A DNA stretch of 64,000 bases from Streptosporangium brasiliense (GTDB lineage: Bacteria; Actinomycetota; Actinomycetes; Streptosporangiales; Streptosporangiaceae), in assembly GCF_030811595.1 (NCBI RefSeq), contig NZ_JAUSRB010000002.1:868001-932000 (forward strand). The letters are read 5' to 3'. Every line of letters starts with the position of its first letter. Position 1 is the stretch's first letter. Shown here one piece after another: positions 1-64,000 of the stretch. A model generated the notes under the pieces. That model saw only the letters and a list, made by a program, of their open reading frames with translations. It made no database searches and was not told the origin of the DNA. The translations under genes were made by a program, and so were the position numbers.

Positions 1-179
1 CCGGCGACCGCCTGGGTGAGGAACGGGATGCCGACGATGGTCACCTCGGGCGGGGTCGCGAGGTCGTATTTGGCCGTCGCCCGGGTGGCGATCTCCCGCT
101 GCACCCCCGAGACCGCGACCCGGTCCAGGACCGCGAGGAGAACGAGCAGCAAAATCAGAAAAGCGACCAGCTTACGCAT
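1..179 (-). CDS. LmeA/DUF2993-like envelope protein (5' part only)
   Basis: The gene runs off the left edge, so only about 59 N-terminal codons are visible. It starts with a basic pair followed by a long Leu/Val-rich hydrophobic stretch (KLVAFLILLLVLLAVL), a signal anchor or signal peptide. After it comes a segment typical of actinobacterial DUF2993/LmeA proteins, with an 'REIATRATAKYDL...P.V.I.G.PFLTQ' pattern. Family members are exported, bind phospholipid and act in cell-envelope biogenesis. The family call rests on this short N-terminal pattern and on its place beside moaD-like and glnR genes, an order I also associate with Streptomyces. Confidence 0.6.
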   Translation of the reverse strand, partial: MRKLVAFLILLLVLLAVLDRVAVSGVQREIATRATAKYDLATPPEVTIVGIPFLTQAVA

Positions 180-435
180 CCGATCCCCTGTCCATTCGCC
201 CGATCCGGCCAGCGTGCCATCGCAGCACATCCCCTGGCAATCTTGTCCAAAACGCCGCGTCAACGATCACATCGCCGGGGCCCGCCGGACGGCTCTCCCC
301 ACCCGAGCCGTCCGCCGCCCACCCACGGGCCCGTCCACGGCGCCGGCCGGCCTCCCACCGAATCCGGCCGGCTTCCCGATAGCGGTCAACCTCCCGGTAC
401 CGGCCCCCCGATAGCAGTCAGCCTCCCAGCGCCGG

Positions 436-687
436 TCAGCCCCCCGCGAAGGGAGGGAGCACCTCGACCGTCGCCCCGTCGGCGAGCATGATCGTCTCGT
501 GCGCCCGTCTGCCCACCGGGTCGCCGTCCACCAGGAAGGACGACCGCCGGACCACCTGGGCCAGGCTGTCGCGGCCCGCTGTGACGTCCGCCATCAGCTC
601 GGCCAGCGTCGCCGCCTCGAAGGGTTCTTCGGCGACGCCCGCGGCGTCCTTCGCCGCCGCCCAATAACGGATCGTGCCCCTGGCCAT
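436..687 (-). CDS. MoaD/ThiS family sulfur-carrier protein
   Basis: An 83-residue protein with a ubiquitin-like beta-grasp pattern that ends exactly in Gly-Gly (PPFAGG). That terminus is the site adenylated and thiocarboxylated in MoaD and ThiS. It begins [16 protein letters not shown], as MoaD-like proteins do, and contains FLVDGD and a late VEVLPPF strand. It would donate sulfur in molybdopterin synthesis or a related pathway; no moaE or thi gene is visible to choose between them. An AGGAGG lies about 13 nt before the ATG. The gene is divergent from glnR. Confidence 0.8.
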
Positions 688-892
688 CTGTGAACCACCC
701 CTCCTGCATACGCACGGTCACCACGCCATTACGATGAATCCACCGGAGAAACGAGTGTTCATCAGGTGGACGTCAAGTGGACGCTTCATCCCTGTGGGCT
801 ATCCTCACCTACTACGGGACCTGGGCGACGTAGCCCCCGGGTCCTTACGTGTTTGTACGGCTATTGCCGGCATGACGCGGGAAGGAGGCATA

Positions 893-1606
893 GTGAGCAA
901 TCTCCTGCTGCTCACCAACGCCCTTGAGCCCTCGACTGAGGTGCTCCCGGCGCTGGGGCTGCTGTTGCACTCGGTCCGGGTCGCGCCTGCGGAGGCGTCA
1001 GCGTTGATCGACGCGCCACCGGCCGACGCCGTCCTGGTCGATGCGCGCCGCGAACTCGTCCACGCCAAGAGCCTGTGCAGGCTGCTGCGGACCACGGGCA
1101 TCGACTGCCCCCTCCTGGTGATCGTCACCGAGGGCGGCCTGGCCGCGATGACCGCGGAGTGGGGCGCCGACGACGTGATCCTCGACAGCTCCGGCCCCGC
1201 CGAGGTCGAGGCCAGGCTCCGGATGGCCGTGGGCCGGCTGAACCTGTCGGCCGCCGAGGAGGCCCCCGACGAGATCCGCAGCGGCGACCTGTCGATCGAC
1301 GAGGCCACCTACACCGCCCGGCTCCGCGGCCGCGCGCTGGACCTGACCTTCAAGGAGTTCGAGCTCCTGAAATACCTGGCGCAGCACCCCGGCCGGGTCT
1401 TCACCCGCGCCCAGCTCCTGCAGGAGGTGTGGGGCTACGACTACTTCGGCGGCACCCGGACCGTCGACGTCCACGTCCGGCGGCTGCGCGCCAAGCTCGG
1501 CGCCGAGTACGAATCGCTGATCGGCACCGTGCGCAACGTCGGCTACCGGTTCGTGCCCGAGCGGGGCAACGAGGCCGCCGAGGAGCGCGAGCCCGCCCGC
1601 CACTAG
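893..1606 (+). CDS. glnR: GlnR, OmpR-type global nitrogen regulator
   Basis: A 237-residue DNA-binding regulator. Residues 1-120 are an atypical receiver domain ([20 protein letters not shown]) with one conserved Asp at position 50 and no full acidic pocket. Residues about 130-225 are a winged-helix effector domain ([20 protein letters not shown], then [12 protein letters not shown] and [10 protein letters not shown]). The match to the Streptomyces GlnR that I know is near-identical in the C-terminal half. GlnR controls glnA, amtB, nitrate and nitrite assimilation genes and others. No sensor kinase is adjacent, as expected for this orphan regulator. The GTG start is chosen because GAAGGAGG stands just upstream. 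Longer in-frame starts back to 674 lack a ribosome site and would run through the divergent promoter. Confidence 0.93.
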
Positions 1607-1621
1607 CCACACCCGGTCACG

Positions 1622-1770
1622 GACCACCCACCGCCGGCCGTACCCCTACACGGACCAGCCGCCTGACACGGACCACCTGCCATCGGCCCTACCCCTGACA
1701 CGGACCACCCGATGCCGGCCGTACCCCTGATACGGGCTGCCCGCCATCGGCCCTGTCCCTGACGCAGACC
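1622..1770. repeat. degenerate tandem repeat between glnR and the nucleotidase
   Basis: About four imperfect copies of a roughly 30-45 base unit built on 'ggccgtacccctgacacgg' and 'accacc'. They lie in the convergent gap and encode nothing that I can support. Confidence 0.6.
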
Positions 1771-1773
1771 GGA

Positions 1774-1811
1774 GGAAAGGTCCGCCGGACACCCGTCCGG
1801 TGGACCTTTCC
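1774..1811. terminator. intrinsic terminator-like hairpin after glnR
   Basis: Arms GGAAAGGTCC-g-CCGGAC and GTCCGG-t-GGACCTTTCC pair over 16 bp with one mismatch and a short loop. The hairpin lies between two convergent genes and can serve both strands. Confidence 0.75.
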
Positions 1812-1841
1812 GCTGGGCCTTTCCGATTGGCCTTTCCGATT

Positions 1842-1881
1842 GGCCGGGCCGCCGGCCCCGACGAGGTCAGGCGGCCCGGCC
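1842..1881. terminator. second hairpin, downstream of the nucleotidase gene
   Basis: GGCCGGGCCGCC pairs perfectly with GGCGGCCCGGCC across a 16-base loop. It lies 15 bases beyond the stop of the minus-strand nucleotidase gene. Confidence 0.65.
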
Positions 1882-1895
1882 GGCCGGGGCGGTGA

Positions 1896-3704
1896 TCAGG
1901 GGGTGACGGTGATGTGGTTGGGGACCGGGGGCGTGATCGACGGGTTCGCGGCGAAGTAGGCGGCGAAGGCGTCGATGTCGAGCGGGCCGCTCCACAGGTC
2001 CGTGCCGTCCTTGAAGCCCAGGAAGGCGTCACCGCCGCCGACGAGGAAGTTGTTGGCGGCGACGCGGATGGTCTGGGTGTCCGTCACGGCGACGCCGTCG
2101 ATCTTCAGGTTGGAGACCTTCGAACCCCACGCCGCACCCGTGCTGTAGGTGTAGGTGAAGTTCGACGACGGCTGCAGGATCTTGGTGAAGGCCTGATTGT
2201 TGGGCCCGCCGGTGAACTGCTGCTCAAGAATGGTCTTGAGCTGCGCACCGGTGAGCGTGATCACCTGCACGAGGTTGTTGAACGGCTGGACGGTGAAGGC
2301 CTCGCCGTAGGTCACCACGCCGTTGCCCTCGCCGGCGGGAGAGCCCAAGTAGGTGAGGCCGGCGCGGACACCGCCCGGGTTCATCAGGGCGATCTGGGCG
2401 TTGCCGCCGATCTTGGCGGCGGCGAGCTGGCCGTCGGCGATGAGGTTGCCCAAGGAGGACTCGCCGGACGGGGACGCGGTGTTGGTGATGTCAGCGGTGA
2501 TCCTGCCGAGCGGCTTGTTGGCCACCGGCGCGACGTTGTCCTTCCACGTCTGGACGAACGCGGAGATCTCCGGGTCGGGGGTGACGGTCCGGGTCACGAC
2601 CTGGTTGTCGGCCACGACCGAGGAGCGCACGACGTCGCGGGTCCGGACGTCCACCTGGAAGTCGACCTTGGTGATCACCCGGCCGAACGAGCCGCCCTGG
2701 CTGTACAGGCGGGCGCCGCCGGCGGGGTCGGTCACCGTGCACAGGTAGGCCTGGTGGGAGTGGCCGCTGAGGATCATGTCGATCTCGGCGTCCACCTGGG
2801 TGGCGATCCGGTTGCCGGCGCCCGGCTGGGCGCTGCAGGCGTCGGGCGACTGGCCCGGGGTGACCTGGTCACCCTCGTGCACCAGCACGACCTGAGCCTT
2901 GACGCCGACCAGCTTGAGCAGCTTGGAGGCGACGTTGGCCGCCTTGACCTCGTCGATGAACTCCAGGTCCTTGATGCCCTCGGAGGTGACGATGTTCGGG
3001 GTGGTCTTGGTGACCAGGCCGATGAAGCCGACCGGCACGCCGTTCATCCAGCGGACCGTGACCGGCGGCAGCGCCGGGATGCCGTACTCCTTCAGCAGCC
3101 CGCGCAGCGAGTCCGTGCTCTGACCGCCGAGCGCGGCGAGCGCCTCCTTCTCGGCGGCCGCGTCCGGCCGCTTGAAGATCACGTTGGCGCCGAGATAGGT
3201 GTAGTCCGCGCCCTTCCACTCACCGGCGGGCGAACAGCCGTCCACCGGGTGGCAGCCGCCGCGCATGATGCGCCTGAGCTCGCCGTAGCCCTCGTCGAAC
3301 TCGTGGTTGCCCACGGCCGAGGCGGTGACGCCGACCTTGCCGAGGAACTCGACCGACGGTTCGTCGTGGTAGGCCGCGGAGATCAGCGGGGTGGCGCCGA
3401 TCAGGTCCCCCTGGGCGACCTTCAGCGTGTTCTTGTCCGACAACTGCTTGAGGTGGGTGGCGACGTAGGCGGCGCCGCCCGCATCCACCGTGGCGCCGTT
3501 CTCGTCGACCATGCGGCCGGAGGAGCCGGTCGGCGGCTCCAGGTTGCCGTGGAAGTCGTTGAGGGACAGCAGGCGGACGGGGACCGTCTTGGCGGCCCTG
3601 TTGCCCGCCTCGGCCGGCCCTATCGCGAGCACGAGACCGGCTCCGGCGAGAACACCGGCGGTGGCTAATCGCAGGAAGGAGCGAGACATCATGGACCACG
3701 ACAT
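1896..3704 (-). CDS. secreted bifunctional metallophosphatase/5'-nucleotidase (UshA type)
   Basis: A 602-residue exported enzyme that should hydrolyse extracellular nucleotides and UDP-sugars and so salvage phosphate and nucleosides. An N-terminal signal peptide (LRLATAGVLAGAGLVLAIGPAEA) is followed by the calcineurin-like domain with LSLNDFHGN (D-x-H), GNHEFDEG and GHSHQAY metal-ligand motifs. The C-terminal 5'-nucleotidase substrate domain has NPGGVRAG and GGGDAF. Length and domain order are normal for the family. The ATG at 3704 is used; an ATG pair at 3692/3689 would shorten it by only four or five residues, and none has a strong ribosome site. The gene is divergent from mshD. Confidence 0.9.
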   Translation of the reverse strand: MSWSMMSRSFLRLATAGVLAGAGLVLAIGPAEAGNRAAKTVPVRLLSLNDFHGNLEPPTGSSGRMVDENGATVDAGGAAYVATHLKQLSDKNTLKVAQGDLIGATPLISAAYHDEPSVEFLGKVGVTASAVGNHEFDEGYGELRRIMRGGCHPVDGCSPAGEWKGADYTYLGANVIFKRPDAAAEKEALAALGGQSTDSLRGLLKEYGIPALPPVTVRWMNGVPVGFIGLVTKTTPNIVTSEGIKDLEFIDEVKAANVASKLLKLVGVKAQVVLVHEGDQVTPGQSPDACSAQPGAGNRIATQVDAEIDMILSGHSHQAYLCTVTDPAGGARLYSQGGSFGRVITKVDFQVDVRTRDVVRSSVVADNQVVTRTVTPDPEISAFVQTWKDNVAPVANKPLGRITADITNTASPSGESSLGNLIADGQLAAAKIGGNAQIALMNPGGVRAGLTYLGSPAGEGNGVVTYGEAFTVQPFNNLVQVITLTGAQLKTILEQQFTGGPNNQAFTKILQPSSNFTYTYSTGAAWGSKVSNLKIDGVAVTDTQTIRVAANNFLVGGGDAFLGFKDGTDLWSGPLDIDAFAAYFAANPSITPPVPNHITVTP

Positions 3705-3823
3705 TAAGGCGGCAACCCATGCATGGAATGTCTAAGAGGTAACGATTCGCCTGACTAGAAGATGGCGCTTTTTGCCAGTACCCGGCGATCCGATGAAGTC
3801 CGGGTCCGCCTAGAGTCCAGAAC

Positions 3824-4747
3824 ATGAACGTGCGTGTGGAACACCGGGGACGACTTGACGAGCGAGAGGTGGCCGCCGTGCTCACGGTGGTCGAGGCCGC
3901 CACGGAGACGGACGGGGTCAGACCGCTCAACGAACACGTGATGCTGCACCTGCGCTACGGCGGCGACGAGCGGGCGAGGGCCGTGCTGCTGTACGTCGGG
4001 GACGACCTGGCCGGCTACGCGCACCTCGACCCCACCGACCCGGTCGAGGGCCCCAGCGGGGAGCTGGTGATTCACCCCGCCTTCCGGGAGAAGGGCCACG
4101 GTCGGCGGCTGCTGCAGGCCGTACTGGAGCAGACCGGGGGACGGCTGCGGCTGTGGGCGCACGGCGGGCATCCGGGGGCCGAGGCCCTCGCCCTGTCGAC
4201 CGGATTCGCCAGGATCAGATCGCTGTGGCAGATGCGCCGCTCGCTGTTCGCGGCGCTCCCCGCCTTCGAACTGCCCGACGGGGTACGGCTGCGCACCTTC
4301 CAGCCCGGTTCCTCCGATGAGGAGGCCTGGGTGGCGCTCAACGCCAGGGCCTTCGCCCACCACCCCGAGCAGGGGACGTGGACGCTGGAGGACCTGAAGC
4401 GGCGCGAGCGGGAGCCGTGGTTCGACCCGGCGGGCTTCTTCCTGGCCGAGCGCCCGGCCGGGTCCGCCGGCGACGGCCGGCTGGTCGGCTTCCACTGGAC
4501 CAAGGTGCACGGCGACGGTGGCCACGGGCACGAGCCGATCGGCGAGGTCTACGTGGTCGGGGTCGACCCGGCCGAGCAGGGCGGCGGGCTGGGCAGGTCG
4601 CTCACCCTCGCGGGCCTGTCCCACCTGCGGTCACGGGGCCTGGCCCAGGTCATGCTGTACGCCGACGAGAGCAACACGGCGGCGATCCGCCTCTACGAGA
4701 AGCTGGGGTTCACCCAGTGGGACGTCGACGTCATGTACCGGAAGTGA
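3824..4747 (+). CDS. mshD: mycothiol synthase MshD
   Basis: A 307-residue tandem GNAT protein. It catalyses the last step of mycothiol synthesis, acetylation of Cys-GlcN-Ins by acetyl-CoA. The N-terminal GNAT half (about 1-140, LVIHPAFREKGHGRRLLQAV) is degenerate in function in this family. The C-terminal half (about 150-307) carries EVYVVGVDPAEQGGGLGRSL, an acetyl-CoA loop, and then NTAAIRLYEKLGFT. Mycothiol genes are restricted to actinobacteria, which supports the taxonomic call. It stands alone, convergent with pit. Confidence 0.92.
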   Translation: MNVRVEHRGRLDEREVAAVLTVVEAATETDGVRPLNEHVMLHLRYGGDERARAVLLYVGDDLAGYAHLDPTDPVEGPSGELVIHPAFREKGHGRRLLQAVLEQTGGRLRLWAHGGHPGAEALALSTGFARIRSLWQMRRSLFAALPAFELPDGVRLRTFQPGSSDEEAWVALNARAFAHHPEQGTWTLEDLKRREREPWFDPAGFFLAERPAGSAGDGRLVGFHWTKVHGDGGHGHEPIGEVYVVGVDPAEQGGGLGRSLTLAGLSHLRSRGLAQVMLYADESNTAAIRLYEKLGFTQWDVDVMYRK

Positions 4748-4833
4748 CGCCTGCGGCTCTGAAGGCGGCGGCCGCGCCCTGGAAGGTGGCGTCCCCCCGG
4801 AAACGGCGGGACGCCGAACCCCCGGAAACGGCG

Positions 4834-4865
4834 GGACGCCGGCCGGGAAGCCCCGACCGGCGTCC
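4834..4865. terminator. convergent terminator between mshD and pit
   Basis: GGACGCCGG (4834-4842) pairs with CCGGCGTCC (4857-4865). A 19-base element, ccggaaacggcgggacgcc, occurs twice in tandem just before and into the hairpin. Confidence 0.7.
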
Positions 4866-4898
4866 TGCCGCGGTGGTCGTCCGACCATCCGGCGGTGG

Positions 4899-5903
4899 TT
4901 ATTCGACCATCCAGTGGAGCGCGTAGTAGGACAGCGCCGCGACGAGCGCGGCGGCCGGGATCGTGAGGACCCAGGCGGTCACGATGTTGCCCGCGACGCC
5001 CCAGCGCACGGCCGACAGCCGCTTGGTGGCACCGACGCCCATGATCGCGCTGGTGATCGTGTGCGTGGTGGAGATGGGGGCGCCGAAGCCGATGGCCGCG
5101 GTGTAGAGAACGGTCGCCGCGGCGGCCTCCGCCGCGAAACCCTGCGGCGGGGTGAGCGCGATGATCCGGCGGCCGAGCGTCCGCATGATCCGCCACCCAC
5201 CGGCGTAGGTTCCCAGGGAGATGGCCGTCGCGGCGGCGAGGATGACCCACTGCGGGATCGGGTCGCCGTCCTTCTGGAACCCTCCGACGACGAGCGCCAG
5301 GAAGATCACACCCATGGTCTTCTGAGCGTCCTGCAGACCGTGGCCGAGGGCCATGGCCGCGGCCGAGACCGTCTGCGCGTGGCGGAAGCCCCGGTTGGTC
5401 TTCGCGGGCTGGGAGTGACGGAAGCCCCACAGGATGGCGATCATGATGATCGCGGCCAGGGTGAAGCCGATCACCGGGGAGAGGATCATCGGAATGACGA
5501 CCTTCTCCACCACGCCGTCCCAGTGGACGGCGCTCGACGAGGCCAGCGCCGAACCGACCAGGCCGCCGATCAGCGCGTGGCTGCTTGAGGAGGGCAGCCC
5601 GAAGTACCAGGTGATGAGGTTCCAGACGATCGCGCCGATCAGGCCGGAGCCCACGATCACCAGCCCGTGGCTGCCGTTCGGAGCGTCGATGATGCCCTTG
5701 CCGACGGTCGCCGCCACCTGCGTGCCGAGATGGGCGCCCAGGAAGTTCATGGCGGCGGCCATGAACAGAGCGGCCCTCGGCGTCAGCGCACGCGTCGAGA
5801 CAGAGGTCGCGATCGCGTTGGCGGCGTCGTGGAAGCCGTTGGTGTAGTCGAACGCCAACGCCACGACCACCACGCCGATGACGAGTGCGAGCGTGAGGTC
5901 CAC
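4899..5903 (-). CDS. low-affinity inorganic phosphate transporter, Pit family
   Basis: A 334-residue polytopic membrane protein with the Pit signature near the N terminus (FDYTNGFHDAANAIATSVST) and its repeat in the C-terminal half (ISTTHTITSAIMGVG). It imports metal-phosphate with protons across the plasma membrane. The GTG start directly follows the TAA of the PhoU-like gene (TAAGTG), so the two are translationally coupled. No PHO box is convincingly visible upstream of the operon. Confidence 0.92.
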   Translation of the reverse strand: MDLTLALVIGVVVVALAFDYTNGFHDAANAIATSVSTRALTPRAALFMAAAMNFLGAHLGTQVAATVGKGIIDAPNGSHGLVIVGSGLIGAIVWNLITWYFGLPSSSSHALIGGLVGSALASSSAVHWDGVVEKVVIPMILSPVIGFTLAAIIMIAILWGFRHSQPAKTNRGFRHAQTVSAAAMALGHGLQDAQKTMGVIFLALVVGGFQKDGDPIPQWVILAAATAISLGTYAGGWRIMRTLGRRIIALTPPQGFAAEAAAATVLYTAAIGFGAPISTTHTITSAIMGVGATKRLSAVRWGVAGNIVTAWVLTIPAAALVAALSYYALHWMVE

Positions 5904-6521
5904 TTAGCTTTCCTTGACCGCGATCGACTCGATCGTGTTGGCCACGTGCTCGAAGGCGTCGGCGGCCATCTCCAGCTGATCGATGACCTCCTTCATCTTG
6001 AGGACGGTCAACGCGTCGTACTCCCCGCCGAAGAGCTTGGCGAGAAGGCGGCGGTAAACCTGGTCAGCCTGGTTCTCCAGCCGGTTGATCTCGATCCAGT
6101 ACTCGTTCAGGTTCCTCATCGAGCGCAGCCGGGGCATGGCCTCGGCGGTCAGCTCGGCGGCGCGCTCCAGGACCTCGACCTGACGGACGACCTCCTTGGG
6201 AAGGTGGTCGATCTGGTACAGGACGATGAGGTCTGCGGCGGCCTCCATGTAGTCCATCACGTCGTCGAGATTGGACGCGAGACGGTAGATGTCCTCGCGG
6301 TCGAAGGGCGTGATGAAGCTCTCATTGAGCCGGTTCATGATCGCGTGGGTGCGTTCGTCACCGGCGTGCTCACAGGCGCGCATCTTTTCGGCCAGGGCTT
6401 CCCTGTCCGATCCGTCGCTGATGATCTCTACCAACAGACGGGACGCTGTGACGAGGTTGTTCGCCGAGTCGGCGAACAAGTCGTAGTAGCTGTCCTCACT
6501 AGGTGTGAGACGCAGGCGCAC
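5904..6521 (-). CDS. PhoU-like DUF47 phosphate transport accessory protein
   Basis: A 205-residue, largely helical acidic protein starting VRLRLTPSEDSYYDLFADSA, the usual beginning of DUF47 (Pit accessory or PhoU-like) proteins. Helical E/D-rich motifs (HAGDERTHAIMNRLNESFIT, then REDIYRLASNLDDVMDYMEA) are typical metal-binding PhoU-type bundles. It is thought to modulate the Pit transporter encoded immediately downstream. The GTG at 6521 is chosen because GGAG sits at the right distance; upstream in-frame codons would add non-homologous sequence. Confidence 0.88.
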   Translation of the reverse strand: MRLRLTPSEDSYYDLFADSANNLVTASRLLVEIISDGSDREALAEKMRACEHAGDERTHAIMNRLNESFITPFDREDIYRLASNLDDVMDYMEAAADLIVLYQIDHLPKEVVRQVEVLERAAELTAEAMPRLRSMRNLNEYWIEINRLENQADQVYRRLLAKLFGGEYDALTVLKMKEVIDQLEMAADAFEHVANTIESIAVKES

Positions 6522-7018
6522 GTCGTTCTCCAGATGTGCGGGGATGGTCCGCAGAGAAGGGTACGGGTTACCAGCGGAAATACGAACTTCACCCGCTAGA
6601 CGCCTACTCTTCCAGTTGTCGCTACCCGGCATATACCTGGCGACACTCGGCTTGAGGGAGCCTTGGCGGCATCTTTCCGATGACCGTTTTGCTGGTTTTG
6701 GCCATGTTATGCCGAAGCTGACCCAGTATGGGGCGCCGCCCCCTGTCCGGAAACCGGCGTGTCGCCACCCCTGCCCCACCTGCCCCCGGGGACGGTCAGA
6801 GTGATTTCCGTCACGGCGCCCCACGGCGCCCTACGGCCCCCGCCGCCCCTCGGCCGCGCCCGGCCGGCCAGGGCCTCGGAAGCGGGACCCGCAAGGCCTC
6901 AGAGGCGGGGCCGGCAGGGGCTCGGGCAAAGGCCCTCAGAGACGGGACCGGCAGGGGCTCAGGCAAGGGCCTCAGAGGCGGGGCCGCCGGAACTCCGGAC
7001 GCGGATCCGGTGAAAGCC
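6522..7018. other. gene-free gap with a degenerate GC-rich minisatellite
   Basis: The left third (6522 to about 6730) is less GC-rich and should hold the promoter of the DUF47-pit operon. From about 6870 to 7015 there are imperfect copies of a unit like ggcctcagaggcggggccgg with gcaggggctc spacers. Nothing else is recognisable. Confidence 0.6.
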
Positions 7019-7594
7019 TCAGATGTCGGTCCGGTGGAAGTTCAGGTAGGAACGGCTCGGTGTCGGGCCGCGCTGCCCCTGATACCGCGAGCCGTACTTC
7101 TGCGAGCCGTAGGGGTGCTCCGCGGGCGAGCTGAGCCGGAACATGCACAGCTGGCCGATCTTCATGCCGGGCCAGAGCTTGATCGGCAGTGTCGCGACAT
7201 TGGAGAGTTCGAGCGTCACGTGCCCGCTGAACCCGGGGTCGATGAAGCCCGCGGTGGAATGGGTGAGCAGGCCGAGCCTCCCCAGCGAACTCTTGCCCTC
7301 CAGCCGCGAGGCGATGTCGTCCGGAAGGGTGATCACCTCGTAGGTGCTGGCCAGCACGAACTCGCCGGGATGCAGGATGAACGGCTCGTCGCCATCGGGC
7401 TCGACCATCCGCGTGAGGTCGGGCTGCTCGATCGCCGGGTCGATGTGCGGATACCGGTGGTTCTCGAAGACCCTGAAGTAACGGTCCAGACGCACGTCGA
7501 CGCTGGACGGCTGGATCATCTCCGGCTGGAAGGGGTCTAGCTTGACCCTGCCGGACTCGATCTCGGCGGCGATGTCACGATCGGAAAGCAGCAC
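7019..7594 (-). CDS. dcd: dCTP deaminase
   Basis: A 191-residue enzyme converting dCTP to dUTP for thymidylate synthesis. Visible motifs are [11 protein letters not shown] at the start, [11 protein letters not shown], the core [13 protein letters not shown] (catalytic-loop Arg/Ser), [17 protein letters not shown], and the C-terminal [14 protein letters not shown]. The GTG at 7594 gives the usual 191-residue length; the in-frame TTG three codons upstream is the alternative. It ends about 110 bp from the tRNA-Gly gene that anchors the island and belongs to the chromosomal backbone. Confidence 0.95.
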
Positions 7595-7703
7595 GTGAGG
7601 CAACCTACCAACGCCACGCCCCCGGGTAGACCGAGAAACTCTGCCCCACGGACTGCGAGAGTTGCGCGAGTTTCCGCTACAGTGGGGGACGCGGCAGACC
7701 GCT

Positions 7704-7777
7704 GCGGGTGTAGTTCAATGGCAGAACATCAGCTTCCCAAGCTGACAGCGCGGGTTCGATTCCCGTCACCCGCTCCA
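7704..7777 (+). tRNA. tRNA-Gly(CCC)
   Basis: The acceptor stem GCGGGTG/CACCCGC, D arm (GTTC-AATGGCA-GAAC), anticodon stem TCAGC/GCTGA with loop TTCCCAA (anticodon CCC), and T arm with GTTCGATTC all fold. CCA is encoded at 7775-7777. This is the only complete copy: six further copies downstream contain only the part from the anticodon loop to CCA, so this is the integration target of the accreted elements. Confidence 0.96.
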
Positions 7778-7785
7778 AGCAAGAA

Positions 7786-7819
7786 AAGCCAGGTCAGGGA
7801 TTGTTTCCCGACCTGGCTT
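7786..7819 (+). terminator. hairpin directly downstream of tRNA-Gly
   Basis: aagccaggtc...ggga pairs with tcccgacctggctt across a small loop with one bulge. Versions of the same hairpin follow most of the downstream att copies (for example at 20606-20643, 24087-24122 and 26262-26301). It therefore travels with the crossover region. It is probably the tRNA transcript terminator. Confidence 0.7.
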
Positions 7820-7849
7820 CCGTACTTTCCGAGCCTCATTTCGATCTTC

Positions 7850-7868
7850 CGTGCCCGTTACGTGCCCG
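7850..7868. promoter_or_regulatory. arm-type repeat inside attL
   Basis: cgtgcccg-tta-cgtgcccg, two 8-base direct repeats 11 bp apart. It overlaps the integrase stop codon and lies 73 bp from the core. The same 19 bases recur at 20434-20452 inside attR and at 24154-24172 after the third att copy. Inferred to be integrase arm-binding sites. Confidence 0.6.
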
Positions 7869-9051
7869 ATCCCCTTTGATCTTCGTTCTTCCGTAGGGCC
7901 TCCTCGGCGAGCCTGCCCATGCTGTCGGCGATCATCTTGTCCCGCTCCTCCTCCGTGTGCAGATAGATCAGCGCCGCCCGCGTTGTCGAGTGCCCCATCC
8001 GGTTCATGAGCTCTCGGAGCGTCGCGCCCGACCGGGAGGCGAACGTGTTGCCCGTGTGGCGGAGATCGTGGAAGTGGACACCCGAGATCTTCGCCTCCTT
8101 GAGTGCCTTGGCCCAGATCCGGGTGAAGGCCGGCCGCCGCAGCATGGCCCCCTTCGCGCCCAGGAAGACATACGCCTCCTCGTGATCATCGGTGTACCTG
8201 TCCAGGTGCACGCGGAGTTCGGAGATCACCACTTCGGGCAGGGCCACGGTGCGCCTGCCCGCCGCGGACTTGGGTGGGCCGACGGTCACCGATCCGTCCT
8301 TAAGCTCGGTGGTGGACCTTGTGATCTTGACCGTCCGGGCGTCCAGGTCGAGGTTCTTGCGCTGGAGTGCCGCCAGCTCGCCCCATCGCAGACTGCCGAA
8401 AGTGGCCAGGAGCACCAGCGCCCGGAACCGTGGTTCGATCGCGCCGGCCAGGGTGAAGAGCTGTTCCATGGTCAGCGTCGGCCGCTCGGGCGACTCCTCC
8501 TTGCCGCCGCTCTTGATCTGGCACGGGTTGGACTTGATCATCTTGTCCTCCACCGCCGTGTTCATGATCGCCTTGAGCAGCCGGTACGCCTTGGCGACGG
8601 TGACCGGCCCGACTCCCCCGTCCAGGAGCGTCTTGCGCCACTTGCGCACGTGAGTCGCCTTGATCTCGCTCACGGCCAGGTTGCCGAAAGTCGGGACCAG
8701 GTGCAGGCGGAGCAAGCCCTCATAGAGCTGGACCGTCTTGGGCCGCAGGCCGGGGCGCTCGTCCACCCAGTCGGCGCCGTACTCCTTGAAGGACACCTTC
8801 CCGAGGTCCGGATTGCTCCAGTCCTCGGCGAGGATCTCGGCCTCCTTCTTGGTCAGCCAGATCTCGGCGTCGCGCTTGGTCGCGAAGGTCTCGGGGGCCG
8901 CCCGGTCGATGTCATCCGGCCCCTTGTAGCGAGCCTGGAACCGGCCGGACGGGAGTTGCCGAACGCGTCCGAAACGCCTCTTGGCCGTCTTCCTTCCAGC
9001 CGAACGCCGGGACTCTTCCCCGGGGGTGGAAACAGCGGACTTGGCCATCAC
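7858..9051 (-). CDS. int: site-specific tyrosine integrase of the AICE
   Basis: A 397-residue phage-type integrase. The N-terminal AP2-like DNA-binding strand region (RFGRVRQLPSGRFQARYKG) is followed by a SAM-like core-binding domain (about 85-180) and a catalytic domain with Arg222 (GSLRWGELAAL), His328-x-x-Arg331 (HFHDLRHT), His354 (MGHSTTRAA) and nucleophile Tyr363 (ALIYLHT). All catalytic residues are present. It should recombine attP with the tRNA-Gly 3' end. Its gene ends 80 bp from the tRNA and its stop codon lies in an arm repeat. The GTG-ATG start overlaps the xis stop, with GGAGGG just upstream. Confidence 0.96.
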   Translation of the reverse strand: MMAKSAVSTPGEESRRSAGRKTAKRRFGRVRQLPSGRFQARYKGPDDIDRAAPETFATKRDAEIWLTKKEAEILAEDWSNPDLGKVSFKEYGADWVDERPGLRPKTVQLYEGLLRLHLVPTFGNLAVSEIKATHVRKWRKTLLDGGVGPVTVAKAYRLLKAIMNTAVEDKMIKSNPCQIKSGGKEESPERPTLTMEQLFTLAGAIEPRFRALVLLATFGSLRWGELAALQRKNLDLDARTVKITRSTTELKDGSVTVGPPKSAAGRRTVALPEVVISELRVHLDRYTDDHEEAYVFLGAKGAMLRRPAFTRIWAKALKEAKISGVHFHDLRHTGNTFASRSGATLRELMNRMGHSTTRAALIYLHTEEERDKMIADSMGRLAEEALRKNEDQRGSGT

Positions 9052-9302
9052 GCGGCCCTCCTGCGTCGTGTGGTGGTGATCGGTTCGACCAGTCCCGCCG
9101 CGATGAACGCCTCAAGCGCCGCTTCGGGGATACGGACGTTGCGTCCGACATGAATGAAGGTGATCCGGCGTTCCTCGATCAGGCGACGGGGGAAGCGGAC
9201 CGAGGTGTTGAGCCGTTCGGCGGCCTCTTCGACGGTGAGCAACCGGCCCTGCGCCAGTTCGGGCAGGAGCGAGACGGGCTCTTCGTTGATCTTCCTGGTC
9301 AT
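9048..9302 (-). CDS. xis: excisionase, helix-turn-helix (Xis)
   Basis: An 84-residue basic protein with a MerR/excisionase-type HTH (RLLTVEEAAERLNTSVRFPR, then RRLIEERRITFIHVGRNVRI). AICE Xis proteins bend att DNA and turn integration into excision. The gene overlaps the true end of rep by ATGA and the integrase start by its own stop, so rep, xis and int form a coupled block. Confidence 0.9.
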   Translation of the reverse strand: MTRKINEEPVSLLPELAQGRLLTVEEAAERLNTSVRFPRRLIEERRITFIHVGRNVRIPEAALEAFIAAGLVEPITTTRRRRAA

Positions 9303-11048
9303 GCGGCCACCCCCGGCGGTGAAGTTGCCGAAAGGTCTTCGATGGGTCGTCCGTCCGCTCTGGCTTGGAGTTCGAGGAGGCGTCTTCGGGTGCGGTGCCG
9401 ATTGGCGACGCCCCGGAGGAGGCGCTTGGCCAGCGGAGTGCGGGTCGGGTCCTTGGTGGAGACCGGCCGCCAGACGTAGCGGTGCGGGTCGGTAGGCGTC
9501 TCGTCAGGCAGGCCGAGCGCATCGAGCACCCAGGCCCGGCGATCCTGCTTGTGTTCGCGCAGGGTCTTGTTCGACCACTTGCGCGAGACCAGGACCCGAC
9601 GACCGGCGTAGCCGAGGTGTTCGGGCTTGTGAGCCTTGCTGCGGCACCGCCTTGCTGCGGCACCGGCCCGGCACCATGCCCGCCTTGGCGCCCTTGGGCT
9701 GCACGCCGTACCGCAGCCAGTTCGCACACGTCGGCGAGCACGGTTCGTAGCGCAGCGCCTCGACCATCCGAGCAGCGTGATCACGCCGCGCGTGGTAGCC
9801 GATGTCATCGGGGTCGAGGGTCTCCCCCAGGCTCTTGGTCAGGTACTTCGTCAGATAGCCGATGCGCTTGTGAGCGTCCGGCGACCCGGCGACGATGCCC
9901 TGAACATCGACCTGATCACCGAAGCGGAGCACGTGCAGCGGTTCCGCCTCGTCGTCCTGGTCGAGCTTGTCGAGCGCCTCGTCCCAGGTGGGCAGCAGTT
10001 CCCCCGTGGCAGGGTCGAGGTAGTCCCCCGCCTGCCCGTCCGAGTTCGGCTCAGCGAGTTCATCTCGCGCAGCCCATACCGGCAGATGGTCACCGTCGAA
10101 GCGGACCTCATCCACCGACGGCCACCACACCTGGTGATAGGTCGCGGCGGCGATGGCCTTGATCTCCGCGCGGGGCAGGGTGCCGCGGATCGCCATATGA
10201 AGATGTGGAGCAAGCCGCTTCTGCGGTTCGACGGTGGCGAAGTACTGGACGTCATAGCCGGCCACCCGGCGGAGGTTCTGCACGAACCGGTCGACGAGCT
10301 TGGAGAAGTGCAGCGCATCACGAGCCGCACGGGCGTAGTCGTAGCTGGTGGGATCGACCGGCACGCCCTGACCGGCCCGGATCTTGCCGTAGGAGGGCAG
10401 GGTGAGGGTGACGAATAACGACGGCCGGTAGACCCTGCCATCGGAGCCGGTGAAGGTCCGGCCGAGGGTGGTGTCTGTCCTGGCCCGCTTGGGCAGGTCC
10501 GGAGCATCCTGCCGCCTGCGAGTGGAGCGGGAGCGCTTGGGAGCTGTCCGGCCGCCCAGGACGTTGCCCCGCATCCCGGCGGCGTTGATCTCTGCGTCGA
10601 TTCCGGCGATGGCCTCGTCCCAGTCGCCGGTGTCCTCGCCGTCGCGGTCGGCCTGGTCGCGCTTGGCCTGCACGTCGGCGCGGAATTCGATCAGCCATCG
10701 CTGTTCTTCGGTGGAGGGGTTGGGTTCGGCGACCGGCTCGGCCTCCAGGTGCCAGCCCTCGCGACACTGAGCCATCCGGAGTTGTCTGTTGCGCTTGGCG
10801 CACGGCGGGCACTTGGCCTCTTGGGTGGCACCACAGGGGAGGTCGAAAGGTTCGGTCATGCCGGTGTGAGTGTCGAGCCGTCGCAGTTCGATGGGCCGGA
10901 TGCAGACGCCGTTGTTCTTGGCGACCTCCACGGCGACGTCCAGGGCCAGGGGGAGGGTCTGTCGGACCAGCCGGGGAAGCGTGCGGTCCGAGGCGTCCAC
11001 CGGGGTATCGGCCGAAGCGGTGGAGGAGCCTGTGAGGGGGTCGGTCAC
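9299..11048 (-). pseudogene. RepSA-like rolling-circle replication initiator, frameshifted
   Basis: The first about 460 codons (from 11048) encode an intact N-terminal and catalytic part: CPPCAKRNRQL cysteine cluster, SLFVTLTLPSYG, the HUH metal motif LAPHLHMAIRG, and the Tyr motif IGYLTKYLTKS. At 9633-9664 an exact 16-base tandem duplication (gccttgctgcggcacc twice) shifts the frame. After it the expected C terminus continues in another frame (SKAHKPEHLGYAGRRVLVS, then RKWSNKTLREHKQDRRAW) to a TGA that overlaps xis by ATGA. Without repair the product would have about 50 aberrant residues and stop at 9504. Removing one copy restores one continuous frame of 577 codons including the stop. Confidence 0.88.
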
Positions 11049-11239
11049 ATGGTCTCCTCTCGGCCGATCAGGTCAGCGCAGAGCCGGTAGGCGTCGCCAT
11101 AGGGGTCTTTGCGGAGTCGGGCGGTGTCGAGATCGACGATCAGCGTCACCTCGGCGAGGTCGCAGCCGTCGAAGGTCCGCAGGCGCCGGAACGGCAGACC
11201 GTCGATCTCGGCCGGGGTGCCGTGAATGGTGATCCTCAT
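11045..11239 (-). CDS. small AICE protein of unknown function
   Basis: A 64-residue acidic protein (MRITIHGTPAEIDGLPFRRL) with no catalytic motif that I recognise. Its stop overlaps the rep start (ATGA) and its start overlaps the traB stop, so it is certainly translated within the operon. Small proteins of this kind between traB and rep are common in AICEs; the role is unknown. Confidence 0.75.
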   Translation of the reverse strand: MRITIHGTPAEIDGLPFRRLRTFDGCDLAEVTLIVDLDTARLRKDPYGDAYRLCADLIGREETM

Positions 11240-12684
11240 CAGGCCGCGTCTCCCATCTCGATCGGCGTGGTGTCGCCGGTGAACAGAGCCGCCATGTCCC
11301 TGATGTCGGTATCGGAGACGTAGGCCGCGCGGACCCGGATCGGGTCGGGTGAGGATTCGAGTCGGACGTAGGCGACGCCCGCGCCCTGCTCCGGGCGAGG
11401 GGAGATCAGGTCGGCCAGGGCGCCCCGGTCCCGAGCGCCGTCACCGAGGACCATGTCCACCTGTTCGGACTCGTCCAGCCGAAGCGCGATCTTGTCGGGG
11501 AACAGGTTGCGGATGTTCATGACCTCCTTGCGCGGGTCTTGGAGGGCGGCCATGACGCCGACGCCGACCGCCCGCCCTTGGGTGGTGAGCGTGGCCAATG
11601 CGGCGGAGATGCGGACCTTGAGGCCCTTGTCGGACTGGTAGGCGGTCAGGAACGCGACCTCGTCGACGAGCACCAGGAGGAACGGGTCTTCAGTGGTGGG
11701 AATGTGGTTGCGCTGGACTCCGGCGAACCGGCCCGCCCTCTCCTGCATGATCTTGACCGCTGCTTCCAGCAGGTCGGCGCACGCGGCCGGGTCGGCGGCG
11801 TAGTGGTCACCGAAGATCGCACGGCCGAAGGACAGTTCCATGAGCTTGGGATCCAGCGCCCATACCTGGACCAGGCCGGCCCGCATCGCAGGGAGGAGAC
11901 CCCGGATGGCCGACCACAGGAACGAGCCCTTGCCTGCCCCGGTCGCCCCGGCGATGAGGACATGTGTGCCGTGGACCTTGAGCCGGTAGGGGGAGCCGTC
12001 CTCCTGCTTGCCGATCTCGATCGGCCCGACCGAAGCTTCCGCGGGGATGGCGACAGCCGGCAGCGGGACGGCCAGCGGGTCACACCGGGGGAAGGTCAGC
12101 CGCAGACGACCCGACCGCTCCACGGTGACCCGGCACGAGGTCGCGCCGAAGCCGTGAGCGAGGTGGTCGATACGGTCGGCCCAGTCCTTGACCGACTGCC
12201 CGCTGATCATTTTCACCGTGAGCACGTCGGCCCAGAAGGTGCAGCGGATACGGATGAGCCGGGGCAGGTAGTCACGGCCGCGCACGTGCCGGCCGAGACC
12301 GGAGACGATCATTACCGGTTGCCAGTGCCGCCGATAGACCCAGACCAGCCGCCACCAGGCCAGCAGCCGCCAGCCGATCCAGCGGTTGAACGAGGTCCGC
12401 TCGAAGAACGCCCAGGGGATGAGGACCGAGACCGGGGCAGTGACCGCGATCAAGGCGGCACGCCAGTCGTACATGGTCCAGATAACGCCGGGGACGGCGA
12501 CGACGGCCGAGGCGATCGGGTGCCGCCAGAGCAGGCGTACGGCGCCGACCAGCAGCCGCCAGGCGAAGATGACGAGGGTGACGATGGCCGGGGTCTGAAC
12601 CACCGCCGGGCGGAAGACCACGGCGGTGTCGGGGGTGGTGGAGACGAGGTGTTGCGCCTCGTCTCCAGGCAGTTTTTTGAACAT
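11239..12684 (-). CDS. FtsK/SpoIIIE-type conjugal translocase (TraB/TraSA)
   Basis: A 481-residue protein. Two or three N-terminal membrane segments (AIVTLVIFAWRLLVGAVRLL and VVAVPGVIWTMYDWRAALIA) anchor it. The motor domain has Walker A GATGAGKGS at about residue 220 and Walker B LLVLVDEVAFL. Single proteins of this type move double-stranded DNA between mycelia in Streptomyces-type conjugation, without a relaxase. No spd spreading genes are visible nearby. Confidence 0.92.
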   Translation of the reverse strand: MFKKLPGDEAQHLVSTTPDTAVVFRPAVVQTPAIVTLVIFAWRLLVGAVRLLWRHPIASAVVAVPGVIWTMYDWRAALIAVTAPVSVLIPWAFFERTSFNRWIGWRLLAWWRLVWVYRRHWQPVMIVSGLGRHVRGRDYLPRLIRIRCTFWADVLTVKMISGQSVKDWADRIDHLAHGFGATSCRVTVERSGRLRLTFPRCDPLAVPLPAVAIPAEASVGPIEIGKQEDGSPYRLKVHGTHVLIAGATGAGKGSFLWSAIRGLLPAMRAGLVQVWALDPKLMELSFGRAIFGDHYAADPAACADLLEAAVKIMQERAGRFAGVQRNHIPTTEDPFLLVLVDEVAFLTAYQSDKGLKVRISAALATLTTQGRAVGVGVMAALQDPRKEVMNIRNLFPDKIALRLDESEQVDMVLGDGARDRGALADLISPRPEQGAGVAYVRLESSPDPIRVRAAYVSDTDIRDMAALFTGDTTPIEMGDAA

Positions 12685-12765
12685 TAGGCTTGAGCCCTCT
12701 CTTGATTCGCATCCGGGGAGATGAGGGGCCGCCGGAAGGACCAGTTCCAGCGGCCCCGCCTCATG

Positions 12766-13080
12766 TCAGGCCGCGCTCTCGCCGGCCCGGTCGGGGTTGT
12801 CCTGCTGCTGGGTGTGCAGGCGCTGGCATTCGGCCAGGTAGCACGCGGCGGCGTCGGTGATCTTCCGGGCCAGGGCGACATCGGCGGCGGTGACCGGCCC
12901 CGCTCCGGTGGTGGAGATCTTCAGCTCGCCCTCGGCGCTGTAGAAGTCCAAGGTCGGCCGTCCCTCTCCGACGCCCAGCACCATGACCTGTAGGTCGGCG
13001 GTGTAGAAGGCGACGTTGAGCCGGGTTACTCCCTCGTCGATCGACGCGGTCAGGTAGGTGTAGGGCTTGCGCTCGCTCAC
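12766..13080 (-). CDS. hypothetical AICE protein
   Basis: A 104-residue protein starting at a GTG whose GTGA overlaps the stop of the preceding gene. It resembles the next upstream product in layout: a beta-rich N-terminal half (LNVAFYTADLQVMVLGVG) and a helix beginning TAADVALARKITDAAA, which parallels TGADVAFARQLAHEAD in the neighbour. The two look like paralogues. Function unknown. Confidence 0.75.
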   Translation of the reverse strand: MSERKPYTYLTASIDEGVTRLNVAFYTADLQVMVLGVGEGRPTLDFYSAEGELKISTTGAGPVTAADVALARKITDAAACYLAECQRLHTQQQDNPDRAGESAA

Positions 13081-13349
13081 GCCGCCACGCCCCGTCCGTT
13101 GGCCAGGCCGTGGAAGGAGCGCTCGACCGAGCGGGCGAACCGGTCGGCCTCGTGGGCGAGCTGGCGGGCGAAGGCGACGTCGGCGCCGGTGACCTGGTCG
13201 CCGGCCGTGGTGGTGACCAGGACCGACAGGGCGCCGAAGTCGAGCGTCAGGACCGGCGTGCGGGCCGGGTAGGGGTGGCTGGTCGCGCGGGCACCGCGAC
13301 CGGTGTTGAGGGTGATGATGCTGACGCGGTGGGTTCTGCGGCGGGTCAT
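13077..13349 (-). CDS. hypothetical AICE protein, paralogue of the next gene
   Basis: A 90-residue protein with a basic start (TRRRTHRVSIITLN) and the same 'GDQVTGADVAFARQLAHEAD' helix as its downstream neighbour. The ATG shares its first base with the last base of the pra-like stop codon (TGATG), so the three genes are co-translated. Function unknown. Confidence 0.75.
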   Translation of the reverse strand: MTRRRTHRVSIITLNTGRGARATSHPYPARTPVLTLDFGALSVLVTTTAGDQVTGADVAFARQLAHEADRFARSVERSFHGLANGRGVAA

Positions 13350-13780
13350 CAGGCGGCGTCCTTTGCGGTGGTGGCGGTGTTCTTGGTGGGAGCGGGAGTG
13401 GCAGCGGAACGGGGAGCGCGCATCGCGCGGACCTTGATCGAGTAGGCGAGGCGTCCGGTGCCGTTGACGTAGGGGGTGACGGTGACGTGGTCGAACTCGA
13501 CCGGGGTGAAGGGCAGGCCCGGCATGGGGGCCGGGGGGACGGGCTGGACGGGGGCGAGGATCTTGACGGCCACGGTCTTCTGTCCGGGCTTGACGGTGGG
13601 GTCGGCGTCCATGACCGCGACCTGCCACACCAGTTCTCCGGACTGCTTGTCGCGGGACTGGACGAAGCGGCCGTTGGTGGAGGCGTCGAAGTCCTTGACC
13701 GGCTCAACCTCTCCGACGACGTAGCAGCCGTGCGGGAAGACCATGTCGAAGCCGACGGGGATGGGTCCTTGCAGAGCCAT
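13349..13780 (-). CDS. Pra-like activator of plasmid replication, integration and excision
   Basis: A 143-residue protein that begins ALQGPIPVGFDMVFPHGCYV and contains KDFDASTNGRFVQSRDKQSG and PFTPVEFDHVTVTPYV. I associate this pattern with actinomycete proteins annotated as Pra, which in pSAM2 is the switch for replication, integration and excision under KorSA repression. GAGGAG lies at correct spacing before the ATG. It is the first gene of the AICE operon and is preceded by palindromes at 13809-13872 that suit repression. Confidence 0.7.
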   Translation of the reverse strand: MALQGPIPVGFDMVFPHGCYVVGEVEPVKDFDASTNGRFVQSRDKQSGELVWQVAVMDADPTVKPGQKTVAVKILAPVQPVPPAPMPGLPFTPVEFDHVTVTPYVNGTGRLAYSIKVRAMRAPRSAATPAPTKNTATTAKDAA

Positions 13781-13808
13781 GATGGCACTCCTCTTGCCGA
13801 GTGATAGA

Positions 13809-13872
13809 CACTTAATCTGTCAAGTGATGCTCTGAGAGTAGAGCTGCGAAACTTGCTAGGTCAAGTGCCTAG
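13809..13872. promoter_or_regulatory. operator-like palindromes upstream of the AICE operon
   Basis: cactt-N8-aagtg at 13809-13826, acttg-N6-caagt at 13851-13866 and ctagg-N7-cctag at 13856-13872. The ACTT...AAGT symmetry is shared by the first two. They lie within 100 bp of the pra-like start and are probably bound by the GntR-family repressor encoded nearby. Confidence 0.55.
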
Positions 13873-13954
13873 GAGCAGGGGACATCCTTCTAACCATTGC
13901 GACAGGTACATCAAGAGCCTTCCGCCCCGGACGTCGCGCTGGAAAACTGGAGCC

Positions 13955-14462
13955 GTGGACGACGGGGTTGTGCGCTTGGAGCCATGGGGCGATGAGGACG
14001 CGGCCTGGTATGCGGAGACTGTGCGCGACCCAGAGATTCAGCGCTTCACTACCGACTCGCCGACTCTGGACGCCGCACAGGTTCAAGCTGCCATCAATCG
14101 CCTGCGCAGCGCCGACAACGAAGAGGGCTTTCTCATCCGTGACGCGGCGTCTGGCGCGCCTCTGGGCAACATCGCTTTAGCCCATAACGGGCAGGCAGGA
14201 GAGGTGTCTTACTGGCTGGCGCCCGAGGCCCGGGGGCAGGGAGCAGCGACCCGGGCTCTGGTCTTGTTCACTGCGTGGATCTTCAAGAACACCACGTTGA
14301 CCGAACTCCGCCTGCGGGCGCATCAAGACAACGTGGCATCACAGAAAGTCGCCCTACGCGCAGGCTATCGGCGTGATCCACAGCGCGACGGTCGCCAAGA
14401 GGTCAAAGGGCATGGTGTGGCCAATGCTCGGCTTCGCGTTGGCCCGGCCCGAACCGGCCTAA
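13955..14462 (+). pseudogene. GNAT acetyltransferase with C-terminal frameshift
   Basis: From the GTG at 13955 the frame reads VVRLEPWGDEDAAWYAETVR, then SYWLAPEARGQGAATRAL (acetyl-CoA loop) and ASQKVALRAGYRRDPQRDG, a RimJ/RimL-like N-acetyltransferase. Near 14400-14415 the reading should move by one base. The alternative frame gives KGMVWPMLGFALARPEPA and stops at 14462, exactly tail to tail with the GntR gene. The uncorrected frame runs 113 bp into the GntR gene to 14572. Probably inactive or altered, unless the base call is wrong. Confidence 0.65.
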
Positions 14463-15190
14463 CTCAGCGGGTATGCATCCTCCAACTCGTGGCGGTCAGC
14501 GGGGAGCAGCACCTCCACCACGGCCAGAGCCGTACCCGAGGCATCCCGAACCGCTCCGTAGACCGCCAGTAGCGGCGTGTTCTTCGGCATGCCGAGTCGC
14601 TTGGCCTCATCCGTGGCGGGCATGCGGGCGGTGATCTGTTCCACGATGTGATCGAACCGCACGCCCTTACGGGACTGGAGGTGCTCGCGAAGTCCCTGCG
14701 GGAGCGGGTCGGCACTGGTCAGGTCGGTGCCCTCGGACAGCTCCAGCGGCACCCACACCGAGACGACCTCAGTGGGTTCGCCGTCCCGGCTGACCAAGCG
14801 CCGGCGCAGGAACGCCTTGGTCTTCGGGGCGAGTCCGAGCAGGGCCGCAATGCGGTTAGGTACGGCTACCGCCGCCGCTTCGATCACCTCACCGGCCGAC
14901 GCGGTCTCCGGGGCGGTCAGGTACGCCTGTCCGGGGCGGGGCTGTTCCGCCGAGGCCATCGCCGGACGGCCGCGCACGAACCGGCCCTTGCCCTGCTGGG
15001 AGTCGATCCATCCCTGCTCGCGCAGCACCCGGAGGGCGGCGACGACGGTGGGCCGGGAGACGCCGAACTCGTTGATGAGCTGGTTCTCACTGGGCAGCAG
15101 CGAGCCCGGCGGGTAGTCCCCCGACTCGATGCGCCGTTGAAGCGCCTGCACGAGCTGTGCGTACTTCGGCGGTACGGACTCTAGCGACAT
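14459..15190 (-). CDS. GntR/UTRA repressor, KorSA-like
   Basis: A 243-residue regulator. The N-terminal winged HTH (PPKYAQLVQALQRRIESGDY, then PPGSLLPSENQLINEFGVSR) is followed by a UTRA ligand-binding domain (about 90-240, ending LAVVEVLLPADRHELEDAYP). GntR proteins of this type (KorSA) repress pra and their own gene in pSAM2-like elements. The divergent position relative to the AICE block and the palindrome at 15223 fit autoregulation. Confidence 0.88.
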   Translation of the reverse strand: MSLESVPPKYAQLVQALQRRIESGDYPPGSLLPSENQLINEFGVSRPTVVAALRVLREQGWIDSQQGKGRFVRGRPAMASAEQPRPGQAYLTAPETASAGEVIEAAAVAVPNRIAALLGLAPKTKAFLRRRLVSRDGEPTEVVSVWVPLELSEGTDLTSADPLPQGLREHLQSRKGVRFDHIVEQITARMPATDEAKRLGMPKNTPLLAVYGAVRDASGTALAVVEVLLPADRHELEDAYPLS

Positions 15191-15222
15191 TACGACCGTC
15201 CATCACCCGACAGGTTGTTTTA

Positions 15223-15243
15223 CCAAGTTAGAGCGTAACTTGG
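15223..15243. promoter_or_regulatory. palindromic operator in front of the GntR gene
   Basis: CCAAGTTA and TAACTTGG form a perfect 8-bp inverted repeat around gagcg, 33 bp upstream of the regulator start. Likely autoregulatory site. Confidence 0.6.
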
Positions 15244-15306
15244 CTTTCCTCACCTGTCACGCGACCGGCAGACAGGGAGGCCAGAGAAGACAGCCAAGAC
15301 ACGAGC

Positions 15307-15380
15307 CCGGCAGGCAGACAGCGGGGGAAAGACGTGCGGTACGGGGGCGGACTGCACGCACCGGCCTGTCTGCCTGCCGG
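15307..15380. repeat. 15-bp inverted repeat in the AICE non-coding region
   Basis: CCGGCAGGCAGACAG (15307-15321) and its exact complement (15366-15380) are separated by 44 bases. A related cggcagacaggg lies at about 15264. The block 15244-15461 has no supported gene. It is a reasonable candidate for a cis-acting transfer (clt) or strand-initiation site, but this is inference. Confidence 0.6.
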
Positions 15381-15461
15381 GAGATGAAAGGCGCGACGGG
15401 GCAGGGGCAACGCTCCCCGGACCCCTCCTGACCGGGGAGCTCACCGCCCCGCCGCGCCCGC

Positions 15462-15752
15462 CTATAGACCGATGTAGTCGGCCAAAACTTGGGCCGCGCC
15501 CGGCACGTCGCTCACCGGATGGCGCTTTTCGGCGGACTGCCAGGAGAAGTAAGCGCCGCCGTAGCCGACGAACACCCACACCGGCAGCCCCACCTGTGGA
15601 CGGGGGATCATCAGCGCGGTGTCGTTGTCGCGCAGCTCCGCCCGGACCCCGAGCGGGAGCAACGCATCGCGCAGGAGCGTGAGGAGAAGGGCCTCACTCT
15701 GCTGCTGCTGTTCGGACAGGTAGGCCGCGGCGGTCTGCATGATCGGATTCAT
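15462..15752 (-). CDS. small hypothetical protein, translationally coupled
   Basis: A 96-residue protein starting NPIMQTAAAYLSEQQQQSEA, with a conserved-looking second half (MIPRPQVGLPVWVFVGYGGA and YFSWQSAEKRHPVSDVPGAA). No catalytic residues are recognised. AAAGGA precedes the ATG, which overlaps the stop of the zinc-ribbon gene by ATGA. Similar pairs occur in actinomycete mobile elements; function unknown. Confidence 0.75.
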   Translation of the reverse strand: MNPIMQTAAAYLSEQQQQSEALLLTLLRDALLPLGVRAELRDNDTALMIPRPQVGLPVWVFVGYGGAYFSWQSAEKRHPVSDVPGAAQVLADYIGL

Positions 15753-15943
15753 CTGGCGTTCCTTTCGGCCCGGCCGCTTGCGAGGCAGTCGAGACATTGC
15801 TGTTCTCCGTGTGTCTCGTGGTCATCGCTGCTCTCGCCGAGGAGAAGGGCACGGCGCGAGCTGCGCAGCTTGGTTCCACGTCCCCGGCACGCGGGGCAGG
15901 GGCGTGTCTCGCTGGTCTCGTCTGGCCGGGTCACCGTCGCCAT
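15749..15943 (-). CDS. small zinc-ribbon-like protein
   Basis: A 64-residue protein with a CPACRGRGTKL knuckle and a second QQCLDCLA knuckle, a DnaJ-type CxxC...CxxC layout expected to bind one zinc. GAGGAG abuts the ATG closely. Its stop overlaps the next gene by ATGA. Function unknown. Confidence 0.65.
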   Translation of the reverse strand: MATVTRPDETSETRPCPACRGRGTKLRSSRRALLLGESSDDHETHGEQQCLDCLASGRAERNAR

Positions 15944-16099
15944 CTCCTCGTTTTGATCCGCGCTCCCTGCGGCGGAAGGCGGGCTGACGTACCGTGGTTG
16001 CTTGATGGCAAGTCCACCGGCAATTCACGAATGGCAGGACCCCCGAAAAGCCCCCCTTCTTTCCCCCTCTTGAGCCCCCAGCCGCGAGGAAGACCCGAG

Positions 16100-17392
16100 A
16101 TGCCAGACAACATCCCGAATGTCCAACTCCGAGCGTGGCGTAATGAGCACCAGCTCACTCGCGCTGATATGGCCGACCGAATTAACGCCACTCCGGCCGG
16201 TATCGCCGAACATCTGAATTGCGATGAGGAGCGGATCAGGCGATGGGAGGCCGGGGAGGTCTCATGGCCGCACACCTCCTACCGGCTCGCCCTCACACAA
16301 CTGACCGGACTGCAGCCCGGAGCTCTGGGATTCCGTCAGAACCGGCGCGGTCAGAGTCGCCTGATCGAGGCCACCGTGATGCCTCCCGTGGATGCGCTCC
16401 GGGCCGAGGCCGACCTGTACGGAACGATGGAACTCGCCCAGCAACTCCAGGCTTCCGATGTCGGGAACGGCACACTTGAAGCGCTCTCCGAGGCCGTCGA
16501 TCTGCTGTGCCGGGCCTATCCGGTCGTTTCCGCCGCCACATTGCGCGACCGGACACAGAAGCGCCTCGCTCAGGTCACCCGACTGTTGTCCGGCCGGATC
16601 ACCCTCGACCAGCACCGTGAGCTCCTGGTCATCACAGGATGGCTGACCGCGCTACTGGGATGCGTTCATTACGACCTGGGCGAGCGGGAGGAGGCCGAGA
16701 CCGCCCGCCGTGCCGCCTACGAGATGGGTCGCCAGGTCGGGCACGGCGAACTCATGGGCTGGGCTTACGAGATGTCTGCGTGGTTCGCCCTAGTCGAAGG
16801 CCGCTACGAGGATGTGGTGACCTCCTCCCGCATGGGCCAGGCCGCCGCCGGCCAGTCCAGTGCCATGGTCCAACTCACCCTGCAAGAGGCCCGCGGCTTG
16901 GCCCGCATCGGCGACCGCCGCGAAGCCGACAGAGCCCTCACTCGTGGAGCCGACATCCTCGCCACACTCCCGATCCCCGGAAACCCCGACCATCACTTCG
17001 TGTTCGACCACGCCAAGTGGGTCTTCTACGCTGCCACCGCCTACACCTGGCTTGAGGACAACGACCGCGCCGAAGAACACGCCCTCGAAACAATCCAGAT
17101 GCACACCCGACCCGACGGCACCTCCAATGCCCCCATGCGCGTCGCTGATGCTCACATCGACCTCGGTATCGTCCACGCCCGACGCGGCGACCTCGACGCG
17201 GCCGTGGAACAGGGTATAGCCGCGTTCGAAATCGATCGCCGATCCCTCACGGACCTCGTCAACCGCGCCGCAGACCTCGATCGGGTTATTAGGCAGCGCT
17301 ACCGCAGGGAAGCCCTCGCAAGCGAATTCCACGAGCGCTTCGTTATCGCCCGCCGCGCACTCAGCACGCGCCAACTCGATCTGCTTGATTAG
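16100..17392 (+). CDS. XRE-family regulator with TPR-like C-terminal region
   Basis: A 430-residue protein. Residues about 8-75 form an HTH of XRE type (VQLRAWRNEHQLTRADMADR, then EERIRRWEAGEVSWP). The remainder is helical with Ala-rich repeats (about 175-400), like the TPR-containing actinomycete regulators that sense peptides or small molecules. GAGGA lies 8 bases before the ATG; longer in-frame starts have no homology. It is next to the AIPR gene with the same orientation but 172 bp apart, so it may have its own transcript or regulate that gene. Confidence 0.85.
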   Translation: MPDNIPNVQLRAWRNEHQLTRADMADRINATPAGIAEHLNCDEERIRRWEAGEVSWPHTSYRLALTQLTGLQPGALGFRQNRRGQSRLIEATVMPPVDALRAEADLYGTMELAQQLQASDVGNGTLEALSEAVDLLCRAYPVVSAATLRDRTQKRLAQVTRLLSGRITLDQHRELLVITGWLTALLGCVHYDLGEREEAETARRAAYEMGRQVGHGELMGWAYEMSAWFALVEGRYEDVVTSSRMGQAAAGQSSAMVQLTLQEARGLARIGDRREADRALTRGADILATLPIPGNPDHHFVFDHAKWVFYAATAYTWLEDNDRAEEHALETIQMHTRPDGTSNAPMRVADAHIDLGIVHARRGDLDAAVEQGIAAFEIDRRSLTDLVNRAADLDRVIRQRYRREALASEFHERFVIARRALSTRQLDLLD

Positions 17393-17564
17393 GAAACAGG
17401 GCAAATTGGGACAATATACGAAATAATTCACAATCGGTAGATTAGATGACTATCTAGCCTGAATGTGATTCGCCTTAAGTGGCATGGATCCAACAACTTA
17501 CAAGTGCTACAGTACATGCCATCTCGCACTAGAAGCCAAATAATCCCCACCAAGGAGTATAAGT

Positions 17565-19292
17565 ATGGACAAAATCACAGCCAGCCAGCTCGGCGAATTT
17601 ATTGAAACGCGGCAACTAAAAAAACTTTCGCAATCTGAGCAGTTTGAAGCATTTGCGGCTCACTGCGTCGTTTCCGCCGAATACGACGATGCGTTCGAGC
17701 CAGAAGACCTACGAACCGGCGGCGGGAACGATCTCGGATTCGATGCAGTCGCCCTGATTGTAAACGGGGACCTCGTTGAAGACGTTGAAGAAATTAGAGA
17801 TCTAAAAGATCGCAACAATTACCTTCAGGCACGCATAATAATAGTTCAGGCACGCACCACAAGTGGGTTCACTGGAACTACTATCACCGATCTAGCGGAC
17901 AATATATGTGATTTCTTTGCAGAGACCCCCACACTCCCAATGAATGCCGATGTTTTAGCATTCAAGCAACTAATTGATGAACTTTATAAGCACAGCACAT
18001 CATTCCGTCGCGGCGCACCGGATCTCGTAATTCGGTACGTTACCACTGGAACATGGGACGAAGACCCACATCTGCGCGCGAAGTTGAACGGCGCCATTAA
18101 ACGTTTAAAATCACTAAACCTCTTCGAAGAAGTTAGCTTCTCATGTTTCGGCGCGAAGGAAATACAGGCACTCTATCGCCAGTCAGAGAATAGTGTAGAG
18201 GCGTCGTTTGATTTCCCCAACTCTATCGTTCTACCTGACATAGAAGGCGTGGAAGGGGCTCACATCGGAATCGTCAAATCATCAGAATATTTGAAGCTTA
18301 TAACTGATAGCGCAGGGAATATCAGAAGGTCGCTATTCTACGACAACGTTCGAGACTTCCAGGACTACAACGAAGTTAATCGCGGGATCAGGGAAACTCT
18401 TGCAAGTCCAGAGAAGCGCGATAGGTTTGTGGTTCTAAATAATGGAATCACAATCGTAGCGCGAGAAATACAGACAACGAGAAACACGTTCACGCTCCGT
18501 GACTATCAGATAGTCAACGGATGCCAAACGAGTCATGTCGTGTTCGACGAACGCGACAATCTCGGAGATAGTGTCTATCTGTCGATTAAGGTCATCGTAA
18601 CACGTGACGAAGATGTAGCTAGCACTATTACAGCAGCTACAAATAAGCAGACACAAGTAAGCGACGAAGATCTTCAAGCCCTGGAGAACTTCCAGAAGGA
18701 ATTGGAAGACTTCTTTGTTGCTCATCCTGTTGAGCACAAGCTCTACTATGAGCGTCGCTCGAAGCAGTACGCCAGCGTAAGCGGTCTTGAGAAGACTCGG
18801 ATTATCACGCGCCCACAGCTAGTTAGGGCCTACGCAGCGATGTTCCTAGATGAGCCATGGCGCGCAGGAAGGTACTACCGAGAGCTCCAGAAAATAAGAA
18901 AAGACGAGATTTTTGCAGAAGGGGATAATCCGTACCCGTACTACGCCGCAGCCGTGGCATATTACAGGCTAGATTACTTCTTTCGAAACCCTTATGTTCC
19001 AACGAAGTATAAGCCCGCAAGATATCAACTCCTAATGGCAATTAGGCATCTCATTCACGGCTCCACAAAAGCCCCCACAAAGAAAAGGGATCTGGAAAAA
19101 TATTGTGAGCGAATCACGGATGTTTTATGGGACCCAACGGAAGGGCTAAATCTTGTCGCTCAGCTACTTCCTCTGGTAGACGAGGCAGTCACAGAGACCG
19201 AAGCCGACGGGATCCTGGATCGCGATACAGTCCGTACGCAAACCTTTACAGACCTAATTGCCAAGAAAGTAAATCAGTTGCGAGCTAGTTGA
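17565..19292 (+). CDS. AIPR-family abortive-infection phage-resistance protein
   Basis: A 575-residue protein whose base composition is near 47% G+C against about 70% around it, with AT-ending codons common. The central part carries the AIPR signature: VVLNNGITIVAREI at about residue 290, DYQIVNGCQTSHVVF at about 310, then ATNKQTQVSDEDLQALENFQ, and YYERRSKQYAS. The N-terminal 180 residues resemble the nuclease-like start seen in this family (GGGNDLGFDAVALIVNGDLV). AIPR proteins are linked to abortive infection, often beside restriction systems; none is present here. AAGGAG precedes the ATG. Acquired as cargo of the AICE. Confidence 0.88.
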   Translation: MDKITASQLGEFIETRQLKKLSQSEQFEAFAAHCVVSAEYDDAFEPEDLRTGGGNDLGFDAVALIVNGDLVEDVEEIRDLKDRNNYLQARIIIVQARTTSGFTGTTITDLADNICDFFAETPTLPMNADVLAFKQLIDELYKHSTSFRRGAPDLVIRYVTTGTWDEDPHLRAKLNGAIKRLKSLNLFEEVSFSCFGAKEIQALYRQSENSVEASFDFPNSIVLPDIEGVEGAHIGIVKSSEYLKLITDSAGNIRRSLFYDNVRDFQDYNEVNRGIRETLASPEKRDRFVVLNNGITIVAREIQTTRNTFTLRDYQIVNGCQTSHVVFDERDNLGDSVYLSIKVIVTRDEDVASTITAATNKQTQVSDEDLQALENFQKELEDFFVAHPVEHKLYYERRSKQYASVSGLEKTRIITRPQLVRAYAAMFLDEPWRAGRYYRELQKIRKDEIFAEGDNPYPYYAAAVAYYRLDYFFRNPYVPTKYKPARYQLLMAIRHLIHGSTKAPTKKRDLEKYCERITDVLWDPTEGLNLVAQLLPLVDEAVTETEADGILDRDTVRTQTFTDLIAKKVNQLRAS

Positions 19293-19320
19293 TTGCTGCA
19301 CAGCGTCTTCCGCTCGCATC

Positions 19321-19507
19321 TTGCCGAATTGTTCTTGTAGGTATCAAGCGGCGGCGCGCCGCGCCGCCGTACCCGGCCCTCTACCGCCCGCCGTCCGGGC
19401 GTGCGGCGTGGGCGCCGGTCCCGGCCGGCGGCGCCCGGGCCGTAGCCACACTGCGCACCCGCCGCAACCGATGCACCCACCGACCTGAGCGACGCACCGC
19501 CGCCTCC
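19321..19507. repeat. dispersed GC-rich repeat, copy R1
   Basis: The fullest of four copies (see 28407, 30974 and 32645). It begins ttgccgaattgttcttgtag, continues with a ggcggcgcgccgcgccgcc palindrome and the stem gggcgccg...cggcgccc, and ends in a cgcaccgccgcctc segment. It starts 29 bp after the AIPR stop. No supported gene. Confidence 0.75.
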
Positions 19508-19531
19508 TGATCATTGGGACCGTCGGCCTCA

Positions 19532-20146
19532 TCATTGGCAGTTGGTCGGGTCTTGTCCCTCGCGGTCAAACTTCTCCTGGGAGATTACCGTGTCTATCGA
19601 GATGAACTCTGTGTCGACCCCGTCGATTGGGGTCTTCAGGGGAATCTCCTTCACGCCCTGAACAAGGACTTGGCCCGGCTTGAGTCTTGCCACGCTCTCG
19701 GCCGTGAAGCTGACCCAGGAGGTGTTGATCCTACTGTTGCCTCTCCCCTTGCCGCCGAATGCGTTATAGGTGACCCCCGGTTTTAGGACAAGCGGCTTCG
19801 GTTCCGCTGTCCAACCGCCGGTCGGGGCGTCAAGGCGTACCGATGCACTCTGCCCGTCCAGGTCTGGCGCACTGAACTCCGCGTCCTCGACCGAGTGAGT
19901 GGATGCGGTGATACTCGGAAGATTCGAATGATCACCCAAGGTGTCGGCCCCCAATACACCGGAGTACGGTTCGTCGTGGGAAACGATCACATCCTCTGGT
20001 GTGGCGCCATCGCACCACGCTAAAACAATGATCGGATGGCCCGCCGCATCGACGCTGACCCCGGTCGACCCGGCTATGGGCGGCGTGCAGGCCGTGGCGC
20101 CCATGATGACTACGACTGCCAGTGTGATTTTCAGCCATCGCCCCAT
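19532..20146 (-). CDS. putative lipoprotein of unknown function
   Basis: A 204-residue exported protein with a signal peptide ending in a lipobox-like GATAC (KITLAVVVIMGATAC), so Cys20 should be lipidated. The mature part is beta-rich (ISTDTVISQEKFD-type C terminus) with no enzyme motif that I recognise. It is the last gene before the right att site of the AICE and probably cargo. Confidence 0.75.
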   Translation of the reverse strand: MGRWLKITLAVVVIMGATACTPPIAGSTGVSVDAAGHPIIVLAWCDGATPEDVIVSHDEPYSGVLGADTLGDHSNLPSITASTHSVEDAEFSAPDLDGQSASVRLDAPTGGWTAEPKPLVLKPGVTYNAFGGKGRGNSRINTSWVSFTAESVARLKPGQVLVQGVKEIPLKTPIDGVDTEFISIDTVISQEKFDREGQDPTNCQ

Positions 20147-20316
20147 ATTCGTAGGGTAAGAAGCATCGGCTTTACCCCATAGGCCCGTGATCTTATCGGC
20201 GCCCGACTGTTACAGCTCGCGTTGATGTCTGCGAACGCCAGGTGCGCCCCACGCGCTTCCCCGGACCTGCCGCCGTGGTCCACGTTCACAACTTACGCTC
20301 GTCTCCCGCAGCCCTG

Positions 20317-20405
20317 ACGATCGCCTTGCGGTAGTTGATCTCCGTACATGGTCGGGGGCGATCGACGGTCCGGGGTTTCGTTCCTCAACCCCGGCCCACC
20401 GAGCA
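20317..20405. repeat. repeated att-proximal module, copy A
   Basis: About 88 bp starting acgatcgccttgcggt and ending ccccggcccaccgagca. It closely matches 25249-25336. Both copies lie 150-260 bp upstream of an att core. A hairpin around the central ccgggg...ccccgg is possible. Confidence 0.7.
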
Positions 20406-20433
20406 CCAGGACGACGAAGGCGCAGACGGTCCC

Positions 20434-20452
20434 CGTGCCCGTTACGTGCCCG
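20434..20452. promoter_or_regulatory. arm-type repeat inside attR of the AICE
   Basis: cgtgcccg-tta-cgtgcccg, the same 19 bases as at 7850, lying 104 bp before the right core. Candidate integrase arm site. Confidence 0.6.
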
Positions 20453-20555
20453 TCAGGAGGGTGATCAAGGGGGACTCGCGGGGAATCATGGGTACTCGAC
20501 CCGCTCCCCCACAGGTCAGCGTCTTCCCAGTTCAGCGACCAGGCGCGATAGAGAC

Positions 20556-20599
20556 TTCCCAAGCTGACAGCGCGGGTTCGATTCCCGTCACCCGCTCCA
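20556..20599 (+). repeat. att copy 2 (attR of the AICE)
   Basis: Forty-four bases matching tRNA-Gly 7734-7777 with no difference that I can see, from the anticodon-loop TTCCC to CCA. The upstream sequence lacks the 5' half of the tRNA, so it is not a functional gene. The accompanying hairpin follows at 20606-20643. Confidence 0.92.
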
Positions 20600-20739
20600 C
20601 TCCAAAGGCCCAGGTCAGGGATAGATTCCCGACCCGGGCCTTGATCATTTCTGGCGCCTGTTCGATGACCCAGCGCGTGCGGGTGTTGAAGCCACTGCGC
20701 CGGAGGGGGCCGCCCGGACGTAGTCGTAGGTCTCCAGGT

Positions 20740-20965
20740 CGACGGGAGTGCCGTCCTGCCGGAGGACGTGACCCCGCGAGCCAGCGGTCCAGGTGGGGCA
20801 GGACCGCGTCCTCCCTCGCGCTGACGCTGCGGGGATGGTCGATCTTGTTGGCTATACCGCACTCCTGCGGATAGCGACAGCGGTGATGAGGCAACTGGTT
20901 CGCCCAGTTGCCTTCCATCCGGCGAGTGCAGACTCCGCGGAACATGCAGCCGCGCAAGGCGTACT
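20740..20965 (-). pseudogene. serine-recombinase zinc-ribbon fragment
   Basis: The minus strand reads ALRGCMFRGVCTRRMEGNWA, QLPHHRCRYPQECGIANKID and then HPRSVSAREDAVLPHLDRWL. This matches the zinc-beta-ribbon and following segment of large serine recombinases (C-x-x-C...YRCR...REDAVLPxLDxWL). No catalytic serine domain is present. It ends abruptly where the E2 fragment begins on the opposite strand. Confidence 0.65.
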
Positions 20966-21257
20966 CGCCAGGGCGCTCGGTGAGCTGACCGGGACCGCGC
21001 GGTCGGGCAAGACGCAGCCGGCCGAGATGTCGGGCGGCACGATCACGATCATCAACCCGGGCGAGTCGACGATCCTGGCGTTCGGCCAGATCAAGGACTT
21101 GCCGTGGGTCGTCGACGGTCAGCTCGCCGTACGGAAGGTGACCACGCTGGCATTGTCGTTCGATCACCGGATCATCGGCAGCGAGCTCGGTTCGCTGTTC
21201 CTCCGCGACGTGGGGGCGATGCTCGTGGATCCGCTGCGCATGCTCGTTTGGAGCTGA
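20966..21257 (+). pseudogene. C-terminal fragment of a dihydrolipoamide acyltransferase (E2)
   Basis: The plus frame reads ALGELTGTARSGKTQPAEMS, GGTITIINPGESTILAFGQI and [20 protein letters not shown], then [20 protein letters not shown], clearly the end of a 2-oxoacid dehydrogenase E2. There is no lipoyl or core N-terminal part, an internal stretch between TITI and NPGE is missing, and the DHRxxDG active-site motif is altered to DHRIIGSE. A relic, presumably carried in or left by rearrangement. Confidence 0.75.
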
Positions 21258-21263
21258 GAAGAC

Positions 21264-21302
21264 GACGGAGGGCCCGGATCGCGTTGATCCGGGCCCTCCG
21301 TC
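21264..21302. terminator. strong 17-bp hairpin terminator
   Basis: GACGGAGGGCCCGGATC pairs perfectly with its complement around a gcgtt loop. It lies between the convergent E2 fragment and the PT-rich protein gene. Either its left or right partner may be the original owner. Confidence 0.8.
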
Positions 21303-21317
21303 GCTCGGTGTCGCCTG

Positions 21318-22229
21318 TCAGCCAGTGACCGGGATGTCGGTCTTCACCGGCGTCGGGGTGGGCGCGGGCTTGGGCTCGTCCTGCGTCTGCGTGACGTTCT
21401 CGTCCCACTCGGTCCAGTCGTGGATCACCGTCCCGCGATCACCCTTATCGGAGTGGGTGGGGGTCGGCGTGCTGCTCGGCGTCGGCGTCGAGGTGGGCGT
21501 CCGCGTGGGAGTGGGCGTCGCAGTGGGTGTGGAAGTCGGGGTCGGAGTCGAAGTGACCGTGGGCGTCACCGTCGGCGTGGGGGTGGGGGTGGGGGTGGGG
21601 GTGGGGGTGGGGGTGGGGGTGGGGGTGGGGGTGGGGGTGGGGGTGGGCGTCGGGGTGGGCGTCACCGTCGGCGTGGGGGTGGGCGTCACCGTCGGCGTGG
21701 GCGTCGGCGTGGGGGTGGGCGTCGGGGTGGGCGTGGGCGTGGGCTCACACTTGACCCAGAACACCTTGTGCTTGGGCGCGCCGTGCTTCCCCGCGAAGGT
21801 CCAGAACAGCTTGTAGTGCCCGTTCGGCAGTGTCATGTCGACCGTACGGCCATGCCCGTCCTCGTCGAGCACGAGGGTGCCGCTCTTCACCGTGGTCTTG
21901 TCGCCCGTGGGCGGCCAGGACTTGATATTCCAGCTCACCTGCTCGGCCGCGTCGAAGTTGAACCCGACCAGGTAGAACACACAGACGTGCGGCTCATTGC
22001 GCTGATCGTCCTCCGGCGTCGTCCACTTGTGGATCTTGACGTCGCCGTTGTCGCCGGGCGGTTTCGGTTTCCCCTGGACCGTTCCCGCTGAGGCTGTATT
22101 GGAGATGGCGAGCACCGCGAGCGCTGCCACTGCGAGCATGAGTGCCGCTGCGATCCAGCGACGGACTGGAGAGAGTCTGGGGGGTGTCACGACCGCACCT
22201 CGGGGTGTATGAGAGAGCTGGAGCCTCAT
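21318..22229 (-). CDS. secreted protein with long Pro-Thr repeat
   Basis: A 303-residue exported protein. A signal segment ([20 protein letters not shown]) precedes a roughly 120-residue globular region ([40 protein letters not shown]). A Pro-Thr(-Val/Ser) repeat of about 85 residues and a short C-terminal tail ending KTDIPVTG follow. The repeat is encoded by about 12 perfect gggggt hexamers at 21577-21647 plus imperfect ones. AGAGGAG precedes the ATG at 22229. Likely wall-spanning or surface-exposed; no enzymatic motif. Confidence 0.82.
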
Positions 22230-22357
22230 GGGGCTCCTCTGTGTAAAAATGTCACACCCACTGACCAAGGCCCTTCAAACGTTCCAAACCGTTATCTAGC
22301 CGAGTCAGATGGTTACGCGTTCGTGTCGTATGTGTCATAGAACCCCAGGAGCCGATC

Positions 22358-23137
22358 GTGCCGCTCGATGCCTCCCGCCGCCTCATCGGCGCCGCGCTCG
22401 TCGCCATGAGCCTCGTCGCCTCGACCCCCGCCAGCGTCGCCGCGTCGCCCGTCACCCTCGCCGTCGGCGCCTCGGTCACGGCGACCGCACTCCCCCAGGC
22501 CACCACGTTCACGGAGTTGAGCGGCCTCCCGCAGGACACCGACACGTACGGCAAGCTGAGCGGCGTCGTGGTCCACCCCGCACGCACGGTGGCCGTCTAC
22601 GCCCTGCCCGGCGGCAAGCCCGCGGCCACCCTCCCGGCGAAGCAGCTCGGCAGCCAGACCTGGGTGCCGGTGGTGGAGGCGCGCAAGGGCTGGTACCGCG
22701 TGCTCCTGCCCAGCAAGCCCAACCACGTGACCGGCTGGATCAAGGCCAAGGGCCTGAAGAAGGCGCGCAGCCGCTATCGCGCCATCGTAAAGCTGGGCAC
22801 CAGGCAGCTGACCGTGATGAACGCGAGCAAGAAGGTCGGCACCTGGACGGTGGCCGTCGGCGGTTCCGAGACACCCACCCCGGTCGGCAGGACCTTCATG
22901 CTGGCTCTGATGTCTCCGAAGGAGAAGGCCTACAGCCCGCTGATCCTGCCGCTCGGCACGCACTCGCCGACGCTCGACACCTTCGGCGGCGGTCCCGGCA
23001 CGGTCGCCTTCCACGGCTGGCCGGACCTGAAGGTGTTCGGCAAGGCGGTCACGCACGGCTGCGTCAGGGTGCCTGCTCGCGCGCTCAAGGTGCTGGCAGG
23101 ACTGCCTCTGGGGACTCCGGTTCTGATCGCCCCCTGA
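22358..23137 (+). CDS. secreted L,D-transpeptidase (YkuD domain)
   Basis: A 259-residue protein with a signal peptide, an SH3-like region (about 60-135, TWVPVVEARKGWYRVLLPSK) and a C-terminal YkuD catalytic domain. The catalytic motif reads VAFHGWPDLKVFGKAVTHGC followed by VRVP, giving the His and the nucleophile Cys of HGCVR. It would make 3-3 cross-links in peptidoglycan or attach proteins to it. The GTG start has AGGAG upstream. It lies between att copies 2 and 3, so it is either cargo or a backbone gene trapped in the array. Confidence 0.9.
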   Translation: MPLDASRRLIGAALVAMSLVASTPASVAASPVTLAVGASVTATALPQATTFTELSGLPQDTDTYGKLSGVVVHPARTVAVYALPGGKPAATLPAKQLGSQTWVPVVEARKGWYRVLLPSKPNHVTGWIKAKGLKKARSRYRAIVKLGTRQLTVMNASKKVGTWTVAVGGSETPTPVGRTFMLALMSPKEKAYSPLILPLGTHSPTLDTFGGGPGTVAFHGWPDLKVFGKAVTHGCVRVPARALKVLAGLPLGTPVLIAP

Positions 23138-23145
23138 GGACGAGA

Positions 23146-23288
23146 GCGGCGGCCGACGGGTCCTTGCCATGCACCAACGCGAGCTCGTGCATGTGCCGGA
23201 AAGAGACGACAGCGGCGTCAGCGACGAGCAGGACGCTCGCGGTCGTGGTGTGCCGGATCCAGCGGTCGGAGCGCATGTCACGCTCCAA
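23146..23288 (-). pseudogene. truncated DUF2637 transfer-protein gene
   Basis: The minus strand reads RWIRHTTTASVLLVADAAVV and then SFRHMHELALVHGKDPSAAA, the first membrane segment and following loop of DUF2637 proteins carried by actinomycete plasmids and AICEs. The match stops after DPSAAALVL, where the frame meets the L,D-transpeptidase 3' end. A relic of a second AICE-type element. Confidence 0.7.
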
Positions 23289-23703
23289 CGGTTCCGGCGA
23301 GGAACTCGGTGGTCAAAGACCATGGGGATTTGGTTGAAGTCCCCCTCCGACACAGCCAAGGCACATGTGACCGGAGGCAGGCCCCCTCGTGGAGAGCGTT
23401 CCGGCTCCGGGATGCCTCGAAAGAGCGGCGCAATCGACGCGAGTTGTTCGGGGCTGAGATGGAGCCTGGTCATCCCGCCCGCCATCGATCCGGAACAAGC
23501 CGAGCAGACCAGGGGCATGGGTGCCAGATCATTCGTCCAGCGGGGCGCTCCACCTGAACCCCTGGCCCTGGCCCGCTTCCCCTTCGGGTCGGTCGACGGC
23601 AGACGGGATGATCAGACAGGGTGGGTGCGCGCGGTGCACCTCTATCTAGACAATGTCCTATGTGGAAGTCACCCGAGTAAACGCTGACGTGATCACCGTA
23701 AAA
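23289..23703. other. gene-free decayed segment
   Basis: No supported gene. At 23592-23620 there is a gtcgacggcagacgggatga... stretch that recurs at 28955-28983 and, inverted, at 33353-33377, where it encodes GSTAEGMIRS. It is therefore probably a relic of that gene family. Confidence 0.5.
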
Positions 23704-23896
23704 CCTCGGCCCGGATGACGCTCTCGCCATCAACAATGCTCTCAATGAGGTCTGCAACGGCATCCACCTCGATGAGTGGGACTTCCATACCCGCATTGGT
23801 GTCGAGCGTGACTATGTGCGTACTGTGCTGCGAGTTATCAGCAGCTCCATCGGCGCGATGAAGGAACAGCGCTTGGCGGAGGGTAAGGAGTGGTAG
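23704..23896 (+). pseudogene. truncated small conserved protein (no start)
   Basis: The plus frame after a TAA reads LGPDDALAINNALNEVCNGI, HLDEWDFHTRIGVERDYVRT and then VLRVISSSIGAMKEQRLAEG, ending at TAG 23896. The NEVCNG.....EFHT-type pattern is known from small actinobacterial proteins of unknown function. No start codon or ribosome site remains. Confidence 0.5.
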
Positions 23897-23920
23897 AGAC
23901 ACACGTCAGGGCTTGATCAC

Positions 23921-23941
23921 CGTGCCATTAGCGTGCCATTA
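23921..23941. promoter_or_regulatory. second-family arm repeat near att copy 3
   Basis: cgtgccatta-g-cgtgccatta, an 11-bp-period direct repeat 97 bp before att copy 3. A weakened relative (atgccatca-gcgcgccatt) precedes att copy 6 at about 30593. It differs from the cgtgcccg-tta version of the intact AICE. Confidence 0.5.
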
Positions 23942-24037
23942 AGCCCGGTAACGAGGGGGTGGCCACGGTCACTCGCGATCGGCCCGAGAGTGCCGCTGAC
24001 CAGGCAACCCGAGGTCCAGAGCCGGTGATCGCTGCAA

Positions 24038-24080
24038 TTCCCATGCTGACAGCGCGGGTTCGATTCCCGTCACCCGCTCT
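24038..24080 (+). repeat. att copy 3
   Basis: Matches the tRNA-Gly 3' half with one change in the anticodon stem (cccatgctgac) and no CCA (ctct). The hairpin aaccaggtcaggga...tcccgacctggct follows. Confidence 0.88.
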
Positions 24081-24161
24081 CACTATGAAAAACCAGGTCA
24101 GGGACATCTTCCCGACCTGGCTTTCGATCTTTCCAGACTCCATTCCGGCCTTCCGTGCCCG

Positions 24162-24515
24162 TTACGTGCCCGATCCCTCCTGGCTTCCTTTGTTGAGGGC
24201 CTTCTCGGCGAGCCTCCCCATCCCGTCGGGGACCCTCCGATCCCGGTCCCCCTCGGTGTGCAGGTAGATGAGCGCGGCCCGCGTGGTCGAGTGGCCCATA
24301 TGGTTCATCAGCTCTCGGAACGAGGAAGACGAACGCCTCGTCGCCGTCTCCGACGTAGGCGTCCAGGTGAGCGCGAAGCTCCGAAGATCACCACCTCGGG
24401 CAGGGCCACCGTACGCGTCCCGGCGGCGGACTTGGCGGCCCGATGGTCACCGATCCGTCCTTGAGCTCGGTGGTGGAGGCCACGACCTGCACCGTCCCGC
24501 TTCCAGGTCGAGGCA
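24162..24515 (-). pseudogene. C-terminal remnant of a tyrosine integrase
   Basis: Relative to the intact integrase at 7858, this keeps the stop in the same arm repeat, MGRLAEKALNKG, and MGHSTTRAALIYLHTE with the nucleophile Tyr. After gaps and frameshifts it keeps STTELKDGSVTIGPP. The Arg-His-x-x-Arg segment is lost. It stands 82 bp from att copy 3, as the active integrase does from the tRNA, so it marks a former element. Confidence 0.8.
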
Positions 24516-24520
24516 CTTCT

Positions 24521-25111
24521 CTAGACGACTGTGGCCGTGACTGGCCATGCCCCGCGGCCCAACAGATCGAGAACGAGTGCCGCAATGTTCCACGCGTCGT
24601 CCTCGCCACGGTGATGGCGTCCCTCGAGCGGCAGCCCGGCGATCTGTAGAGCGTGATCCATGCCGGGTTTCTTGCGCAGCCCATAAGCCGCGGCGAATAC
24701 GGCCTTGGCGTTGGTGTGGGTGCGTTCCGTTGGATAGCCGAACGGGTAGGCCACCCCGTCAGCCTGACTCTGTCGAGCAAATTGCCGACGGTCGTACTCG
24801 CCCCAGCTCGCCCAGGGACGCCTCCCGGCCTCGTGCTCCTCGACGAGGATCCGGCATGCCTCGGCGAAGGTGACGCCCCGTTCCACCTCGGCTTGCGTCA
24901 GGCCGGTCAGTTCAGTGCAGAAGTTACTCACCGCCGACCGGACAGGGCGAACCAAGACACGGTGCCGGGACACGCGGCGCCGTGCCGACATGTCCACGAC
25001 GGTGAGACCAATCTCGATGATCTCGTTCACAGAGCCGGGCGGCGGCTGTCCGTCCCAGCAGGTGGCTTCCACATCGATGACGTTCAGCAGGGCAGATTCG
25101 TGGCGCATGGG
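24521..25111 (-). CDS. 3'-5' exonuclease (DEDDh, RNase T/DnaQ-like)
   Basis: A 196-residue protein. Exo I motif NVIDVEATCWDG (Asp and Glu), EIIEIGLTVVD, then ELTGLTQAEVERGVTFAEAC, Exo II-like WASWGEYDRRQF, and Exo III HHRGEDDAWNIA (catalytic His and Asp) are all present. Such stand-alone exonucleases resemble the KapD/Eri1 type. The ATG at 25111 is used. It is the only intact gene between att copies 3 and 4, and its stop abuts the integrase remnant. Confidence 0.85.
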   Translation of the reverse strand, partial: PMRHESALLNVIDVEATCWDGQPPPGSVNEIIEIGLTVVDMSARRRVSRHRVLVRPVRSAVSNFCTELTGLTQAEVERGVTFAEACRILVEEHEAGRRPWASWGEYDRRQFARQSQADGVAYPFGYPTERTHTNAKAVFAAAYGLRKKPGMDHALQIAGLPLEGRHHRGEDDAWNIAALVLDLLGRGAWPVTATVV

Positions 25112-25248
25112 GCCGAGGGTAAGGATGCGCGCCCGGTTCTGACACCTCAATTTCCACATGCCCACACCGTCACCGCCAACGCAACCTCTTCGAGCTAGAC
25201 CTCATGCCTTGATCTGAACTAGGAACGTGCCCTGGAGCGGTACCCTCT

Positions 25249-25336
25249 ACGATCGCCTTGCGGTGGATGATCGCCGTACAGGGTTGGGGGCGATCGACGG
25301 TCCGGGACTTCGTCCCTCAGCCCCGGCCCACCGAGC
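25249..25336. repeat. repeated att-proximal module, copy B
   Basis: About 85% identical by eye to 20317-20405, in the same orientation. It is followed at 25382-25402 by cacgtgccagatccgtgcca, again a pair of cgtgcca arm-like units, before att copy 4. Confidence 0.7.
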
Positions 25337-25506
25337 AGCTGAGCACCACGCCGTAGCAAGACGCGAGACCAGCACCTTGGTCACGTGCCAGATCCGTGCC
25401 AGAACAGGCGGGGACCCCCGGTCATCCACCGGAAATCACGGGGAACCGCGCCCCATCTACCTGCACCCCTGTTTTTCCAACTCAGACCACCAACGCCAGC
25501 AGCCGA

Positions 25507-25550
25507 TTCCCAAGCTGACAGCGCGGGTCCGATTCCCGTCACCCGCTCCA
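25507..25550 (+). repeat. att copy 4
   Basis: Tracks tRNA 7734-7777 with one substitution in the T loop (gggtccgatt). CCA is retained. A partial hairpin follows. Confidence 0.9.
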
Positions 25551-25631
25551 AGCCAGAAAGGCCCAGGTCAGGGATGGTTCCGAGCCCTGGGTGGCAAGGA
25601 TCTGACCGCCTTGATGTGGCACGATGCCTGC

Positions 25632-26078
25632 ATGCAGCTTGATCAAGCCCTTGTCGACGCAGCCATCGCACAGATGAATCGGCGGTGGCCGGCTGATGAG
25701 TCGGGTGGTGCCGCGGCCGTCTACCTGGAGGATGGGCAGATCCTCACCAGCGTCGGCCTGGACAATCTCAATGGCGGAGTGTCCCTGTGTCATGAGACTG
25801 GCGCCATCTGCCAGGCCTACACGCTCAACAAGAAGGTCACTGCCTCCGTGTGCGTTTATCGGGCCTCCGAACGTGACGGCGTCCTCGTCCTTCCTCCGTG
25901 CGGCATCTGCCAGGAGCGCTTGGCCTTGTGGGGCCCTGACGTACAAGTCGGTGTGCCCGACGACTCCAACGTGACGGGATGGGGCGTTCGCACCCTTCGC
26001 GACGTGAACCCGTTCTACTGGGGATCGCAGTTCACCGAAGATGGCGCATGGCCTGCCCCGGAAGTCCACTCCTCCTGA
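25632..26078 (+). CDS. cytidine-deaminase-superfamily protein (blasticidin-S deaminase-like)
   Basis: A 148-residue zinc deaminase. The Cys-x-Glu motif is in SLCHETGAICQAYTL and the second pair of zinc cysteines in PPCGICQERLALWG. The length and the YLEDGQILTSVGLDN strand fit small cytidine or blasticidin deaminases. The substrate is not determinable: free cytidine, or a nucleoside antibiotic. ATG 25632 is preferred; ATG 25614 would add six residues. It is the only gene in a 660-bp interval between two att cores. Confidence 0.82.
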   Translation: MQLDQALVDAAIAQMNRRWPADESGGAAAVYLEDGQILTSVGLDNLNGGVSLCHETGAICQAYTLNKKVTASVCVYRASERDGVLVLPPCGICQERLALWGPDVQVGVPDDSNVTGWGVRTLRDVNPFYWGSQFTEDGAWPAPEVHSS

Positions 26079-26210
26079 CAGACACGACAAGGCCCTGGCC
26101 CATTTCCCCTTTGAGTGGGCAAACAACAGACGGGATGGTCACGTGGACCAGATGCGTACGGCCCGTCGACAACACACAGCCATGGGCCGATATTCGCCGT
26201 TTCAGAGGAC

Positions 26211-26254
26211 TTCCCGAGCTGACAGCGCGCGTTCGATTCCCGTCACCCGCTCCA
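26211..26254 (+). repeat. att copy 5
   Basis: Matches the core with two changes (cccgagctg, gcgcgcgttcg) and keeps CCA. The hairpin gggcccaaatcaggga...tcccgatctgggcc follows. Confidence 0.9.
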
Positions 26255-26368
26255 AGCCAGAAGGGCCCAAATCAGGGATGATTTCCCGATCTGGGCCTTG
26301 TTTTCAGTGTTTTCCGACTCGACTGTTCGAACTTCGGTGATCTACAGCTCTGGAAACATCTCAGAAGA

Positions 26369-26668
26369 TCAGCTCGCCTCGCGCAGTGGCTGGAACTGAA
26401 CGCTCAGTCGCATCTCCAGAGCCTCCGCGAGCCGCTCCAGCATTGGGATGGTCGGCGTCGTCCCGCCCGCCTCGAATCGTGCCACCGCCGGCTGCTTCAA
26501 TCCTGCACGTTCGGCCAGCTCGCTCTGGGTCAAGCCGAGCTGCTCATGGCGTAGCCTTACCGCCTCACCCAGCTCGAAGCGGATCCTGGCCGCCTCGTAT
26601 GCCGCTCCGGCGCTCGGGCGGCTCATGACCTCAGCCCGCTTGGCGCCCCAGCTCTTGCGCTCGCCCAT
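26369..26668 (-). CDS. XRE-family antitoxin (HigA-like)
   Basis: A 99-residue protein with one Cro/C1-type HTH (RLRHEQLGLTQSELAERAGL, then KQPAVARFEAGGTTPTIPML) and a short C-terminal strand (RLSVQFQPL). GAGGAG lies 8 bases before the ATG. It directly follows the RelE/HigB-like toxin relic in the same orientation, the toxin-first order of HigBA. It appears intact although its toxin is not. Confidence 0.82.
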   Translation of the reverse strand: MGERKSWGAKRAEVMSRPSAGAAYEAARIRFELGEAVRLRHEQLGLTQSELAERAGLKQPAVARFEAGGTTPTIPMLERLAEALEMRLSVQFQPLREAS

Positions 26669-26673
26669 GCCGA

Positions 26674-27023
26674 TCACTCCTCGTCTGCCGTGTGCGCATC
26701 GGCGATACACCACTGCATGGCCCGCCACGCCCGCTCATCTCGGCGAACTCACGCATCCGCTGTTTGTGGGACACCATCAACATGATGATCCGTCGACCTG
26801 GTGCGATCCAGTAAGTGATCCGTACCGCCTCCCGGTCGAGGTGGAAACGTAGCTCACGCGGCTTGCCACGGAGCTGACGAGGGACGAGGTAGGGCTCATC
26901 CAGCAGGACGCCATGTTCGGCCGGCAGGTCGACGTAGAACGCCGCCGTCTCCTGGTCCTACTGATCAAGCATGTCGGACCACTCATCGACCTCTGGCCCC
27001 AGTTTCGCCTCTCCCCAGTTCAT
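26674..27023 (-). pseudogene. RelE/HigB-like toxin with in-frame stop and frameshift
   Basis: From ATG 27023 the frame reads NWGEAKLGPEVDEWSDMLDQ, then an amber codon at 26958-26960. It continues ETAAFYVDLPAEHGVLLDEP, LVPRQLRGKPRELRFHLDRE and RITYWIAPGRRIIMLMVSHK, then QRMREFAE, an unmistakable HigB/RelE fold core. After REFAE one base is missing. The next frame gives DERAWRAMQWCIADAHTADE and a TGA 5 bp before the antitoxin start. Two independent lesions make it inactive. Confidence 0.82.
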
Positions 27024-27082
27024 AACGTGGACGTTATGGCGATGGCAGGTATCACGTCCCGAAAATGCTCGGCTCTCTCCGG

Positions 27083-27268
27083 CAGGAAGAATCGATGACG
27101 GACGAGGCCATCAAGCATGCGGGCACATGCGCGGGTGTGCCATGTCCCCATGCATGCTCCTCCCAGTCCTCCCAACAGGAAGAATCGATGACGGACGAGG
27201 CCATCAAGCATGCGGGCACATGCGCGGGTGTGCCATGTCCCCATGCATGCTCCTCCCAGTCCTCCCAA
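27083..27268. repeat. exact 93-bp tandem duplication
   Basis: Units 27083-27175 and 27176-27268 read identically. The unit is 31 codons long, so open frames on both strands are repeated in phase (plus strand: MTDEAIKHAGTCAGVPCPHA). I do not support a gene here. The rest of 27024-27415 holds nothing recognisable. Confidence 0.88.
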
Positions 27269-27415
27269 ACGGCGTTGATCACGTGCCGGATCCGCCGGTC
27301 CGTCCTGGATGGTGGCCCGTGATCCGCGCCCGCACGAGGCCGCGCGGACGGATCTCAGGCGGTTGTACGAATAATTCACATGACGACCCACGTGAAGATC
27401 GACTATGGATACCTC

Positions 27416-27871
27416 ATGCTGATTCATGTGCGCCTAGAGGACCTGTGCCGGGAGACCTGGGAAGACGTGGCCGACCTGACGGTGGCCGACGACCAGTCCG
27501 ACCTCATCGCATCAAACCTGTACTCGATCGCCGAAAGCCGCTTTCTGCCGGGCTTCGTGACCCAGGCGGTGATGCACGGCGAGTGCGCCGTGGGCTTCGC
27601 GATGTATGGCCCTGATCCCGACGACGGCCAAGTGTGGCTGTACCGCTTGATGATCGACAAGTCTCACCAGGGCAAGGGCCTGGGCCGGGCCGCCCTCCGG
27701 CAGATCGTCGCGCATGTGCGGGACGGGCTCGGCGCGCCGGTACTGCGGCTGGGCGTACGCGCCGACAACGTCGTGGCCAAGGCTCTCTACACCTCTGCCG
27801 GATTCGCCCCCACCGGGCAGAGCTTCGGCGAGGAGGAGATCCTGGAACTCCGCCTGTCCGCCGACGACTGA
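27416..27871 (+). CDS. GNAT N-acetyltransferase (spermidine-acetyltransferase-like)
   Basis: A 151-residue enzyme: LEDLCRETWEDVADLTVADD, then YRLMIDKSHQGKGLGRAALR (acetyl-CoA loop) and NVVAKALYTSAGFAPTGQSF. It resembles PaiA/SpeG-type acetyltransferases of polyamines or antibiotics. The ATG at 27416 begins the domain; an ATG at 27380 is possible. Neither has a clear ribosome site. Island cargo. Confidence 0.82.
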   Translation: MLIHVRLEDLCRETWEDVADLTVADDQSDLIASNLYSIAESRFLPGFVTQAVMHGECAVGFAMYGPDPDDGQVWLYRLMIDKSHQGKGLGRAALRQIVAHVRDGLGAPVLRLGVRADNVVAKALYTSAGFAPTGQSFGEEEILELRLSADD

Positions 27872-28055
27872 GCCCGTGGGGACCTCCCGCCGTGACGGCT
27901 GAGGGCCTACGCCAGCGCTGTTGTCGCGAGGCTCTGGCCGAGGAGTTCCACGGACGGTGCCGCACAGCCCGCAGAGCGCTTGGCGCACCCCCCGAGCTAC
28001 TCGACCAACGCTTATCCGGTGAAGTCGTCCGATGCTTTGCCGGGAAGCACAGAGA

Positions 28056-28379
28056 CTACTGAGACCGCTTCCCCGAAAGCATCACCAGCACTATTCCCGG
28101 CACGAAAAACACATACGACAGTACGAGCAACGCCAGGTCCGGCCCAGATCCCGGCTCCATCACGTCTTGACCCAGCGCTCCCGTGAAGCCGAAGAGCGCT
28201 ATCAGAATCACTCCCCACCCATAGCGTCGAGGCTTACGGGGGTCACGGGGAAGGAAGCGCAGGCGAGGCACCCGATTGGTCACCAAGGTGTAGACGCCAA
28301 GCGCAGCAATCAGGCATGAGACCCCCAAAAGAGCTACCTGCGTCACCCTGAGATCCATCCAGATCAGCTCCTTCGCCAT
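28056..28379 (-). CDS. small membrane protein of unknown function
   Basis: A 107-residue protein with three hydrophobic segments (VALLGVSCLIAALGVYTLV; YGWGVILIALFGFTGAL; LALLVLSYVFFVPGIVLVML). A basic loop sits after the first. No family recognised. Its promoter region contains repeat R2, which ends 28 bp upstream of its start. Confidence 0.7.
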   Translation of the reverse strand: MAKELIWMDLRVTQVALLGVSCLIAALGVYTLVTNRVPRLRFLPRDPRKPRRYGWGVILIALFGFTGALGQDVMEPGSGPDLALLVLSYVFFVPGIVLVMLSGKRSQ

Positions 28380-28406
28380 TCAGAAAAACCGTCCTCTGAA
28401 AAGAGG

Positions 28407-28520
28407 TTGCCGAATTGTTCTTGTAGGGGTCAAGGCGGCGGCGCGGCGCGCCGCCGCACGGCCCAGCGTCGCGGACCCCGGCCGTGCATGCGGCCTGGGG
28501 GCCGGTCACGGCTGGGGCGC
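28407..28520. repeat. dispersed GC-rich repeat, copy R2 (divergent)
   Basis: Shares ttgccgaattgttcttgtag and the ggcggcgcg palindrome with R1, then diverges. It has a gggggccggtcacggct remnant of the second stem. Same orientation as R1. Confidence 0.65.
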
Positions 28521-28559
28521 ACTCGGCCGCGTTTCGCGGAAGCCACCAACCCCTGAAGC

Positions 28560-28883
28560 TCAGCAGTGGTCTTCGACGAGCACCAGACGCTCACCGCTCG
28601 ACCGCGCCCACTCCGTCACCTCGATGACCACGCTGGGATCACTCCCGGCGTGGCTGTAGCGACGCCGCTGACGCCCTCGCTCCGCAGAAGAGTCCGCCCA
28701 CATAACCGGCCCCGACATTCGCCAGGAGCCCACACGTACTGAGGGGTCAGCGAACAACTCGGCTGCGCGTTGGGCGCTGATGCCATAGGTACGCCCGACA
28801 ACCCGCGCCCACTCCCGGCCCGCGTCGTCCCACAGTCGGTCGTTGAGACGGCGATTGAGGTTGCCGCCCTTCCGCTCCGCCAC
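28560..28883 (-). CDS. hypothetical protein
   Basis: A 107-residue basic protein from a GTG, with RLNDRLWDDAGREWARVVGR and a C-terminal strand VVIEVTEWARSSGERLVLVE. No family recognised. Codon use is normal for the genome. It may be an island toxin, immunity or regulator gene, but nothing in the sequence says which. Confidence 0.55.
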   Translation of the reverse strand: MAERKGGNLNRRLNDRLWDDAGREWARVVGRTYGISAQRAAELFADPSVRVGSWRMSGPVMWADSSAERGRQRRRYSHAGSDPSVVIEVTEWARSSGERLVLVEDHC

Positions 28884-29002
28884 GGTGCCACCATAGGTCC
28901 GAAGAGGCGCCTCCGACGGGAGCCTCTGGCTCGTGACCGTTTCCCTGCGGGCGGGTCGACAGCAGACGGGATGATCAGACAGGCGGGGCGCGGCGGGTGT
29001 CG

Positions 29003-29380
29003 CTAACGCGTGAACTCGCTCCGGAGGAAGCCATGGAAGAGCGAGAACGGGCTATATCGTGATCGCTGCTCTTGGCCAAGGAAAAGATAGTCGGCGAGGA
29101 TGTGCCCGCGGAAGCGATCATTGCTGACAACGAAAGTCACAGTCTCCGCTTCACCTTGCACCCGATCGTCGATATCAACCACGAGTCCACCCGACATCGC
29201 CACGGGAAGGTTGATTTGGTAGACCGGCTTGAAGAGAAGTTCGATGTGCGGCGCATCCGGCTCGAACTCCGTCCGCAAAACGAGCTCGCTATGCGAAGGC
29301 ACGTAGCTCCAGATGCGGAATCGGCGATCTGGAAAGCTCACGGGAAGGCATAGCCGGCCGGGGTAGCGATCATGGCTCAC
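29003..29380 (-). CDS. hypothetical beta-rich protein
   Basis: A 125-residue protein starting SHDRYPGRLCLPVSFPDRRF from a GTG. It alternates hydrophobic strands (RIWSYVPSHSELVLRTEF, HIELLFKPVYQINLP) and ends in a Phe-rich helix. Likely one compact domain. No family recognised. It is close to an immunity-protein gene, so a toxin/immunity link is possible but unproven. Confidence 0.6.
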   Translation of the reverse strand: MSHDRYPGRLCLPVSFPDRRFRIWSYVPSHSELVLRTEFEPDAPHIELLFKPVYQINLPVAMSGGLVVDIDDRVQGEAETVTFVVSNDRFRGHILADYLFLGQEQRSRYSPFSLFHGFLRSEFTR

Positions 29381-29681
29381 GACGAGAGCCCACCACGGCC
29401 AGACCGGCCAGGCAAGACGACGCCAGGAAACCTCCAGGGATACCGGCCAGGACAGTCTCCGCGTCCTGAAACGACACCTCTCAGACGTGATCTACCGTGC
29501 CCTCGTCGAGGACCACAACAGCCACAGCAACAAGGGATTAGGGCAACAGCGTTCAACCCCTTGCACATAGGAGCGTCAGGCGGGCGAAGCATGTGCTTGG
29601 AGTGCGTCCATAATCGGACGTAGCCACCCGGTAGGACGCCCCACAAGCTCCTGTTCTCGTTCGCCCGATGGAAAAGGCACG
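29381..29681. other. gene-free gap
   Basis: About 300 bp of lower G+C sequence with no supported frame, repeat or hairpin. It should contain the promoter of the immunity gene. Confidence 0.5.
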
Positions 29682-30587
29682 GTGAGTATGTCGTTCGACC
29701 ACGCGCATGAACTCTGCATCGAGATCGGGCGGGCCGTGAAGGCTGGTGCCCCGGACGGATGGCAGGAGGTCGATGTCCATCGCTGCCAGCTCGGCACCTT
29801 CAGCACAACCGTGGTCACCTACCAGATGGCGGACGGATCACAGCAGATCCGACCCGCCGAGGGCATCGACGACCTTTTCCACCAGTTGAAGGTGGCCGAG
29901 TACAAGCCAGGTGAGGGGACCTGGTCCGTCTGCCGGCTCGGCTACAGCCCGCGCGGTAAGTCGTACAACTCCATGATGTCCACCTTCGACGGGGAGTCGC
30001 CCTTCGCCCAGGGCATCGAGGTGCCCGCTCCGGCCTACGTGGAGGAACTGACCATGTTCCCGCGCAAGTCGGCTCTCATACCGCCATGGATGATCGCGGC
30101 GTGGCCCGAAGATGTGCTCCTGCCAGAACCCAGCTCCACCCCGACCTCGCCGGCAGACAGAGAACTTGGCCTGGCCGAGCCTCCCCTTGGGACCATGGTC
30201 GTGCGAACCGTCGGTCGAGACGACGGCCCGGAGCTGATCGTTCTTGGGATGGCCGAGCACGAGGACGGCACCGGGAATGCCTTGATCTTCATGGTGTCTA
30301 CGGAGGAACCGGACAAGCAGGAGGCCGAGGCGGACATGGACACGTACTGCATCGTCCGAGAAGACCAGGCGGGCACCACCTACGGCGGCGTGACTCACTG
30401 CGAGATCGCCTCCGGCCGTCTGACACTTCACTTCACCGAGGAGGCTGCGAAGGAGTTGCACGTGGAGCCGGTCCTCAGGGCCGATCTCCAGATCGGTGAC
30501 GAGAGTGTCGAACTCCTCCGAAGTAGCCTACGAAAGATCTTGCTGTCCGGCTGTCACGACCAGCACCCCTACCGCATGCAGCTCTGA
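29682..30587 (+). CDS. two-domain immunity protein (YezG/DUF600-like plus Imm10)
   Basis: A 301-residue protein. Residues about 1-110 (LCIEIGRAVKAGAPDGWQEV, then GEGTWSVCRLGYSPRGKSYN) resemble YezG-type immunity proteins. Residues about 185-290 (TGNALIFMVSTEEPDKQEAE, DTYCIVREDQAGTTYGGVTH, RLTLHFTEEAAKEL) match the Imm10 pattern. Immunity proteins bind and block cognate polymorphic toxins. No toxin gene is adjacent, so this is an orphan immunity gene, which would protect against kin carrying the toxins. The GTG start has AAAAGG upstream. Confidence 0.75.
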   Translation: MSMSFDHAHELCIEIGRAVKAGAPDGWQEVDVHRCQLGTFSTTVVTYQMADGSQQIRPAEGIDDLFHQLKVAEYKPGEGTWSVCRLGYSPRGKSYNSMMSTFDGESPFAQGIEVPAPAYVEELTMFPRKSALIPPWMIAAWPEDVLLPEPSSTPTSPADRELGLAEPPLGTMVVRTVGRDDGPELIVLGMAEHEDGTGNALIFMVSTEEPDKQEAEADMDTYCIVREDQAGTTYGGVTHCEIASGRLTLHFTEEAAKELHVEPVLRADLQIGDESVELLRSSLRKILLSGCHDQHPYRMQL

Positions 30588-30703
30588 TCGTCATGCCATC
30601 AGCGCGCCATTGGACAGGGTGACAAGGGCTCAACCACGATCACTCACGACCAGCCCCAGCCCCACCCGCAGGTCAGCCGCCCTATGAGGCATGATCCATA
30701 CAC

Positions 30704-30746
30704 TCCCCAAGCCGACAGTGCGAGTCCGGTTCCCGTCACCGCTCCA
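30704..30746 (+). repeat. att copy 6 (degenerate)
   Basis: Five or more changes from the tRNA 3' half and one base missing in the acceptor stem (cgtcaccgctcca). The most eroded copy, presumably the oldest or least constrained. The hairpin ggcccaggtcaggga... follows in decayed form. Confidence 0.8.
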
Positions 30747-30823
30747 CTCAAAGGCCCAGGTCAGGGATGGATTCTCGATCCGGCTTTTGATCTTTCCTGA
30801 GCTCTTTCGATCTTCCGCGCCCG

Positions 30824-30973
30824 TTACGTACCCAACCCATCTTGATCTTCGTTGTTCCGCATGGTCTCTTCGGCGAGTCTGCCCATGCTGTCAACGATCA
30901 TCTTGTCCCGCTTCTCCTCCATGTGCAGACAGGTCAGCCATGTGCAGATAGATCAGCGCCGCTCGCGTGGTCC
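30824..30973 (-). pseudogene. second integrase C-terminal remnant
   Basis: Reads like the end of the integrase at 7858: the stop lies in a decayed cgtgcccgtta arm repeat (gcccgttacgtaccca), then SMGRLAEETM...DDQ-like codons and a piece encoding ALIYLHMAD with an internal duplication. It breaks off where repeat R3 begins. Confidence 0.7.
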
Positions 30974-31133
30974 AGCGGTGGTGCGCCGCGCCGCCGTACC
31001 CGGCCCTCCGCCGCCTGCCGTCCAGACATGCGGTGCGGGCGCCGGTCCTGGCCGGCGGTGCCCCGGACCGTACCCGCACCACGCACCCGCCGTAACCGAT
31101 GCACTCACCGACCTCAGCGACGTGCCGCCGCCT
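30974..31133. repeat. dispersed GC-rich repeat, copy R3 (interrupts the integrase remnant)
   Basis: Starts cagcggtggtgcgccgcgcc, lacking the first about 30 bases of R1. It then matches R1 and R4 through the gggcgccg stem to the cgccgcctc end. It joins directly to broken integrase sequence, so it inserted or recombined there. Confidence 0.7.
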
Positions 31134-31475
31134 CGTCGCCTCATGTCCACTTCGACCCGCCTCCTCACGGCTGCTGGCAGTGACACGGACTTCAACGTGT
31201 TCGTGCATCGGGTCTCCGTAGTAGTGAAATGAATAGTCGCCAAGACTGCCCGAAATATCGACGCTAGGCCGCAAGTTGTGGCTCACTGGCGAGGCAGTCA
31301 GAATGCGAAAATGCTACACCCCTGAAATCTATGAGAAATAACGATCAGGCAGGTCTTCCAGGAAGAAACACCATCTGCATAAACGGCCTTACCAACACCA
31401 GAGGCCGGGACGTGACCATGGCACCCCTCCGATACGCCTTGACCAGAACCCAAAAAGGTCGACATAGTCGGACGA

Positions 31476-32354
31476 ATGGAATATGAGGAGTTGGCCTTCG
31501 GCGGTGACGACCCTGACCACGAGCCAGGACTCGGCCCCTGGGTGGCGGCGCATACCAAGCTGCTGGCCATCTGCGCCGTAGCACTGGTGGTGATCGGCCT
31601 GGCCGGGGCCGGCGGCTGGTATCTGTACGAGCGGTCCTGGCTGCCCCAGCCTCCGCCGGATATCGCACTGTCCCCGTCCTTGGAGTTCGAGGTGGTCATG
31701 TGCGGATGCCCTGGCCTGACCGCGGCGACCGTTGAGCAACGGCAGGAAACCGAGGCCATGCTCCGGGCATTGCCCCAGGTGACGTCGGTCGAGATGCGGA
31801 GCGGCCAGGATCTGTCCGATCAGTGGCGCAGAAGCTTCAAACGGATCGGTGACGTCAGGCGAGCGCAGAGTTCGGGTCTCTCCGGCGATGTCCTGCATGG
31901 CACGCTCCGTCGCGCTGAGGACTTCCCTGCCGTGGTGGAAAAGATGAGGTCGGCGCCGAGGGTCTCCACCGTGTCGCGGTCGGGGGTGAATTTCTGGGCA
32001 GGCAGGGCTGAGGCTCAGATCTCTCTATGTGGGAAGGACGTCATCTCCCAGGCCGCATCCGAGTGCCGGCAGACCCGGCGTGCGGGAGCGGCGGGGATGG
32101 TCACCGAGCGGGAGAAGGCGGCGATCGTCGCTCGACTGCGGGACCTGCCCGGAGTGGAGACGATTTACTTCCAAGACCCCGGTCACGCCCTGAAACTCGC
32201 GAAGCTCTCCGATCCGAAGTCCGAGTCGGATGGGACCTACCCGGGTTCCTTCTTCGTCAAGTTCTCCGACCCGGCTCTCGCCCGCGCGATTGCCCCCGCC
32301 ATCGGGCCGATGCCCGGCGTCCTGGCGGTGTGGCCGGTCTTGTCGAAGGAATGA
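31476..32354 (+). CDS. membrane protein with FtsX-like extracellular domains
   Basis: A 292-residue protein with one N-terminal membrane segment (LAICAVALVVIGLAGAGGWY, about residues 30-50). Two outside domains follow that resemble the FtsX extracellular domain: LEFEVVMCGCPGLTAATVEQ...ALPQVTSVEMRS, and AEAQISLCGKDVISQAASE...LRDLPGVETIYFQ. Each pairs a cysteine-bearing strand with 'LxxLPxV'. The ABC permease core and FtsE are absent. In FtsX this domain binds partners that activate wall hydrolases. Here it may be a decoy or stand-alone regulator. The start has a weak ribosome site. Confidence 0.68.
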   Translation: MEYEELAFGGDDPDHEPGLGPWVAAHTKLLAICAVALVVIGLAGAGGWYLYERSWLPQPPPDIALSPSLEFEVVMCGCPGLTAATVEQRQETEAMLRALPQVTSVEMRSGQDLSDQWRRSFKRIGDVRRAQSSGLSGDVLHGTLRRAEDFPAVVEKMRSAPRVSTVSRSGVNFWAGRAEAQISLCGKDVISQAASECRQTRRAGAAGMVTEREKAAIVARLRDLPGVETIYFQDPGHALKLAKLSDPKSESDGTYPGSFFVKFSDPALARAIAPAIGPMPGVLAVWPVLSKE

Positions 32355-32644
32355 CGGACGGGGGCGTGGGGAGCTTTGCCGCGTGTAGGCGATTCGGTCA
32401 CCGCTCGGAGAAGCGCCTCCCTGAGCTGTTCCTCAAGTCGAGCAGGGAAATGCCCCCAGCGTGAGAACAACTGGATGCCAACTTGGTGAGAACCAATCGA
32501 GTCCTCTCAGGTCAGTGAAACTCGGGGTATCAAGAAGCTTGAGAACCTACAGTCGTGGCATCAAGGCAGAGATCAGGCGCCCCGGCTGACATCAGTCTGA
32601 TCATTTGATGAGTCGCCGACTGGCCTAAATGCATACCACGAGCT

Positions 32645-32795
32645 TTGTCGAATTGTTCTTATGGGTATCGAGGCGGTGGTGTGCCGCGCCGCCGTACCCG
32701 GCCCTCCGCTGCCTGCCGTCCAGACATGCGGTGTGGGCGCCGGTCCTGGCCGGCGGTGCCCCGGGCCTCCGCCGCACCACGCGCCTGCCGAACCA
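32645..32795. repeat. dispersed GC-rich repeat, copy R4
   Basis: ttgtcgaattgttcttatgg, then ggtatcgaggcggtggtgtg and the conserved gggcgccggtcctggccggc stem. It closely matches R3 over about 120 bp and R1 over the whole length. Confidence 0.72.
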
Positions 32796-32831
32796 AACGC
32801 CCTCGCAGACCACCGGCCCGCCACCAAGTTC

Positions 32832-33227
32832 TCAGGACTCCTGCGACTCCAACACCCCATCCTCGGTCCAACGCCACGAACGCGCATGCTGTACGGCCTT
32901 CCACGTCTCAGAAGCCGCCACCGCATGAGCTATCCAGTCCCGCAGCGCCGGCAGGGCGGTCTCACACAGCTCCCGCCGGACCTCAGCACGATCCACCGAA
33001 CGAATGGGATAGACGCTCACCGCAATCCCATAGACCTCTGGATGGAGGCCGCCCGCCTGTCCAGGACGCCAGTAGGCCTGCAACACCCAGTAGTGCGGCA
33101 CTTCACCCCAGAAGTTCAGCTCACGAACGTGCTCAAAGCTTTCACCGAGCCCTTCATTCAAATCCGACCTGGTCAGAGACCAAGAAGCGCCCCGGGCCAA
33201 TCTGCGATCACGAGCAGACACGTCCAC
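32832..33227 (-). CDS. hypothetical protein
   Basis: A 131-residue protein from a GTG: VSARDRRLARGASWSLTRSD, NEGLGESFEHVRELNFWGEV and EVYGIAVSVYPIRSVDRAEV, with Trp-rich helices near the end. It overlaps the 3' end of the preceding gene by 55 bp, so the two are linked. No family recognised. Confidence 0.65.
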   Translation of the reverse strand: MDVSARDRRLARGASWSLTRSDLNEGLGESFEHVRELNFWGEVPHYWVLQAYWRPGQAGGLHPEVYGIAVSVYPIRSVDRAEVRRELCETALPALRDWIAHAVAASETWKAVQHARSWRWTEDGVLESQES

Positions 33228-33859
33228 CTCACATCACTCAGCCCCGCAGTCTGAAGGCCAGACGGCAGCCTCCGGCGGGGGCGCTCCGGCTCCGAGATGA
33301 TCGCTAACGGTGTGTTCACCGTCAATCGGTCTGTCGGCGGCTGGGGTAGGGACCTGATCATCCCTTCTGCCGTCGACCCGGACAAGCCGAGCAAGGTGAT
33401 CCTGTGCCGGTCGAGCACCTGGTCGACCTGGTGGCACTCCTGCTCCCACCCCGGTGGGGCCGTGTCCGTGACTTCCGACAGCCTGGGCAGGCCGCGGGCG
33501 CCACTACCACCGGGTCCGGACGACCGGACGTCGAGTGCGAAGCGCGCCGCCAATGGAGCGAGCCGGCACAGCGTCAGAGGTAATCCCTCGACCTCTGTCC
33601 AGCCGTCCGCCGAGCGGCGCATCGACCCTTCGCGCTTGGTCAGGAGGACATCGACGTAGGACGCATATCCCGAGCCGTAATGCCCGAACTCCGCGTGATG
33701 GACGATCAACGACGGCAACCGGTTGAGATCGTCGACAATCCTCCGGAGGAACCCCTCCACGGCAGCAGGCCCAGCGGCCCACGCTCCCGCCGTACTCGCC
33801 GGCTCGTCATTCACAGCGTTTCGCAGGGCCGTCAGGTCAGTGGCCGGCGCCCTGTTCAT
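33173..33859 (-). CDS. hypothetical protein
   Basis: A 228-residue protein: helical N-terminal half (VEGFLRRIVDDLNRLPSLIV, GSGYASYVDVLLTKREGSMR), then ECHQVDQVLDRHRITLLGLS and GSTAEGMIRSLPQPP. Relics of the GSTAEGMIR-encoding piece occur at 23592 and 28955. The C-terminal about 40 residues overlap the next gene and may be frameshifted. Function unknown. Confidence 0.6.
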   Translation of the reverse strand: MNRAPATDLTALRNAVNDEPASTAGAWAAGPAAVEGFLRRIVDDLNRLPSLIVHHAEFGHYGSGYASYVDVLLTKREGSMRRSADGWTEVEGLPLTLCRLAPLAARFALDVRSSGPGGSGARGLPRLSEVTDTAPPGWEQECHQVDQVLDRHRITLLGLSGSTAEGMIRSLPQPPTDRLTVNTPLAIISEPERPRRRLPSGLQTAGLSDVRWTCLLVIADWPGALLGL

Positions 33860-34122
33860 TGATCCGCTCCTCGACCCGGCTCCGCGCCTGTCTCATGAAC
33901 GATAGCGAGGACACCCGGTACGCATGCTCCCGTCGAGAGATCGACGGAGGGCCGTGACAAGCGGTCTGTCATTGCCCACAATCCTCCAGAGCTCTTGATC
34001 CTGCTGCCGTTGCCTCCAAGAGTGTCCGTCTGGGCATGGGGCCTGGCCTGCGGTCTCTGGCCACTCCCGGACGGGACAGGAACGCATTTGACCAATGCAT
34101 GGCCGGTGGAGAGGATCAAGGA

Positions 34123-34671
34123 GTGCATATCGAGTTCCTGAGATTCTCGCCCGATGACGTAGAACCACTCGTCAATTTCCTGACCGAAGAAGAATGGCCA
34201 TTCCATGCGGGGACGCAGGACCGGGAGACGGTCAAGCGCCGGGCCGTCGAAGGCCTTTATGACAACGAGGAAACAAGAACGTTCTGGGTGCTGGTAAACG
34301 GCGAGCGCGCGGGGTTGGTCAAGCTACAGGACCTCGCCGACGACACCCCCATGTTCGACCTGCGGGTACGGCAGGCTTGGCGGGGGCGGGGCATCGGCAC
34401 GGAGGCGGTGGCCTGGCTGACCGACCACCTCTTCACCGAATTGCCCGACATCATGAGGATCGAGGGCACGACTCGCCAGGACAACCACGCGATGCGGGCA
34501 GTCTTCCGCAAGAGCGGCTACGCGAAGGAGTCGCACTACCGAGAGGCGTGGCCAGGTCCGGACGGCATCCGCCATGACTCGATCGGCTACGCGATCCTCC
34601 GGCGCGACTGGCTTTCCGGGACGGTTACCCCCCCGGACTGGGAGGACGAACTCGTAAGCCCAGACGAATGA
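34123..34671 (+). CDS. GNAT N-acetyltransferase (RimJ/RimL-like)
   Basis: A 182-residue enzyme with all GNAT elements: VHIEFLRFSPDDVEPLVNFL, LRVRQAWRGRGIGTEAVAWL (acetyl-CoA loop) and NHAMRAVFRKSGYAKESHYR. The GTG at 34123 is chosen because GGAGAGG lies 8 bases upstream and the domain begins there. The ATG at 34099 is the alternative. It is the last island gene before the distal att copy. Confidence 0.83.
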   Translation: MHIEFLRFSPDDVEPLVNFLTEEEWPFHAGTQDRETVKRRAVEGLYDNEETRTFWVLVNGERAGLVKLQDLADDTPMFDLRVRQAWRGRGIGTEAVAWLTDHLFTELPDIMRIEGTTRQDNHAMRAVFRKSGYAKESHYREAWPGPDGIRHDSIGYAILRRDWLSGTVTPPDWEDELVSPDE

Positions 34672-34924
34672 TCGGCCCCAGGTCCTGACCGCCCTCTCGA
34701 AGAGTCTGCCGGTCACAGAGCGCCCGGATGATCCTGAACCCAGCAGAGCATCCGCCGTGACCGCGTGCCAGCTGCCTGCCAGAACAGGCGGGACACACGG
34801 AGAACCACGGGGACTCACGGGGAACCGCAGGGAACCACGGTCACACGGCCCGCCCTGACCTGCGCACCTGCTTTCCCGGCTCAGGACGGCTTTCCCAGCT
34901 CAGGACAGCAAGGTCAGCAGATGA

Positions 34925-34968
34925 TCCCCGCGCTGACAGTGCGGGTCCGATTCCCGTCACCCGCTCCA
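34925..34968 (+). repeat. att copy 7 (distal end of the island)
   Basis: The core with changes cccgcgctgac, agtgcgggtccg; CCA kept. Upstream at 34747-34850 are cgtgccagctgcctgccag and repeated ccacgggga/cacggggaa units like those before copies 2 and 4. Confidence 0.9.
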
Positions 34969-35727
34969 GGATCCCCCATCACACCGGGCGAGGTCTCCGA
35001 CCAGGAGACGCGCCAACCCCTCCGGGTCCTCACGATGTGGGTCGTGCCCGGTGGGCAAGGAGACTGCGCGCACCGACGACGTCTCTCGCACGACGGCCTC
35101 CAGCTCGTGTTCCACCCACGCGCAGTACGCCTTCCAGGCAGGGACGAGAGGTTCGGGGAACACGCCCGCGAAGGCCATCGCATCACCGCTGACGACAAGT
35201 AACGGACAGCGCGCAGCGCGATAGGCGGCGAAGAGGTCGAGAGCGTCTATCTCTCGCATGATCTGAAGGAATGACTCCGGGAGCCCTTGCCCCATCTCAC
35301 CCAGGAAGGAGGTCATCTCCTGACACGCGCGCGCCGCCGAGACCTCGTCCAGACCGTGGAACTGCCCAGGTCGTGTCGGATTGCCGTGACCGTCGAGGTT
35401 GACCGCGAGCGGGCACTCCGGATGCTCACCGGCCCAGAGCGTGGCGACCATGCCTCCCAGGGAGTGCCCAACGATCACCGGCCGGCGGAGTCCGAACTCC
35501 TCCACGACGGCAGCGACATCCACCAGCACTTCCCGCCACGACCAGGGCGCCGCGCCCGACTCGCCATGGCCACGTAGATCCATGGACACCGGCCGGAACC
35601 CCCTGTCCACGAGAAGCTCCGCGAAGACGTCCCAATCCCTACGGGTCCGCCCGCCACCATGCAGGAGAAGCACATCCCTGCCGTGCCCACCATGGTCTTC
35701 CGCCACGACCGGCACATCGCTGATCAC
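34957..35727 (-). CDS. alpha/beta-fold hydrolase ending inside att copy 7
   Basis: A 256-residue hydrolase: VLLLHGGGRTRRDWDVFAEL (oxyanion HGG), SMDLRGHGESG, the nucleophile elbow VIVGHSLGGMVATLW, a late Asp in LVVSGD, and the catalytic His in LPTGHDPHRED. The substrate is unknown. The last residues (SWSG) and the stop codon are encoded by the inverted CCA/acceptor-stem end of att copy 7, so integration has replaced or trimmed the natural C terminus. The GTG start has AGGAAA just upstream. Confidence 0.85.
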   Translation of the reverse strand: MISDVPVVAEDHGGHGRDVLLLHGGGRTRRDWDVFAELLVDRGFRPVSMDLRGHGESGAAPWSWREVLVDVAAVVEEFGLRRPVIVGHSLGGMVATLWAGEHPECPLAVNLDGHGNPTRPGQFHGLDEVSAARACQEMTSFLGEMGQGLPESFLQIMREIDALDLFAAYRAARCPLLVVSGDAMAFAGVFPEPLVPAWKAYCAWVEHELEAVVRETSSVRAVSLPTGHDPHREDPEGLARLLVGDLARCDGGSWSG

Positions 35728-36012
35728 GAGTTTCCTGATCGCCCCCACGTCGCCCGCCGCCTTCCGCCCGCACCCTTGTCCCGCGCCCCTGTCCCGCGCC
35801 CTTGTCCGCCGCCTTTCGTAACAGCTCGGCGCAGCAGTCGCCACAGCTTTTCCAACCGGGCCGCGCCGTCTTCGCGGCATGCCGAGGACGTCACACCATG
35901 GCTCCCGTGCCGGGTGCGCGCCGGAAACGGTCCTCGCGTGGCGTTCCCGCGCTGCTGCCACCCCGCCGGGCTGGAGCTCACCCGAGCTTCTCGTAGACGG
36001 CCACCGGCGCTG

Positions 36013-36351
36013 TCAGTCAGCGCCGCTGGGCGTCCCCACACGGAGCCGGTTGCCGTCGGGGTCCTGCAGCTCGATCTCGCGTGCCCACGGAGCCTCCCGT
36101 ACCTGGACGCCGAACTCGACCGCGACGGCATCGACATCACGGACCCAGAGGTAGATCAACGTATTGGGGCGAGCGTCGCCCTCGTGCTCCGACAGGAAGA
36201 TCCGGACACGGCCCCGCGCGACTTCGACGAACGCCGGGAAATCAAGCTGGAAGCGGTGTTCCCACTGTTTGACGAAGCCCAGGCGCTCATACCAGTCGAC
36301 CGCTGCCCCGGCGTCCTTGACGTGAAGGATGGGGACGATCTCTTCATCCAT
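36013..36351 (-). CDS. VOC-family protein (glyoxalase/bleomycin-resistance type)
   Basis: A 112-residue single VOC unit pair: EIVPILHVKDAGAAVDWYER, LGFVKQWEHRF, FVEVARGRVRIFLSEH, YLWVRDVDAVAVEFGV, REIELQDPDGNRLRVGTP. The terminal Glu of ELQDPDGN is the usual metal ligand. It may bind a toxic aromatic compound or catalyse a small isomerisation; not determinable. It lies in the backbone, between the hydrolase and an ArsR regulator. Confidence 0.85.
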   Translation of the reverse strand: MDEEIVPILHVKDAGAAVDWYERLGFVKQWEHRFQLDFPAFVEVARGRVRIFLSEHEGDARPNTLIYLWVRDVDAVAVEFGVQVREAPWAREIELQDPDGNRLRVGTPSGAD

Positions 36352-36445
36352 GGGGTCATCTTTCCATCGCCCGAGGCCGTTCACCTGCGCGGTGGACGTG
36401 GTCGGGCCGCCGGTGACCACCGTGCTCCGGCCGGGGCCGTCCGGT

Positions 36446-37417
36446 TCAGGCGGTCGCGGCGAGAAGGGATTCCGCGACCGCCGTACGGGCGTAGAGGACC
36501 GAGCGTCCGGCACGGTGGGCGCTGACCATACCCGCGTCGCGCAGAGCGGTGAGGTGCTGGGAGACCCCGGCTGTGGAGATGCCGGTGCGGTGGGCGAGCT
36601 CGGTCGTGGAGGCCGGGGCCTCCAGCTCGGTCAGCAGGATGGTCCGGGAGCGGCCGAGGACCGCGGCGATCGCCTCGGTGCGCTTCACCGGGCGGTGCTC
36701 CCACAGCGTGCCGGCGCCCCGGGCGGGGTAGGCGAGCTGGGGCGGTCCCGGCGGACGCGACCAGGTGAGCGTGTGTACGGCGAAGGCGGAGGGGACCAGC
36801 AGCAGCCCCGGCCCAGTGGCCTCCCGGGTGATGCCGCAGTGCCTGCGGACCATCCGGAGGGTGTTGTCGTCCCAGCTCAACGTGGAATGCAGGTCGTTGA
36901 AAAGGCGGCCCACGCCGTACTCGGCGACCTGGCGCACACGGTGGAAGATGTCCGCGTTCAGCACCACGCGGATCTTCGCCCAGTAGGGGGCGAGTGCCAG
37001 TTCCCAGTACGTCTCGATCTCCTCCGAGATCCGGACCAGCCGCGTCTCCGGGTCCGCGCGCAGGGCCTGGCAGCGGGGTCCGGTGCGGCCGAGGTAGTCG
37101 AGGTCGCTCAGCACCTGGTCGGCCGGGGTGGCCCGGATGGCGGCGAGTTCGGCGTCGAGGGCGGGAGCCGGCTCGCGGGAGGGCGGGGTGAGGAAGTCGG
37201 GGAGATACCCGGTGGGCGGGATCAGCTCGGCCAGCCAGCCCGAGTCAAGCCCGGCCGCGGCCACCCGTGGCCGTACCTGATCGATCCAGGCGCGGTGCAC
37301 CGGATGCGCGGGGCCCGCTGCCAGCAGCCGGAAACTGGTGACGACCTCCCACATCGGCGAGACCGTGAACCGGGTCAGGGCCAGATCGTCGGCGGAGAAG
37401 GCCAGTTCGGCCAGCAT
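36446..37417 (-). CDS. ArsR/HTH-type repressor with DUF5937-like N-terminal domain
   Basis: A 323-residue regulator. Residues about 1-240 are a helical domain found in actinobacterial ArsR-like proteins (FSADDLALTRFTVSPMWEVV and ALAPYWAKIRVVLNADIFHR). Residues about 250-320 are a winged HTH (ILLTELEAPASTTELAHRTG, STAGVSQHLTALRDAGMVSA). It is divergent from the MFS exporter with a clear palindrome between them, so it probably represses the exporter and itself and is released by the exported drug. Confidence 0.88.
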   Translation of the reverse strand: MLAELAFSADDLALTRFTVSPMWEVVTSFRLLAAGPAHPVHRAWIDQVRPRVAAAGLDSGWLAELIPPTGYLPDFLTPPSREPAPALDAELAAIRATPADQVLSDLDYLGRTGPRCQALRADPETRLVRISEEIETYWELALAPYWAKIRVVLNADIFHRVRQVAEYGVGRLFNDLHSTLSWDDNTLRMVRRHCGITREATGPGLLLVPSAFAVHTLTWSRPPGPPQLAYPARGAGTLWEHRPVKRTEAIAAVLGRSRTILLTELEAPASTTELAHRTGISTAGVSQHLTALRDAGMVSAHRAGRSVLYARTAVAESLLAATA

Positions 37418-37458
37418 GGCTACTCCATGGATTCAGTGTGTGCTCAATCGGCTCCGTA

Positions 37459-37478
37459 GATTAAGCGTGAGCTTAATC
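37459..37478. promoter_or_regulatory. operator between the ArsR-type regulator and the MFS gene
   Basis: GATTAAGC-gtga-GCTTAATC, a perfect 8-bp inverted repeat. An upstream half-site, gtgtgctcaatc, lies at 37438-37449. Probable binding site of the adjacent regulator. Confidence 0.75.
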
Positions 37479-37516
37479 ATTGGTGGTGAGTCTACGGGGG
37501 ACGCAGGATTCCCGTC

Positions 37517-38812
37517 ATGCTCTCCACCTTCAGCGGGCTGCCCCGGACCGCTTGGATCGTCTTCGCCGGTACGGTGGTCAACCGGCTCGGTTACGTGGTC
37601 ACGCCCTTCCTGGTCTTCTATCTCGGGAGCCGCGGCATCCCCACCGAGCAGACCCCGTACGTCCTGGGCGCGCTGGGCGCGGGCAACCTGATCGGCCCGG
37701 TGGTCGGCGGTCTGCTCGCCGACCGGCTGGGCCGACGCCCCACGATGCTGGCCGGGCTGATCGGGACGGCTGTCGCGCAGGGCCTGCTGTTCGCCGCTCC
37801 GAACGTGGTCACGCTGGCCCTCGCGGCCATGTTCCTCAGCGCGGCAGGCTCCATGGTCGGCCCGGCCTCCGGCGCGATGCTGACCGACGCGGTGACGGCC
37901 GAACAGCGGCGCGCCGCCTTCTCCCTGTTCCACTGGGCGGTCAACCTCGGCACCGCCGCGGCGGGGATTCTCGGCGGATTCCTGGCGTCGCACGGCTACT
38001 GGCTGCTGTTCGCGCTGGACGCGGTGACCTCGCTGGCGCACGCGCTCATCGTGGTCGCGCTGCTGCCCGGTGGACGCGGCGGCGCCGCCCGGGTCACCGG
38101 CTCCGGGAGCGGGACGGGCTACGGGGTGGTGTACCGGGATCCCCTGATGCGGGCGCTGCTCCCGCTGCTCGGCACCGGCCTGGTGGTCTACTCCCTCACC
38201 GAGGTCTGCCTGCCGCTGGCGATCCGCGACCGGGGCCTGCCCGCCACCACGCTCGGCCTGATGGCCACGCTCAACGCGGTCCTGGTGGTGGTGCTGCAGC
38301 CGGTCGCCACGAACGTCCTGGCCCGGCTCCCGCAGATCCCGGTCTATGTGGGAGCCAGCGCGCTCGCCGCGACAGGCATCGCGCTGACCGGGGTGGCGCA
38401 CGACGCCTGGTCGTACGCCGGGACCGTCGTGCTCTGGTCGATCGGCGAGGCGATGGTCGGCGGCATCCCCGGAGCGATCATCGCGGGCCTCGCCCCGGCG
38501 GACGCCCGCGGCCGCTACCAGGGCAGCTACCAGTGGACCTGGGGCATCGCCCGATTCGTCGCCCTGGGTCTGGGCACCACCGTCTACGCCTCCGTCGGCC
38601 CCGCCGCGGTCTGGTGGTTCAGCGCCGTCGCGGGCATCGCCGCCGCTCTCGGAGTCGGAGCTCTGGCCCCGACGATCGTCCGCCGCATGGCCGCCACCGC
38701 CTCCGAGGCCGTGACCACCCCCGAGGCCGTGACCAGTTCCGAGCCCGTGACCGGTTCCGAGCCCGCCACCGCTCCGCCCGCCACCACCCCCGAGCCCACC
38801 ACCGCCCGCTAG
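37517..38812 (+). CDS. MFS multidrug exporter
   Basis: A 431-residue, twelve-segment transporter. The motif-A region GGLLADRLGRRPTMLAGLIG follows segment 2. HWAVNLGTAAAGILGGFLAS gives the antiporter-type motif C. The C-terminal tail is an unusual hydrophilic stretch with tandem EAVTTP/EAVTSS/EPVTGS/EPATAP repeats. It is paired with the divergent ArsR-type regulator, so it is likely an inducible drug efflux pump. Confidence 0.9.
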   Translation: MLSTFSGLPRTAWIVFAGTVVNRLGYVVTPFLVFYLGSRGIPTEQTPYVLGALGAGNLIGPVVGGLLADRLGRRPTMLAGLIGTAVAQGLLFAAPNVVTLALAAMFLSAAGSMVGPASGAMLTDAVTAEQRRAAFSLFHWAVNLGTAAAGILGGFLASHGYWLLFALDAVTSLAHALIVVALLPGGRGGAARVTGSGSGTGYGVVYRDPLMRALLPLLGTGLVVYSLTEVCLPLAIRDRGLPATTLGLMATLNAVLVVVLQPVATNVLARLPQIPVYVGASALAATGIALTGVAHDAWSYAGTVVLWSIGEAMVGGIPGAIIAGLAPADARGRYQGSYQWTWGIARFVALGLGTTVYASVGPAAVWWFSAVAGIAAALGVGALAPTIVRRMAATASEAVTTPEAVTSSEPVTGSEPATAPPATTPEPTTAR

Positions 38813-38951
38813 GACGGTGAAGGCGGCTCTCCCGTTCGCCCGTCCCGTTCGCCCGTCCGTCACGACCGCGCGCCAGACGCCGTCCGCCGTACGTTCGCCC
38901 GAGGGGACGTTCACCGTACGCTCGCCGGGCACGCGGCGTGGCCGCCGACGT

Positions 38952-40145
38952 CTACGCCGGAAGCTTCGGCGCGGAGTCGGCGCGGCCGTGGTGCGGCCGT
39001 GCGGCGGCCGCCCGTACCGCGCCCGCCGCTGCGCGGATCGCGCTGTTGATGGAGATCTCCCCGCGCATGCCCGGGGCGGCCACCATGTCGCCGGCGAGGA
39101 ACACCCCGTCACCCCGGTCGATCGCGGGGCGGTCGCGCCAGGTGTGTCCGGGGAGGTCCAGGGCTCCGGTGCGGCCCCGGGCCGTGGCGGACCGTTGCCA
39201 GGTCACCCGCTCGCGCCAACCGGGCACGGCCAGGTCGGTGAGGGCCTCAAGGCGTAGCCGGGCGTCCGCCCGGCTCTCCCCGGAGCGCACCGGCATGTCG
39301 ATCTGGAACAGGGACTCACCGGGCGGCGCCACCGTCGGATCCTGCATCGAGTAGCTCTCGTGGAAGCCGCCCCCGTCGAGGTCCCAGCAGATGAACAGGT
39401 CGCCGCCGCCCCGGGACACCGCGAGGTCGAGCATGACACAGTGGCCGCTCTCCCAGCGCAGCGAGGCGTCCCCGAGCAGCGCGCGCGCCGAGGACAGCTC
39501 GGTCGCCACGATCGTGGGGTGACCGGGCAGCTCGGTGAGCCTGGAGTTCAGCTCGACGCGCACACCGAGCTCCCGCGCACGGGCCGCCAGCCGGTCGATC
39601 ACCGCCTGCCATCCGCCGACCACCCACCGCACCGCCGGGGGCTTGGGCGCGAACACCCGGCGCAGCAGTTCCCACACGAAGGCCGCCGACAGCCTCCCGG
39701 TGTCGGCGTCGTAGGTCACCACGCTGATGGCGTTGGCGGCCTGGCGGGCGGTCTCCTCCCCGTAGCTCTCGGCCGCCCAGCCGAGGAAGTCGCGGTCGAC
39801 GGGCGCCTTGCGGCCCCGGCCCAGCGTGACCATGCGGAGGAACCCGGCCGGCGGGCGGCGGCGCAGCCGCCCCTCCCACAGGAAACCCGCCCGCGTCTCG
39901 CGCAGCGGCGGCCTGCCCAGCTTCCCGGTCAGCCCCCGCTCGGCCAGCCATGTCCAGTGCGGACCGTCGGCGTAGAAGACATGCGCTCCCTCGTGGGCGA
40001 CGTACGGGGCGGGCGTGCCGCGCCCGCGACCGCCGAGGGAGGCGTGGGCCTCGTGCAGGGTCACCGCCGCCCCCGCCTCCGCGCTCGCGACGGCCGCCAC
40101 CAGACCCGCCAGTCCCCCGCCGATGACTGTGATCTCGCTGGACAT
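38952..40145 (-). CDS. FAD-dependent oxidoreductase (phytoene-desaturase-like fold)
   Basis: A 397-residue flavoprotein. The N-terminal dinucleotide motif ITVIGGGLAGLVAAVASAEA is followed by LHEAHASLGGRGRG, and the C-terminal FAD motif is GDGVFLAGDMVAAPGM. This resembles the amine-oxidase/phytoene-desaturase superfamily. The substrate is not evident. GGAGACGAGG precedes the ATG. The promoter region holds two exact palindromes (40273-40305), implying a dedicated regulator not encoded next to it. Confidence 0.82.
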   Translation of the reverse strand: MSSEITVIGGGLAGLVAAVASAEAGAAVTLHEAHASLGGRGRGTPAPYVAHEGAHVFYADGPHWTWLAERGLTGKLGRPPLRETRAGFLWEGRLRRRPPAGFLRMVTLGRGRKAPVDRDFLGWAAESYGEETARQAANAISVVTYDADTGRLSAAFVWELLRRVFAPKPPAVRWVVGGWQAVIDRLAARARELGVRVELNSRLTELPGHPTIVATELSSARALLGDASLRWESGHCVMLDLAVSRGGGDLFICWDLDGGGFHESYSMQDPTVAPPGESLFQIDMPVRSGESRADARLRLEALTDLAVPGWRERVTWQRSATARGRTGALDLPGHTWRDRPAIDRGDGVFLAGDMVAAPGMRGEISINSAIRAAAGAVRAAAARPHHGRADSAPKLPA

Positions 40146-40272
40146 CCTCGTCTCCTTCCGGCCCGCCGCTCGGCCTGTCGCCCGGCCGCCGCGGTCGGTC
40201 ACCGCCGGTCCCGAGCGCCCATCGGGCTCACCGCATGAGACGGATGCCGTCACGGTGGACGTGACACGCCGC

Positions 40273-40305
40273 GACATGACCCATGTCACAGACATGACCC
40301 ATGTC
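40273..40305. promoter_or_regulatory. twin palindromic operators upstream of the FAD oxidoreductase
   Basis: GACATGACCCATGTC occurs exactly twice at an 18-bp period. A third related ggcatgggtcac follows at 40311. The rest of the 40146-40543 gap contains a tandem pair of ctggagctgtcccgatct and of gggagccggcggtcc; no gene. Confidence 0.75.
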
Positions 40306-40543
40306 GCAACGGCATGGGTCACCCGTGGCCGTGGCACCGCCGGATGCCGCCGAACGCGTGGCGGATGTGGTGCACCGCGTTCGTGGAGTATCCGGTGGTG
40401 GGACGCTGGGCGCTCCGGGAGCCGGCGGTCCGGGAGCCGGCGGTCCGGACGGGCTGATGCCTACCGGGGCCCGCTCCGGTCCCGCTGGAGCTGTCCCGAT
40501 CTCGCTGGAGCTGTCCCGATCTCGCCAGGGAGGGGCGATCCCG

Positions 40544-41101
40544 TCAGCGAGCGGTGCACGCCTGTTCGGCCAGGGCGGCCTGCCAGGGCGCGTTGACCCG
40601 GTATTTCGGCGCGATTTTGGACAGCAGCAGGGAGGCGTAGGCGATGCTCTCCCCGTCGTCCGTCCGCACCCGGATCGGTATCGGCCAATCTCCCTGCTGG
40701 ACGGCATTGCAGCTGGTGATCTCATATTTGAGGGAGAACCTCACGCTCTGCCCGGGCTCCAGGACATAGGGGTCCCGCTTCTCGGGAGAGAGCAGTTTCA
40801 GTCCGGCCCCGCTCCGGCCGATCCCGGTGATGGTCACCGGGATCTCGTTCTGGCTGTGCACCCTTACGTCCATGGTGAACTGCGCCCATGTCTTGCGCCC
40901 GCGGTGAATGACGTAGGTCGAGCTTTTGAGCGACCCCAGTGTGAAGACGGCGGGCGTGGCCGGGACCGGCGGCGTATTCAGGGTGACGGCCGCGGCGGCC
41001 GCCGGAACGGCCGGGCAGAGGCCGCATGCCAACATGAATGCCAGGCCACAGGCGGTCCGGCGTATCCCGCGACGCCAGCCGTCATTTATTTCATGAGTCA
41101 T
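40544..41101 (-). CDS. secreted protein of unknown function
   Basis: A 185-residue protein with an export signal (GIRRTACGLAFMLACGLCPA, then a VPAAAAA cleavage region). The mature part is beta-rich (WAQFTMDVRVHSQNEIPVTI, ERDPYVL-type and VLEPGQSVRFSLKYEITSCN), suggesting one immunoglobulin-like fold with two cysteines. The ATG overlaps by ATGA the stop of a low-complexity frame upstream, so its start could depend on that frame. No family recognised. Confidence 0.7.
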   Translation of the reverse strand: MTHEINDGWRRGIRRTACGLAFMLACGLCPAVPAAAAAVTLNTPPVPATPAVFTLGSLKSSTYVIHRGRKTWAQFTMDVRVHSQNEIPVTITGIGRSGAGLKLLSPEKRDPYVLEPGQSVRFSLKYEITSCNAVQQGDWPIPIRVRTDDGESIAYASLLLSKIAPKYRVNAPWQAALAEQACTAR

Positions 41102-41409
41102 GCGCAGATCATTCGCGACTTGGGTGAAAAGCAAACCCATGTCGCGGTCACGCTCGCCCCATACCCCCCGCAGGCGGAACAGGCGGATCCGGCCGCGCCA
41201 CCGCCACCGCAACCGACACCGCCGTCGCCACCGCAACCGCAACCGCGACCGCAATCGCCGTCACAGCCGCAATCGCAACCGGCACCTCCGTCGCCACCGT
41301 GACCGGCACCTCCGTCGCCACCGTGACCGCGACCACCACCATCGCCATCGCCGCCGCCGTCGCCACCACCGCCATCGCCTTCACCGGCCCACCCCGGCGG
41401 AATCTCCAT
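41098..41409 (-). CDS. possible Gly/Asp/Cys-rich low-complexity protein
   Basis: A 103-residue frame starting EIPPGWAGEGDGGGGDGGGD and continuing in GDGG, GCDCGCDGD and GCGCGGDG repeats, with eleven cysteines in the C-terminal half. It overlaps the next gene start by ATGA, which favours translation. No convincing ribosome site and extreme repeat bias argue for caution. The DNA has exact 24-bp tandem units (accggcacctccgtcgccac-type) at about 41277-41324. Confidence 0.4.
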   Translation of the reverse strand: MEIPPGWAGEGDGGGGDGGGDGDGGGRGHGGDGGAGHGGDGGAGCDCGCDGDCGRGCGCGGDGGVGCGGGGAAGSACSACGGYGASVTATWVCFSPKSRMICA

Positions 41410-41815
41410 CAGCTCAGCAGCAAGTCGATATGCCGTAGAAAACCACCCTTTTCTAGCCGTTGACGCGACTGTAGCACGTAGTTAACATTTGGCCAGCACG
41501 ATGCAAGATTTTTGCAAACTACTGTTACTTTCTAGCTGTTCCTCGCAACTTTTGCCAGGACACGCAGTGTCCGTGCGCCCGCTCCGCCCCACGGAGAGGA
41601 CCCAGTGATGTCGGCTCCGGCATTGCGCGTCCGATCGCCACCCGACGACCACGGTCGCGGACCCCGCCCAGGTCCCACGTAGTCCCGACGTTCACCCCCT
41701 CGCCGGTCCCGCCGGTCCCGCCGGTCATTCCCTCCAGCGGCCGAGTGCGTCCCGCGGCGGAGGTCACCGCCTCCTCACCGCGCCCGTCGTTCCAGACGAG
41801 AGATAGAGGAACGCC
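41410..41815. other. promoter region of the GH87 glucanase gene
   Basis: AT-rich for this genome from 41440 to 41540, with TGCAA-gattt-TTGCA at 41502-41516, an operator-like palindrome. No supported gene. The rest carries cgccggtcccgccggtcccg short repeats. Confidence 0.55.
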
Positions 41816-44800
41816 ATGAGAAACAAGCACGTAACGTCATTACGGCTGATCGCGGCGGTGGTCGCGACCAGCCTGCTCGCCCTGTTCGGGCCCCTCTCCC
41901 CCGCCGCGGCGGCGGCCGACCCGAACCTGGCGGCGGGGAAGGCGGCCTCGGCCGGCAGCTCCAACAATCCTTACACGGCCGCCAACATCACCGACGGCAA
42001 CCAGGCCACCTACTGGGAGAGCGCCAACAACGCCTTCCCGCAGTGGGTCCAGGTGGACCTCGGCGCCTCGGCCGGCGTCAACAAGGTCGTCCTGAAACTG
42101 CCGCCGGCGGCGGACTGGGCCACCAGGACCCAGACCCTGAACGTGCAGACGAGCACGCTCGGCCCGCCCTTCACCACCGTCGTCCCGTCCGCGGGCTACA
42201 CCTTCAACCCGGCCACGGGCAACACGGTGACGATCAGCTTCGCCGCCGTCACCACCCGGTACATACGGTTGAACATCACGGCGAACACGGGCTGGCCGGC
42301 CGGGCAGCTGTCGGAGTTCGAGGTGTACGGCCCCGCCACCGGCGACCCGCAGGCGCCCACCGCGCCGGCCGACCTGGCCTACACCCAGCCCGCCTCCGGC
42401 CAGATCAAGCTGACCTGGAGCGCCTCCACCGACAACGTCGGCGTGACCGGCTACGACGTCTACGCCAACAACGTCCTGCGCGGCAGCGTGGCGGGCAACG
42501 TCCTGACCTACACCGACAGCCAGCCCGACACCGCGACGGTCTCCTATCATGTCAAGGCGAAGGACGTCGCGGGCAACCAGTCCGCCGCCAGCAACACCGT
42601 CACCCGCAGCGGCAGCGGGGGCGGCGGCTCGAACCTGGCCGTCGGCAAGCCGATCACCGCCTCGTCCTCGGTCTTCACCTTCGTGGCCACCAACGCCAAC
42701 GACAACAATGTGACCACCTACTGGGAGGGCAACGGCGGCAGCTACCCCAACACGCTCACGGTGCGGTTGGGCGCGGACGCCGACGTCAACTCGGTCGTGC
42801 TGAAGCTCAACCCCGACAGCGTGTGGGGGACGCGCACGCAGACCATCCAGGTCCTCGGGCGCGGGCAGAGCTCCTCCTCCTTCGCCAACCTGTCCTCCGC
42901 GGCGGTCCACACCTTCAACCCCGCCTCCGGCAACACCGTGACAATCCCGGTCACCGGCAGGGTCGCAGACGTCCAGCTCAAGATCACCACGAACTCCGGC
43001 GCGCCCGCCGGGCAGGTCGCCGAGTTCCAGGTCATCGGCACCCCGGCCCCGAACCCGGACCTGACGATCACGGGCATGTCGTCGGCTCCCGCGGCTCCGG
43101 TCGAGACCGACTCCGTCACGCTGTCGGCCACGGTCAAGAACACCGGGACGGCGGCCTCCGGCGCGACGGACGTCAACTTCTACCTGGGCACCACCAAGGT
43201 CGGCACCGCCTCGGTCGGCGCGCTGGCCGCCGGCGCCTCCAGCACCGTCTCGGCCGACGCCGGTCCCCGTGACGCGGGCAGCTACCCGCTGAGCGCCAAG
43301 GTCGACGAGGGCGGCGACGTCATCGAGCAGAACGAGACGGACAACGCCTTCACCAGCCCCTCCCCGGTCGTCGTCAGGCCCGTCGACAGCTCCGACCTGG
43401 TCGTCTCCCCCGTCAACTGGACGCCGAGCAACCCGGCGAACGGCAACGTCGTGACCTTCTCCGTCGCGATCAAGAACCAGGGCACCGTGGCCTCCGCGGG
43501 CGGCGCCCACGGCATCACGCTGACGGTCACCGACACGGCGACCGGCGCCGTCGTGCGCACGCTGACCGGCTCCCACACCGGCCCGATCGCCGCCGGCGCC
43601 ACCACCAACCCCGTCAACCTCGGCACCTGGACGGCCGCCAACGGCAAGTACAGCGTCAAGGTGGTGCTGGCCGACGACGCCAACGAGCTGCCGGTGAAGC
43701 GGCAGAACAACACCAGCACGCACCCGTTCTTCGTCGGGCGCGGCGCGAACATGCCCTACGACATGTACGAGGCCGAGGAGGCCGTCGTCGGCGGCGGGGC
43801 GGCTGTCATCGGCCCGAACCGGACCGTGGGCGACCTGGCGGGCGAGGCGTCCGGCCGCAGGGCGGTGACGCTGAACTCGACGGGCAGCTACGTCGAGTTC
43901 ACCGCCAAGGCGGACACCAACACCCTCGTCACACGCTTCTCCATCCCGGACGCGCCGGGCGGCGGCGGGATCGACTCGACGCTCAACGTCTACGTCAACG
44001 GCACCTTCCTCAAGCCCATCAACCTGACCTCCAAGTACGCCTGGCTGTACGGGAACGAGACGGCGCCCGGCAACTCGCCGGGGGCGGGCGGGCCGCGTCA
44101 CATCTACGACGAGGCCAACGTCATGCTCGGGACGACCGTCCTGGCCGGCAGCAAGATCAGGCTGCAGAAGGACCCGGCCAACACGACGACGTACGCGATC
44201 GACTTCATCAACCTCGAGCAGGTGTCGCCGATCGCCAACCCCGACCCCGCCAAGTACACGGTGCCGGCGGGCTTCGCGCACCAGGACGTGCAGAACGCGC
44301 TCGACAAGGTCCGGATGGACGCCACGGGCACCCTCGTCGGTGTCTACCTGCCGCCGGGCACCTACCAGACGGCTAGCAAGTTCCAGGTGTACGGCAAGGC
44401 CGTCAAGGTGATCGGCGCCGGCCCCTGGTACACGCAGTTCCGCGCGCCGTCGACCCAGGACAACACCGACGTCGGATTCCGCGCGGACGGGACGGCGAAG
44501 GGGTCCACGTTCGCCAACTTCGCCTACTTCGGCAACTACACCTCGCGCATCGACGGTCCGGGCAAGGTGTTCGACTTCTCCAACGTCTCCGACGTGGTGA
44601 TCGACAACATCTGGAACGAGCACATGGTCTGCCTGTACTGGGGCGCGAACACCGACCGGGTGACGATCAAGAACTCCCGGATCCGCAACATGTTCGCCGA
44701 CGGCATCAACATGACCAACGGCAGCACGGACAACCTCGTCACCAACAACGAGGCCCGGGCGACGGGTGACGACAGCTTCGCGCTGTTCTCGGCCATCGAC

Positions 44801-45421
44801 GCGGGCGGCTCCGACATGAAGGGCAACGTCTACGAGAACCTGACGTCCATCCTGACCTGGCGCGCGGCCGGCGTCGCGGTCTACGGCGGATACGACAACG
44901 TCTTCAGGAACATCTACATCGCCGACACGCTGGTCTACTCCGGCATCACGATCAGCTCGCTCGACTTCGGCTACCCGATGAACGGCTTCGGCGCCGACCC
45001 GCCGACGAGGTTCGAGAACATCTCGATCGTCCGGGCCGGCGGCCACTTCTGGAACGGGCAGACCTTCCCGGGGATCTGGATCTTCTCCGCCTCGAAGGTG
45101 TTCCAGGGGATCCGCGTGAGCGATGTGGACATCGTGGACCCGACCTACAGCGGCATCATGTTCCAGACGAACTACGTGGGAGGACAGCCGCAGTTCCCGA
45201 TCAAGGACACCGTCTTCACGGACATCTCGATCTCGGGTGCCCAGAAGAGCGGGGACGCCTACGACGCCAAGTCCGGGTTCGGCATCTGGGCCAACGAGAT
45301 GCCGGAGGCCGGCCAGGGGCCGGCGGTCGGCTCGGTGACCTTCAACAACCTGAGGCTGAGCAACAACGCCACGAACGTGAAGAACACGACGTCGACGTTC
45401 ACCATCACCACCAACCCGTAG
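41816..45421 (+). CDS. secreted multidomain alpha-1,3-glucanase (GH87, mutanase type)
   Basis: A 1201-residue exported enzyme. A signal peptide (1 to about 35) precedes a discoidin/F5-8C carbohydrate-binding module (about 36-170), a fibronectin III domain (about 180-270), a second discoidin module (about 275-412), two CARDB-like domains (about 413-525 and 530-645), a CBM6/35-like module (about 648-790), and a right-handed beta-helix catalytic domain (about 795-1201). Asp962 (FADGINM) and Asp985-Asp986 (TGDDSFALF) have exactly the 23/24-residue spacing of the catalytic Asp triad reported for the Bacillus GH87 enzyme Agl-KA. It should degrade fungal-wall or dental alpha-1,3-glucan. AGGAAC precedes the ATG. 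Confidence 0.85.
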   Translation: MRNKHVTSLRLIAAVVATSLLALFGPLSPAAAAADPNLAAGKAASAGSSNNPYTAANITDGNQATYWESANNAFPQWVQVDLGASAGVNKVVLKLPPAADWATRTQTLNVQTSTLGPPFTTVVPSAGYTFNPATGNTVTISFAAVTTRYIRLNITANTGWPAGQLSEFEVYGPATGDPQAPTAPADLAYTQPASGQIKLTWSASTDNVGVTGYDVYANNVLRGSVAGNVLTYTDSQPDTATVSYHVKAKDVAGNQSAASNTVTRSGSGGGGSNLAVGKPITASSSVFTFVATNANDNNVTTYWEGNGGSYPNTLTVRLGADADVNSVVLKLNPDSVWGTRTQTIQVLGRGQSSSSFANLSSAAVHTFNPASGNTVTIPVTGRVADVQLKITTNSGAPAGQVAEFQVIGTPAPNPDLTITGMSSAPAAPVETDSVTLSATVKNTGTAASGATDVNFYLGTTKVGTASVGALAAGASSTVSADAGPRDAGSYPLSAKVDEGGDVIEQNETDNAFTSPSPVVVRPVDSSDLVVSPVNWTPSNPANGNVVTFSVAIKNQGTVASAGGAHGITLTVTDTATGAVVRTLTGSHTGPIAAGATTNPVNLGTWTAANGKYSVKVVLADDANELPVKRQNNTSTHPFFVGRGANMPYDMYEAEEAVVGGGAAVIGPNRTVGDLAGEASGRRAVTLNSTGSYVEFTAKADTNTLVTRFSIPDAPGGGGIDSTLNVYVNGTFLKPINLTSKYAWLYGNETAPGNSPGAGGPRHIYDEANVMLGTTVLAGSKIRLQKDPANTTTYAIDFINLEQVSPIANPDPAKYTVPAGFAHQDVQNALDKVRMDATGTLVGVYLPPGTYQTASKFQVYGKAVKVIGAGPWYTQFRAPSTQDNTDVGFRADGTAKGSTFANFAYFGNYTSRIDGPGKVFDFSNVSDVVIDNIWNEHMVCLYWGANTDRVTIKNSRIRNMFADGINMTNGSTDNLVTNNEARATGDDSFALFSAIDAGGSDMKGNVYENLTSILTWRAAGVAVYGGYDNVFRNIYIADTLVYSGITISSLDFGYPMNGFGADPPTRFENISIVRAGGHFWNGQTFPGIWIFSASKVFQGIRVSDVDIVDPTYSGIMFQTNYVGGQPQFPIKDTVFTDISISGAQKSGDAYDAKSGFGIWANEMPEAGQGPAVGSVTFNNLRLSNNATNVKNTTSTFTITTNP

Positions 45422-45475
45422 GCCGGCAGGCCGGCGGAACGGACGGTCACATGTGACCACATGTGAGAAGGGACA

Positions 45476-45509
45476 GGAGTGCCGCCGGGGCCGCCCCCGG
45501 CGGCACTCC
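45476..45509 (+). terminator. terminator after the glucanase gene
   Basis: GGAGTGCCGCCGGGG pairs perfectly with CCCCGGCGGCACTCC. A 14-base palindrome GGTCACATGTGACC lies at 45445-45458, just before it. Confidence 0.8.
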
Positions 45510-45685
45510 CGCCCCGCCCGACGGCAGGGCCGCCCCGGCCCGGACTCCCCGCCCGCCCTACTCCGATTCATCCCGGAACAGGTCAATCTCCTACGATTCT
45601 CAGTCATCATGGATCGACGGAGCCGCATACCTGGTAGGACAGGGGGAACGCCCGCCCTGTGAACTGCGGGTCTAAGGAGTTCTCG

Positions 45686-46051
45686 ATGTCATCCGAAGGC
45701 GCGGCCACGCTCCTCATCTCGTCCGGCTCACACGGAGACGCCACCGTCGTCCGCGCGGTCGGCGAGCTGGACTACGACTACGCGCCGATGTTCCGGCGGG
45801 AACTCGCCCAAGTATGGAGCGGCGACCCCGGCGCGACACCGACGCTCGTCCTCGACCTCACCGGGCTCACCTTCTGCGACTCCACCGGGCTCGCCGAGCT
45901 GCTGTGGATCCTGCGCAGGAGCCAGGAGACCAAGACCGACCTGTCCCTGGCCGGGGTGAGCCGCACCCTGCGCCACATGCTGACCACCACCGGGCTCCTG
46001 CCCTATTTCACGATCTTCGCCTCCGTGGAGGAGGCCCTGCGGGACCGGTGA
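45686..46051 (+). CDS. STAS-domain anti-anti-sigma factor
   Basis: A 121-residue SpoIIAA/RsbV-like protein: VVRAVGELDYDYAPMFRREL, then LVLDLTGLTFCDSTGLAELL with the phosphorylatable Ser66, and LTTTGLLPYFTIFASVEEAL. It sequesters a serine-kinase anti-sigma factor when unphosphorylated. AAGGAG precedes the ATG at 45686. It is convergent with a HATPase-containing gene, the obvious kinase partner. Confidence 0.9.
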   Translation: MSSEGAATLLISSGSHGDATVVRAVGELDYDYAPMFRRELAQVWSGDPGATPTLVLDLTGLTFCDSTGLAELLWILRRSQETKTDLSLAGVSRTLRHMLTTTGLLPYFTIFASVEEALRDR

Positions 46052-46065
46052 CGTCGCCGCCGGGC

Positions 46066-47019
46066 TCAGAGCGGGGGGATGACGATGTGCAGGCGGACGG
46101 TCGTGCCGCTCTCCGGGGCGGACCGGACCTGGACCAGGTCGCACAGCTGCTGGACGAGCCACATGCCCCGGCCGCTCAGCGGACCGGGGGCCGGGACCAT
46201 ACGGCCGACCAGGGGATCGGTCATCACCCCGTCGTCGTGGAACTCGCAGACGAGCGTGCCCTCCCGCACCCAGGTGCGGAGGGTCCCGTACCCGCCCCCG
46301 TGGGCGATGCTGTTGCCGGCCACCTCGGTGACCGCCACGAGGGCCTCCCGCAGTCGCTCCCCCCGCAGGCCGTGCGGCATGGCGCAGGCGGAGACCTTGT
46401 CCCGGACGGCCGCGAGGTCTCCCCTGCCGTAGCGGAACTCCTCCGAGGGGTCGCAGGCCGACTCCAGCTCCTCCCAGGCGAAGGGCGCCTGGACGTAGTC
46501 CGGGTGTTCCCGGTGGACGCCCTGCTCCAGGGCGAACGGGTGGCACCGGCTGACCGCCCGGATGATCCCGGGGTCGACCGTGTCGGTGTCGTAGGGGCAC
46601 AGCAGCCACCACGCCGGCGAGCCGGTGAAGGCCAGGTTCAGCAGCCACTCGTGGTAGCGCAGCTCCTCGATCTCCGCGGCGCCGCGCCCGCTCCAGTCGG
46701 TCTCGCCGATCCCCCGCACCGGACGCCCCTGCTCCGTCCGCTCGCTGATCCACCGCTGCCAGGCGGGGATGAGCCGGGCGGGGTTGCGGCCCAGCTGGGA
46801 GACGTCCAGGAACACCACCCGGGGGTCGGAGCCGGCCGGCTCGGCGCGCAGGATCTGCTCCCTGCTCTCGGGCACCGACACCAGGACGACCTCGTCGGCG
46901 GCCAGCGCGTCTTCGATGAAGGACAGCGCCCCGTCGAGGAACTGCGCCTCCCCCGAGTAGGAGTAGAGCTCGTGGCGGAGGCCCGCTGTCCCCTCCGCAC
47001 CGGTGACTTGGGTGGTCAT
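46066..47019 (-). CDS. MEDS-domain anti-sigma factor with HATPase domain
   Basis: A 317-residue protein. Residues about 10-180 are a MEDS/DcmR-like sensory domain (LRHELYSYSGEAQFLDGALS...DEVVLVSVPESREQIL, PAWWLLCPYDTDTVD). Residues about 200-315 are an RsbW-type ATPase (N box EVAGNSIAHGGGYG, G1 FHDDGVMTDP, G2 SGRGMWLVQQLCD). It probably phosphorylates the STAS protein and controls a stress sigma factor. Its ATG overlaps the upstream gene stop (ATGA), making a two-gene operon. Confidence 0.88.
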   Translation of the reverse strand: MTTQVTGAEGTAGLRHELYSYSGEAQFLDGALSFIEDALAADEVVLVSVPESREQILRAEPAGSDPRVVFLDVSQLGRNPARLIPAWQRWISERTEQGRPVRGIGETDWSGRGAAEIEELRYHEWLLNLAFTGSPAWWLLCPYDTDTVDPGIIRAVSRCHPFALEQGVHREHPDYVQAPFAWEELESACDPSEEFRYGRGDLAAVRDKVSACAMPHGLRGERLREALVAVTEVAGNSIAHGGGYGTLRTWVREGTLVCEFHDDGVMTDPLVGRMVPAPGPLSGRGMWLVQQLCDLVQVRSAPESGTTVRLHIVIPPL

Positions 47020-47819
47020 GGCGTCAGCTCCACGGGAGCCTCGTAGGTGCTGTAGCCGAGCATCTCCCAGCACGACCGCACTGTCGGGTTCGCGCCCTCG
47101 ACCGTGATGCTGCTGACGGGGGCACGGGCGGCGGCCTCCACGAGTGCGCGCATCCCCGCGGCGTCCATCAGCTCCAGCTCGTCGAAACGGAGCCGCAGCA
47201 CCGGAGAGAGCACCGCGGCGGCGGCCAGTGCGGCGCTGAAGGCCGCGGCGCCGTCGGAGTCGACCACCCCGCACACGCTCCAGCGGCCGGGACCCGAGTT
47301 GAACATCCGGAACGACGGCCCCGCCCAGCCGCTGCCCAGCTCGCGAGGGTGAACACAGGCCACGTGGTCCAGCGTGGCGGCGCCGAAGCGGTCACGGCCG
47401 TAGGCGCACACCATGATGGCCGCGCTGTCGGCCACGAACTCGTCGAGGCGCAGCTCGTGGTCGATCAGCATGTCCAGGCCCGCGTCCGGCGGCACGAGCT
47501 CGTCCATCACGGCGAGCACGCGGAGCGCGCGGTAGCCCTGGCGCCCCGCCCTGGCCGCCTCGCGCCGCACCAGGCCCAGCATCGAACTCATGTCCGGCAC
47601 CGGATCCACGCCACGGACCAGCCGCGGGTCGACCACCATCGCGTCCCGCAGGATACCGGCCGACGGAGCGGGGTCCAGCGACGACCCGACGATGACCACC
47701 TTGTCACCGAAGAGCTCACCGTCGGCCAGGAACGTCGAGGTGGCGGCCGTGTATCCCTGAGCCGGATCGACGACCCAGCACACGTGCTCGCCGACATCCA
47801 CCGGATCAAGTGTCGGCAT
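47016..47819 (-). CDS. MEDS-STAS fusion regulator
   Basis: A 267-residue protein. The N-terminal MEDS sensory domain (VDVGEHVCWVVDPAQGYTAA, ALRVLAVMDELVPP) is followed by a STAS domain (about 180-265, LRLRFDELELMDAAGMRALV). At the position of the phosphorylatable serine the STAS loop reads MDAAG, so regulation by phosphorylation is doubtful. It may act as a constitutive partner or ligand sensor for the downstream HATPase protein. ATG 47819 has AGGGG upstream; an in-frame GTG five codons earlier is possible. Confidence 0.82.
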   Translation of the reverse strand: MPTLDPVDVGEHVCWVVDPAQGYTAATSTFLADGELFGDKVVIVGSSLDPAPSAGILRDAMVVDPRLVRGVDPVPDMSSMLGLVRREAARAGRQGYRALRVLAVMDELVPPDAGLDMLIDHELRLDEFVADSAAIMVCAYGRDRFGAATLDHVACVHPRELGSGWAGPSFRMFNSGPGRWSVCGVVDSDGAAAFSAALAAAAVLSPVLRLRFDELELMDAAGMRALVEAAARAPVSSITVEGANPTVRSCWEMLGYSTYEAPVELTP

Positions 47820-47968
47820 GGCCCCTGACTTGCGCACCGCGAAATCACCTCGCCTTCGCTGTGACACCCAGCGCCAGTTTATTGCGTCCGTACGGCACCA
47901 CAGGTCGTGCGCCGGCCGGCGGGAGTCCGGGGCGACCGCCGGGCGGCCCGGGGGCCGCCGTCACGGGG

Positions 47969-48322
47969 TCAGAGGGACTCCAGCGGGATGACGTCCTCGT
48001 CGTAGGCGGCCAGGAGGGCGGCCGCGACCTCCGTCACGTCCAGCTCCACGACGACCTCGGCGCCCGAGGCGACGCCGCGGTCCGACACCGCGAGGCCGAT
48101 CAGCGCCAGGGACGCCGCGCGGTCCCGGACCCGGGCCTGCTCGACGGTCTCCTCGCCCACCTCCGCCTCCTCGTCGCGGTCCCACGCGGCGACCGCGGCC
48201 CGCGCCAGGTCGCCGGACAGCCGTACGGTGAGGCGTGCGACCTGGGGGTCGAGGAAGCGTCCGATCTCGGCGAGCACCGCCGAGTCCTGGCGATACCTGG
48301 TGTATTCCTGGCTCTCATCCAC
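47969..48322 (-). CDS. small helical protein of unknown function
   Basis: A 117-residue acidic protein: QDSAVLAEIGRFLDPQVARL, TVRLSGDLARAAVAAWDRDE, then strands LALIGLAVSDRGVASGAEVV. No family recognised. It lies between the sigma-regulator operon and the kinase gene on the same strand, with its own gap of about 160 bp. Confidence 0.7.
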   Translation of the reverse strand: MDESQEYTRYRQDSAVLAEIGRFLDPQVARLTVRLSGDLARAAVAAWDRDEEAEVGEETVEQARVRDRAASLALIGLAVSDRGVASGAEVVVELDVTEVAAALLAAYDEDVIPLESL

Positions 48323-48486
48323 GGCACGAGCCTACGCAGCGCCGCCGTCCGCGACTTCCGAACCGTCCATGTGCCGTGGCCGGTCCGGGCGGGCCGCGCC
48401 CGTCCGCGCCGCCCGCTCGCCGCCCCGCCCCATCAGCCGCAGACCTCATGGTAGGCCCATCGGTCACAGACCTCGCGGTAAGCCCA

Positions 48487-51400
48487 TCAGCCGCAGGTCT
48501 CGCGGTAGGGGACGCCGGGGATGAGCCGCTCCCACTCCGCCGCCCGCAGGCCCGTGCCGGTCCGGGCGCAGACCGACTCGGCGACCAGGGAGGGGTCCAC
48601 CGGCAGGCGGCTGACCGAGCCGTCGCGGGCCACCGCGTTGAGGACGCGGCCGTCCGGGCTGAAGGCCAGGTCGAGGGCTGTCGCACCGGCCGGGAGGGAG
48701 CCGATCTCCCGCTGGGCGGCCAGATCCCACAGACGCACCCCGTCTCCGTCTCCCGCCGTGACGAGCACCCGGCCGTCGGGGGAGAAGCGCAGGAGCTGCT
48801 GGGACCCCCTGACCCCCAGGACGCCCAGCCGCGCGCCGCGCTCGACGTCCCACAGCAGCACACGCTGGTCGGCGAGCCCGAGGGCCAGGACGCGGCCGTC
48901 CGGGCTGAAGGCTGCGGCCCGGACGTCCGGGCCACCGACCCCGGCGGGACCGCGGAGCGTCCGGCCACCGGGGAGCGCGACCAGCTCGGCCCCCGCCGAG
49001 AGCACCCCCCTCCCGGCGCCCCCGTCCCGGCCCTGCCCCTGGCCCGCTCCCGGACTTCCCCCCGGACTTCCACCCGGCCCCGCCCCCGGATCCCCGCCCC
49101 GGCTCTCGCCCGAGGAGCCTCCGACGTCCGAGGAGTTTCCGACGTCCGAGGAGCCCCCGACCGGACTTCCGCCCGGACGGAAGGCCAGGCTCTGGACGGA
49201 CGGCACGTTCACAGTCGCGGTGATCCGGCCCGCGCGCACGTCCCAGATCCGCACCCTCCCCTCACCCGTGCCGTCCGCGTCGCTCACACCCGCCGCGAGC
49301 GTCCGGCCGTCTCCGCCGAACGCCAGGGCGGTGACCGCCCCGGCCCCGGCCCCGGTGTTCAGGGTGGCCAGGCTCCTGCGGGTGGCGACGTCCCACAGGG
49401 TCACCGCCGAGCCGTCCCGGCGGGGGACGGCGAGCGTCCTGCCGTCCTGGCTGAACGCCCCGGCCGAACCCGCGTCGACGCTCAGCGGGCCGCCGATCGG
49501 GGCCAGCCGGGTGGGGTCCCAGAGCCGGACCACGCCCAGGTTGGCGTAGGCGAGCACCCGGCCCCCAGGGGCGAAGACCGCGCTCTCCCAGCCGCTGCGC
49601 TCCTGCGGCACGTTCAGGGTGTCGGTGTGGGTGACGGCGCTGACGTCGATCGAGACGACCGAGCCGTATCCGGTCGGATAGCGCAGTGTCCGGCTGTCGG
49701 CGGTGAACCGCGCGTTCCCGACGGCCGTCAGGGGGAACCGCGCGGATATGGTGCGGTCGGCCACCTTCCAGAGGAAGAGGGCCTCCTCCGCCTGCTCGGC
49801 GAGGAAGCGGCCGTCCGGGCTGAAGGTGAGCGCGCCGCCGCCGGTGCTCGCGAAGTCCTCCCCCCGACGGCTCCCGTCGGCGGGGTCGAGCAACGTGATC
49901 GAGGTGTCGCCGCCGACCGCGAGGGTCGAGCCGTCCGGGCTGAAGGCGAGCTGCGGCGCCCCCCGCTCCCCCCGGGAGCTGACGGGGCCGTCGACCTTCC
50001 GGGCGAACACCCGCCTTCCCCTGGTCAGGTCCCAGACCTCGACGCTGCCCTGACGCCCGGCCACGGCCGCCCACCGGCCGTCCGGCGAGACGGTCCCCTC
50101 CGGCTCGAACCCGGTCGCCGAGACCAGCGGCCCGCCCCCGTCCAGCGGGCGCATCACCAGCGTGCCGGGGCCGACGGCCGAGATCAGCCGCCGCTCCGGC
50201 TCCAGCTCCGCCCGCGCCCCCTCGGGGATCGCCGGGCCGAAGGCCCGGCCCGTGGCGCTGTCCCAGAGCCGTCCGCCGACCTGGAGGGTCGAGCCGTCGG
50301 GGCTCGCCGCGGTCACGGCGGCGAGCTTCCCCACCCCCTCGAACGTCCGGACCGGCCGGTGGGTGACCACGTCGTACATGCGGACCTCGCCGCCGTGGGC
50401 CCGCACGAGCGTCCGCGCGTCGGGCGTGAGGACGTAGGAGGCCCTGGAGGTGGCGTCGGGGTCGGTGAACACGTCGACCTTCACCTGGGCCAGCGCGGCC
50501 TGCAGCGCGGAACGCGCCTCCGGTACCTGGGCGATCCGCCAGGCGGCCACGCTGAGCCGCATGGCCGTACGGGGGTCGGAGTCGCGCAGGTCGTCGGCGC
50601 GCGCGGCGGCGGCCCGGGCCGCCGACTCGTCCCGCTGCCGCTGCAGATCCTCGGTCTGAGCGGCGAGAGTCCGGCCCTGCCGCAGGGCGATCGCGGTCAC
50701 GCCCAACGAGAAGGCGAGCAGCACGGCCATCCCCGCGGTGACCAGCCGCCGCCTGTTCCGGCGCCGCCGCTCCACGGCCGAGGCGGCGTCGAGGAACCGC
50801 CGCTCCCTGAGGTTGATCCCGAGATAGCGCCGCTCGGTCGCGGCCCACTGCAGCGCCTCCCGGAGCGCCTCCCCCTGGTAAAGATCTCCCGGGGGCCGCC
50901 CGTGCTCCTCCCAGACCCGGGCCGCCTCGGCCAGCCGCCGGTGCACCGGCAGCCCGTCGCGCTCGGCCGCCAGCCACTCCCGCAGCCGGGGCCAGGCCCA
51001 CGGCAGGGCGGCCCCGGCCGGAACGGCCGTGGTGCCCTCCCTGATCAGCAGCCCCGCCCCGGCGAAACGGGCGATCACCGGCTCGTCCTCCGGCCCGCAC
51101 TCGACGCGCTGGACCGAACCGTCACCGATCATGCGGAGCAGCACCCCGGGCGCGTCGGCCTGCTGCTGGGGCGTCAGCGCGCTGAACGCCTCCTCGGCGA
51201 TCACACCGAGCGCGGGAGGATCGGATCCGGGCGGCAGGACCTCCCGTGCGGCCCGCACCCCCGCCCTGAGGTCCTCGGCCTCCCGTTCCTCAGCCTCCCG
51301 CGCCTCGGCCTCCCGTTCCTCAGCCTCTCGCTCCTCGGCCGCCGGAGCCGGCGAGGTCTCGGACGCGGGCCCGCCGGCCGTCCCTACCCCGGGCGCCGCC

Positions 51401-52263
51401 GTCCCCACTCCGGGCGTGGCCGTCCCCGCCCCGGGCGCGGCCGTGCCGGCCGTCCGGTCCTCGCCGCCCAGCAGGCCCATCAGCAGCGCGTGCGCGGTTG
51501 GGCGGTCGGCCGCCGCCTTGGCCAGCGCGGCGGCCATCAGCGAGCGCAGCGGCTCGGGGATGTCGCCGAGGTCGGGGTCGACGGTGAGCACCCGGTGCAT
51601 CACGCCGCCCAGGCTCTCGGCCTGGAACGGGTCCTTGCCGGTGGCCGCGTACAGCAGCACCCCGCCCCAGGCGAACACGTCCGCCGGGGGGCCCGCCCGC
51701 TGCCCGACGAACACCTCGGGCGCCATGTACGTCGGCGTCCCCGCGACGATGCCCGTCGTGGTCAGCGACATCTCGTCGGTCCTGGCCACGCCGAAATCGA
51801 TCACTCGGGGCCCGTCCGGGCCGAGCAGCACGTTCTCCGGCTTGAGGTCGCGGTGGACCACCCCCGCGCGGTGGATCGCGGTCAGCGCGGTGGCCAGCGC
51901 GGTGGCCAGCCGGTGCAGGGCGTCGCCGGCGTAGGGGCCGGCCTCGCGGACCGCCGCCCGCAGGTCGGGCCCGGCGACGAACTCGCTGACGATGTACGGC
52001 CTGGCCGCGTCGGAGTCCACCGCGAGAATCCGGGCGGTGCAGAACGACGCCACCCGGCGGGCCGCCTCCGCCTCCTTCGCGAACCTCGTCCGCAGCCCCG
52101 AGTCGGCCGCCACGTCCCCGTGCAGCACCTTGATCGCGACCCGGCCGCCCTCGGCGTCATATGCCTCGTAGACGATCCCCTGACCCCCCGCGCCCAGCCG
52201 TCCGGCCGGGCGGTATCCGCCCAGCCGCAGAGGGTCACCAGGTGCGAGCGGCGTCAATCCCAT
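48487..52263 (-). CDS. Ser/Thr protein kinase with WD40 repeats
   Basis: A 1258-residue protein. The kinase domain (about 5-265) has RLGAGGQGIVYEAYDAEGGR (P-loop), VAIKVLHGD (Lys), HRDLKPENVLL (catalytic loop), IDFGVARTDEM (DFG) and GTPTYMAPEVF: all active-site residues are present. A Pro/Ala linker holding EEREAEEREAEAREAEE coiled-coil repeats leads to an nSTAND1-like helical part and a membrane segment (LVTAGMAVLLAFSLGVTAIA). Twelve or more WD40 blades (FSPDGRVLA-type) fill about 660-1240. A Gly/Ser-rich insert occurs between blades near 1030-1080. ATG 52263 is used; 52299 is an alternative. Confidence 0.9.
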   Translation of the reverse strand: MGLTPLAPGDPLRLGGYRPAGRLGAGGQGIVYEAYDAEGGRVAIKVLHGDVAADSGLRTRFAKEAEAARRVASFCTARILAVDSDAARPYIVSEFVAGPDLRAAVREAGPYAGDALHRLATALATALTAIHRAGVVHRDLKPENVLLGPDGPRVIDFGVARTDEMSLTTTGIVAGTPTYMAPEVFVGQRAGPPADVFAWGGVLLYAATGKDPFQAESLGGVMHRVLTVDPDLGDIPEPLRSLMAAALAKAAADRPTAHALLMGLLGGEDRTAGTAAPGAGTATPGVGTAAPGVGTAGGPASETSPAPAAEEREAEEREAEAREAEEREAEDLRAGVRAAREVLPPGSDPPALGVIAEEAFSALTPQQQADAPGVLLRMIGDGSVQRVECGPEDEPVIARFAGAGLLIREGTTAVPAGAALPWAWPRLREWLAAERDGLPVHRRLAEAARVWEEHGRPPGDLYQGEALREALQWAATERRYLGINLRERRFLDAASAVERRRRNRRRLVTAGMAVLLAFSLGVTAIALRQGRTLAAQTEDLQRQRDESAARAAAARADDLRDSDPRTAMRLSVAAWRIAQVPEARSALQAALAQVKVDVFTDPDATSRASYVLTPDARTLVRAHGGEVRMYDVVTHRPVRTFEGVGKLAAVTAASPDGSTLQVGGRLWDSATGRAFGPAIPEGARAELEPERRLISAVGPGTLVMRPLDGGGPLVSATGFEPEGTVSPDGRWAAVAGRQGSVEVWDLTRGRRVFARKVDGPVSSRGERGAPQLAFSPDGSTLAVGGDTSITLLDPADGSRRGEDFASTGGGALTFSPDGRFLAEQAEEALFLWKVADRTISARFPLTAVGNARFTADSRTLRYPTGYGSVVSIDVSAVTHTDTLNVPQERSGWESAVFAPGGRVLAYANLGVVRLWDPTRLAPIGGPLSVDAGSAGAFSQDGRTLAVPRRDGSAVTLWDVATRRSLATLNTGAGAGAVTALAFGGDGRTLAAGVSDADGTGEGRVRIWDVRAGRITATVNVPSVQSLAFRPGGSPVGGSSDVGNSSDVGGSSGESRGGDPGAGPGGSPGGSPGAGQGQGRDGGAGRGVLSAGAELVALPGGRTLRGPAGVGGPDVRAAAFSPDGRVLALGLADQRVLLWDVERGARLGVLGVRGSQQLLRFSPDGRVLVTAGDGDGVRLWDLAAQREIGSLPAGATALDLAFSPDGRVLNAVARDGSVSRLPVDPSLVAESVCARTGTGLRAAEWERLIPGVPYRETCG

Positions 52264-52418
52264 GCTGTGCGAACCCCCGTGCCCGGCAACGTCATCCATT
52301 AGACGCCGGAGAGCTCGGAGAAGTTGTGGAAGATGTGCCGAATGGCGCGCGCCCGACTGACAAGTGCGTCAAAATCTTCTTACCGCGCAAGTCCGCCAGC
52401 CCCCGAGAGTGGGTCCCG

Positions 52419-53123
52419 ATGCGGAAGATGTTGCCGCGCATGACCGCGGAGTCGCTGCCCGAGAGGCTCGACGACCTGCCCGTGGAACCGAAGGACTTCC
52501 TCCAGCTCGTGGCCGTGGACTTCAGCGGGACCTACCACGTCTATCTCGCGGCCAAGGACGAACGGCTCAAGATGACCAGGCTCTCCATGAGCCTGCTCGC
52601 CGCCCCGTTCGCCGCCGCCATCGCGCTGGCGAGCGCGAAGGTGGTCAATCCGGGGGCGCTGACCTCCTGGGGCGGCGTGCCGTGGTATCTGTTCGCGACG
52701 ATCGCCGCGTTCGGACTGCTCAACATCCTGCCGTTCCTGCGGCTGATCGAGGCGGTGAACGCGCACATGCGGACCGCGCGGGCGCTCAACAACTTCCGCC
52801 TGCTCTACGTGGTCCAGCTCAAGGACCACTTCTCGGCCCTCGGCTGGACCCCCAACCTGCCGGTGGACCCCCGCTACCCCGAGACCTACGCGCCGCTCGC
52901 CTGGCCGGGGATCAACGTGATGATGCTGGCCCTGGTCAACAGCTCCTACATCGCCGTCGGTGTGCTCGGCCTGGTCAGGATCGAACCCAACGCGGCCCTG
53001 CTCCTGGTGGTCATCGGGCTGCTCTCCCTGCTGCACTATTTCGTCTACTACGTCCGCGCCAACGTCTCCCGGCAGCGCAGACTCCCACACAACCCCTTCC
53101 ATTTCCCCAACGTGGAGACCTGA
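52419..53123 (+). CDS. four-segment membrane protein of unknown family
   Basis: A 234-residue protein. A soluble N terminus (PKDFLQLVAVDFSGTYHVYL) is followed by two hydrophobic segments (SLLAAPFAAAIALASAKVV; WYLFATIAAFGLLNILPFL), a roughly 60-residue soluble loop (LKDHFSALGWTPNLP), and two more segments (NVMMLALVNSSYIAVGVLGL; ALLLVVIGLLSLLHYFVYYV). No family is certain. Its TGA abuts the ATG of the thymidylate-synthase-like gene, so they are coupled. It is divergent from the kinase gene. Confidence 0.78.
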   Translation: MRKMLPRMTAESLPERLDDLPVEPKDFLQLVAVDFSGTYHVYLAAKDERLKMTRLSMSLLAAPFAAAIALASAKVVNPGALTSWGGVPWYLFATIAAFGLLNILPFLRLIEAVNAHMRTARALNNFRLLYVVQLKDHFSALGWTPNLPVDPRYPETYAPLAWPGINVMMLALVNSSYIAVGVLGLVRIEPNAALLLVVIGLLSLLHYFVYYVRANVSRQRRLPHNPFHFPNVET

Positions 53124-53843
53124 ATGCCCGACCTCCTCAGATTCGCGTCTTGTGGGGAGACGTGGATCTGGCTGATGCGACACGTGCAGGACAGCGGCAG
53201 GCCCGCCGAGGACGACCGGGGCCCGATCATCGAAGCCCAGGCGGTGCTGTTCGAGATCGCCAGGCTCGGCTGGGACGATCCGATCCTGGAGTCCTACGGC
53301 GACTCGGGGAAGATCCCGCTGTACGCCGGCAAGTTCAGCGAGTGCGCGGTCCTGCCGCCCTTCAAATACAGCTACGGCGGCCGGCTCCGCCAGCTCCTCG
53401 GCGTCGACCAGCTCCGCTGGGTCGCCGACGTGCTGCGCGCCAAGCCGTACACCAAGAGCGGCTGGATCTCCCTCACCGTCCCGGGCGAGTCTCCCGACGC
53501 GGTGCCCTGCCTGACCAGCCTGGCCTTCCGGCTCCGCGACGGGCGGCTGGTGATGACCGCCGCCTTCCGGTCGCAGAACGTGTTCACCTCCTACCTGAAC
53601 TATGTGCCGCTGCGTAGTATTCAGAACGAGGTCGCCGGCGATCTCGGGGTGGACTGTGGGTCAATGAGGGTCTTCGTCGACGTTCCGCACATCTACGCCG
53701 CGGACGCGGCGACGGTCGGGGAGATCCTCCGGCTGTCGGAGCGCGATGGGCTCGGCGAGGGAGAGTCGACACCAGGTGCTGCTGGTCGACTTGGACGGGA
53801 CTGTGGTCGACTACGCCCAAACGGAGCGCGGCGCGCTTCATGA
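53124..53843 (+). CDS. thymidylate-synthase-like protein
   Basis: A 239-residue protein with the ThyA layout. FKYSYGGRLRQLLGVDQLRW resembles the substrate Arg/Tyr loop. AVPCLTSLAFRLRDGRLVM carries a Cys129 at the catalytic position, AAFRSQNVFTSYLNYVPLRS matches the QRSxD....PFNI region, and DVPHIYAADA matches the GDAHIY motif. Changes at QRSxD and PFN suggest a substrate other than dUMP, for example a nucleotide hydroxymethylase or a non-catalytic binder. The last about 33 residues overlap the next gene and may not be conserved. Confidence 0.72.
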   Translation: MPDLLRFASCGETWIWLMRHVQDSGRPAEDDRGPIIEAQAVLFEIARLGWDDPILESYGDSGKIPLYAGKFSECAVLPPFKYSYGGRLRQLLGVDQLRWVADVLRAKPYTKSGWISLTVPGESPDAVPCLTSLAFRLRDGRLVMTAAFRSQNVFTSYLNYVPLRSIQNEVAGDLGVDCGSMRVFVDVPHIYAADAATVGEILRLSERDGLGEGESTPGAAGRLGRDCGRLRPNGARRAS

Positions 53844-54408
53844 GGTGCACCACCGCTTCTTCCAGATGGGCCGCGCCGAGTTCCTGGCGCGCTTCCACGC
53901 CGCCAACGAGCCGCTCTGGGCGGCCTACCGCGAGCACCGGATCACCCTGGCCGAGCTGCGGCTGGAACGCTGGGCCAGGATGGGCGCCCTCCCCTCGGTC
54001 GCGGCCGCGTTCGAAGACGCGCTCGGCCGGAACGTGACCCTGTTCCCGGAGGCCAGAGCCGCTCTGCGGCGGCTGTCCCGGCGGTTCAGGCTGGCCCTGG
54101 TGACCGACGGCATCGCCCATGTCCAGCGGGCCAAGCTCCGCCGCACCCGGATCGGCGGGTTCTTCGAGCACGTGGTGATCGCCCCCGAGGTGGGCCTGCG
54201 CAAGCCCGACGGAGAGCTGCTCCACCACACCCTGGACCTGCTGGAGGCCAAGGCCGGTGACGCGCTCATGGTCGGCGACTCGCCGGCGAGCGACGGCGGC
54301 TGCGCGCAGGCCGCCGGGGTGGACTTCTGCTGGGTGAACCGCACCCAGGCGCCGCCCACCCCCGGCATCCCCGTCCACCGGACCGTCACCTGCCTCGGCA
54401 CCGTCTAG
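53746..54408 (+). CDS. HAD-family hydrolase
   Basis: A 220-residue phosphatase: motif I LLVDLDGTVVDYAQ, motif II VTDGIAHVQ, motif III Lys in GLRKPDGELL, motif IV VGDSPASDGG. The cap type and length fit 5'-nucleotidase or PGP-like enzymes (subfamily IA). GGAG lies six bases before the ATG. It overlaps the TS-like gene by 98 bp, so the two are linked. It could dephosphorylate the product of the TS-like enzyme, but this is inference. Confidence 0.88.
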   Translation: MGSARESRHQVLLVDLDGTVVDYAQTERGALHEVHHRFFQMGRAEFLARFHAANEPLWAAYREHRITLAELRLERWARMGALPSVAAAFEDALGRNVTLFPEARAALRRLSRRFRLALVTDGIAHVQRAKLRRTRIGGFFEHVVIAPEVGLRKPDGELLHHTLDLLEAKAGDALMVGDSPASDGGCAQAAGVDFCWVNRTQAPPTPGIPVHRTVTCLGTV

Positions 54409-54546
54409 CGCCTTCCACCGGAGAGCGGGGACCAGGCCGTGGGAGCCGTGGAAAGGCGGAGGAGCCGACCGCAGGGAGGTGAAAGGAGCGGCAGGGAGGT
54501 GAAGGCCCCCCGGGGAGGCGGAGGAGCCGACCGCGGGAAGGCCGGC

Positions 54547-55182
54547 CTACGGGGAGAACAGCGCTTCGGCGCCCACCGGGACGTATCCAGCGGCCAGGAA
54601 GGTCCGGACGCTGGCCGCGTTGCCGGGGGCGATCTGGGCCCACAGCGGGTGCGGGGTGAGCTGACGGGCCGCGCAGGCCAGGGCCCTTCCCAGGCCCCGG
54701 CCCCGGTGCTCGGGATCGATCTCGACCGCGACCTCCCACCGGCCCGCCACCCCGCGCCCGATGACGAGGAGGCCGCCCGGGCAGGTCCACGTCCGGACGT
54801 CGTCACGGTAGAGGCGGGCGCGTCCGGCTCTCGGGTGGCCGGTCGCGGACACCTCGGTCAGCGCGATCTGCGGCCGGCCGGGAAGCGGCCCGGCGAGGGC
54901 GAGCATGTCGATGTTGTCGAGCCGGCGCCCCAGCCGTCCCTCCAGGGCGCCGAGGAAGCGGGGGCCGAGCGGCGCGGACAGGTCTCCGTCGGGGAGGCGC
55001 CGGTGGATCCACGACGCTTCGACGTCGGCGAATATCACGTTGTGCGCGGTGAAGGCGATGACACCCGCGTCACGCGGCGACGGCTGGGGCAGGATCGTCG
55101 GCCCCGTGTCCGGCGCGGGGAAGCGTCCCCTCGACGCCTCGGCGAGCAAGTCCGCCAGCGTGTCCGCTCCACCCGTCTCCAT
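54547..55182 (-). CDS. GNAT-fold protein of unknown substrate
   Basis: A 211-residue protein with a C-terminal GNAT part (about 135-205: WEVAVEIDPEHRGRGLGRAL, ACAARQ, NAASVRTFLAAGYVPVGAEA) and an N-terminal part that looks like a second, non-catalytic GNAT half (FTAHNVIFADVEASWIHRRL). The start at 55182 is probable, not certain. The gap on its right (54409-54546) contains two copies of ggcggaggagccgaccgc. It is next to the PH-domain operon and unrelated in function. Confidence 0.75.
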   Translation of the reverse strand: METGGADTLADLLAEASRGRFPAPDTGPTILPQPSPRDAGVIAFTAHNVIFADVEASWIHRRLPDGDLSAPLGPRFLGALEGRLGRRLDNIDMLALAGPLPGRPQIALTEVSATGHPRAGRARLYRDDVRTWTCPGGLLVIGRGVAGRWEVAVEIDPEHRGRGLGRALACAARQLTPHPLWAQIAPGNAASVRTFLAAGYVPVGAEALFSP

Positions 55183-55207
55183 CGCAGGTGATCTTACCTC
55201 CGGTACG

Positions 55208-56719
55208 TCAGCGGATGAAGGGCGCCAGCAGACCGGGCACCGCCTCCTCGGCGAAGGCCAGCCCCTGCGTGACGGAGACGTCTCTGACCTTGTAGGAGCC
55301 CTTGCCCGCGGCCGTGGTCGCGGCCAGGGTGAGCAGGCCCGCTCTCCGCTGGAAGGGCGAGCGGCCGACGGTCCAGCCGATGATCGCCTCACGGCGGAGC
55401 GCCACCGTCCTGCGCCGGGCCGTGCCGTACCGGGTGACGAGGTAGGGGCCGTGGAGTCCGTGCCCCAGGTTGCGGTAGGCGTCGCGGGCCAGGAGCAGCC
55501 CGGCGGGGAGCAGCGCCGCACCGGCCGCCCAGAGCGGGGCGGGGACCCAGCTCAACCACGCGGCGAGCCCCGCGAGCAGCGGCGCGAGGACGAGCGGCGG
55601 CCAGACGGCGTGGACGGCCCTGCGGCGCAGCGCCACCCGGGGGTGGGGGCGCAGCGGCGCGAGGGTCGGTGAGACGTCCTCGCCCAGTACGGCGGCGGCG
55701 GCGCGGTGGGCCTCGGCGCGCGGGGCCGGCGGCAGCAGGGCCGTCGAGTCGTCCTCGCCGAGCCCGGTGGCCACGGCGTTCAGCCGGGCCCCCCGGCCCC
55801 AGCGCAGCGGCAGCGGCTCGGCCACCTCGACCCCGCGCAGCCGCCGCTCCTCCAGCGACATGGACCGGGTGGTCAGCAGGCCCCGCCGGACAAGGAGGGC
55901 GCGGCCGGGCCCGCGGGTCAGGCGGAAGTCCCACCAGGACTCCACGTAGAGCAGCAGGGTCCCCGTCAGCCCGATCGCCAGGACGACGCCGGTGGCCACG
56001 GCGAGAACCACGGCCGGGTGGGTCGCGGTGACGGCGGCCCACAGCTCGCCGAGGAAGCCGACCTCCGTAGGGCTGATCCCGAACATGTCCAGCACGCGGA
56101 AGAACAGGCCGAAGGGGGCCAGGCCGATGACCGGCGACCAACTGCTCAGCAGCGCGTAGCGGATCCAGGCCGGGCGCAGCTCGGCGATGACGGAGTCGGA
56201 GCGGGCCGTACGGCCGAGCAGGCCCCGCCGCAGGAGCAGGGCGTCGGTCCGGGAGATCCCGTCGAGGGAGAGCCCCTTGTCCGCGTCGTTCTGGCCGGTG
56301 CCGATCTTGACGTCGGCCAGACCGAAGATCCGGTACATCGGACCGGCCGTCACCTCGACGCTGCGCACCCGGTCACGCGGGACCGACCGCCGCCTGCGGA
56401 AGACCAGGCCGGAGTGGAGCTCGACGCGTTCGCCGGTGACCCGGTAGCGGGTGGTGGCGTAGCGGATCAGGCCGATCGAGGTGATCACGGCGGCCGCCGC
56501 CAGGATCGAGCCGAGGGTGATGACGGTCTGCGGGTTCAGCCGGTCGCCGGCGACCAGGGCGGTGGCCGCGACAGGCGCCAGCGGGCCGATCACCCAGCTC
56601 AGGCTCAGCCACGGCATCCACGGGTCGAGCCGCGTCCACTCCAGGCCGCCCGCCCCGCCGCCGACCCGCTCCGCCCCGTCATACCGGCGGTCGCCGGCCG
56701 TGTCTCGATCGCGGCTCAC
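55208..56719 (-). CDS. membrane protein with tandem bacterial PH (bPH2) domains, YdbT type
   Basis: A 503-residue protein. Membrane pairs (MPWLSLSWVIGPLAPVAATA, VITLGSILAAAAVITSIGLI and others) alternate with three bPH2 units (TTRYRVTGERVELHSGLVFR, the second around 270, and YRNLGHGLHGPYLVTRYGTA), the layout of YdbT proteins. The GTG overlaps the stop of the YdbS-like gene. Together these were linked to resistance to amisulbrom-type or toxin stress in Bacillus; the precise role is unclear. Confidence 0.82.
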   Translation of the reverse strand: MSRDRDTAGDRRYDGAERVGGGAGGLEWTRLDPWMPWLSLSWVIGPLAPVAATALVAGDRLNPQTVITLGSILAAAAVITSIGLIRYATTRYRVTGERVELHSGLVFRRRRSVPRDRVRSVEVTAGPMYRIFGLADVKIGTGQNDADKGLSLDGISRTDALLLRRGLLGRTARSDSVIAELRPAWIRYALLSSWSPVIGLAPFGLFFRVLDMFGISPTEVGFLGELWAAVTATHPAVVLAVATGVVLAIGLTGTLLLYVESWWDFRLTRGPGRALLVRRGLLTTRSMSLEERRLRGVEVAEPLPLRWGRGARLNAVATGLGEDDSTALLPPAPRAEAHRAAAAVLGEDVSPTLAPLRPHPRVALRRRAVHAVWPPLVLAPLLAGLAAWLSWVPAPLWAAGAALLPAGLLLARDAYRNLGHGLHGPYLVTRYGTARRRTVALRREAIIGWTVGRSPFQRRAGLLTLAATTAAGKGSYKVRDVSVTQGLAFAEEAVPGLLAPFIR

Positions 56720-57249
56720 GTGGCGTCACCGGGGGTGTCCTGGGTCCGGGCGGTGAGCCGCTCGACGAGGTCGGCCGCGAGGACGTGGTCCAGGCCGTTG
56801 ATCTTTATCGCGCCCGCCGCCGAGGCCGTGGTGACGGTCACGCCCGCCAGGCCGAAGATCTGCTGGAGCGGGCCCCGGACCGTGTCGACGGTCTGGATCC
56901 GCGACATCGGCGCGACCCGCCACTTCTGCCAGATCCAGCCGGAGGCCGCGTAGACCGCGTCGTCGGTGGTCTCCCAGCGGTGCACCCGGAACCGCCACCG
57001 TGGCATCACCGCCACGTAGGCGGCCCCCGGGACCGCGATGACGAGCGCCGGGAGCAGCAGCCAGAACCGGGCCGGCGGGATCAGGAGAGCGAGCAGGACC
57101 AGCACCAGGACCGGCGGGGCCACGAGCACGGCCGCCTGGCCCGTCCACCACCGGACCGCCCGGCTGTCCACCGGATTCCGGGGCGGCCGGAGCCTGAGCC
57201 CTCCATCGGCCCCGCCCTCCTGACCGCTCGTCTCATTTTTTGACCGCAT
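56716..57249 (-). CDS. bPH2-domain membrane protein, YdbS type
   Basis: A 177-residue protein: two hydrophobic segments (AVLVAPPVLVLVLLALLIPP, FWLLLPALVIAVPGAAYVAV) followed by one bPH2 domain (FRVHRWETTDDAVYAASGWI, VAPMSRIQTVDTVRGPLQQI, FGLAGVTVTTASAAG). ATG 57249 is chosen; a TTG two codons upstream exists. It overlaps ydbT-like by GTGA. Confidence 0.85.
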   Translation of the reverse strand: MRSKNETSGQEGGADGGLRLRPPRNPVDSRAVRWWTGQAAVLVAPPVLVLVLLALLIPPARFWLLLPALVIAVPGAAYVAVMPRWRFRVHRWETTDDAVYAASGWIWQKWRVAPMSRIQTVDTVRGPLQQIFGLAGVTVTTASAAGAIKINGLDHVLAADLVERLTARTQDTPGDAT

Positions 57250-57425
57250 GGCCAAAATTTAACACATGCGGACAGACACGCAATCCCATGCCCGCGGAGT
57301 CGGGGGACAGAAGGGAGTCGAGGGACAGAAGACCGCCGACGGGCCCGGCGCCTGCACGGCCGGCTCACCGGCCCTCATGAGCCCGTCGGGCCCTGACACG
57401 CCGCCCGGGCACCGCCTGTCGCGGG

Positions 57426-57479
57426 AGGTCCTCCGCCGGAGAGCGCGGACGCGGGAGCGCGCTCTCCGGCGGAGGACCT
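57426..57479. terminator. 22-bp perfect inverted repeat
   Basis: Arms 57426-57447 and 57458-57479 (AGGTCCTCCGCC...CGCG) with a 10-base loop. It lies about 85 bp beyond the stop of the oxidase gene, in a 314-bp gap that also holds gaggaccggcc tandem units at 57500-57565. A long terminator or cruciform; no gene here. Confidence 0.75.
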
Positions 57480-57563
57480 GTCGAGGACCGGCGAAGGCCG
57501 GTGGAGGACCAACCGAGAACCGGCCGAGGACCGGCCGAGGATCAGCCGAGGACCGGCGGAGGA

Positions 57564-60197
57564 TCAGCCGGGCAGGCGCCTGATCCGCTCGGAGGCCGGG
57601 TCGTAGAGGGGCTCGGCGGTGACGGTGGCGCCGGTCCAGAGGCCGGTGACGCCGATCTCGACCCGGTCGCCGGGGGCGGTCCCGGCGGGCAGGTAGGCGT
57701 AGGCGATCGAGCGCTCCACCCGGTGGCCGTACCCGCCGCTGGTCACCCGGGAGGCCGGCGCGCCGCCGACGCGGACCGGCTCGCCGCCGAGGCAGACCTG
57801 GCGGGAGTCGTCCAGGACGAGGCAGCGCAGGCGCGGGCCAGGAGCCTCCGTCCCCCGACGGCCGTCCGGCGCTCCGGCGGGCGCGCCCGGAGCGGACCCG
57901 TCCGCGCCGCCGCGCCGGCCGGGCCGGTCCCGCCGAGCCGCCGCCTCAAGCGCGGACCGGCCGAGGAAGTCCTTGTCCATGGCCACCGCGAAACCCAGGC
58001 CGGCCTCGACCGGGGTGGTCTCCGGGGTGATGTCCAGGCCCCAGACCCGGTAGCCCTTCTCCAGGCGCATCGAGTCGATCGCCCGGTAGCCGGCCGGGCG
58101 CATGCCGTACGGCGTGCCCGCCTCCATGAGCGTGTCCCACAGGGTCAGCCCGTACTCCGACGGGCAGTACAGCTCCCAGCCGAACTCGCCCACGAACGTC
58201 ACCCGCTGGGCCAGCACCGGGACGTTCCCGACGCTGATCTCTCTGGCCTGCATGTATCCGAAGGTCAGGTCGTCGTCGCAGACCGTGCCGAGGATGTCGA
58301 GCGCGCGCGGGCCCCACAGGCAGTAGCAGGCGTGGGCCGAGGTGACGTCCCGGACGTCGAGGCCGTGGCCGCGGAGCCAGGCCGCGTCGTGGACGCCGAA
58401 GGCGGTGCCGGTGACCAGACGGAAGCGGTCCTCGGCCAGGCGGGTGACGGTCAGGTCGGCCTCGATGCCGCCGCGCTCGTTCAGCAGCTGGGTGTAGACG
58501 ATCGAGCCGGGGGGCCGGTCGAGCTGCCCGGCGCACGCCCGCTGCAGCCTCATCAGAGCCTGGTGCCCTGAGACTTCGAGCTTCGCGAACGAGGTCTGGT
58601 CGAACAGTCCCGCCGCGTCCCGCGTGGCCAGGCACTCCCGCCGGATCGCCGGGGACCAGATCCGGCCCGCCCAGCCGGCCGGGCGGACCTCCGGCGACTC
58701 CCGTGTTCCCCGCCCGTCTCCCTCCTCCCGCGCCGGGGCGTCGGCGTTGGGGCCTTCCTCCCGCACCGGGACGTCGACGTTGGAGTCTTCCTCCGGCACC
58801 GGGACGTCGACGTTGGAGTCTTCCTCCGGCACCGGGACGTCGGCGTTGGAGTCGAACCAGTTGACCCGCTCCCAGCCCGACTTCTCGCCGAACGCCGCCC
58901 CCAGCTCCGCCTGCCGTACCCACGCCGGGGAGCGGCGCAGCGGCCGGGCGGCGGTGCGCTCCTCGCCCGGGTAGACGATGTCGTAGTACTTCGAGTAGGA
59001 GTCGAGCGCCCTGGCCCGGGCCCACGGGGCGGACCGGGCGTGGCCGCCGAACCGGCGCAGATCCATGCCGAACACGTCGTACTCCGGCGAGCCGTCCACG
59101 ATCCACTCGGCCATGACCTTGCCCACGCCGCCGGCGGCGGCCAGGCCGTGGACGCAGAACCCGGCCGCCGCCCACAGGCCGCGGACCGCCGTCTCGCCGA
59201 GCAGGAACTCCCCGTCGGGGGTGAACGCCTCGGGACCGTGGACGACCTTCGTGATCTCGGTACGGCCCAGCGCGGGGACCCGCCGTACCGCCGACTCCCA
59301 CGATTCCTGAAATTTCGGCATATCGGGCGCGAACAGCGTCCGGGGCTCCTCCAGCGGCTGCCCGGTCTCCCAGATCTCCGGAGTCCGGATATATCCCCCG
59401 ACGAGTATGCCGCCGCCCTCCTCGCGGAAGTAGACGATGTTGTCCGGGTCCCGGACCGTGGGCATAGACGAGGGGACCTCGAAAGGTTCGGTGACGACAT
59501 ACTGGTGTTTGATCGGCACGATCGGGATGTCCACCCCGGCCAGCCGCCCGACCCGGCCGCTGGCCGCCCCCGCCGCGATGACCACGGTGTCGGCCCGGAC
59601 CGACCACTCCTCGGAGCCGAGCGCGAGGCGGACCCCGCCAACCGCGCCGCCGGCCACCTCCAGCCCCGTCACGCGGGTGCCGGTGAAGATCCGCACGCCC
59701 AGCTTCTCCGCCCCGGCCGCCAGCGCCCTGGCCAGCAGCGCCGGGTCGAGCCAGCCGTCCCCGGGCAGCCAGAGCGCGGCCCGCACGTCACGCACGTCGA
59801 GCAGCGGCAGCATCTCCCCCGCCTCGGCCCCGGACAGGACGGACAGCCCCAGGCCGTAGGTCTCCCCGGCCCCGGCCAGCCGCAGCGACTCCTCCACCCG
59901 CTCGGGCGTGGTCGCCAGGCGGAGCCCGCCCACCCCGCGCCAGCCGGGGTCCATCCCGGTCAGCTCGGCCAGTTCGGGGTAGAGGCCGGCCGAATACATG
60001 ATCATCTTGGTCTGGGTGACGGTCGAGCGGAGCTGGCCCACGAATCCGGCCGAGTGCCAGGTGGTCCCCTCGGTCAGCTCGTGCCGCTCCACCAGGATCA
60101 CCTCGCTCCAGCCGAGCTTCGCCAGGTGGTAGGCCACGCTGCACCCGGCCACCCCGCCGCCGATCACGACGGCCCGCGCAGAGTTGGGAAGTTCCAA
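57564..60197 (-). CDS. dimethylglycine/sarcosine oxidase-like FAD-GcvT protein
   Basis: An 877-residue two-part enzyme. Residues 1 to about 400 are a DAO-type flavin domain (ARAVVIGGGVAGCSVAYHLA, RHELTEGTTWHSAGFVGQ with the His-flavin motif). Residues about 500-870 are a GcvT-like folate domain (RECLATRDAAGLFDQTSFAK, GWELYCPSEYGLTLWDTLME). It should demethylate a methylated glycine and pass the one-carbon unit to tetrahydrofolate. Between them is a roughly 75-residue insert with four copies of an 11-residue DSNVDVPVPEE unit. The TTG start has GAGGGG nine bases upstream. It is divergent from the choline-kinase-like gene. Confidence 0.85.
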   Translation of the reverse strand: MELPNSARAVVIGGGVAGCSVAYHLAKLGWSEVILVERHELTEGTTWHSAGFVGQLRSTVTQTKMIMYSAGLYPELAELTGMDPGWRGVGGLRLATTPERVEESLRLAGAGETYGLGLSVLSGAEAGEMLPLLDVRDVRAALWLPGDGWLDPALLARALAAGAEKLGVRIFTGTRVTGLEVAGGAVGGVRLALGSEEWSVRADTVVIAAGAASGRVGRLAGVDIPIVPIKHQYVVTEPFEVPSSMPTVRDPDNIVYFREEGGGILVGGYIRTPEIWETGQPLEEPRTLFAPDMPKFQESWESAVRRVPALGRTEITKVVHGPEAFTPDGEFLLGETAVRGLWAAAGFCVHGLAAAGGVGKVMAEWIVDGSPEYDVFGMDLRRFGGHARSAPWARARALDSYSKYYDIVYPGEERTAARPLRRSPAWVRQAELGAAFGEKSGWERVNWFDSNADVPVPEEDSNVDVPVPEEDSNVDVPVREEGPNADAPAREEGDGRGTRESPEVRPAGWAGRIWSPAIRRECLATRDAAGLFDQTSFAKLEVSGHQALMRLQRACAGQLDRPPGSIVYTQLLNERGGIEADLTVTRLAEDRFRLVTGTAFGVHDAAWLRGHGLDVRDVTSAHACYCLWGPRALDILGTVCDDDLTFGYMQAREISVGNVPVLAQRVTFVGEFGWELYCPSEYGLTLWDTLMEAGTPYGMRPAGYRAIDSMRLEKGYRVWGLDITPETTPVEAGLGFAVAMDKDFLGRSALEAAARRDRPGRRGGADGSAPGAPAGAPDGRRGTEAPGPRLRCLVLDDSRQVCLGGEPVRVGGAPASRVTSGGYGHRVERSIAYAYLPAGTAPGDRVEIGVTGLWTGATVTAEPLYDPASERIRRLPG

Positions 60198-60272
60198 GAT
60201 CGGCAACCCCTCTGTAACAACTCGTCCGGATAATCGGATCAATGGTCTGAAGGTAGGCCAAAGGAGTGCGGC

Positions 60273-61211
60273 ATGCCAGATGCTCTCGCAGCCGTCCGGG
60301 AGTGGGCCGGACAGCCCGTCACCGAGACGCCGATCAAGGGTGGGCTCAGCCACCGGATCGCCCGGCTGGACGCGGCCGACGGGCAGCGCTGGCTGCTGCG
60401 GGTGCTCGATCCACGCGTCTCGGGGGCGGGCCTCGGCATCCCCCTCGACCAGGAGATCGCCAACACGCTCCGCGCGGCCGAGGCCGGGGTCGGCCCGCGG
60501 GTCCTGCACCGGATGCCCGGCGCGCTGCTGCTGGAGTATCTCGACGGCGCCACCCTCGACGCGCACGGCGTGCGGACGCTCCCCGGACCGATCGCGGCGG
60601 CCTGCCGCCGCCTGCACGCCGGCCCCCGGTTCGTCAACGACTTCTCCATCTTCCGCAAGCTTGAGGAGTTCCTCGCCCTCTGCCATACCCACGCGCTACC
60701 GACACCCGACGGCTACGAGGACCGGCGGCGGGCGGCGGCGGAGATCGAGCGGGCGCTGGCCGCCCACCCGCTGCCGGCGGTGCCCTGCCACAACGACCTG
60801 CTGCCGGGCAACCTCATCCACTGCGGCACGGAGATCAAGATCGTGGACTACCAGCTCTCCGGGAACAACGACCCGGCCTTCGAGCTGGGCGACATCGCCG
60901 CCGAGGCCGACTACGACCCGGATCTGGCCGGCCGGCTGGCCCACGCCTACTTCGGCGAGGCCGACCCGCGGCTGATCGCGCGGGTCAGGCTCAACCTGAT
61001 CATGTCCAACCTGACCTGGTCCCTCTGGTTCGCCGTGCATCACGGGCTGCTGCGGGAACAGGCGGCGGCCGCCGACTTCGACTACGACGCGGAGGCGGCC
61101 GACAAGTTCGCGCGGGCCGTACGGGACCTGGACGATCCGGGGTTCGGACGGCTCGTCGACGACGTCCGGGGCCGGCGCGCGCCGGCTCCCCGGACCCCCG
61201 CCCCCGGATGA
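60273..61211 (+). CDS. choline/ethanolamine-kinase-like phosphotransferase (APH fold)
   Basis: A 312-residue kinase: LLRVLDPRVSGAGLGIPLDQ, LLLEYLDGATL, the Brenner-type loop AVPCHNDLLPGNLIH (catalytic Asp) and KIVDYQLSGNNDPAFELGDI (metal Asp and the choline-kinase pattern GNNDP.FDLGD). It probably phosphorylates choline, ethanolamine or a similar amino alcohol. It is next to a permease on the same strand and a dimethylglycine-type oxidase, a coherent methylamine or choline set. Confidence 0.85.
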   Translation: MPDALAAVREWAGQPVTETPIKGGLSHRIARLDAADGQRWLLRVLDPRVSGAGLGIPLDQEIANTLRAAEAGVGPRVLHRMPGALLLEYLDGATLDAHGVRTLPGPIAAACRRLHAGPRFVNDFSIFRKLEEFLALCHTHALPTPDGYEDRRRAAAEIERALAAHPLPAVPCHNDLLPGNLIHCGTEIKIVDYQLSGNNDPAFELGDIAAEADYDPDLAGRLAHAYFGEADPRLIARVRLNLIMSNLTWSLWFAVHHGLLREQAAAADFDYDAEAADKFARAVRDLDDPGFGRLVDDVRGRRAPAPRTPAPG

Positions 61212-61260
61212 CCCCCTCATCCCGGAGTAAACCCCCCATGTAAGACGCAAGGAGGCTTGC

Positions 61261-62826
61261 ATGACCAAGCCAGTGGTGCCACCTGTGGACACGGACGCGC
61301 AGCGGCTCGCCGAGCTCGGTTACAAGCAGGAGCTCTCCCGCACCTGGAGCGGCTTCTCCAACTTCGCCATCTCCTTCTCGATCATCTCCATCCTGGCCGG
61401 GTGTTTCACCACCTTCGGCCAGGCGTGGAACAACGGCGGGCCGATCGCCATCTCCTGGGGCTGGCCGCTGATCTCGATCTTCATTCTGATCATCGGCCTG
61501 TGCATGTCGGAGCTGGTGTCGGCCTACCCGACCGCCGGCGGCATCTACTGGTGGGCCGCCAAGCTGGGCAGGCCGGTCCACGGCTGGTTCACCGGGTGGT
61601 TCAATCTCGTCGGGCTGATCGCGGTGACCGCCTCGGTGGACTACGGCTGCGCGACGTTCATGAACATCACGATCAACCGGTTCGCCGAGGGCTTCGAGAT
61701 CTCCCTCGGCAACACCTTCATCCTCTTCACGGTCATCCTGGTGCTGCACGCGCTGATCAACATCTTCAGCCACCGGCTCATCTCCGTGCTGCAGAACGTC
61801 TCGGTGTGGTGGCACGTGTTCGGGGCGGCCGTGGTGGTGGCCATCCTGATCTTCGGCCCGGACCGGCACCAGTCGCTGTCGTTCGTCTTCACCGAGCGCT
61901 TCAACAACTCGGGCTTCCCCGACACGTCGTTCTGGTTCTACGTGCTGCCGCTCGGCTTCCTGCTGACCCAGTACACGATCACCGGCTTCGACGCCTGCGC
62001 GCACGTCTCGGAGGAGACCCAGGGCGCCTCGAGGGCGGCGGCCCGCGGGCTCTGGCAGTCGATCTTCTACTCCGCGATCGGCGGCTGGGTCCTGCTGCTG
62101 GCGTTCCTGTTCGCGGCCACCGACGTGGACGCGGTCAACAAGGAGTTCGGCTTCGTGGGGGCCGTCTTCACCTCGTCGCTCACCCCGGTCCTGGCCACGG
62201 TGATCTTCGGCATCTCCACGATCGGGCAGTTCTTCTGCGGGATGAGCTGCGTGACCTCGATGTCCCGGATGACCTACGCGTTCTCGCGGGACGGCGGCAT
62301 CCCCGGCTGGCGACTCTGGTCGAAGGTGAACAAGGACCGGACCCCGGTCAACGCGATCGTCTTCGGCTGCGTCGCGGCGCTCGTGCTGACCCTCCCGGCC
62401 CTCTACAAGGCCCCGACCGGCACCCCCCTGGCGTTCTACGCGGTGGTCTCGGTCGCGGTCGTCGGCCTCTACATCGCCTTCGCCATCCCGATCTGGCTCC
62501 GGCTGAGGATGGGCGACCGCTTCGAGCCCGGCCCGTGGACGCTGGGCGCGAAGTACAAGGTCATGTGCTGGATCGCCGTCATCGAGATCGTCGTGGTCTC
62601 GATCTACTTCATCATGCCGCTGGCCCCGGCGGGGGTGCCGTTCAACAAGGACGACCCCGCCACGCCGGGAGACGAGACGTTCACCTGGACCGCGGTCAAC
62701 TACGCGCCGATCGTGGTCGGGCTGATGGTCCTCGCCGTGGGCCTGTGGTGGGCGCTGTCGGCCCGGCACTGGTTCACCGGGCCGCGCCGCACGGTCGAGG
62801 TCGAGGAGGACCAGCCGATCGCCTGA
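61261..62826 (+). CDS. APC-family amino-acid/amine permease
   Basis: A 521-residue protein with twelve hydrophobic segments. The APC signature includes FSIISILAGCFTTFGQAWNN, MSELVSAYPTAGGIYWWAAK, then FDACAHVSEETQGASRAAAR between segments 6 and 7. GCAAGGAGGC precedes the ATG (48 bp after the kinase stop, same strand). Substrate by context: choline, ethanolamine, GABA or betaine-type amines; not provable here. Confidence 0.9.
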   Translation: MTKPVVPPVDTDAQRLAELGYKQELSRTWSGFSNFAISFSIISILAGCFTTFGQAWNNGGPIAISWGWPLISIFILIIGLCMSELVSAYPTAGGIYWWAAKLGRPVHGWFTGWFNLVGLIAVTASVDYGCATFMNITINRFAEGFEISLGNTFILFTVILVLHALINIFSHRLISVLQNVSVWWHVFGAAVVVAILIFGPDRHQSLSFVFTERFNNSGFPDTSFWFYVLPLGFLLTQYTITGFDACAHVSEETQGASRAAARGLWQSIFYSAIGGWVLLLAFLFAATDVDAVNKEFGFVGAVFTSSLTPVLATVIFGISTIGQFFCGMSCVTSMSRMTYAFSRDGGIPGWRLWSKVNKDRTPVNAIVFGCVAALVLTLPALYKAPTGTPLAFYAVVSVAVVGLYIAFAIPIWLRLRMGDRFEPGPWTLGAKYKVMCWIAVIEIVVVSIYFIMPLAPAGVPFNKDDPATPGDETFTWTAVNYAPIVVGLMVLAVGLWWALSARHWFTGPRRTVEVEEDQPIA

Positions 62827-62845
62827 TCAGGCTGCGGTCCCCCGG

Positions 62846-63484
62846 TCAGACCGCCTCGAACGCCTCCGCCACCGCGGCCCGGACCCGGTCCATGTCCGCG
62901 GTGGCCGGGGCCTCCCGGCTCAGCGAGGTCATGTCGACCTCCGGCATGCCGCAGGGCACCGCCCAGTCCCACGGGGCCAGGTCGCCGTCGACGTTGAGGG
63001 CGAACCCGTGGCTGGTCACGCCGCGGCTCTGCCGCATGCCGATCGAGACGATCTTCCGGCCCGTCTCCGCCGTCCACACGCCCGTCAGCAGCTCCGAACC
63101 CGGCGGGGTGTCCCGGCGCTCGGCCGGGACGCCCAGCGCGCCGAGGGCGCGGACGAGCCGGAGCTCGACCTCGCGGACGTAGTCGACGATCCCCTCCCCC
63201 TCGCCGAGCTTGACGACGAGATAGCCGACGAGCTGGCCGGGGCCGTGATAGGTGAGCTGACCGCCGCGGCCCGTGCTCACGACCGGGATGCCGTGGGACG
63301 GGTCGGGCAGGTGCTGCTCCAGCGTGCGCCTGCCGACGGTGTAGACCTGCGGGTGGCTGAGGAGCCAGAGCGTGTCGGGGCGCTCGTCGCGCTGCCGCTG
63401 ACCGACCAGGTCGGTCATCTGCTCCATGGCCTTCTCGTAGTCGACCAGGTCGTCCTGGACAAGGGACAGGGGGCGTTGCCTCAT
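62846..63484 (-). CDS. lipB: octanoyltransferase LipB
   Basis: A 212-residue enzyme transferring octanoyl from acyl carrier protein to lipoyl domains. STGRGGQLTYHGPGQLVGYL is the LipB signature, Lys144 lies in RKIVSIG, and Cys178 in VPCGM gives the catalytic Cys/Lys pair. SHGFALNV is conserved. It stands as a single gene. The E2 relic at 20966 is unrelated to it in position. Confidence 0.93.
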   Translation of the reverse strand: MRQRPLSLVQDDLVDYEKAMEQMTDLVGQRQRDERPDTLWLLSHPQVYTVGRRTLEQHLPDPSHGIPVVSTGRGGQLTYHGPGQLVGYLVVKLGEGEGIVDYVREVELRLVRALGALGVPAERRDTPPGSELLTGVWTAETGRKIVSIGMRQSRGVTSHGFALNVDGDLAPWDWAVPCGMPEVDMTSLSREAPATADMDRVRAAVAEAFEAV

Positions 63485-63493
63485 GTCCTCAGC

Positions 63494-63685
63494 TTATTTT
63501 CCGTAGTGGACCGCGGGAGCCTTGGGGACGAGGATCCACATGAGCACGTAGACGACCCACAGCGGTCCGGGGATGAGGGACAGCAGCAGCCACAGCACCC
63601 GGACGACCGTGGGCGACCAGCCGAGGCTCTCCGCGATCCCACCGCAGACGCCGGCGATGATTTTGTGATTTCTCGAACGGTGCAT
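63494..63685 (-). CDS. PspC-domain membrane protein
   Basis: A 63-residue protein: HRSRNHKIIAGVCGGIAESL, then a membrane segment (VLWLLLSLIPGPLWVVYVLM). Single-domain PspC proteins occur across actinobacteria and relate to envelope stress. GGGGAGACAG precedes the ATG. It lies 10 bp upstream of lipB on the same strand, so the two are probably co-transcribed. Confidence 0.85.
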   Translation of the reverse strand: MHRSRNHKIIAGVCGGIAESLGWSPTVVRVLWLLLSLIPGPLWVVYVLMWILVPKAPAVHYGK

Positions 63686-63913
63686 CTCTGTCTCCCCGGA
63701 TCGTTGGTCTTCACCTTCTGAACGGAGGGCGAAGACCCCCACGTTCCCGGGACATCCCTGAGAAAACCCTGTCAGGGTCGGCCCGGGGACCGGGCGGGCC
63801 GCGTAACTATTCGCGCATCTCCTCCCCAATGGGCCTAGGCGAAGGTCATTGATCAAGGTAGCTTCCGCCTTAACACGGATTGGGGCCCACAGTTTCACTC
63901 CCCGAGGAGCTTT

Positions 63914-64000
63914 ATGCGCCTGCGCCTGCAACGCACGCTGGTCCGGACCGCCACCCTGGTCACGGCCGTCACTCTTCCGCTCGCCTTCGTCCCACCCGCG
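63914..64000 (+). CDS. secreted protein, 5' end only
   Basis: Twenty-nine codons visible: basic start (RLRLQRTLVR) and a hydrophobic core (TATLVTAVTLPLAFVPPA), a signal peptide. GAGGAGC lies at good spacing before the ATG. The gene continues past the right edge, so nothing can be said of function. Confidence 0.65.
   Translation, partial: MRLRLQRTLVRTATLVTAVTLPLAFVPPA

Follow-up and report, generated by a model that had tools for sequence, protein, structure and literature searches.

The tRNA-Gly(CCC) gene of the soil actinomycete Streptosporangium brasiliense stands at the head of an array that, in our reading (probability roughly 0.75), would be a shared pool of small genes which keeps turning over and shows only a weak gradient of age, built by accretion of AICE-family elements and by cis-mobilised cassettes. 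Within the 64-kb stretch of DNA analysed here (the window), ARAGORN called this tRNA and no other. Its 3' half, starting at about position 7733, is the recombination core, and when both strands of the window were scanned without gaps (score of at least 14), exactly six extra copies of it came up, every one on the + strand:

7704..7777, + strand: complete tRNA-Gly(CCC), attL of interval 1 (ARAGORN, core scan)
20555-20599, + strand: core copy 2, right border of the AICE (45/45, core scan)
24038..24081, + strand: core copy 3 (scan match 24038-24079, 41/42)
25507-25550, + strand: core copy 4 (43/44, core scan)
26210-26254, + strand: core copy 5 (43/45, core scan)
30704..30747, + strand: core copy 6, the most degenerate (scan match 30706-30740, 30/35 ungapped)
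34925..34968, + strand: core copy 7, outer border (scan match 34932-34968, 35/37)

ARAGORN, the scan and the positions agree with an earlier note on this DNA, which had described one tRNA-Gly(CCC) followed by six same-orientation copies of its 3' half, the second of them identical. Copy 6 has a one-base deletion beyond its ungapped match (read from the flank comparison), and copy 7 abuts an alpha/beta-hydrolase gene (34957-35961, - strand). Two further core copies of this genome lie outside the window on the opposite strand (C2:985822 and C2:6782568). A chance origin of the copies is excluded, since a reversed-pattern control gave 0 matches in 16 genus genomes and 0 in 200 family genomes. That the copies might be functional tRNA genes, a possibility raised in the same note, was ruled out: ARAGORN calls none of them, and the 5' half is missing in each.

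Interval 1 combines an integrase beside the att site with a RepSA initiator and an FtsK/SpoIIIE transfer protein and is, by these predicted functions, a near-complete AICE. RepSA is one of the replication-initiator types of AICEs. The interval contains:

7782..7818, + strand: motif right after the core, element left end (flank comparison), with a hairpin seen by inspection
7849..7868, + strand: type I arm repeat of the left end, CCGTGCCCGTTACGTGCCCG, about 73 bp 3' of the core
7858..9051, - strand: tyrosine integrase, 397 aa, reading toward the tRNA (Pfam Phage_integrase 1.8e-19, SAM-like N domain)
9504..11048, - strand: RepSA-type replication initiator (Pfam RepSA 7.2e-83)
11239..12684, - strand: FtsK/SpoIIIE-type transfer protein (Pfam FtsK_SpoIIIE 3.9e-12, gathering score passed)
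14459..15190, - strand: GntR/UTRA regulator (Pfam GntR, UTRA)
17565..19292, + strand: AIPR / AbiU-like abortive-infection protein, AICE cargo (Pfam AIPR 7.3e-49; PADLOC AbiU 1.5e-129)
19320..19507, strand not given: G+C-rich repeat of about 190 bp
20433..20452, + strand: type I arm repeat of the right end, about 121 bp 5' of copy 2

The integrase sits 81 bp from the core and matches general phage-integrase families. We take the FtsK/SpoIIIE-type protein to be TraSA-like and the GntR/UTRA regulator, named by position, to be KorSA-like. The hairpin at 7782..7818 is probably a terminator; a strict stem finder for terminators returned stems at 13/180 ends, a criterion too strict to inform. The repeat of about 190 bp, which has matches in 33 of the segmented intervals described below and in only one of the 90 under 2 kb, is a possible transfer or replication origin.

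Beyond the AICE follow single genes and relics, and both Pfam matches and int fragments confirm this gradation of interval contents, which had been noted before:

20600..24037, + strand: interval 2, ending with a type III right arm (23920-23943)
24082..25506, + strand: interval 3, with a type I left arm, an int fragment and a type II right arm (25384-25403)
24521-25165, - strand: DEDDh/RNase_T gene of interval 3
25551..26209, + strand: interval 4, a 0.66-kb unit of family F10
25611-26078, + strand: deaminase-like ORF, the sole one of interval 4 (Pfam match below cut-off)
26255..27067, - strand: unit F02, a HigB/HigA-like pair at the start of interval 5 (right edge approximate)
27068..30703, + strand: rest of interval 5, with a degenerate type III right arm (30590-30613)
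29682-30587, + strand: Imm10-domain gene of interval 5
30748..34924, + strand: interval 6, with an int fragment, two copies of the repeat of about 190 bp and a degenerate type II right arm (34763-34782)
31476-32354, + strand: FtsX_ECD gene of interval 6
34036-34671, + strand: GNAT acetyltransferase gene of interval 6

No integrase was found in interval 2 and no arm repeat in interval 4. The window copy of F02, a unit matched in five other genomes, has a stop inside the HigB-like frame. Farther out, near 52.3-54.4 kb of the window, lies DNA matched in 12 of 15 congeners among the matches listed; with such widely matched DNA at this position, the region from 35 to 52 kb may be another accessory layer.

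The flanks identify the core copies as attachment-site scars, because the element-end motif lies 3' of copies 1-6 and is absent after copy 7 (right-flank comparison), and the copy-7 junction recurs in the congener G004. There, homology to the window begins at the core and extends outward into the hydrolase gene, so that the outer junction is common to both genomes and the inner side differs. Only three of 15 congeners have a match of at least 68% to this hydrolase; in one of them, G014, the hydrolase-side homology starts only beyond the core. The left-flank comparison matched only copy 2 with 4 and copy 4 with 7; the left flanks of copies 3, 5 and 6 gave no match at its threshold, and those of copies 3 and 6 nevertheless hold type III right arms. 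None of the single-hit loci of G017, G018, G019 and G022 proved to be an empty site with the outer flank of the window: their homology to it covers the upstream genes and the tRNA only, and G018 has a degenerate second core copy 5.1 kb on from the tRNA. Arm repeats keep fixed distances from the core (left, 73 bp; right, 121/122 bp for types I/II and about 105 bp for type III). Since eight elements with a complete integrase (G012, G014, G125, G129, G132, G172, G181 and G197) combine left and right arms of unlike type, the type of arm is no simple guide to the integrase.

Serial integration of AICE-family elements at tRNA-Gly(CCC), as proposed from the window, almost certainly took place, as indicated by the flank motif, int remnants 3' of core copies 3 and 6, the position of the integrase and the outward divergence of the cores reported below. 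The anatomy shows elements with three arm-repeat types recombining a core of 44 bp, from the anticodon loop to CCA, with the 3' half of the tRNA; each integration restores the tRNA, supplies a fresh hairpin downstream of it and leaves the previous 3' half as a scar.

With the tRNA counted as a hit, each of the 16 Streptosporangium genomes (the present one among them) shows 2-11 core hits. Among 200 family genomes, with the tRNA again counted, at least one core hit was found in 176, at least two in 112, at least five in 38 and at least seven in 17, up to a maximum of 14; the array of G172 reaches 15 cores at one tRNA. Seven scars, which the earlier note had called unusual, are therefore nothing out of the ordinary. 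We segmented the arrays of 39 genomes into 179 non-overlapping intervals, the G010 array lying outside this set; the 38 relatives are the nearest congeners plus genomes picked for many core hits, so that interval statistics are biased to rich arrays. Interval G002_T0, which runs across an inverted part of the array it belongs to and duplicates G002_i0, was left out of the 179 and is still within the set behind the counts of interval gene content, arm repeats and size. In the segmented relatives the copies border element ends, contrary to what would have spoken against serial integration, copies at matching places in distant relatives and no mobile genes with them. The left-end motif was present in 86/179 interval left ends and also in 16/42 outermost flanks; hence the outermost recognised core is often not the true end. 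Ninety of the 179 intervals are shorter than 2 kb, 55 of these measuring 0.8-1.4 kb.

In a strict stack, every newcomer would enter at the tRNA and shift all older DNA outward, and position would amount to a time series. Complete integrases do crowd the tRNA (15/30 tRNA-adjacent intervals vs 4/149 others), and cores carry more mismatches the farther out they lie (mean rho 0.38 across 23 arrays, 17 of them positive, permutation p 0.0004, noise being added by counting divergence against the window core instead of the tRNA of each genome); by these statistics, newcomers mostly land beside the tRNA. As a strict rule, however, the stack is contradicted and quite improbable: seven of the 30 intervals next to the tRNA are units shorter than 2 kb that lack an integrase, outer neighbours of shared units are unrelated in 40 of 42 pairs (21 of the 42 being pairs of family F01), the order of shared units is concordant in 7 comparisons and discordant in 7 (n=14, some non-independent), and the outward mismatch series of the window itself (0, 3, 1, 2, 12, 5) is not monotone. 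Of the proposal that newcomers lie by the tRNA and older material outward, a weak gradient thus survives and the strict rule fails, as does the clean relative time series read from it. With neighbours unrelated, order mixed and mismatches non-monotone, array position gives just a weak statistical age, and the locus is better likened to a landing strip that small genes have in common than to a clean fossil record.

Small intervals often carry one gene or a toxin-antitoxin-like pair, and core-bordered units of this kind, about 1 kb long, form a second class around the AICEs. The cargo (16 of 72 ORF clusters scanned) comprises PIN, a Gp49/HTH pair, DUF5615, DUF433, PemK, MazE, Fic, SMI1/KNR4, glyoxalase and others. 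In a tblastn search with window and relative proteins, the 90 intervals under 2 kb yielded 18 int fragments and not one full integrase, rep or tra gene. Their cores stand on both sides by construction and their arms are mostly right-hand only: among 71 units below 2 kb without an integrase, a set from which one unit shorter than 400 bp was dropped, 49 have a right arm, 2 a left arm and 1 a match in the mid control, counts made in part on the data from which the arm motifs were derived. In the 19 elements with a complete integrase, left arms occur in 15 and right arms in 16. The strict rule leaves 22/71 of these integrase-free small units without a right arm; under a loose rule, 77/90 small intervals have element-type right ends and 13/90 lack a right arm. 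Most small units keep right-hand arms at fixed spacing and would have lost the left ones. In the absence of any detected complete integrase, replication or transfer gene these units fit the CIME trait; int fragments in 18/90 and the element-type right ends in 77/90 may reflect derivation from an ICE by deletion, no ICE gene having been found in the rest. We infer that CIME-like cassettes are strung together here in long arrays, an arrangement that varies a type of mobile-element locus already described.

Each small interval could instead be a separate AICE that decayed in situ and never moved again, as the int fragments, seen also in two window intervals, and the decay of window cores and arms (degenerate arms in intervals 5 and 6) would suggest. 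Against such inert relics speaks the PIN unit F01, known from 8 genomes: its left border is the same in all copies (start within 15 bp of the same core distance in 8/8), and codon-position differences of 191/99/797 in six copies indicate that the gene is under purifying selection. Right arms are, moreover, commoner in the small units (49/71) than in intervals of larger size that likewise have no integrase (15/39; p 0.0025). We therefore regard in situ decay as unlikely and the cassettes as very probably mobile as units, a view based on sequence comparison.

Twenty-two unit families are each present in at least two genomes. Their sharing at core borders would also result from one long, vertically inherited array with lineage-specific losses by core x core deletion. 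Two adjacent units occur in the same order in G052 and G132, and likewise in G006 and G045, as would be expected from vertical inheritance or block transfer, and in 19/28 small-unit pairs identity is below that of the host locus. Loss, however, leaves order intact, and of the orders that can be compared half are in conflict; in 9/28 pairs, too, unit identity exceeds that of the host locus. An ancestral array is accordingly very improbable.

For the turning-over pool that we favour, the asymmetry of the arms (right 49/71, left 2/71) suggests a route in cis, to which we give slightly better than even odds. An AICE lying between the tRNA and a cassette would provide the integrase and the left arm, and the cassette the right-most core with its right arm; both would exit as one circle and enter a new tRNA-Gly(CCC), where the AICE could later leave alone and the cassette stay deposited. 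Cassettes would in this way be reshuffled among species. Integrons pair an IntI integrase and attI with attC palindromes on their cassettes, and tycheposons are cargo elements at tRNA genes; the present locus resembles them in that small cargo units are arrayed on one fixed platform, or that cargo sits at a tRNA gene, whereas its site is a tRNA half with phage-type arm repeats. Cassettes that excised and inserted as their own circles, with the AICE integrase acting in trans, would account for the borders at cores, the reshuffled order, the one-gene or operon cargo, which resembles that of integrons, and the seven tRNA-adjacent units under 2 kb without any int. Since the left arm is found in only 2/71 units, however, an independent cassette circle would carry a one-armed attP, and the putative origin repeat occurs in only 1/90 small intervals, which makes this route doubtful.

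Our literature search, mostly without subscription journals, returned no description of this tRNA or of small-cassette AICE arrays. A close likeness, in the accessible portions of the papers cited, is Streptococcus salivarius, where CIMEs and microCIMEs stand in tandem with ICEs/IMEs: att-bordered units without recombination and transfer modules, cargo-bearing units of 1.2-13 kb, the most decayed units farthest from the target gene, and movement by accretion and cis-mobilisation (PMC7563491). Those composites bring together two or three elements, with rpmG, rpsI, fda and rplL among the target genes (PMC7563491), whereas here up to 15 cores lie at one tRNA (G172), unit size peaks near 1 kb, integrase-free units can adjoin the tRNA and unit families are reshuffled across genera. 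In the ssrA islands of Dehalococcoides, more than a dozen direct repeats of the 3' end of a small RNA likewise lie downstream of the gene, in tandem islands of which some were suggested to be cis-mobilisable without integration genes; they differ in their serine recombinase and tmRNA gene, and a small-cassette class is not described in the accessible text (PMC3146451). AICE accretion in Streptomyces and Frankia shares int/rep/tra, tRNA 3' ends and tandem insertion, with two tandem AICEs reported to co-excise and cis-mobilisation suggested for remnants (PMC9513070, PMC3218068), but in the parts available it involves 1-3 elements and a trace at tRNA-Arg (PMC9513070) or tandem pairs (PMC3218068). 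In scab-pathogen Streptomyces, the CIME TR1 similarly depends on the adjacent ICE TR2 for transfer, as far as the accessible text goes, although this is one pair of 20 kb and 157 kb at an aviX1 site (PMC8369830).

A possible inability to share a site in tandem has been raised as a limit on AICE number, in a paper whose accessible text also reports tandem pairs (PMC3218068); here, AICEs share one site in tandem on a large scale across a family. The locus also cautions against taking the order of scars at a tRNA for a time series. Tentatively, tRNA-Gly(CCC) may serve this family as a standing gene-capture platform, near a chromosomal integron in function and made of phage-type parts, at which compact one-armed cassettes of one gene or a toxin-antitoxin pair, immobile alone, would ride behind any AICE landing at the tRNA and be swapped and reordered between genera. 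The locus offers a defined and testable minimal hitchhiking unit (core, right arm, one gene), with the prediction that half an attachment site suffices if a neighbour supplies the other half, and a naturally assembled stock of small genes, toxin-antitoxin-like ones among them, whose borders are known almost to the base.

A scan of both strands of the window recovered the tRNA-Gly(CCC) gene and six further copies of its 3' half (cores), all of the latter on the + strand, and thus bears out the number, positions and orientation of the copies reported in the earlier note. Each of the six additional copies extends from near the anticodon loop through the CCA end, and their identities to the tRNA range from 45/45 at best to 30/35 at worst. 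The intervals between successive cores are numbered 1 to 6, proceeding outward from the tRNA.

7704-7777: copy 1, tRNA-Gly(CCC), the sole tRNA predicted in the window
20555, 24038, 25507, 26210 (+ strand): copies 2 to 5
30704, 34925 (+ strand): copies 6 and 7, starts taken from the flank comparison, not from the core scan
25551-26209: interval 4, a 0.66-kb unit of family F10, also present in relative G009
19320-19507, 28407-28519, 30975-31132, 32645-32825: ~190-bp repeat bearing a G+C-rich palindrome

If the intervals represent inserted elements, left (tRNA-side) element ends are expected to the right of copies 1 to 6 and not to the right of copy 7, and this is what we observed. A common motif, a hairpin by inspection, links the right flanks of copies 1 to 6, and those of copies 1, 3 and 6 run on into homologous integrase 3' ends; in the same comparison, the right flank of copy 7 had nothing in common with them. 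Among the left flanks, those of copies 2 and 4 and those of copies 4 and 7 are homologous, and those of copies 3, 5 and 6 gave no match at the threshold used. Arm repeats precede copies 2, 3, 4, 6 and 7 (degenerate before 6 and 7). In the congener G004, a core abuts the same hydrolase gene that adjoins copy 7; since the homology starts at the core and extends outward, the outer junction is old and its inner side different. This G004 junction lies about 100 kb from the tRNA on the other strand, and inverted cores are found ~8-140 kb from the tRNA in the congeners G002, G004, G005 and G007; the ends of large inversions seem to fall within or close to these arrays. The window's own genome holds two further cores, both on the - strand and both carrying an element right end and the left-end motif: C2:985822 (L120:10820), ~110 kb downstream and inverted, and C2:6782568 (L121:7566), nearly 6 Mb distant. 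They represent either a displaced part of the array or the use of secondary sites.

Interval 1 is a near-complete AICE (integrase, RepSA, FtsK-type protein, GntR regulator) with an AIPR/AbiU-type gene as cargo. Integrase fragments are present in intervals 3 and 6, and none was found in intervals 2, 4 and 5. An ORF at 21318-22268 (-), whose protein had no Pfam match, spans a short-period repeat tract at about 21450-21780. Interval 5 starts with F02, a HigB/HigA-like pair with a stop inside the HigB-like frame in the window; further matches to this family occur in G001, G003, G008, G015 and G045, and in G015 one copy forms the sole recognised interval, immediately behind the tRNA. F02 matches also lie outside recognised cores (G015, L065:9068-9750; G001, L050:15760-16287, the latter ~1.7 kb from a predicted tRNA-Pro), and this HigBA-like unit may use other sites as well. 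An exact, evidently recent 93-bp tandem duplication is located within interval 5 at 27083-27268. Because interval 6 contains two copies of the ~190-bp repeat, it and the remainder of interval 5 may be fused remnants.

Using a 41-base core pattern with at most three mismatches (counts include the tRNA itself), we found matches in all 16 genomes of the genus, the window's own included, at 2 to 11 each, the count for G002 being inflated by a repeated contig. In the family sample, 176 of 200 genomes were matched, with at least two matches in 112, at least three in 80, at least five in 38 and at least seven in 17, and a maximum of 14. Reversed-pattern controls gave no match throughout the genus and family searches. 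The extra matches are putative scars. One complete tRNA was present in each of the 32 segmented loci containing it. Several hosts have assemblies that are complete or close to it (one contig in G003 and G004, two in G015, three in G014), so that assembly error is not the cause in general.

Arrays fetched from 38 relatives, the nearest congeners and genomes picked for many core matches, were cut at their cores together with that of the window, yielding 180 intervals from 39 genomes; G002_T0, which overlaps other intervals, was left out of the 179-interval counts. Ninety intervals are shorter than 2 kb, and 55 have lengths of 0.8 to 1.4 kb. The 90 contain no complete integrase, rep or tra and 18 integrase fragments; in the 40 intervals of at least 5 kb, complete integrases number 16, rep genes 15 and tra genes 14. 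Small-unit cargo is often a single gene or an overlapping pair, and in some units a simple ORF caller found none. Pfam analysis of 16 of the 72 ORF clusters matched 15: PIN (three clusters), a Gp49-like protein with its HTH partner, DUF5615, DUF433, PemK, MazE, Fic, SMI1/KNR4, glyoxalase, sigma-70, DUF6461 and mycothiol-S-transferase/DinB. Judged by these families, some of the genes probably form toxin-antitoxin pairs.

New material does come in at the tRNA. Complete integrases occupy 15 of 30 tRNA-adjacent intervals and 4 of 149 others (p = 1.6e-10), 38 of the 149 being on stretches that do not share a fetched piece or strand with the tRNA. The number of core mismatches increases outward (mean rho 0.38 over 23 arrays, positive in 17 of them; permutation p = 0.0004). 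However, integrase-free units under 2 kb fill 7 of the 30 tRNA-adjacent intervals, and the mismatches of the window itself run 0, 3, 1, 2, 12, 5.

Twenty-two unit families are each present in at least two genomes. The best case, F01, which encodes a PIN-domain protein, was found in 8 genomes belonging to three genera, and the distance from its start to a core is constant within 15 bp in all eight; differences at codon positions 1, 2 and 3 (191, 99 and 797 among six aligned copies) indicate that the gene is under selection. Among the 42 pairs of intervals that two genomes have in common, outer neighbours were related in only 2 (one of the 21 F01 pairs, one other). The order of shared families agreed in 7 comparisons and disagreed in 7, a small test of non-independent comparisons. 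A host comparison was available for 28 small pairs; relative to the sequence upstream of the tRNA, the similarity of the unit was higher in 9 and lower in 19. Together, these data favour mobile units over an array inherited in a frozen state.

Direct repeats GTGCC-N5-CGTGCC, in three flavours, are located at fixed distances from the cores: at left ends they follow the core by 73 bp, and at right ends they precede it by 121, 122 or about 105 bp. They resemble integrase arm sites. By one common rule, the 19 elements with complete integrases have a left arm in 15 and a right arm in 16 cases; the integrase-free units under 2 kb (71, one unit under 400 bp being dropped) have a left arm in 2 and a right arm in 49, and a control placed mid-unit gave 1 of 71. 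Right arms occur in 15 of 39 larger integrase-free intervals (p = 0.0025 versus the small ones). Small units thus retain one arm, and do so more often than larger remnants. The right end of the PIN unit F01 differs by genus, being type I in one (G166, G216) and type II in the others (G002, G006, G011, G014, G045), so that right ends are exchangeable without a change of cargo.

Serial integration at tRNA genes, accretion and CIMEs are already known, as are scars numbering over a dozen at a single RNA gene, described for Dehalococcoides ssrA (PMC3146451). Other accounts describe the co-excision of two tandem AICEs in Frankia (PMC3218068), transfer of CIMEs by accretion and cis-mobilisation in streptococci (PMC7563491) and an actinobacterial CIME dependent on a neighbouring ICE (PMC8369830). 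In the literature searched, we found no family-wide array composed largely of one-kilobase, one-armed cassettes shuffled between genera.

The arm asymmetry suggests a route for a unit with half an attachment site and no integrase. With an AICE lying between the tRNA and such a unit, the pair would be bounded on the outside by the left arm of the AICE and the right arm of the unit, which together would make a complete attP; both could then leave as one circle and enter a new tRNA, from which the AICE would later exit alone. This route is complicated by eight complete elements (in G012, G014, G125, G129, G132, G172, G181 and G197) whose arm types differ between the two ends; perhaps they are fusions of an AICE and a cassette that lost the inner core. 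The ~190-bp repeat of the AICEs, a candidate origin of transfer or replication, matched 33 intervals. Of the tRNA-adjacent intervals, 17 have this repeat, and in 9 of them it is positioned 0.9-1.6 kb ahead of the right end. Its occurrence in just 1 of the 90 intervals under 2 kb fits a ride in cis as well, and it is by such cis-mobilisation, we infer, that small units at this locus would travel.
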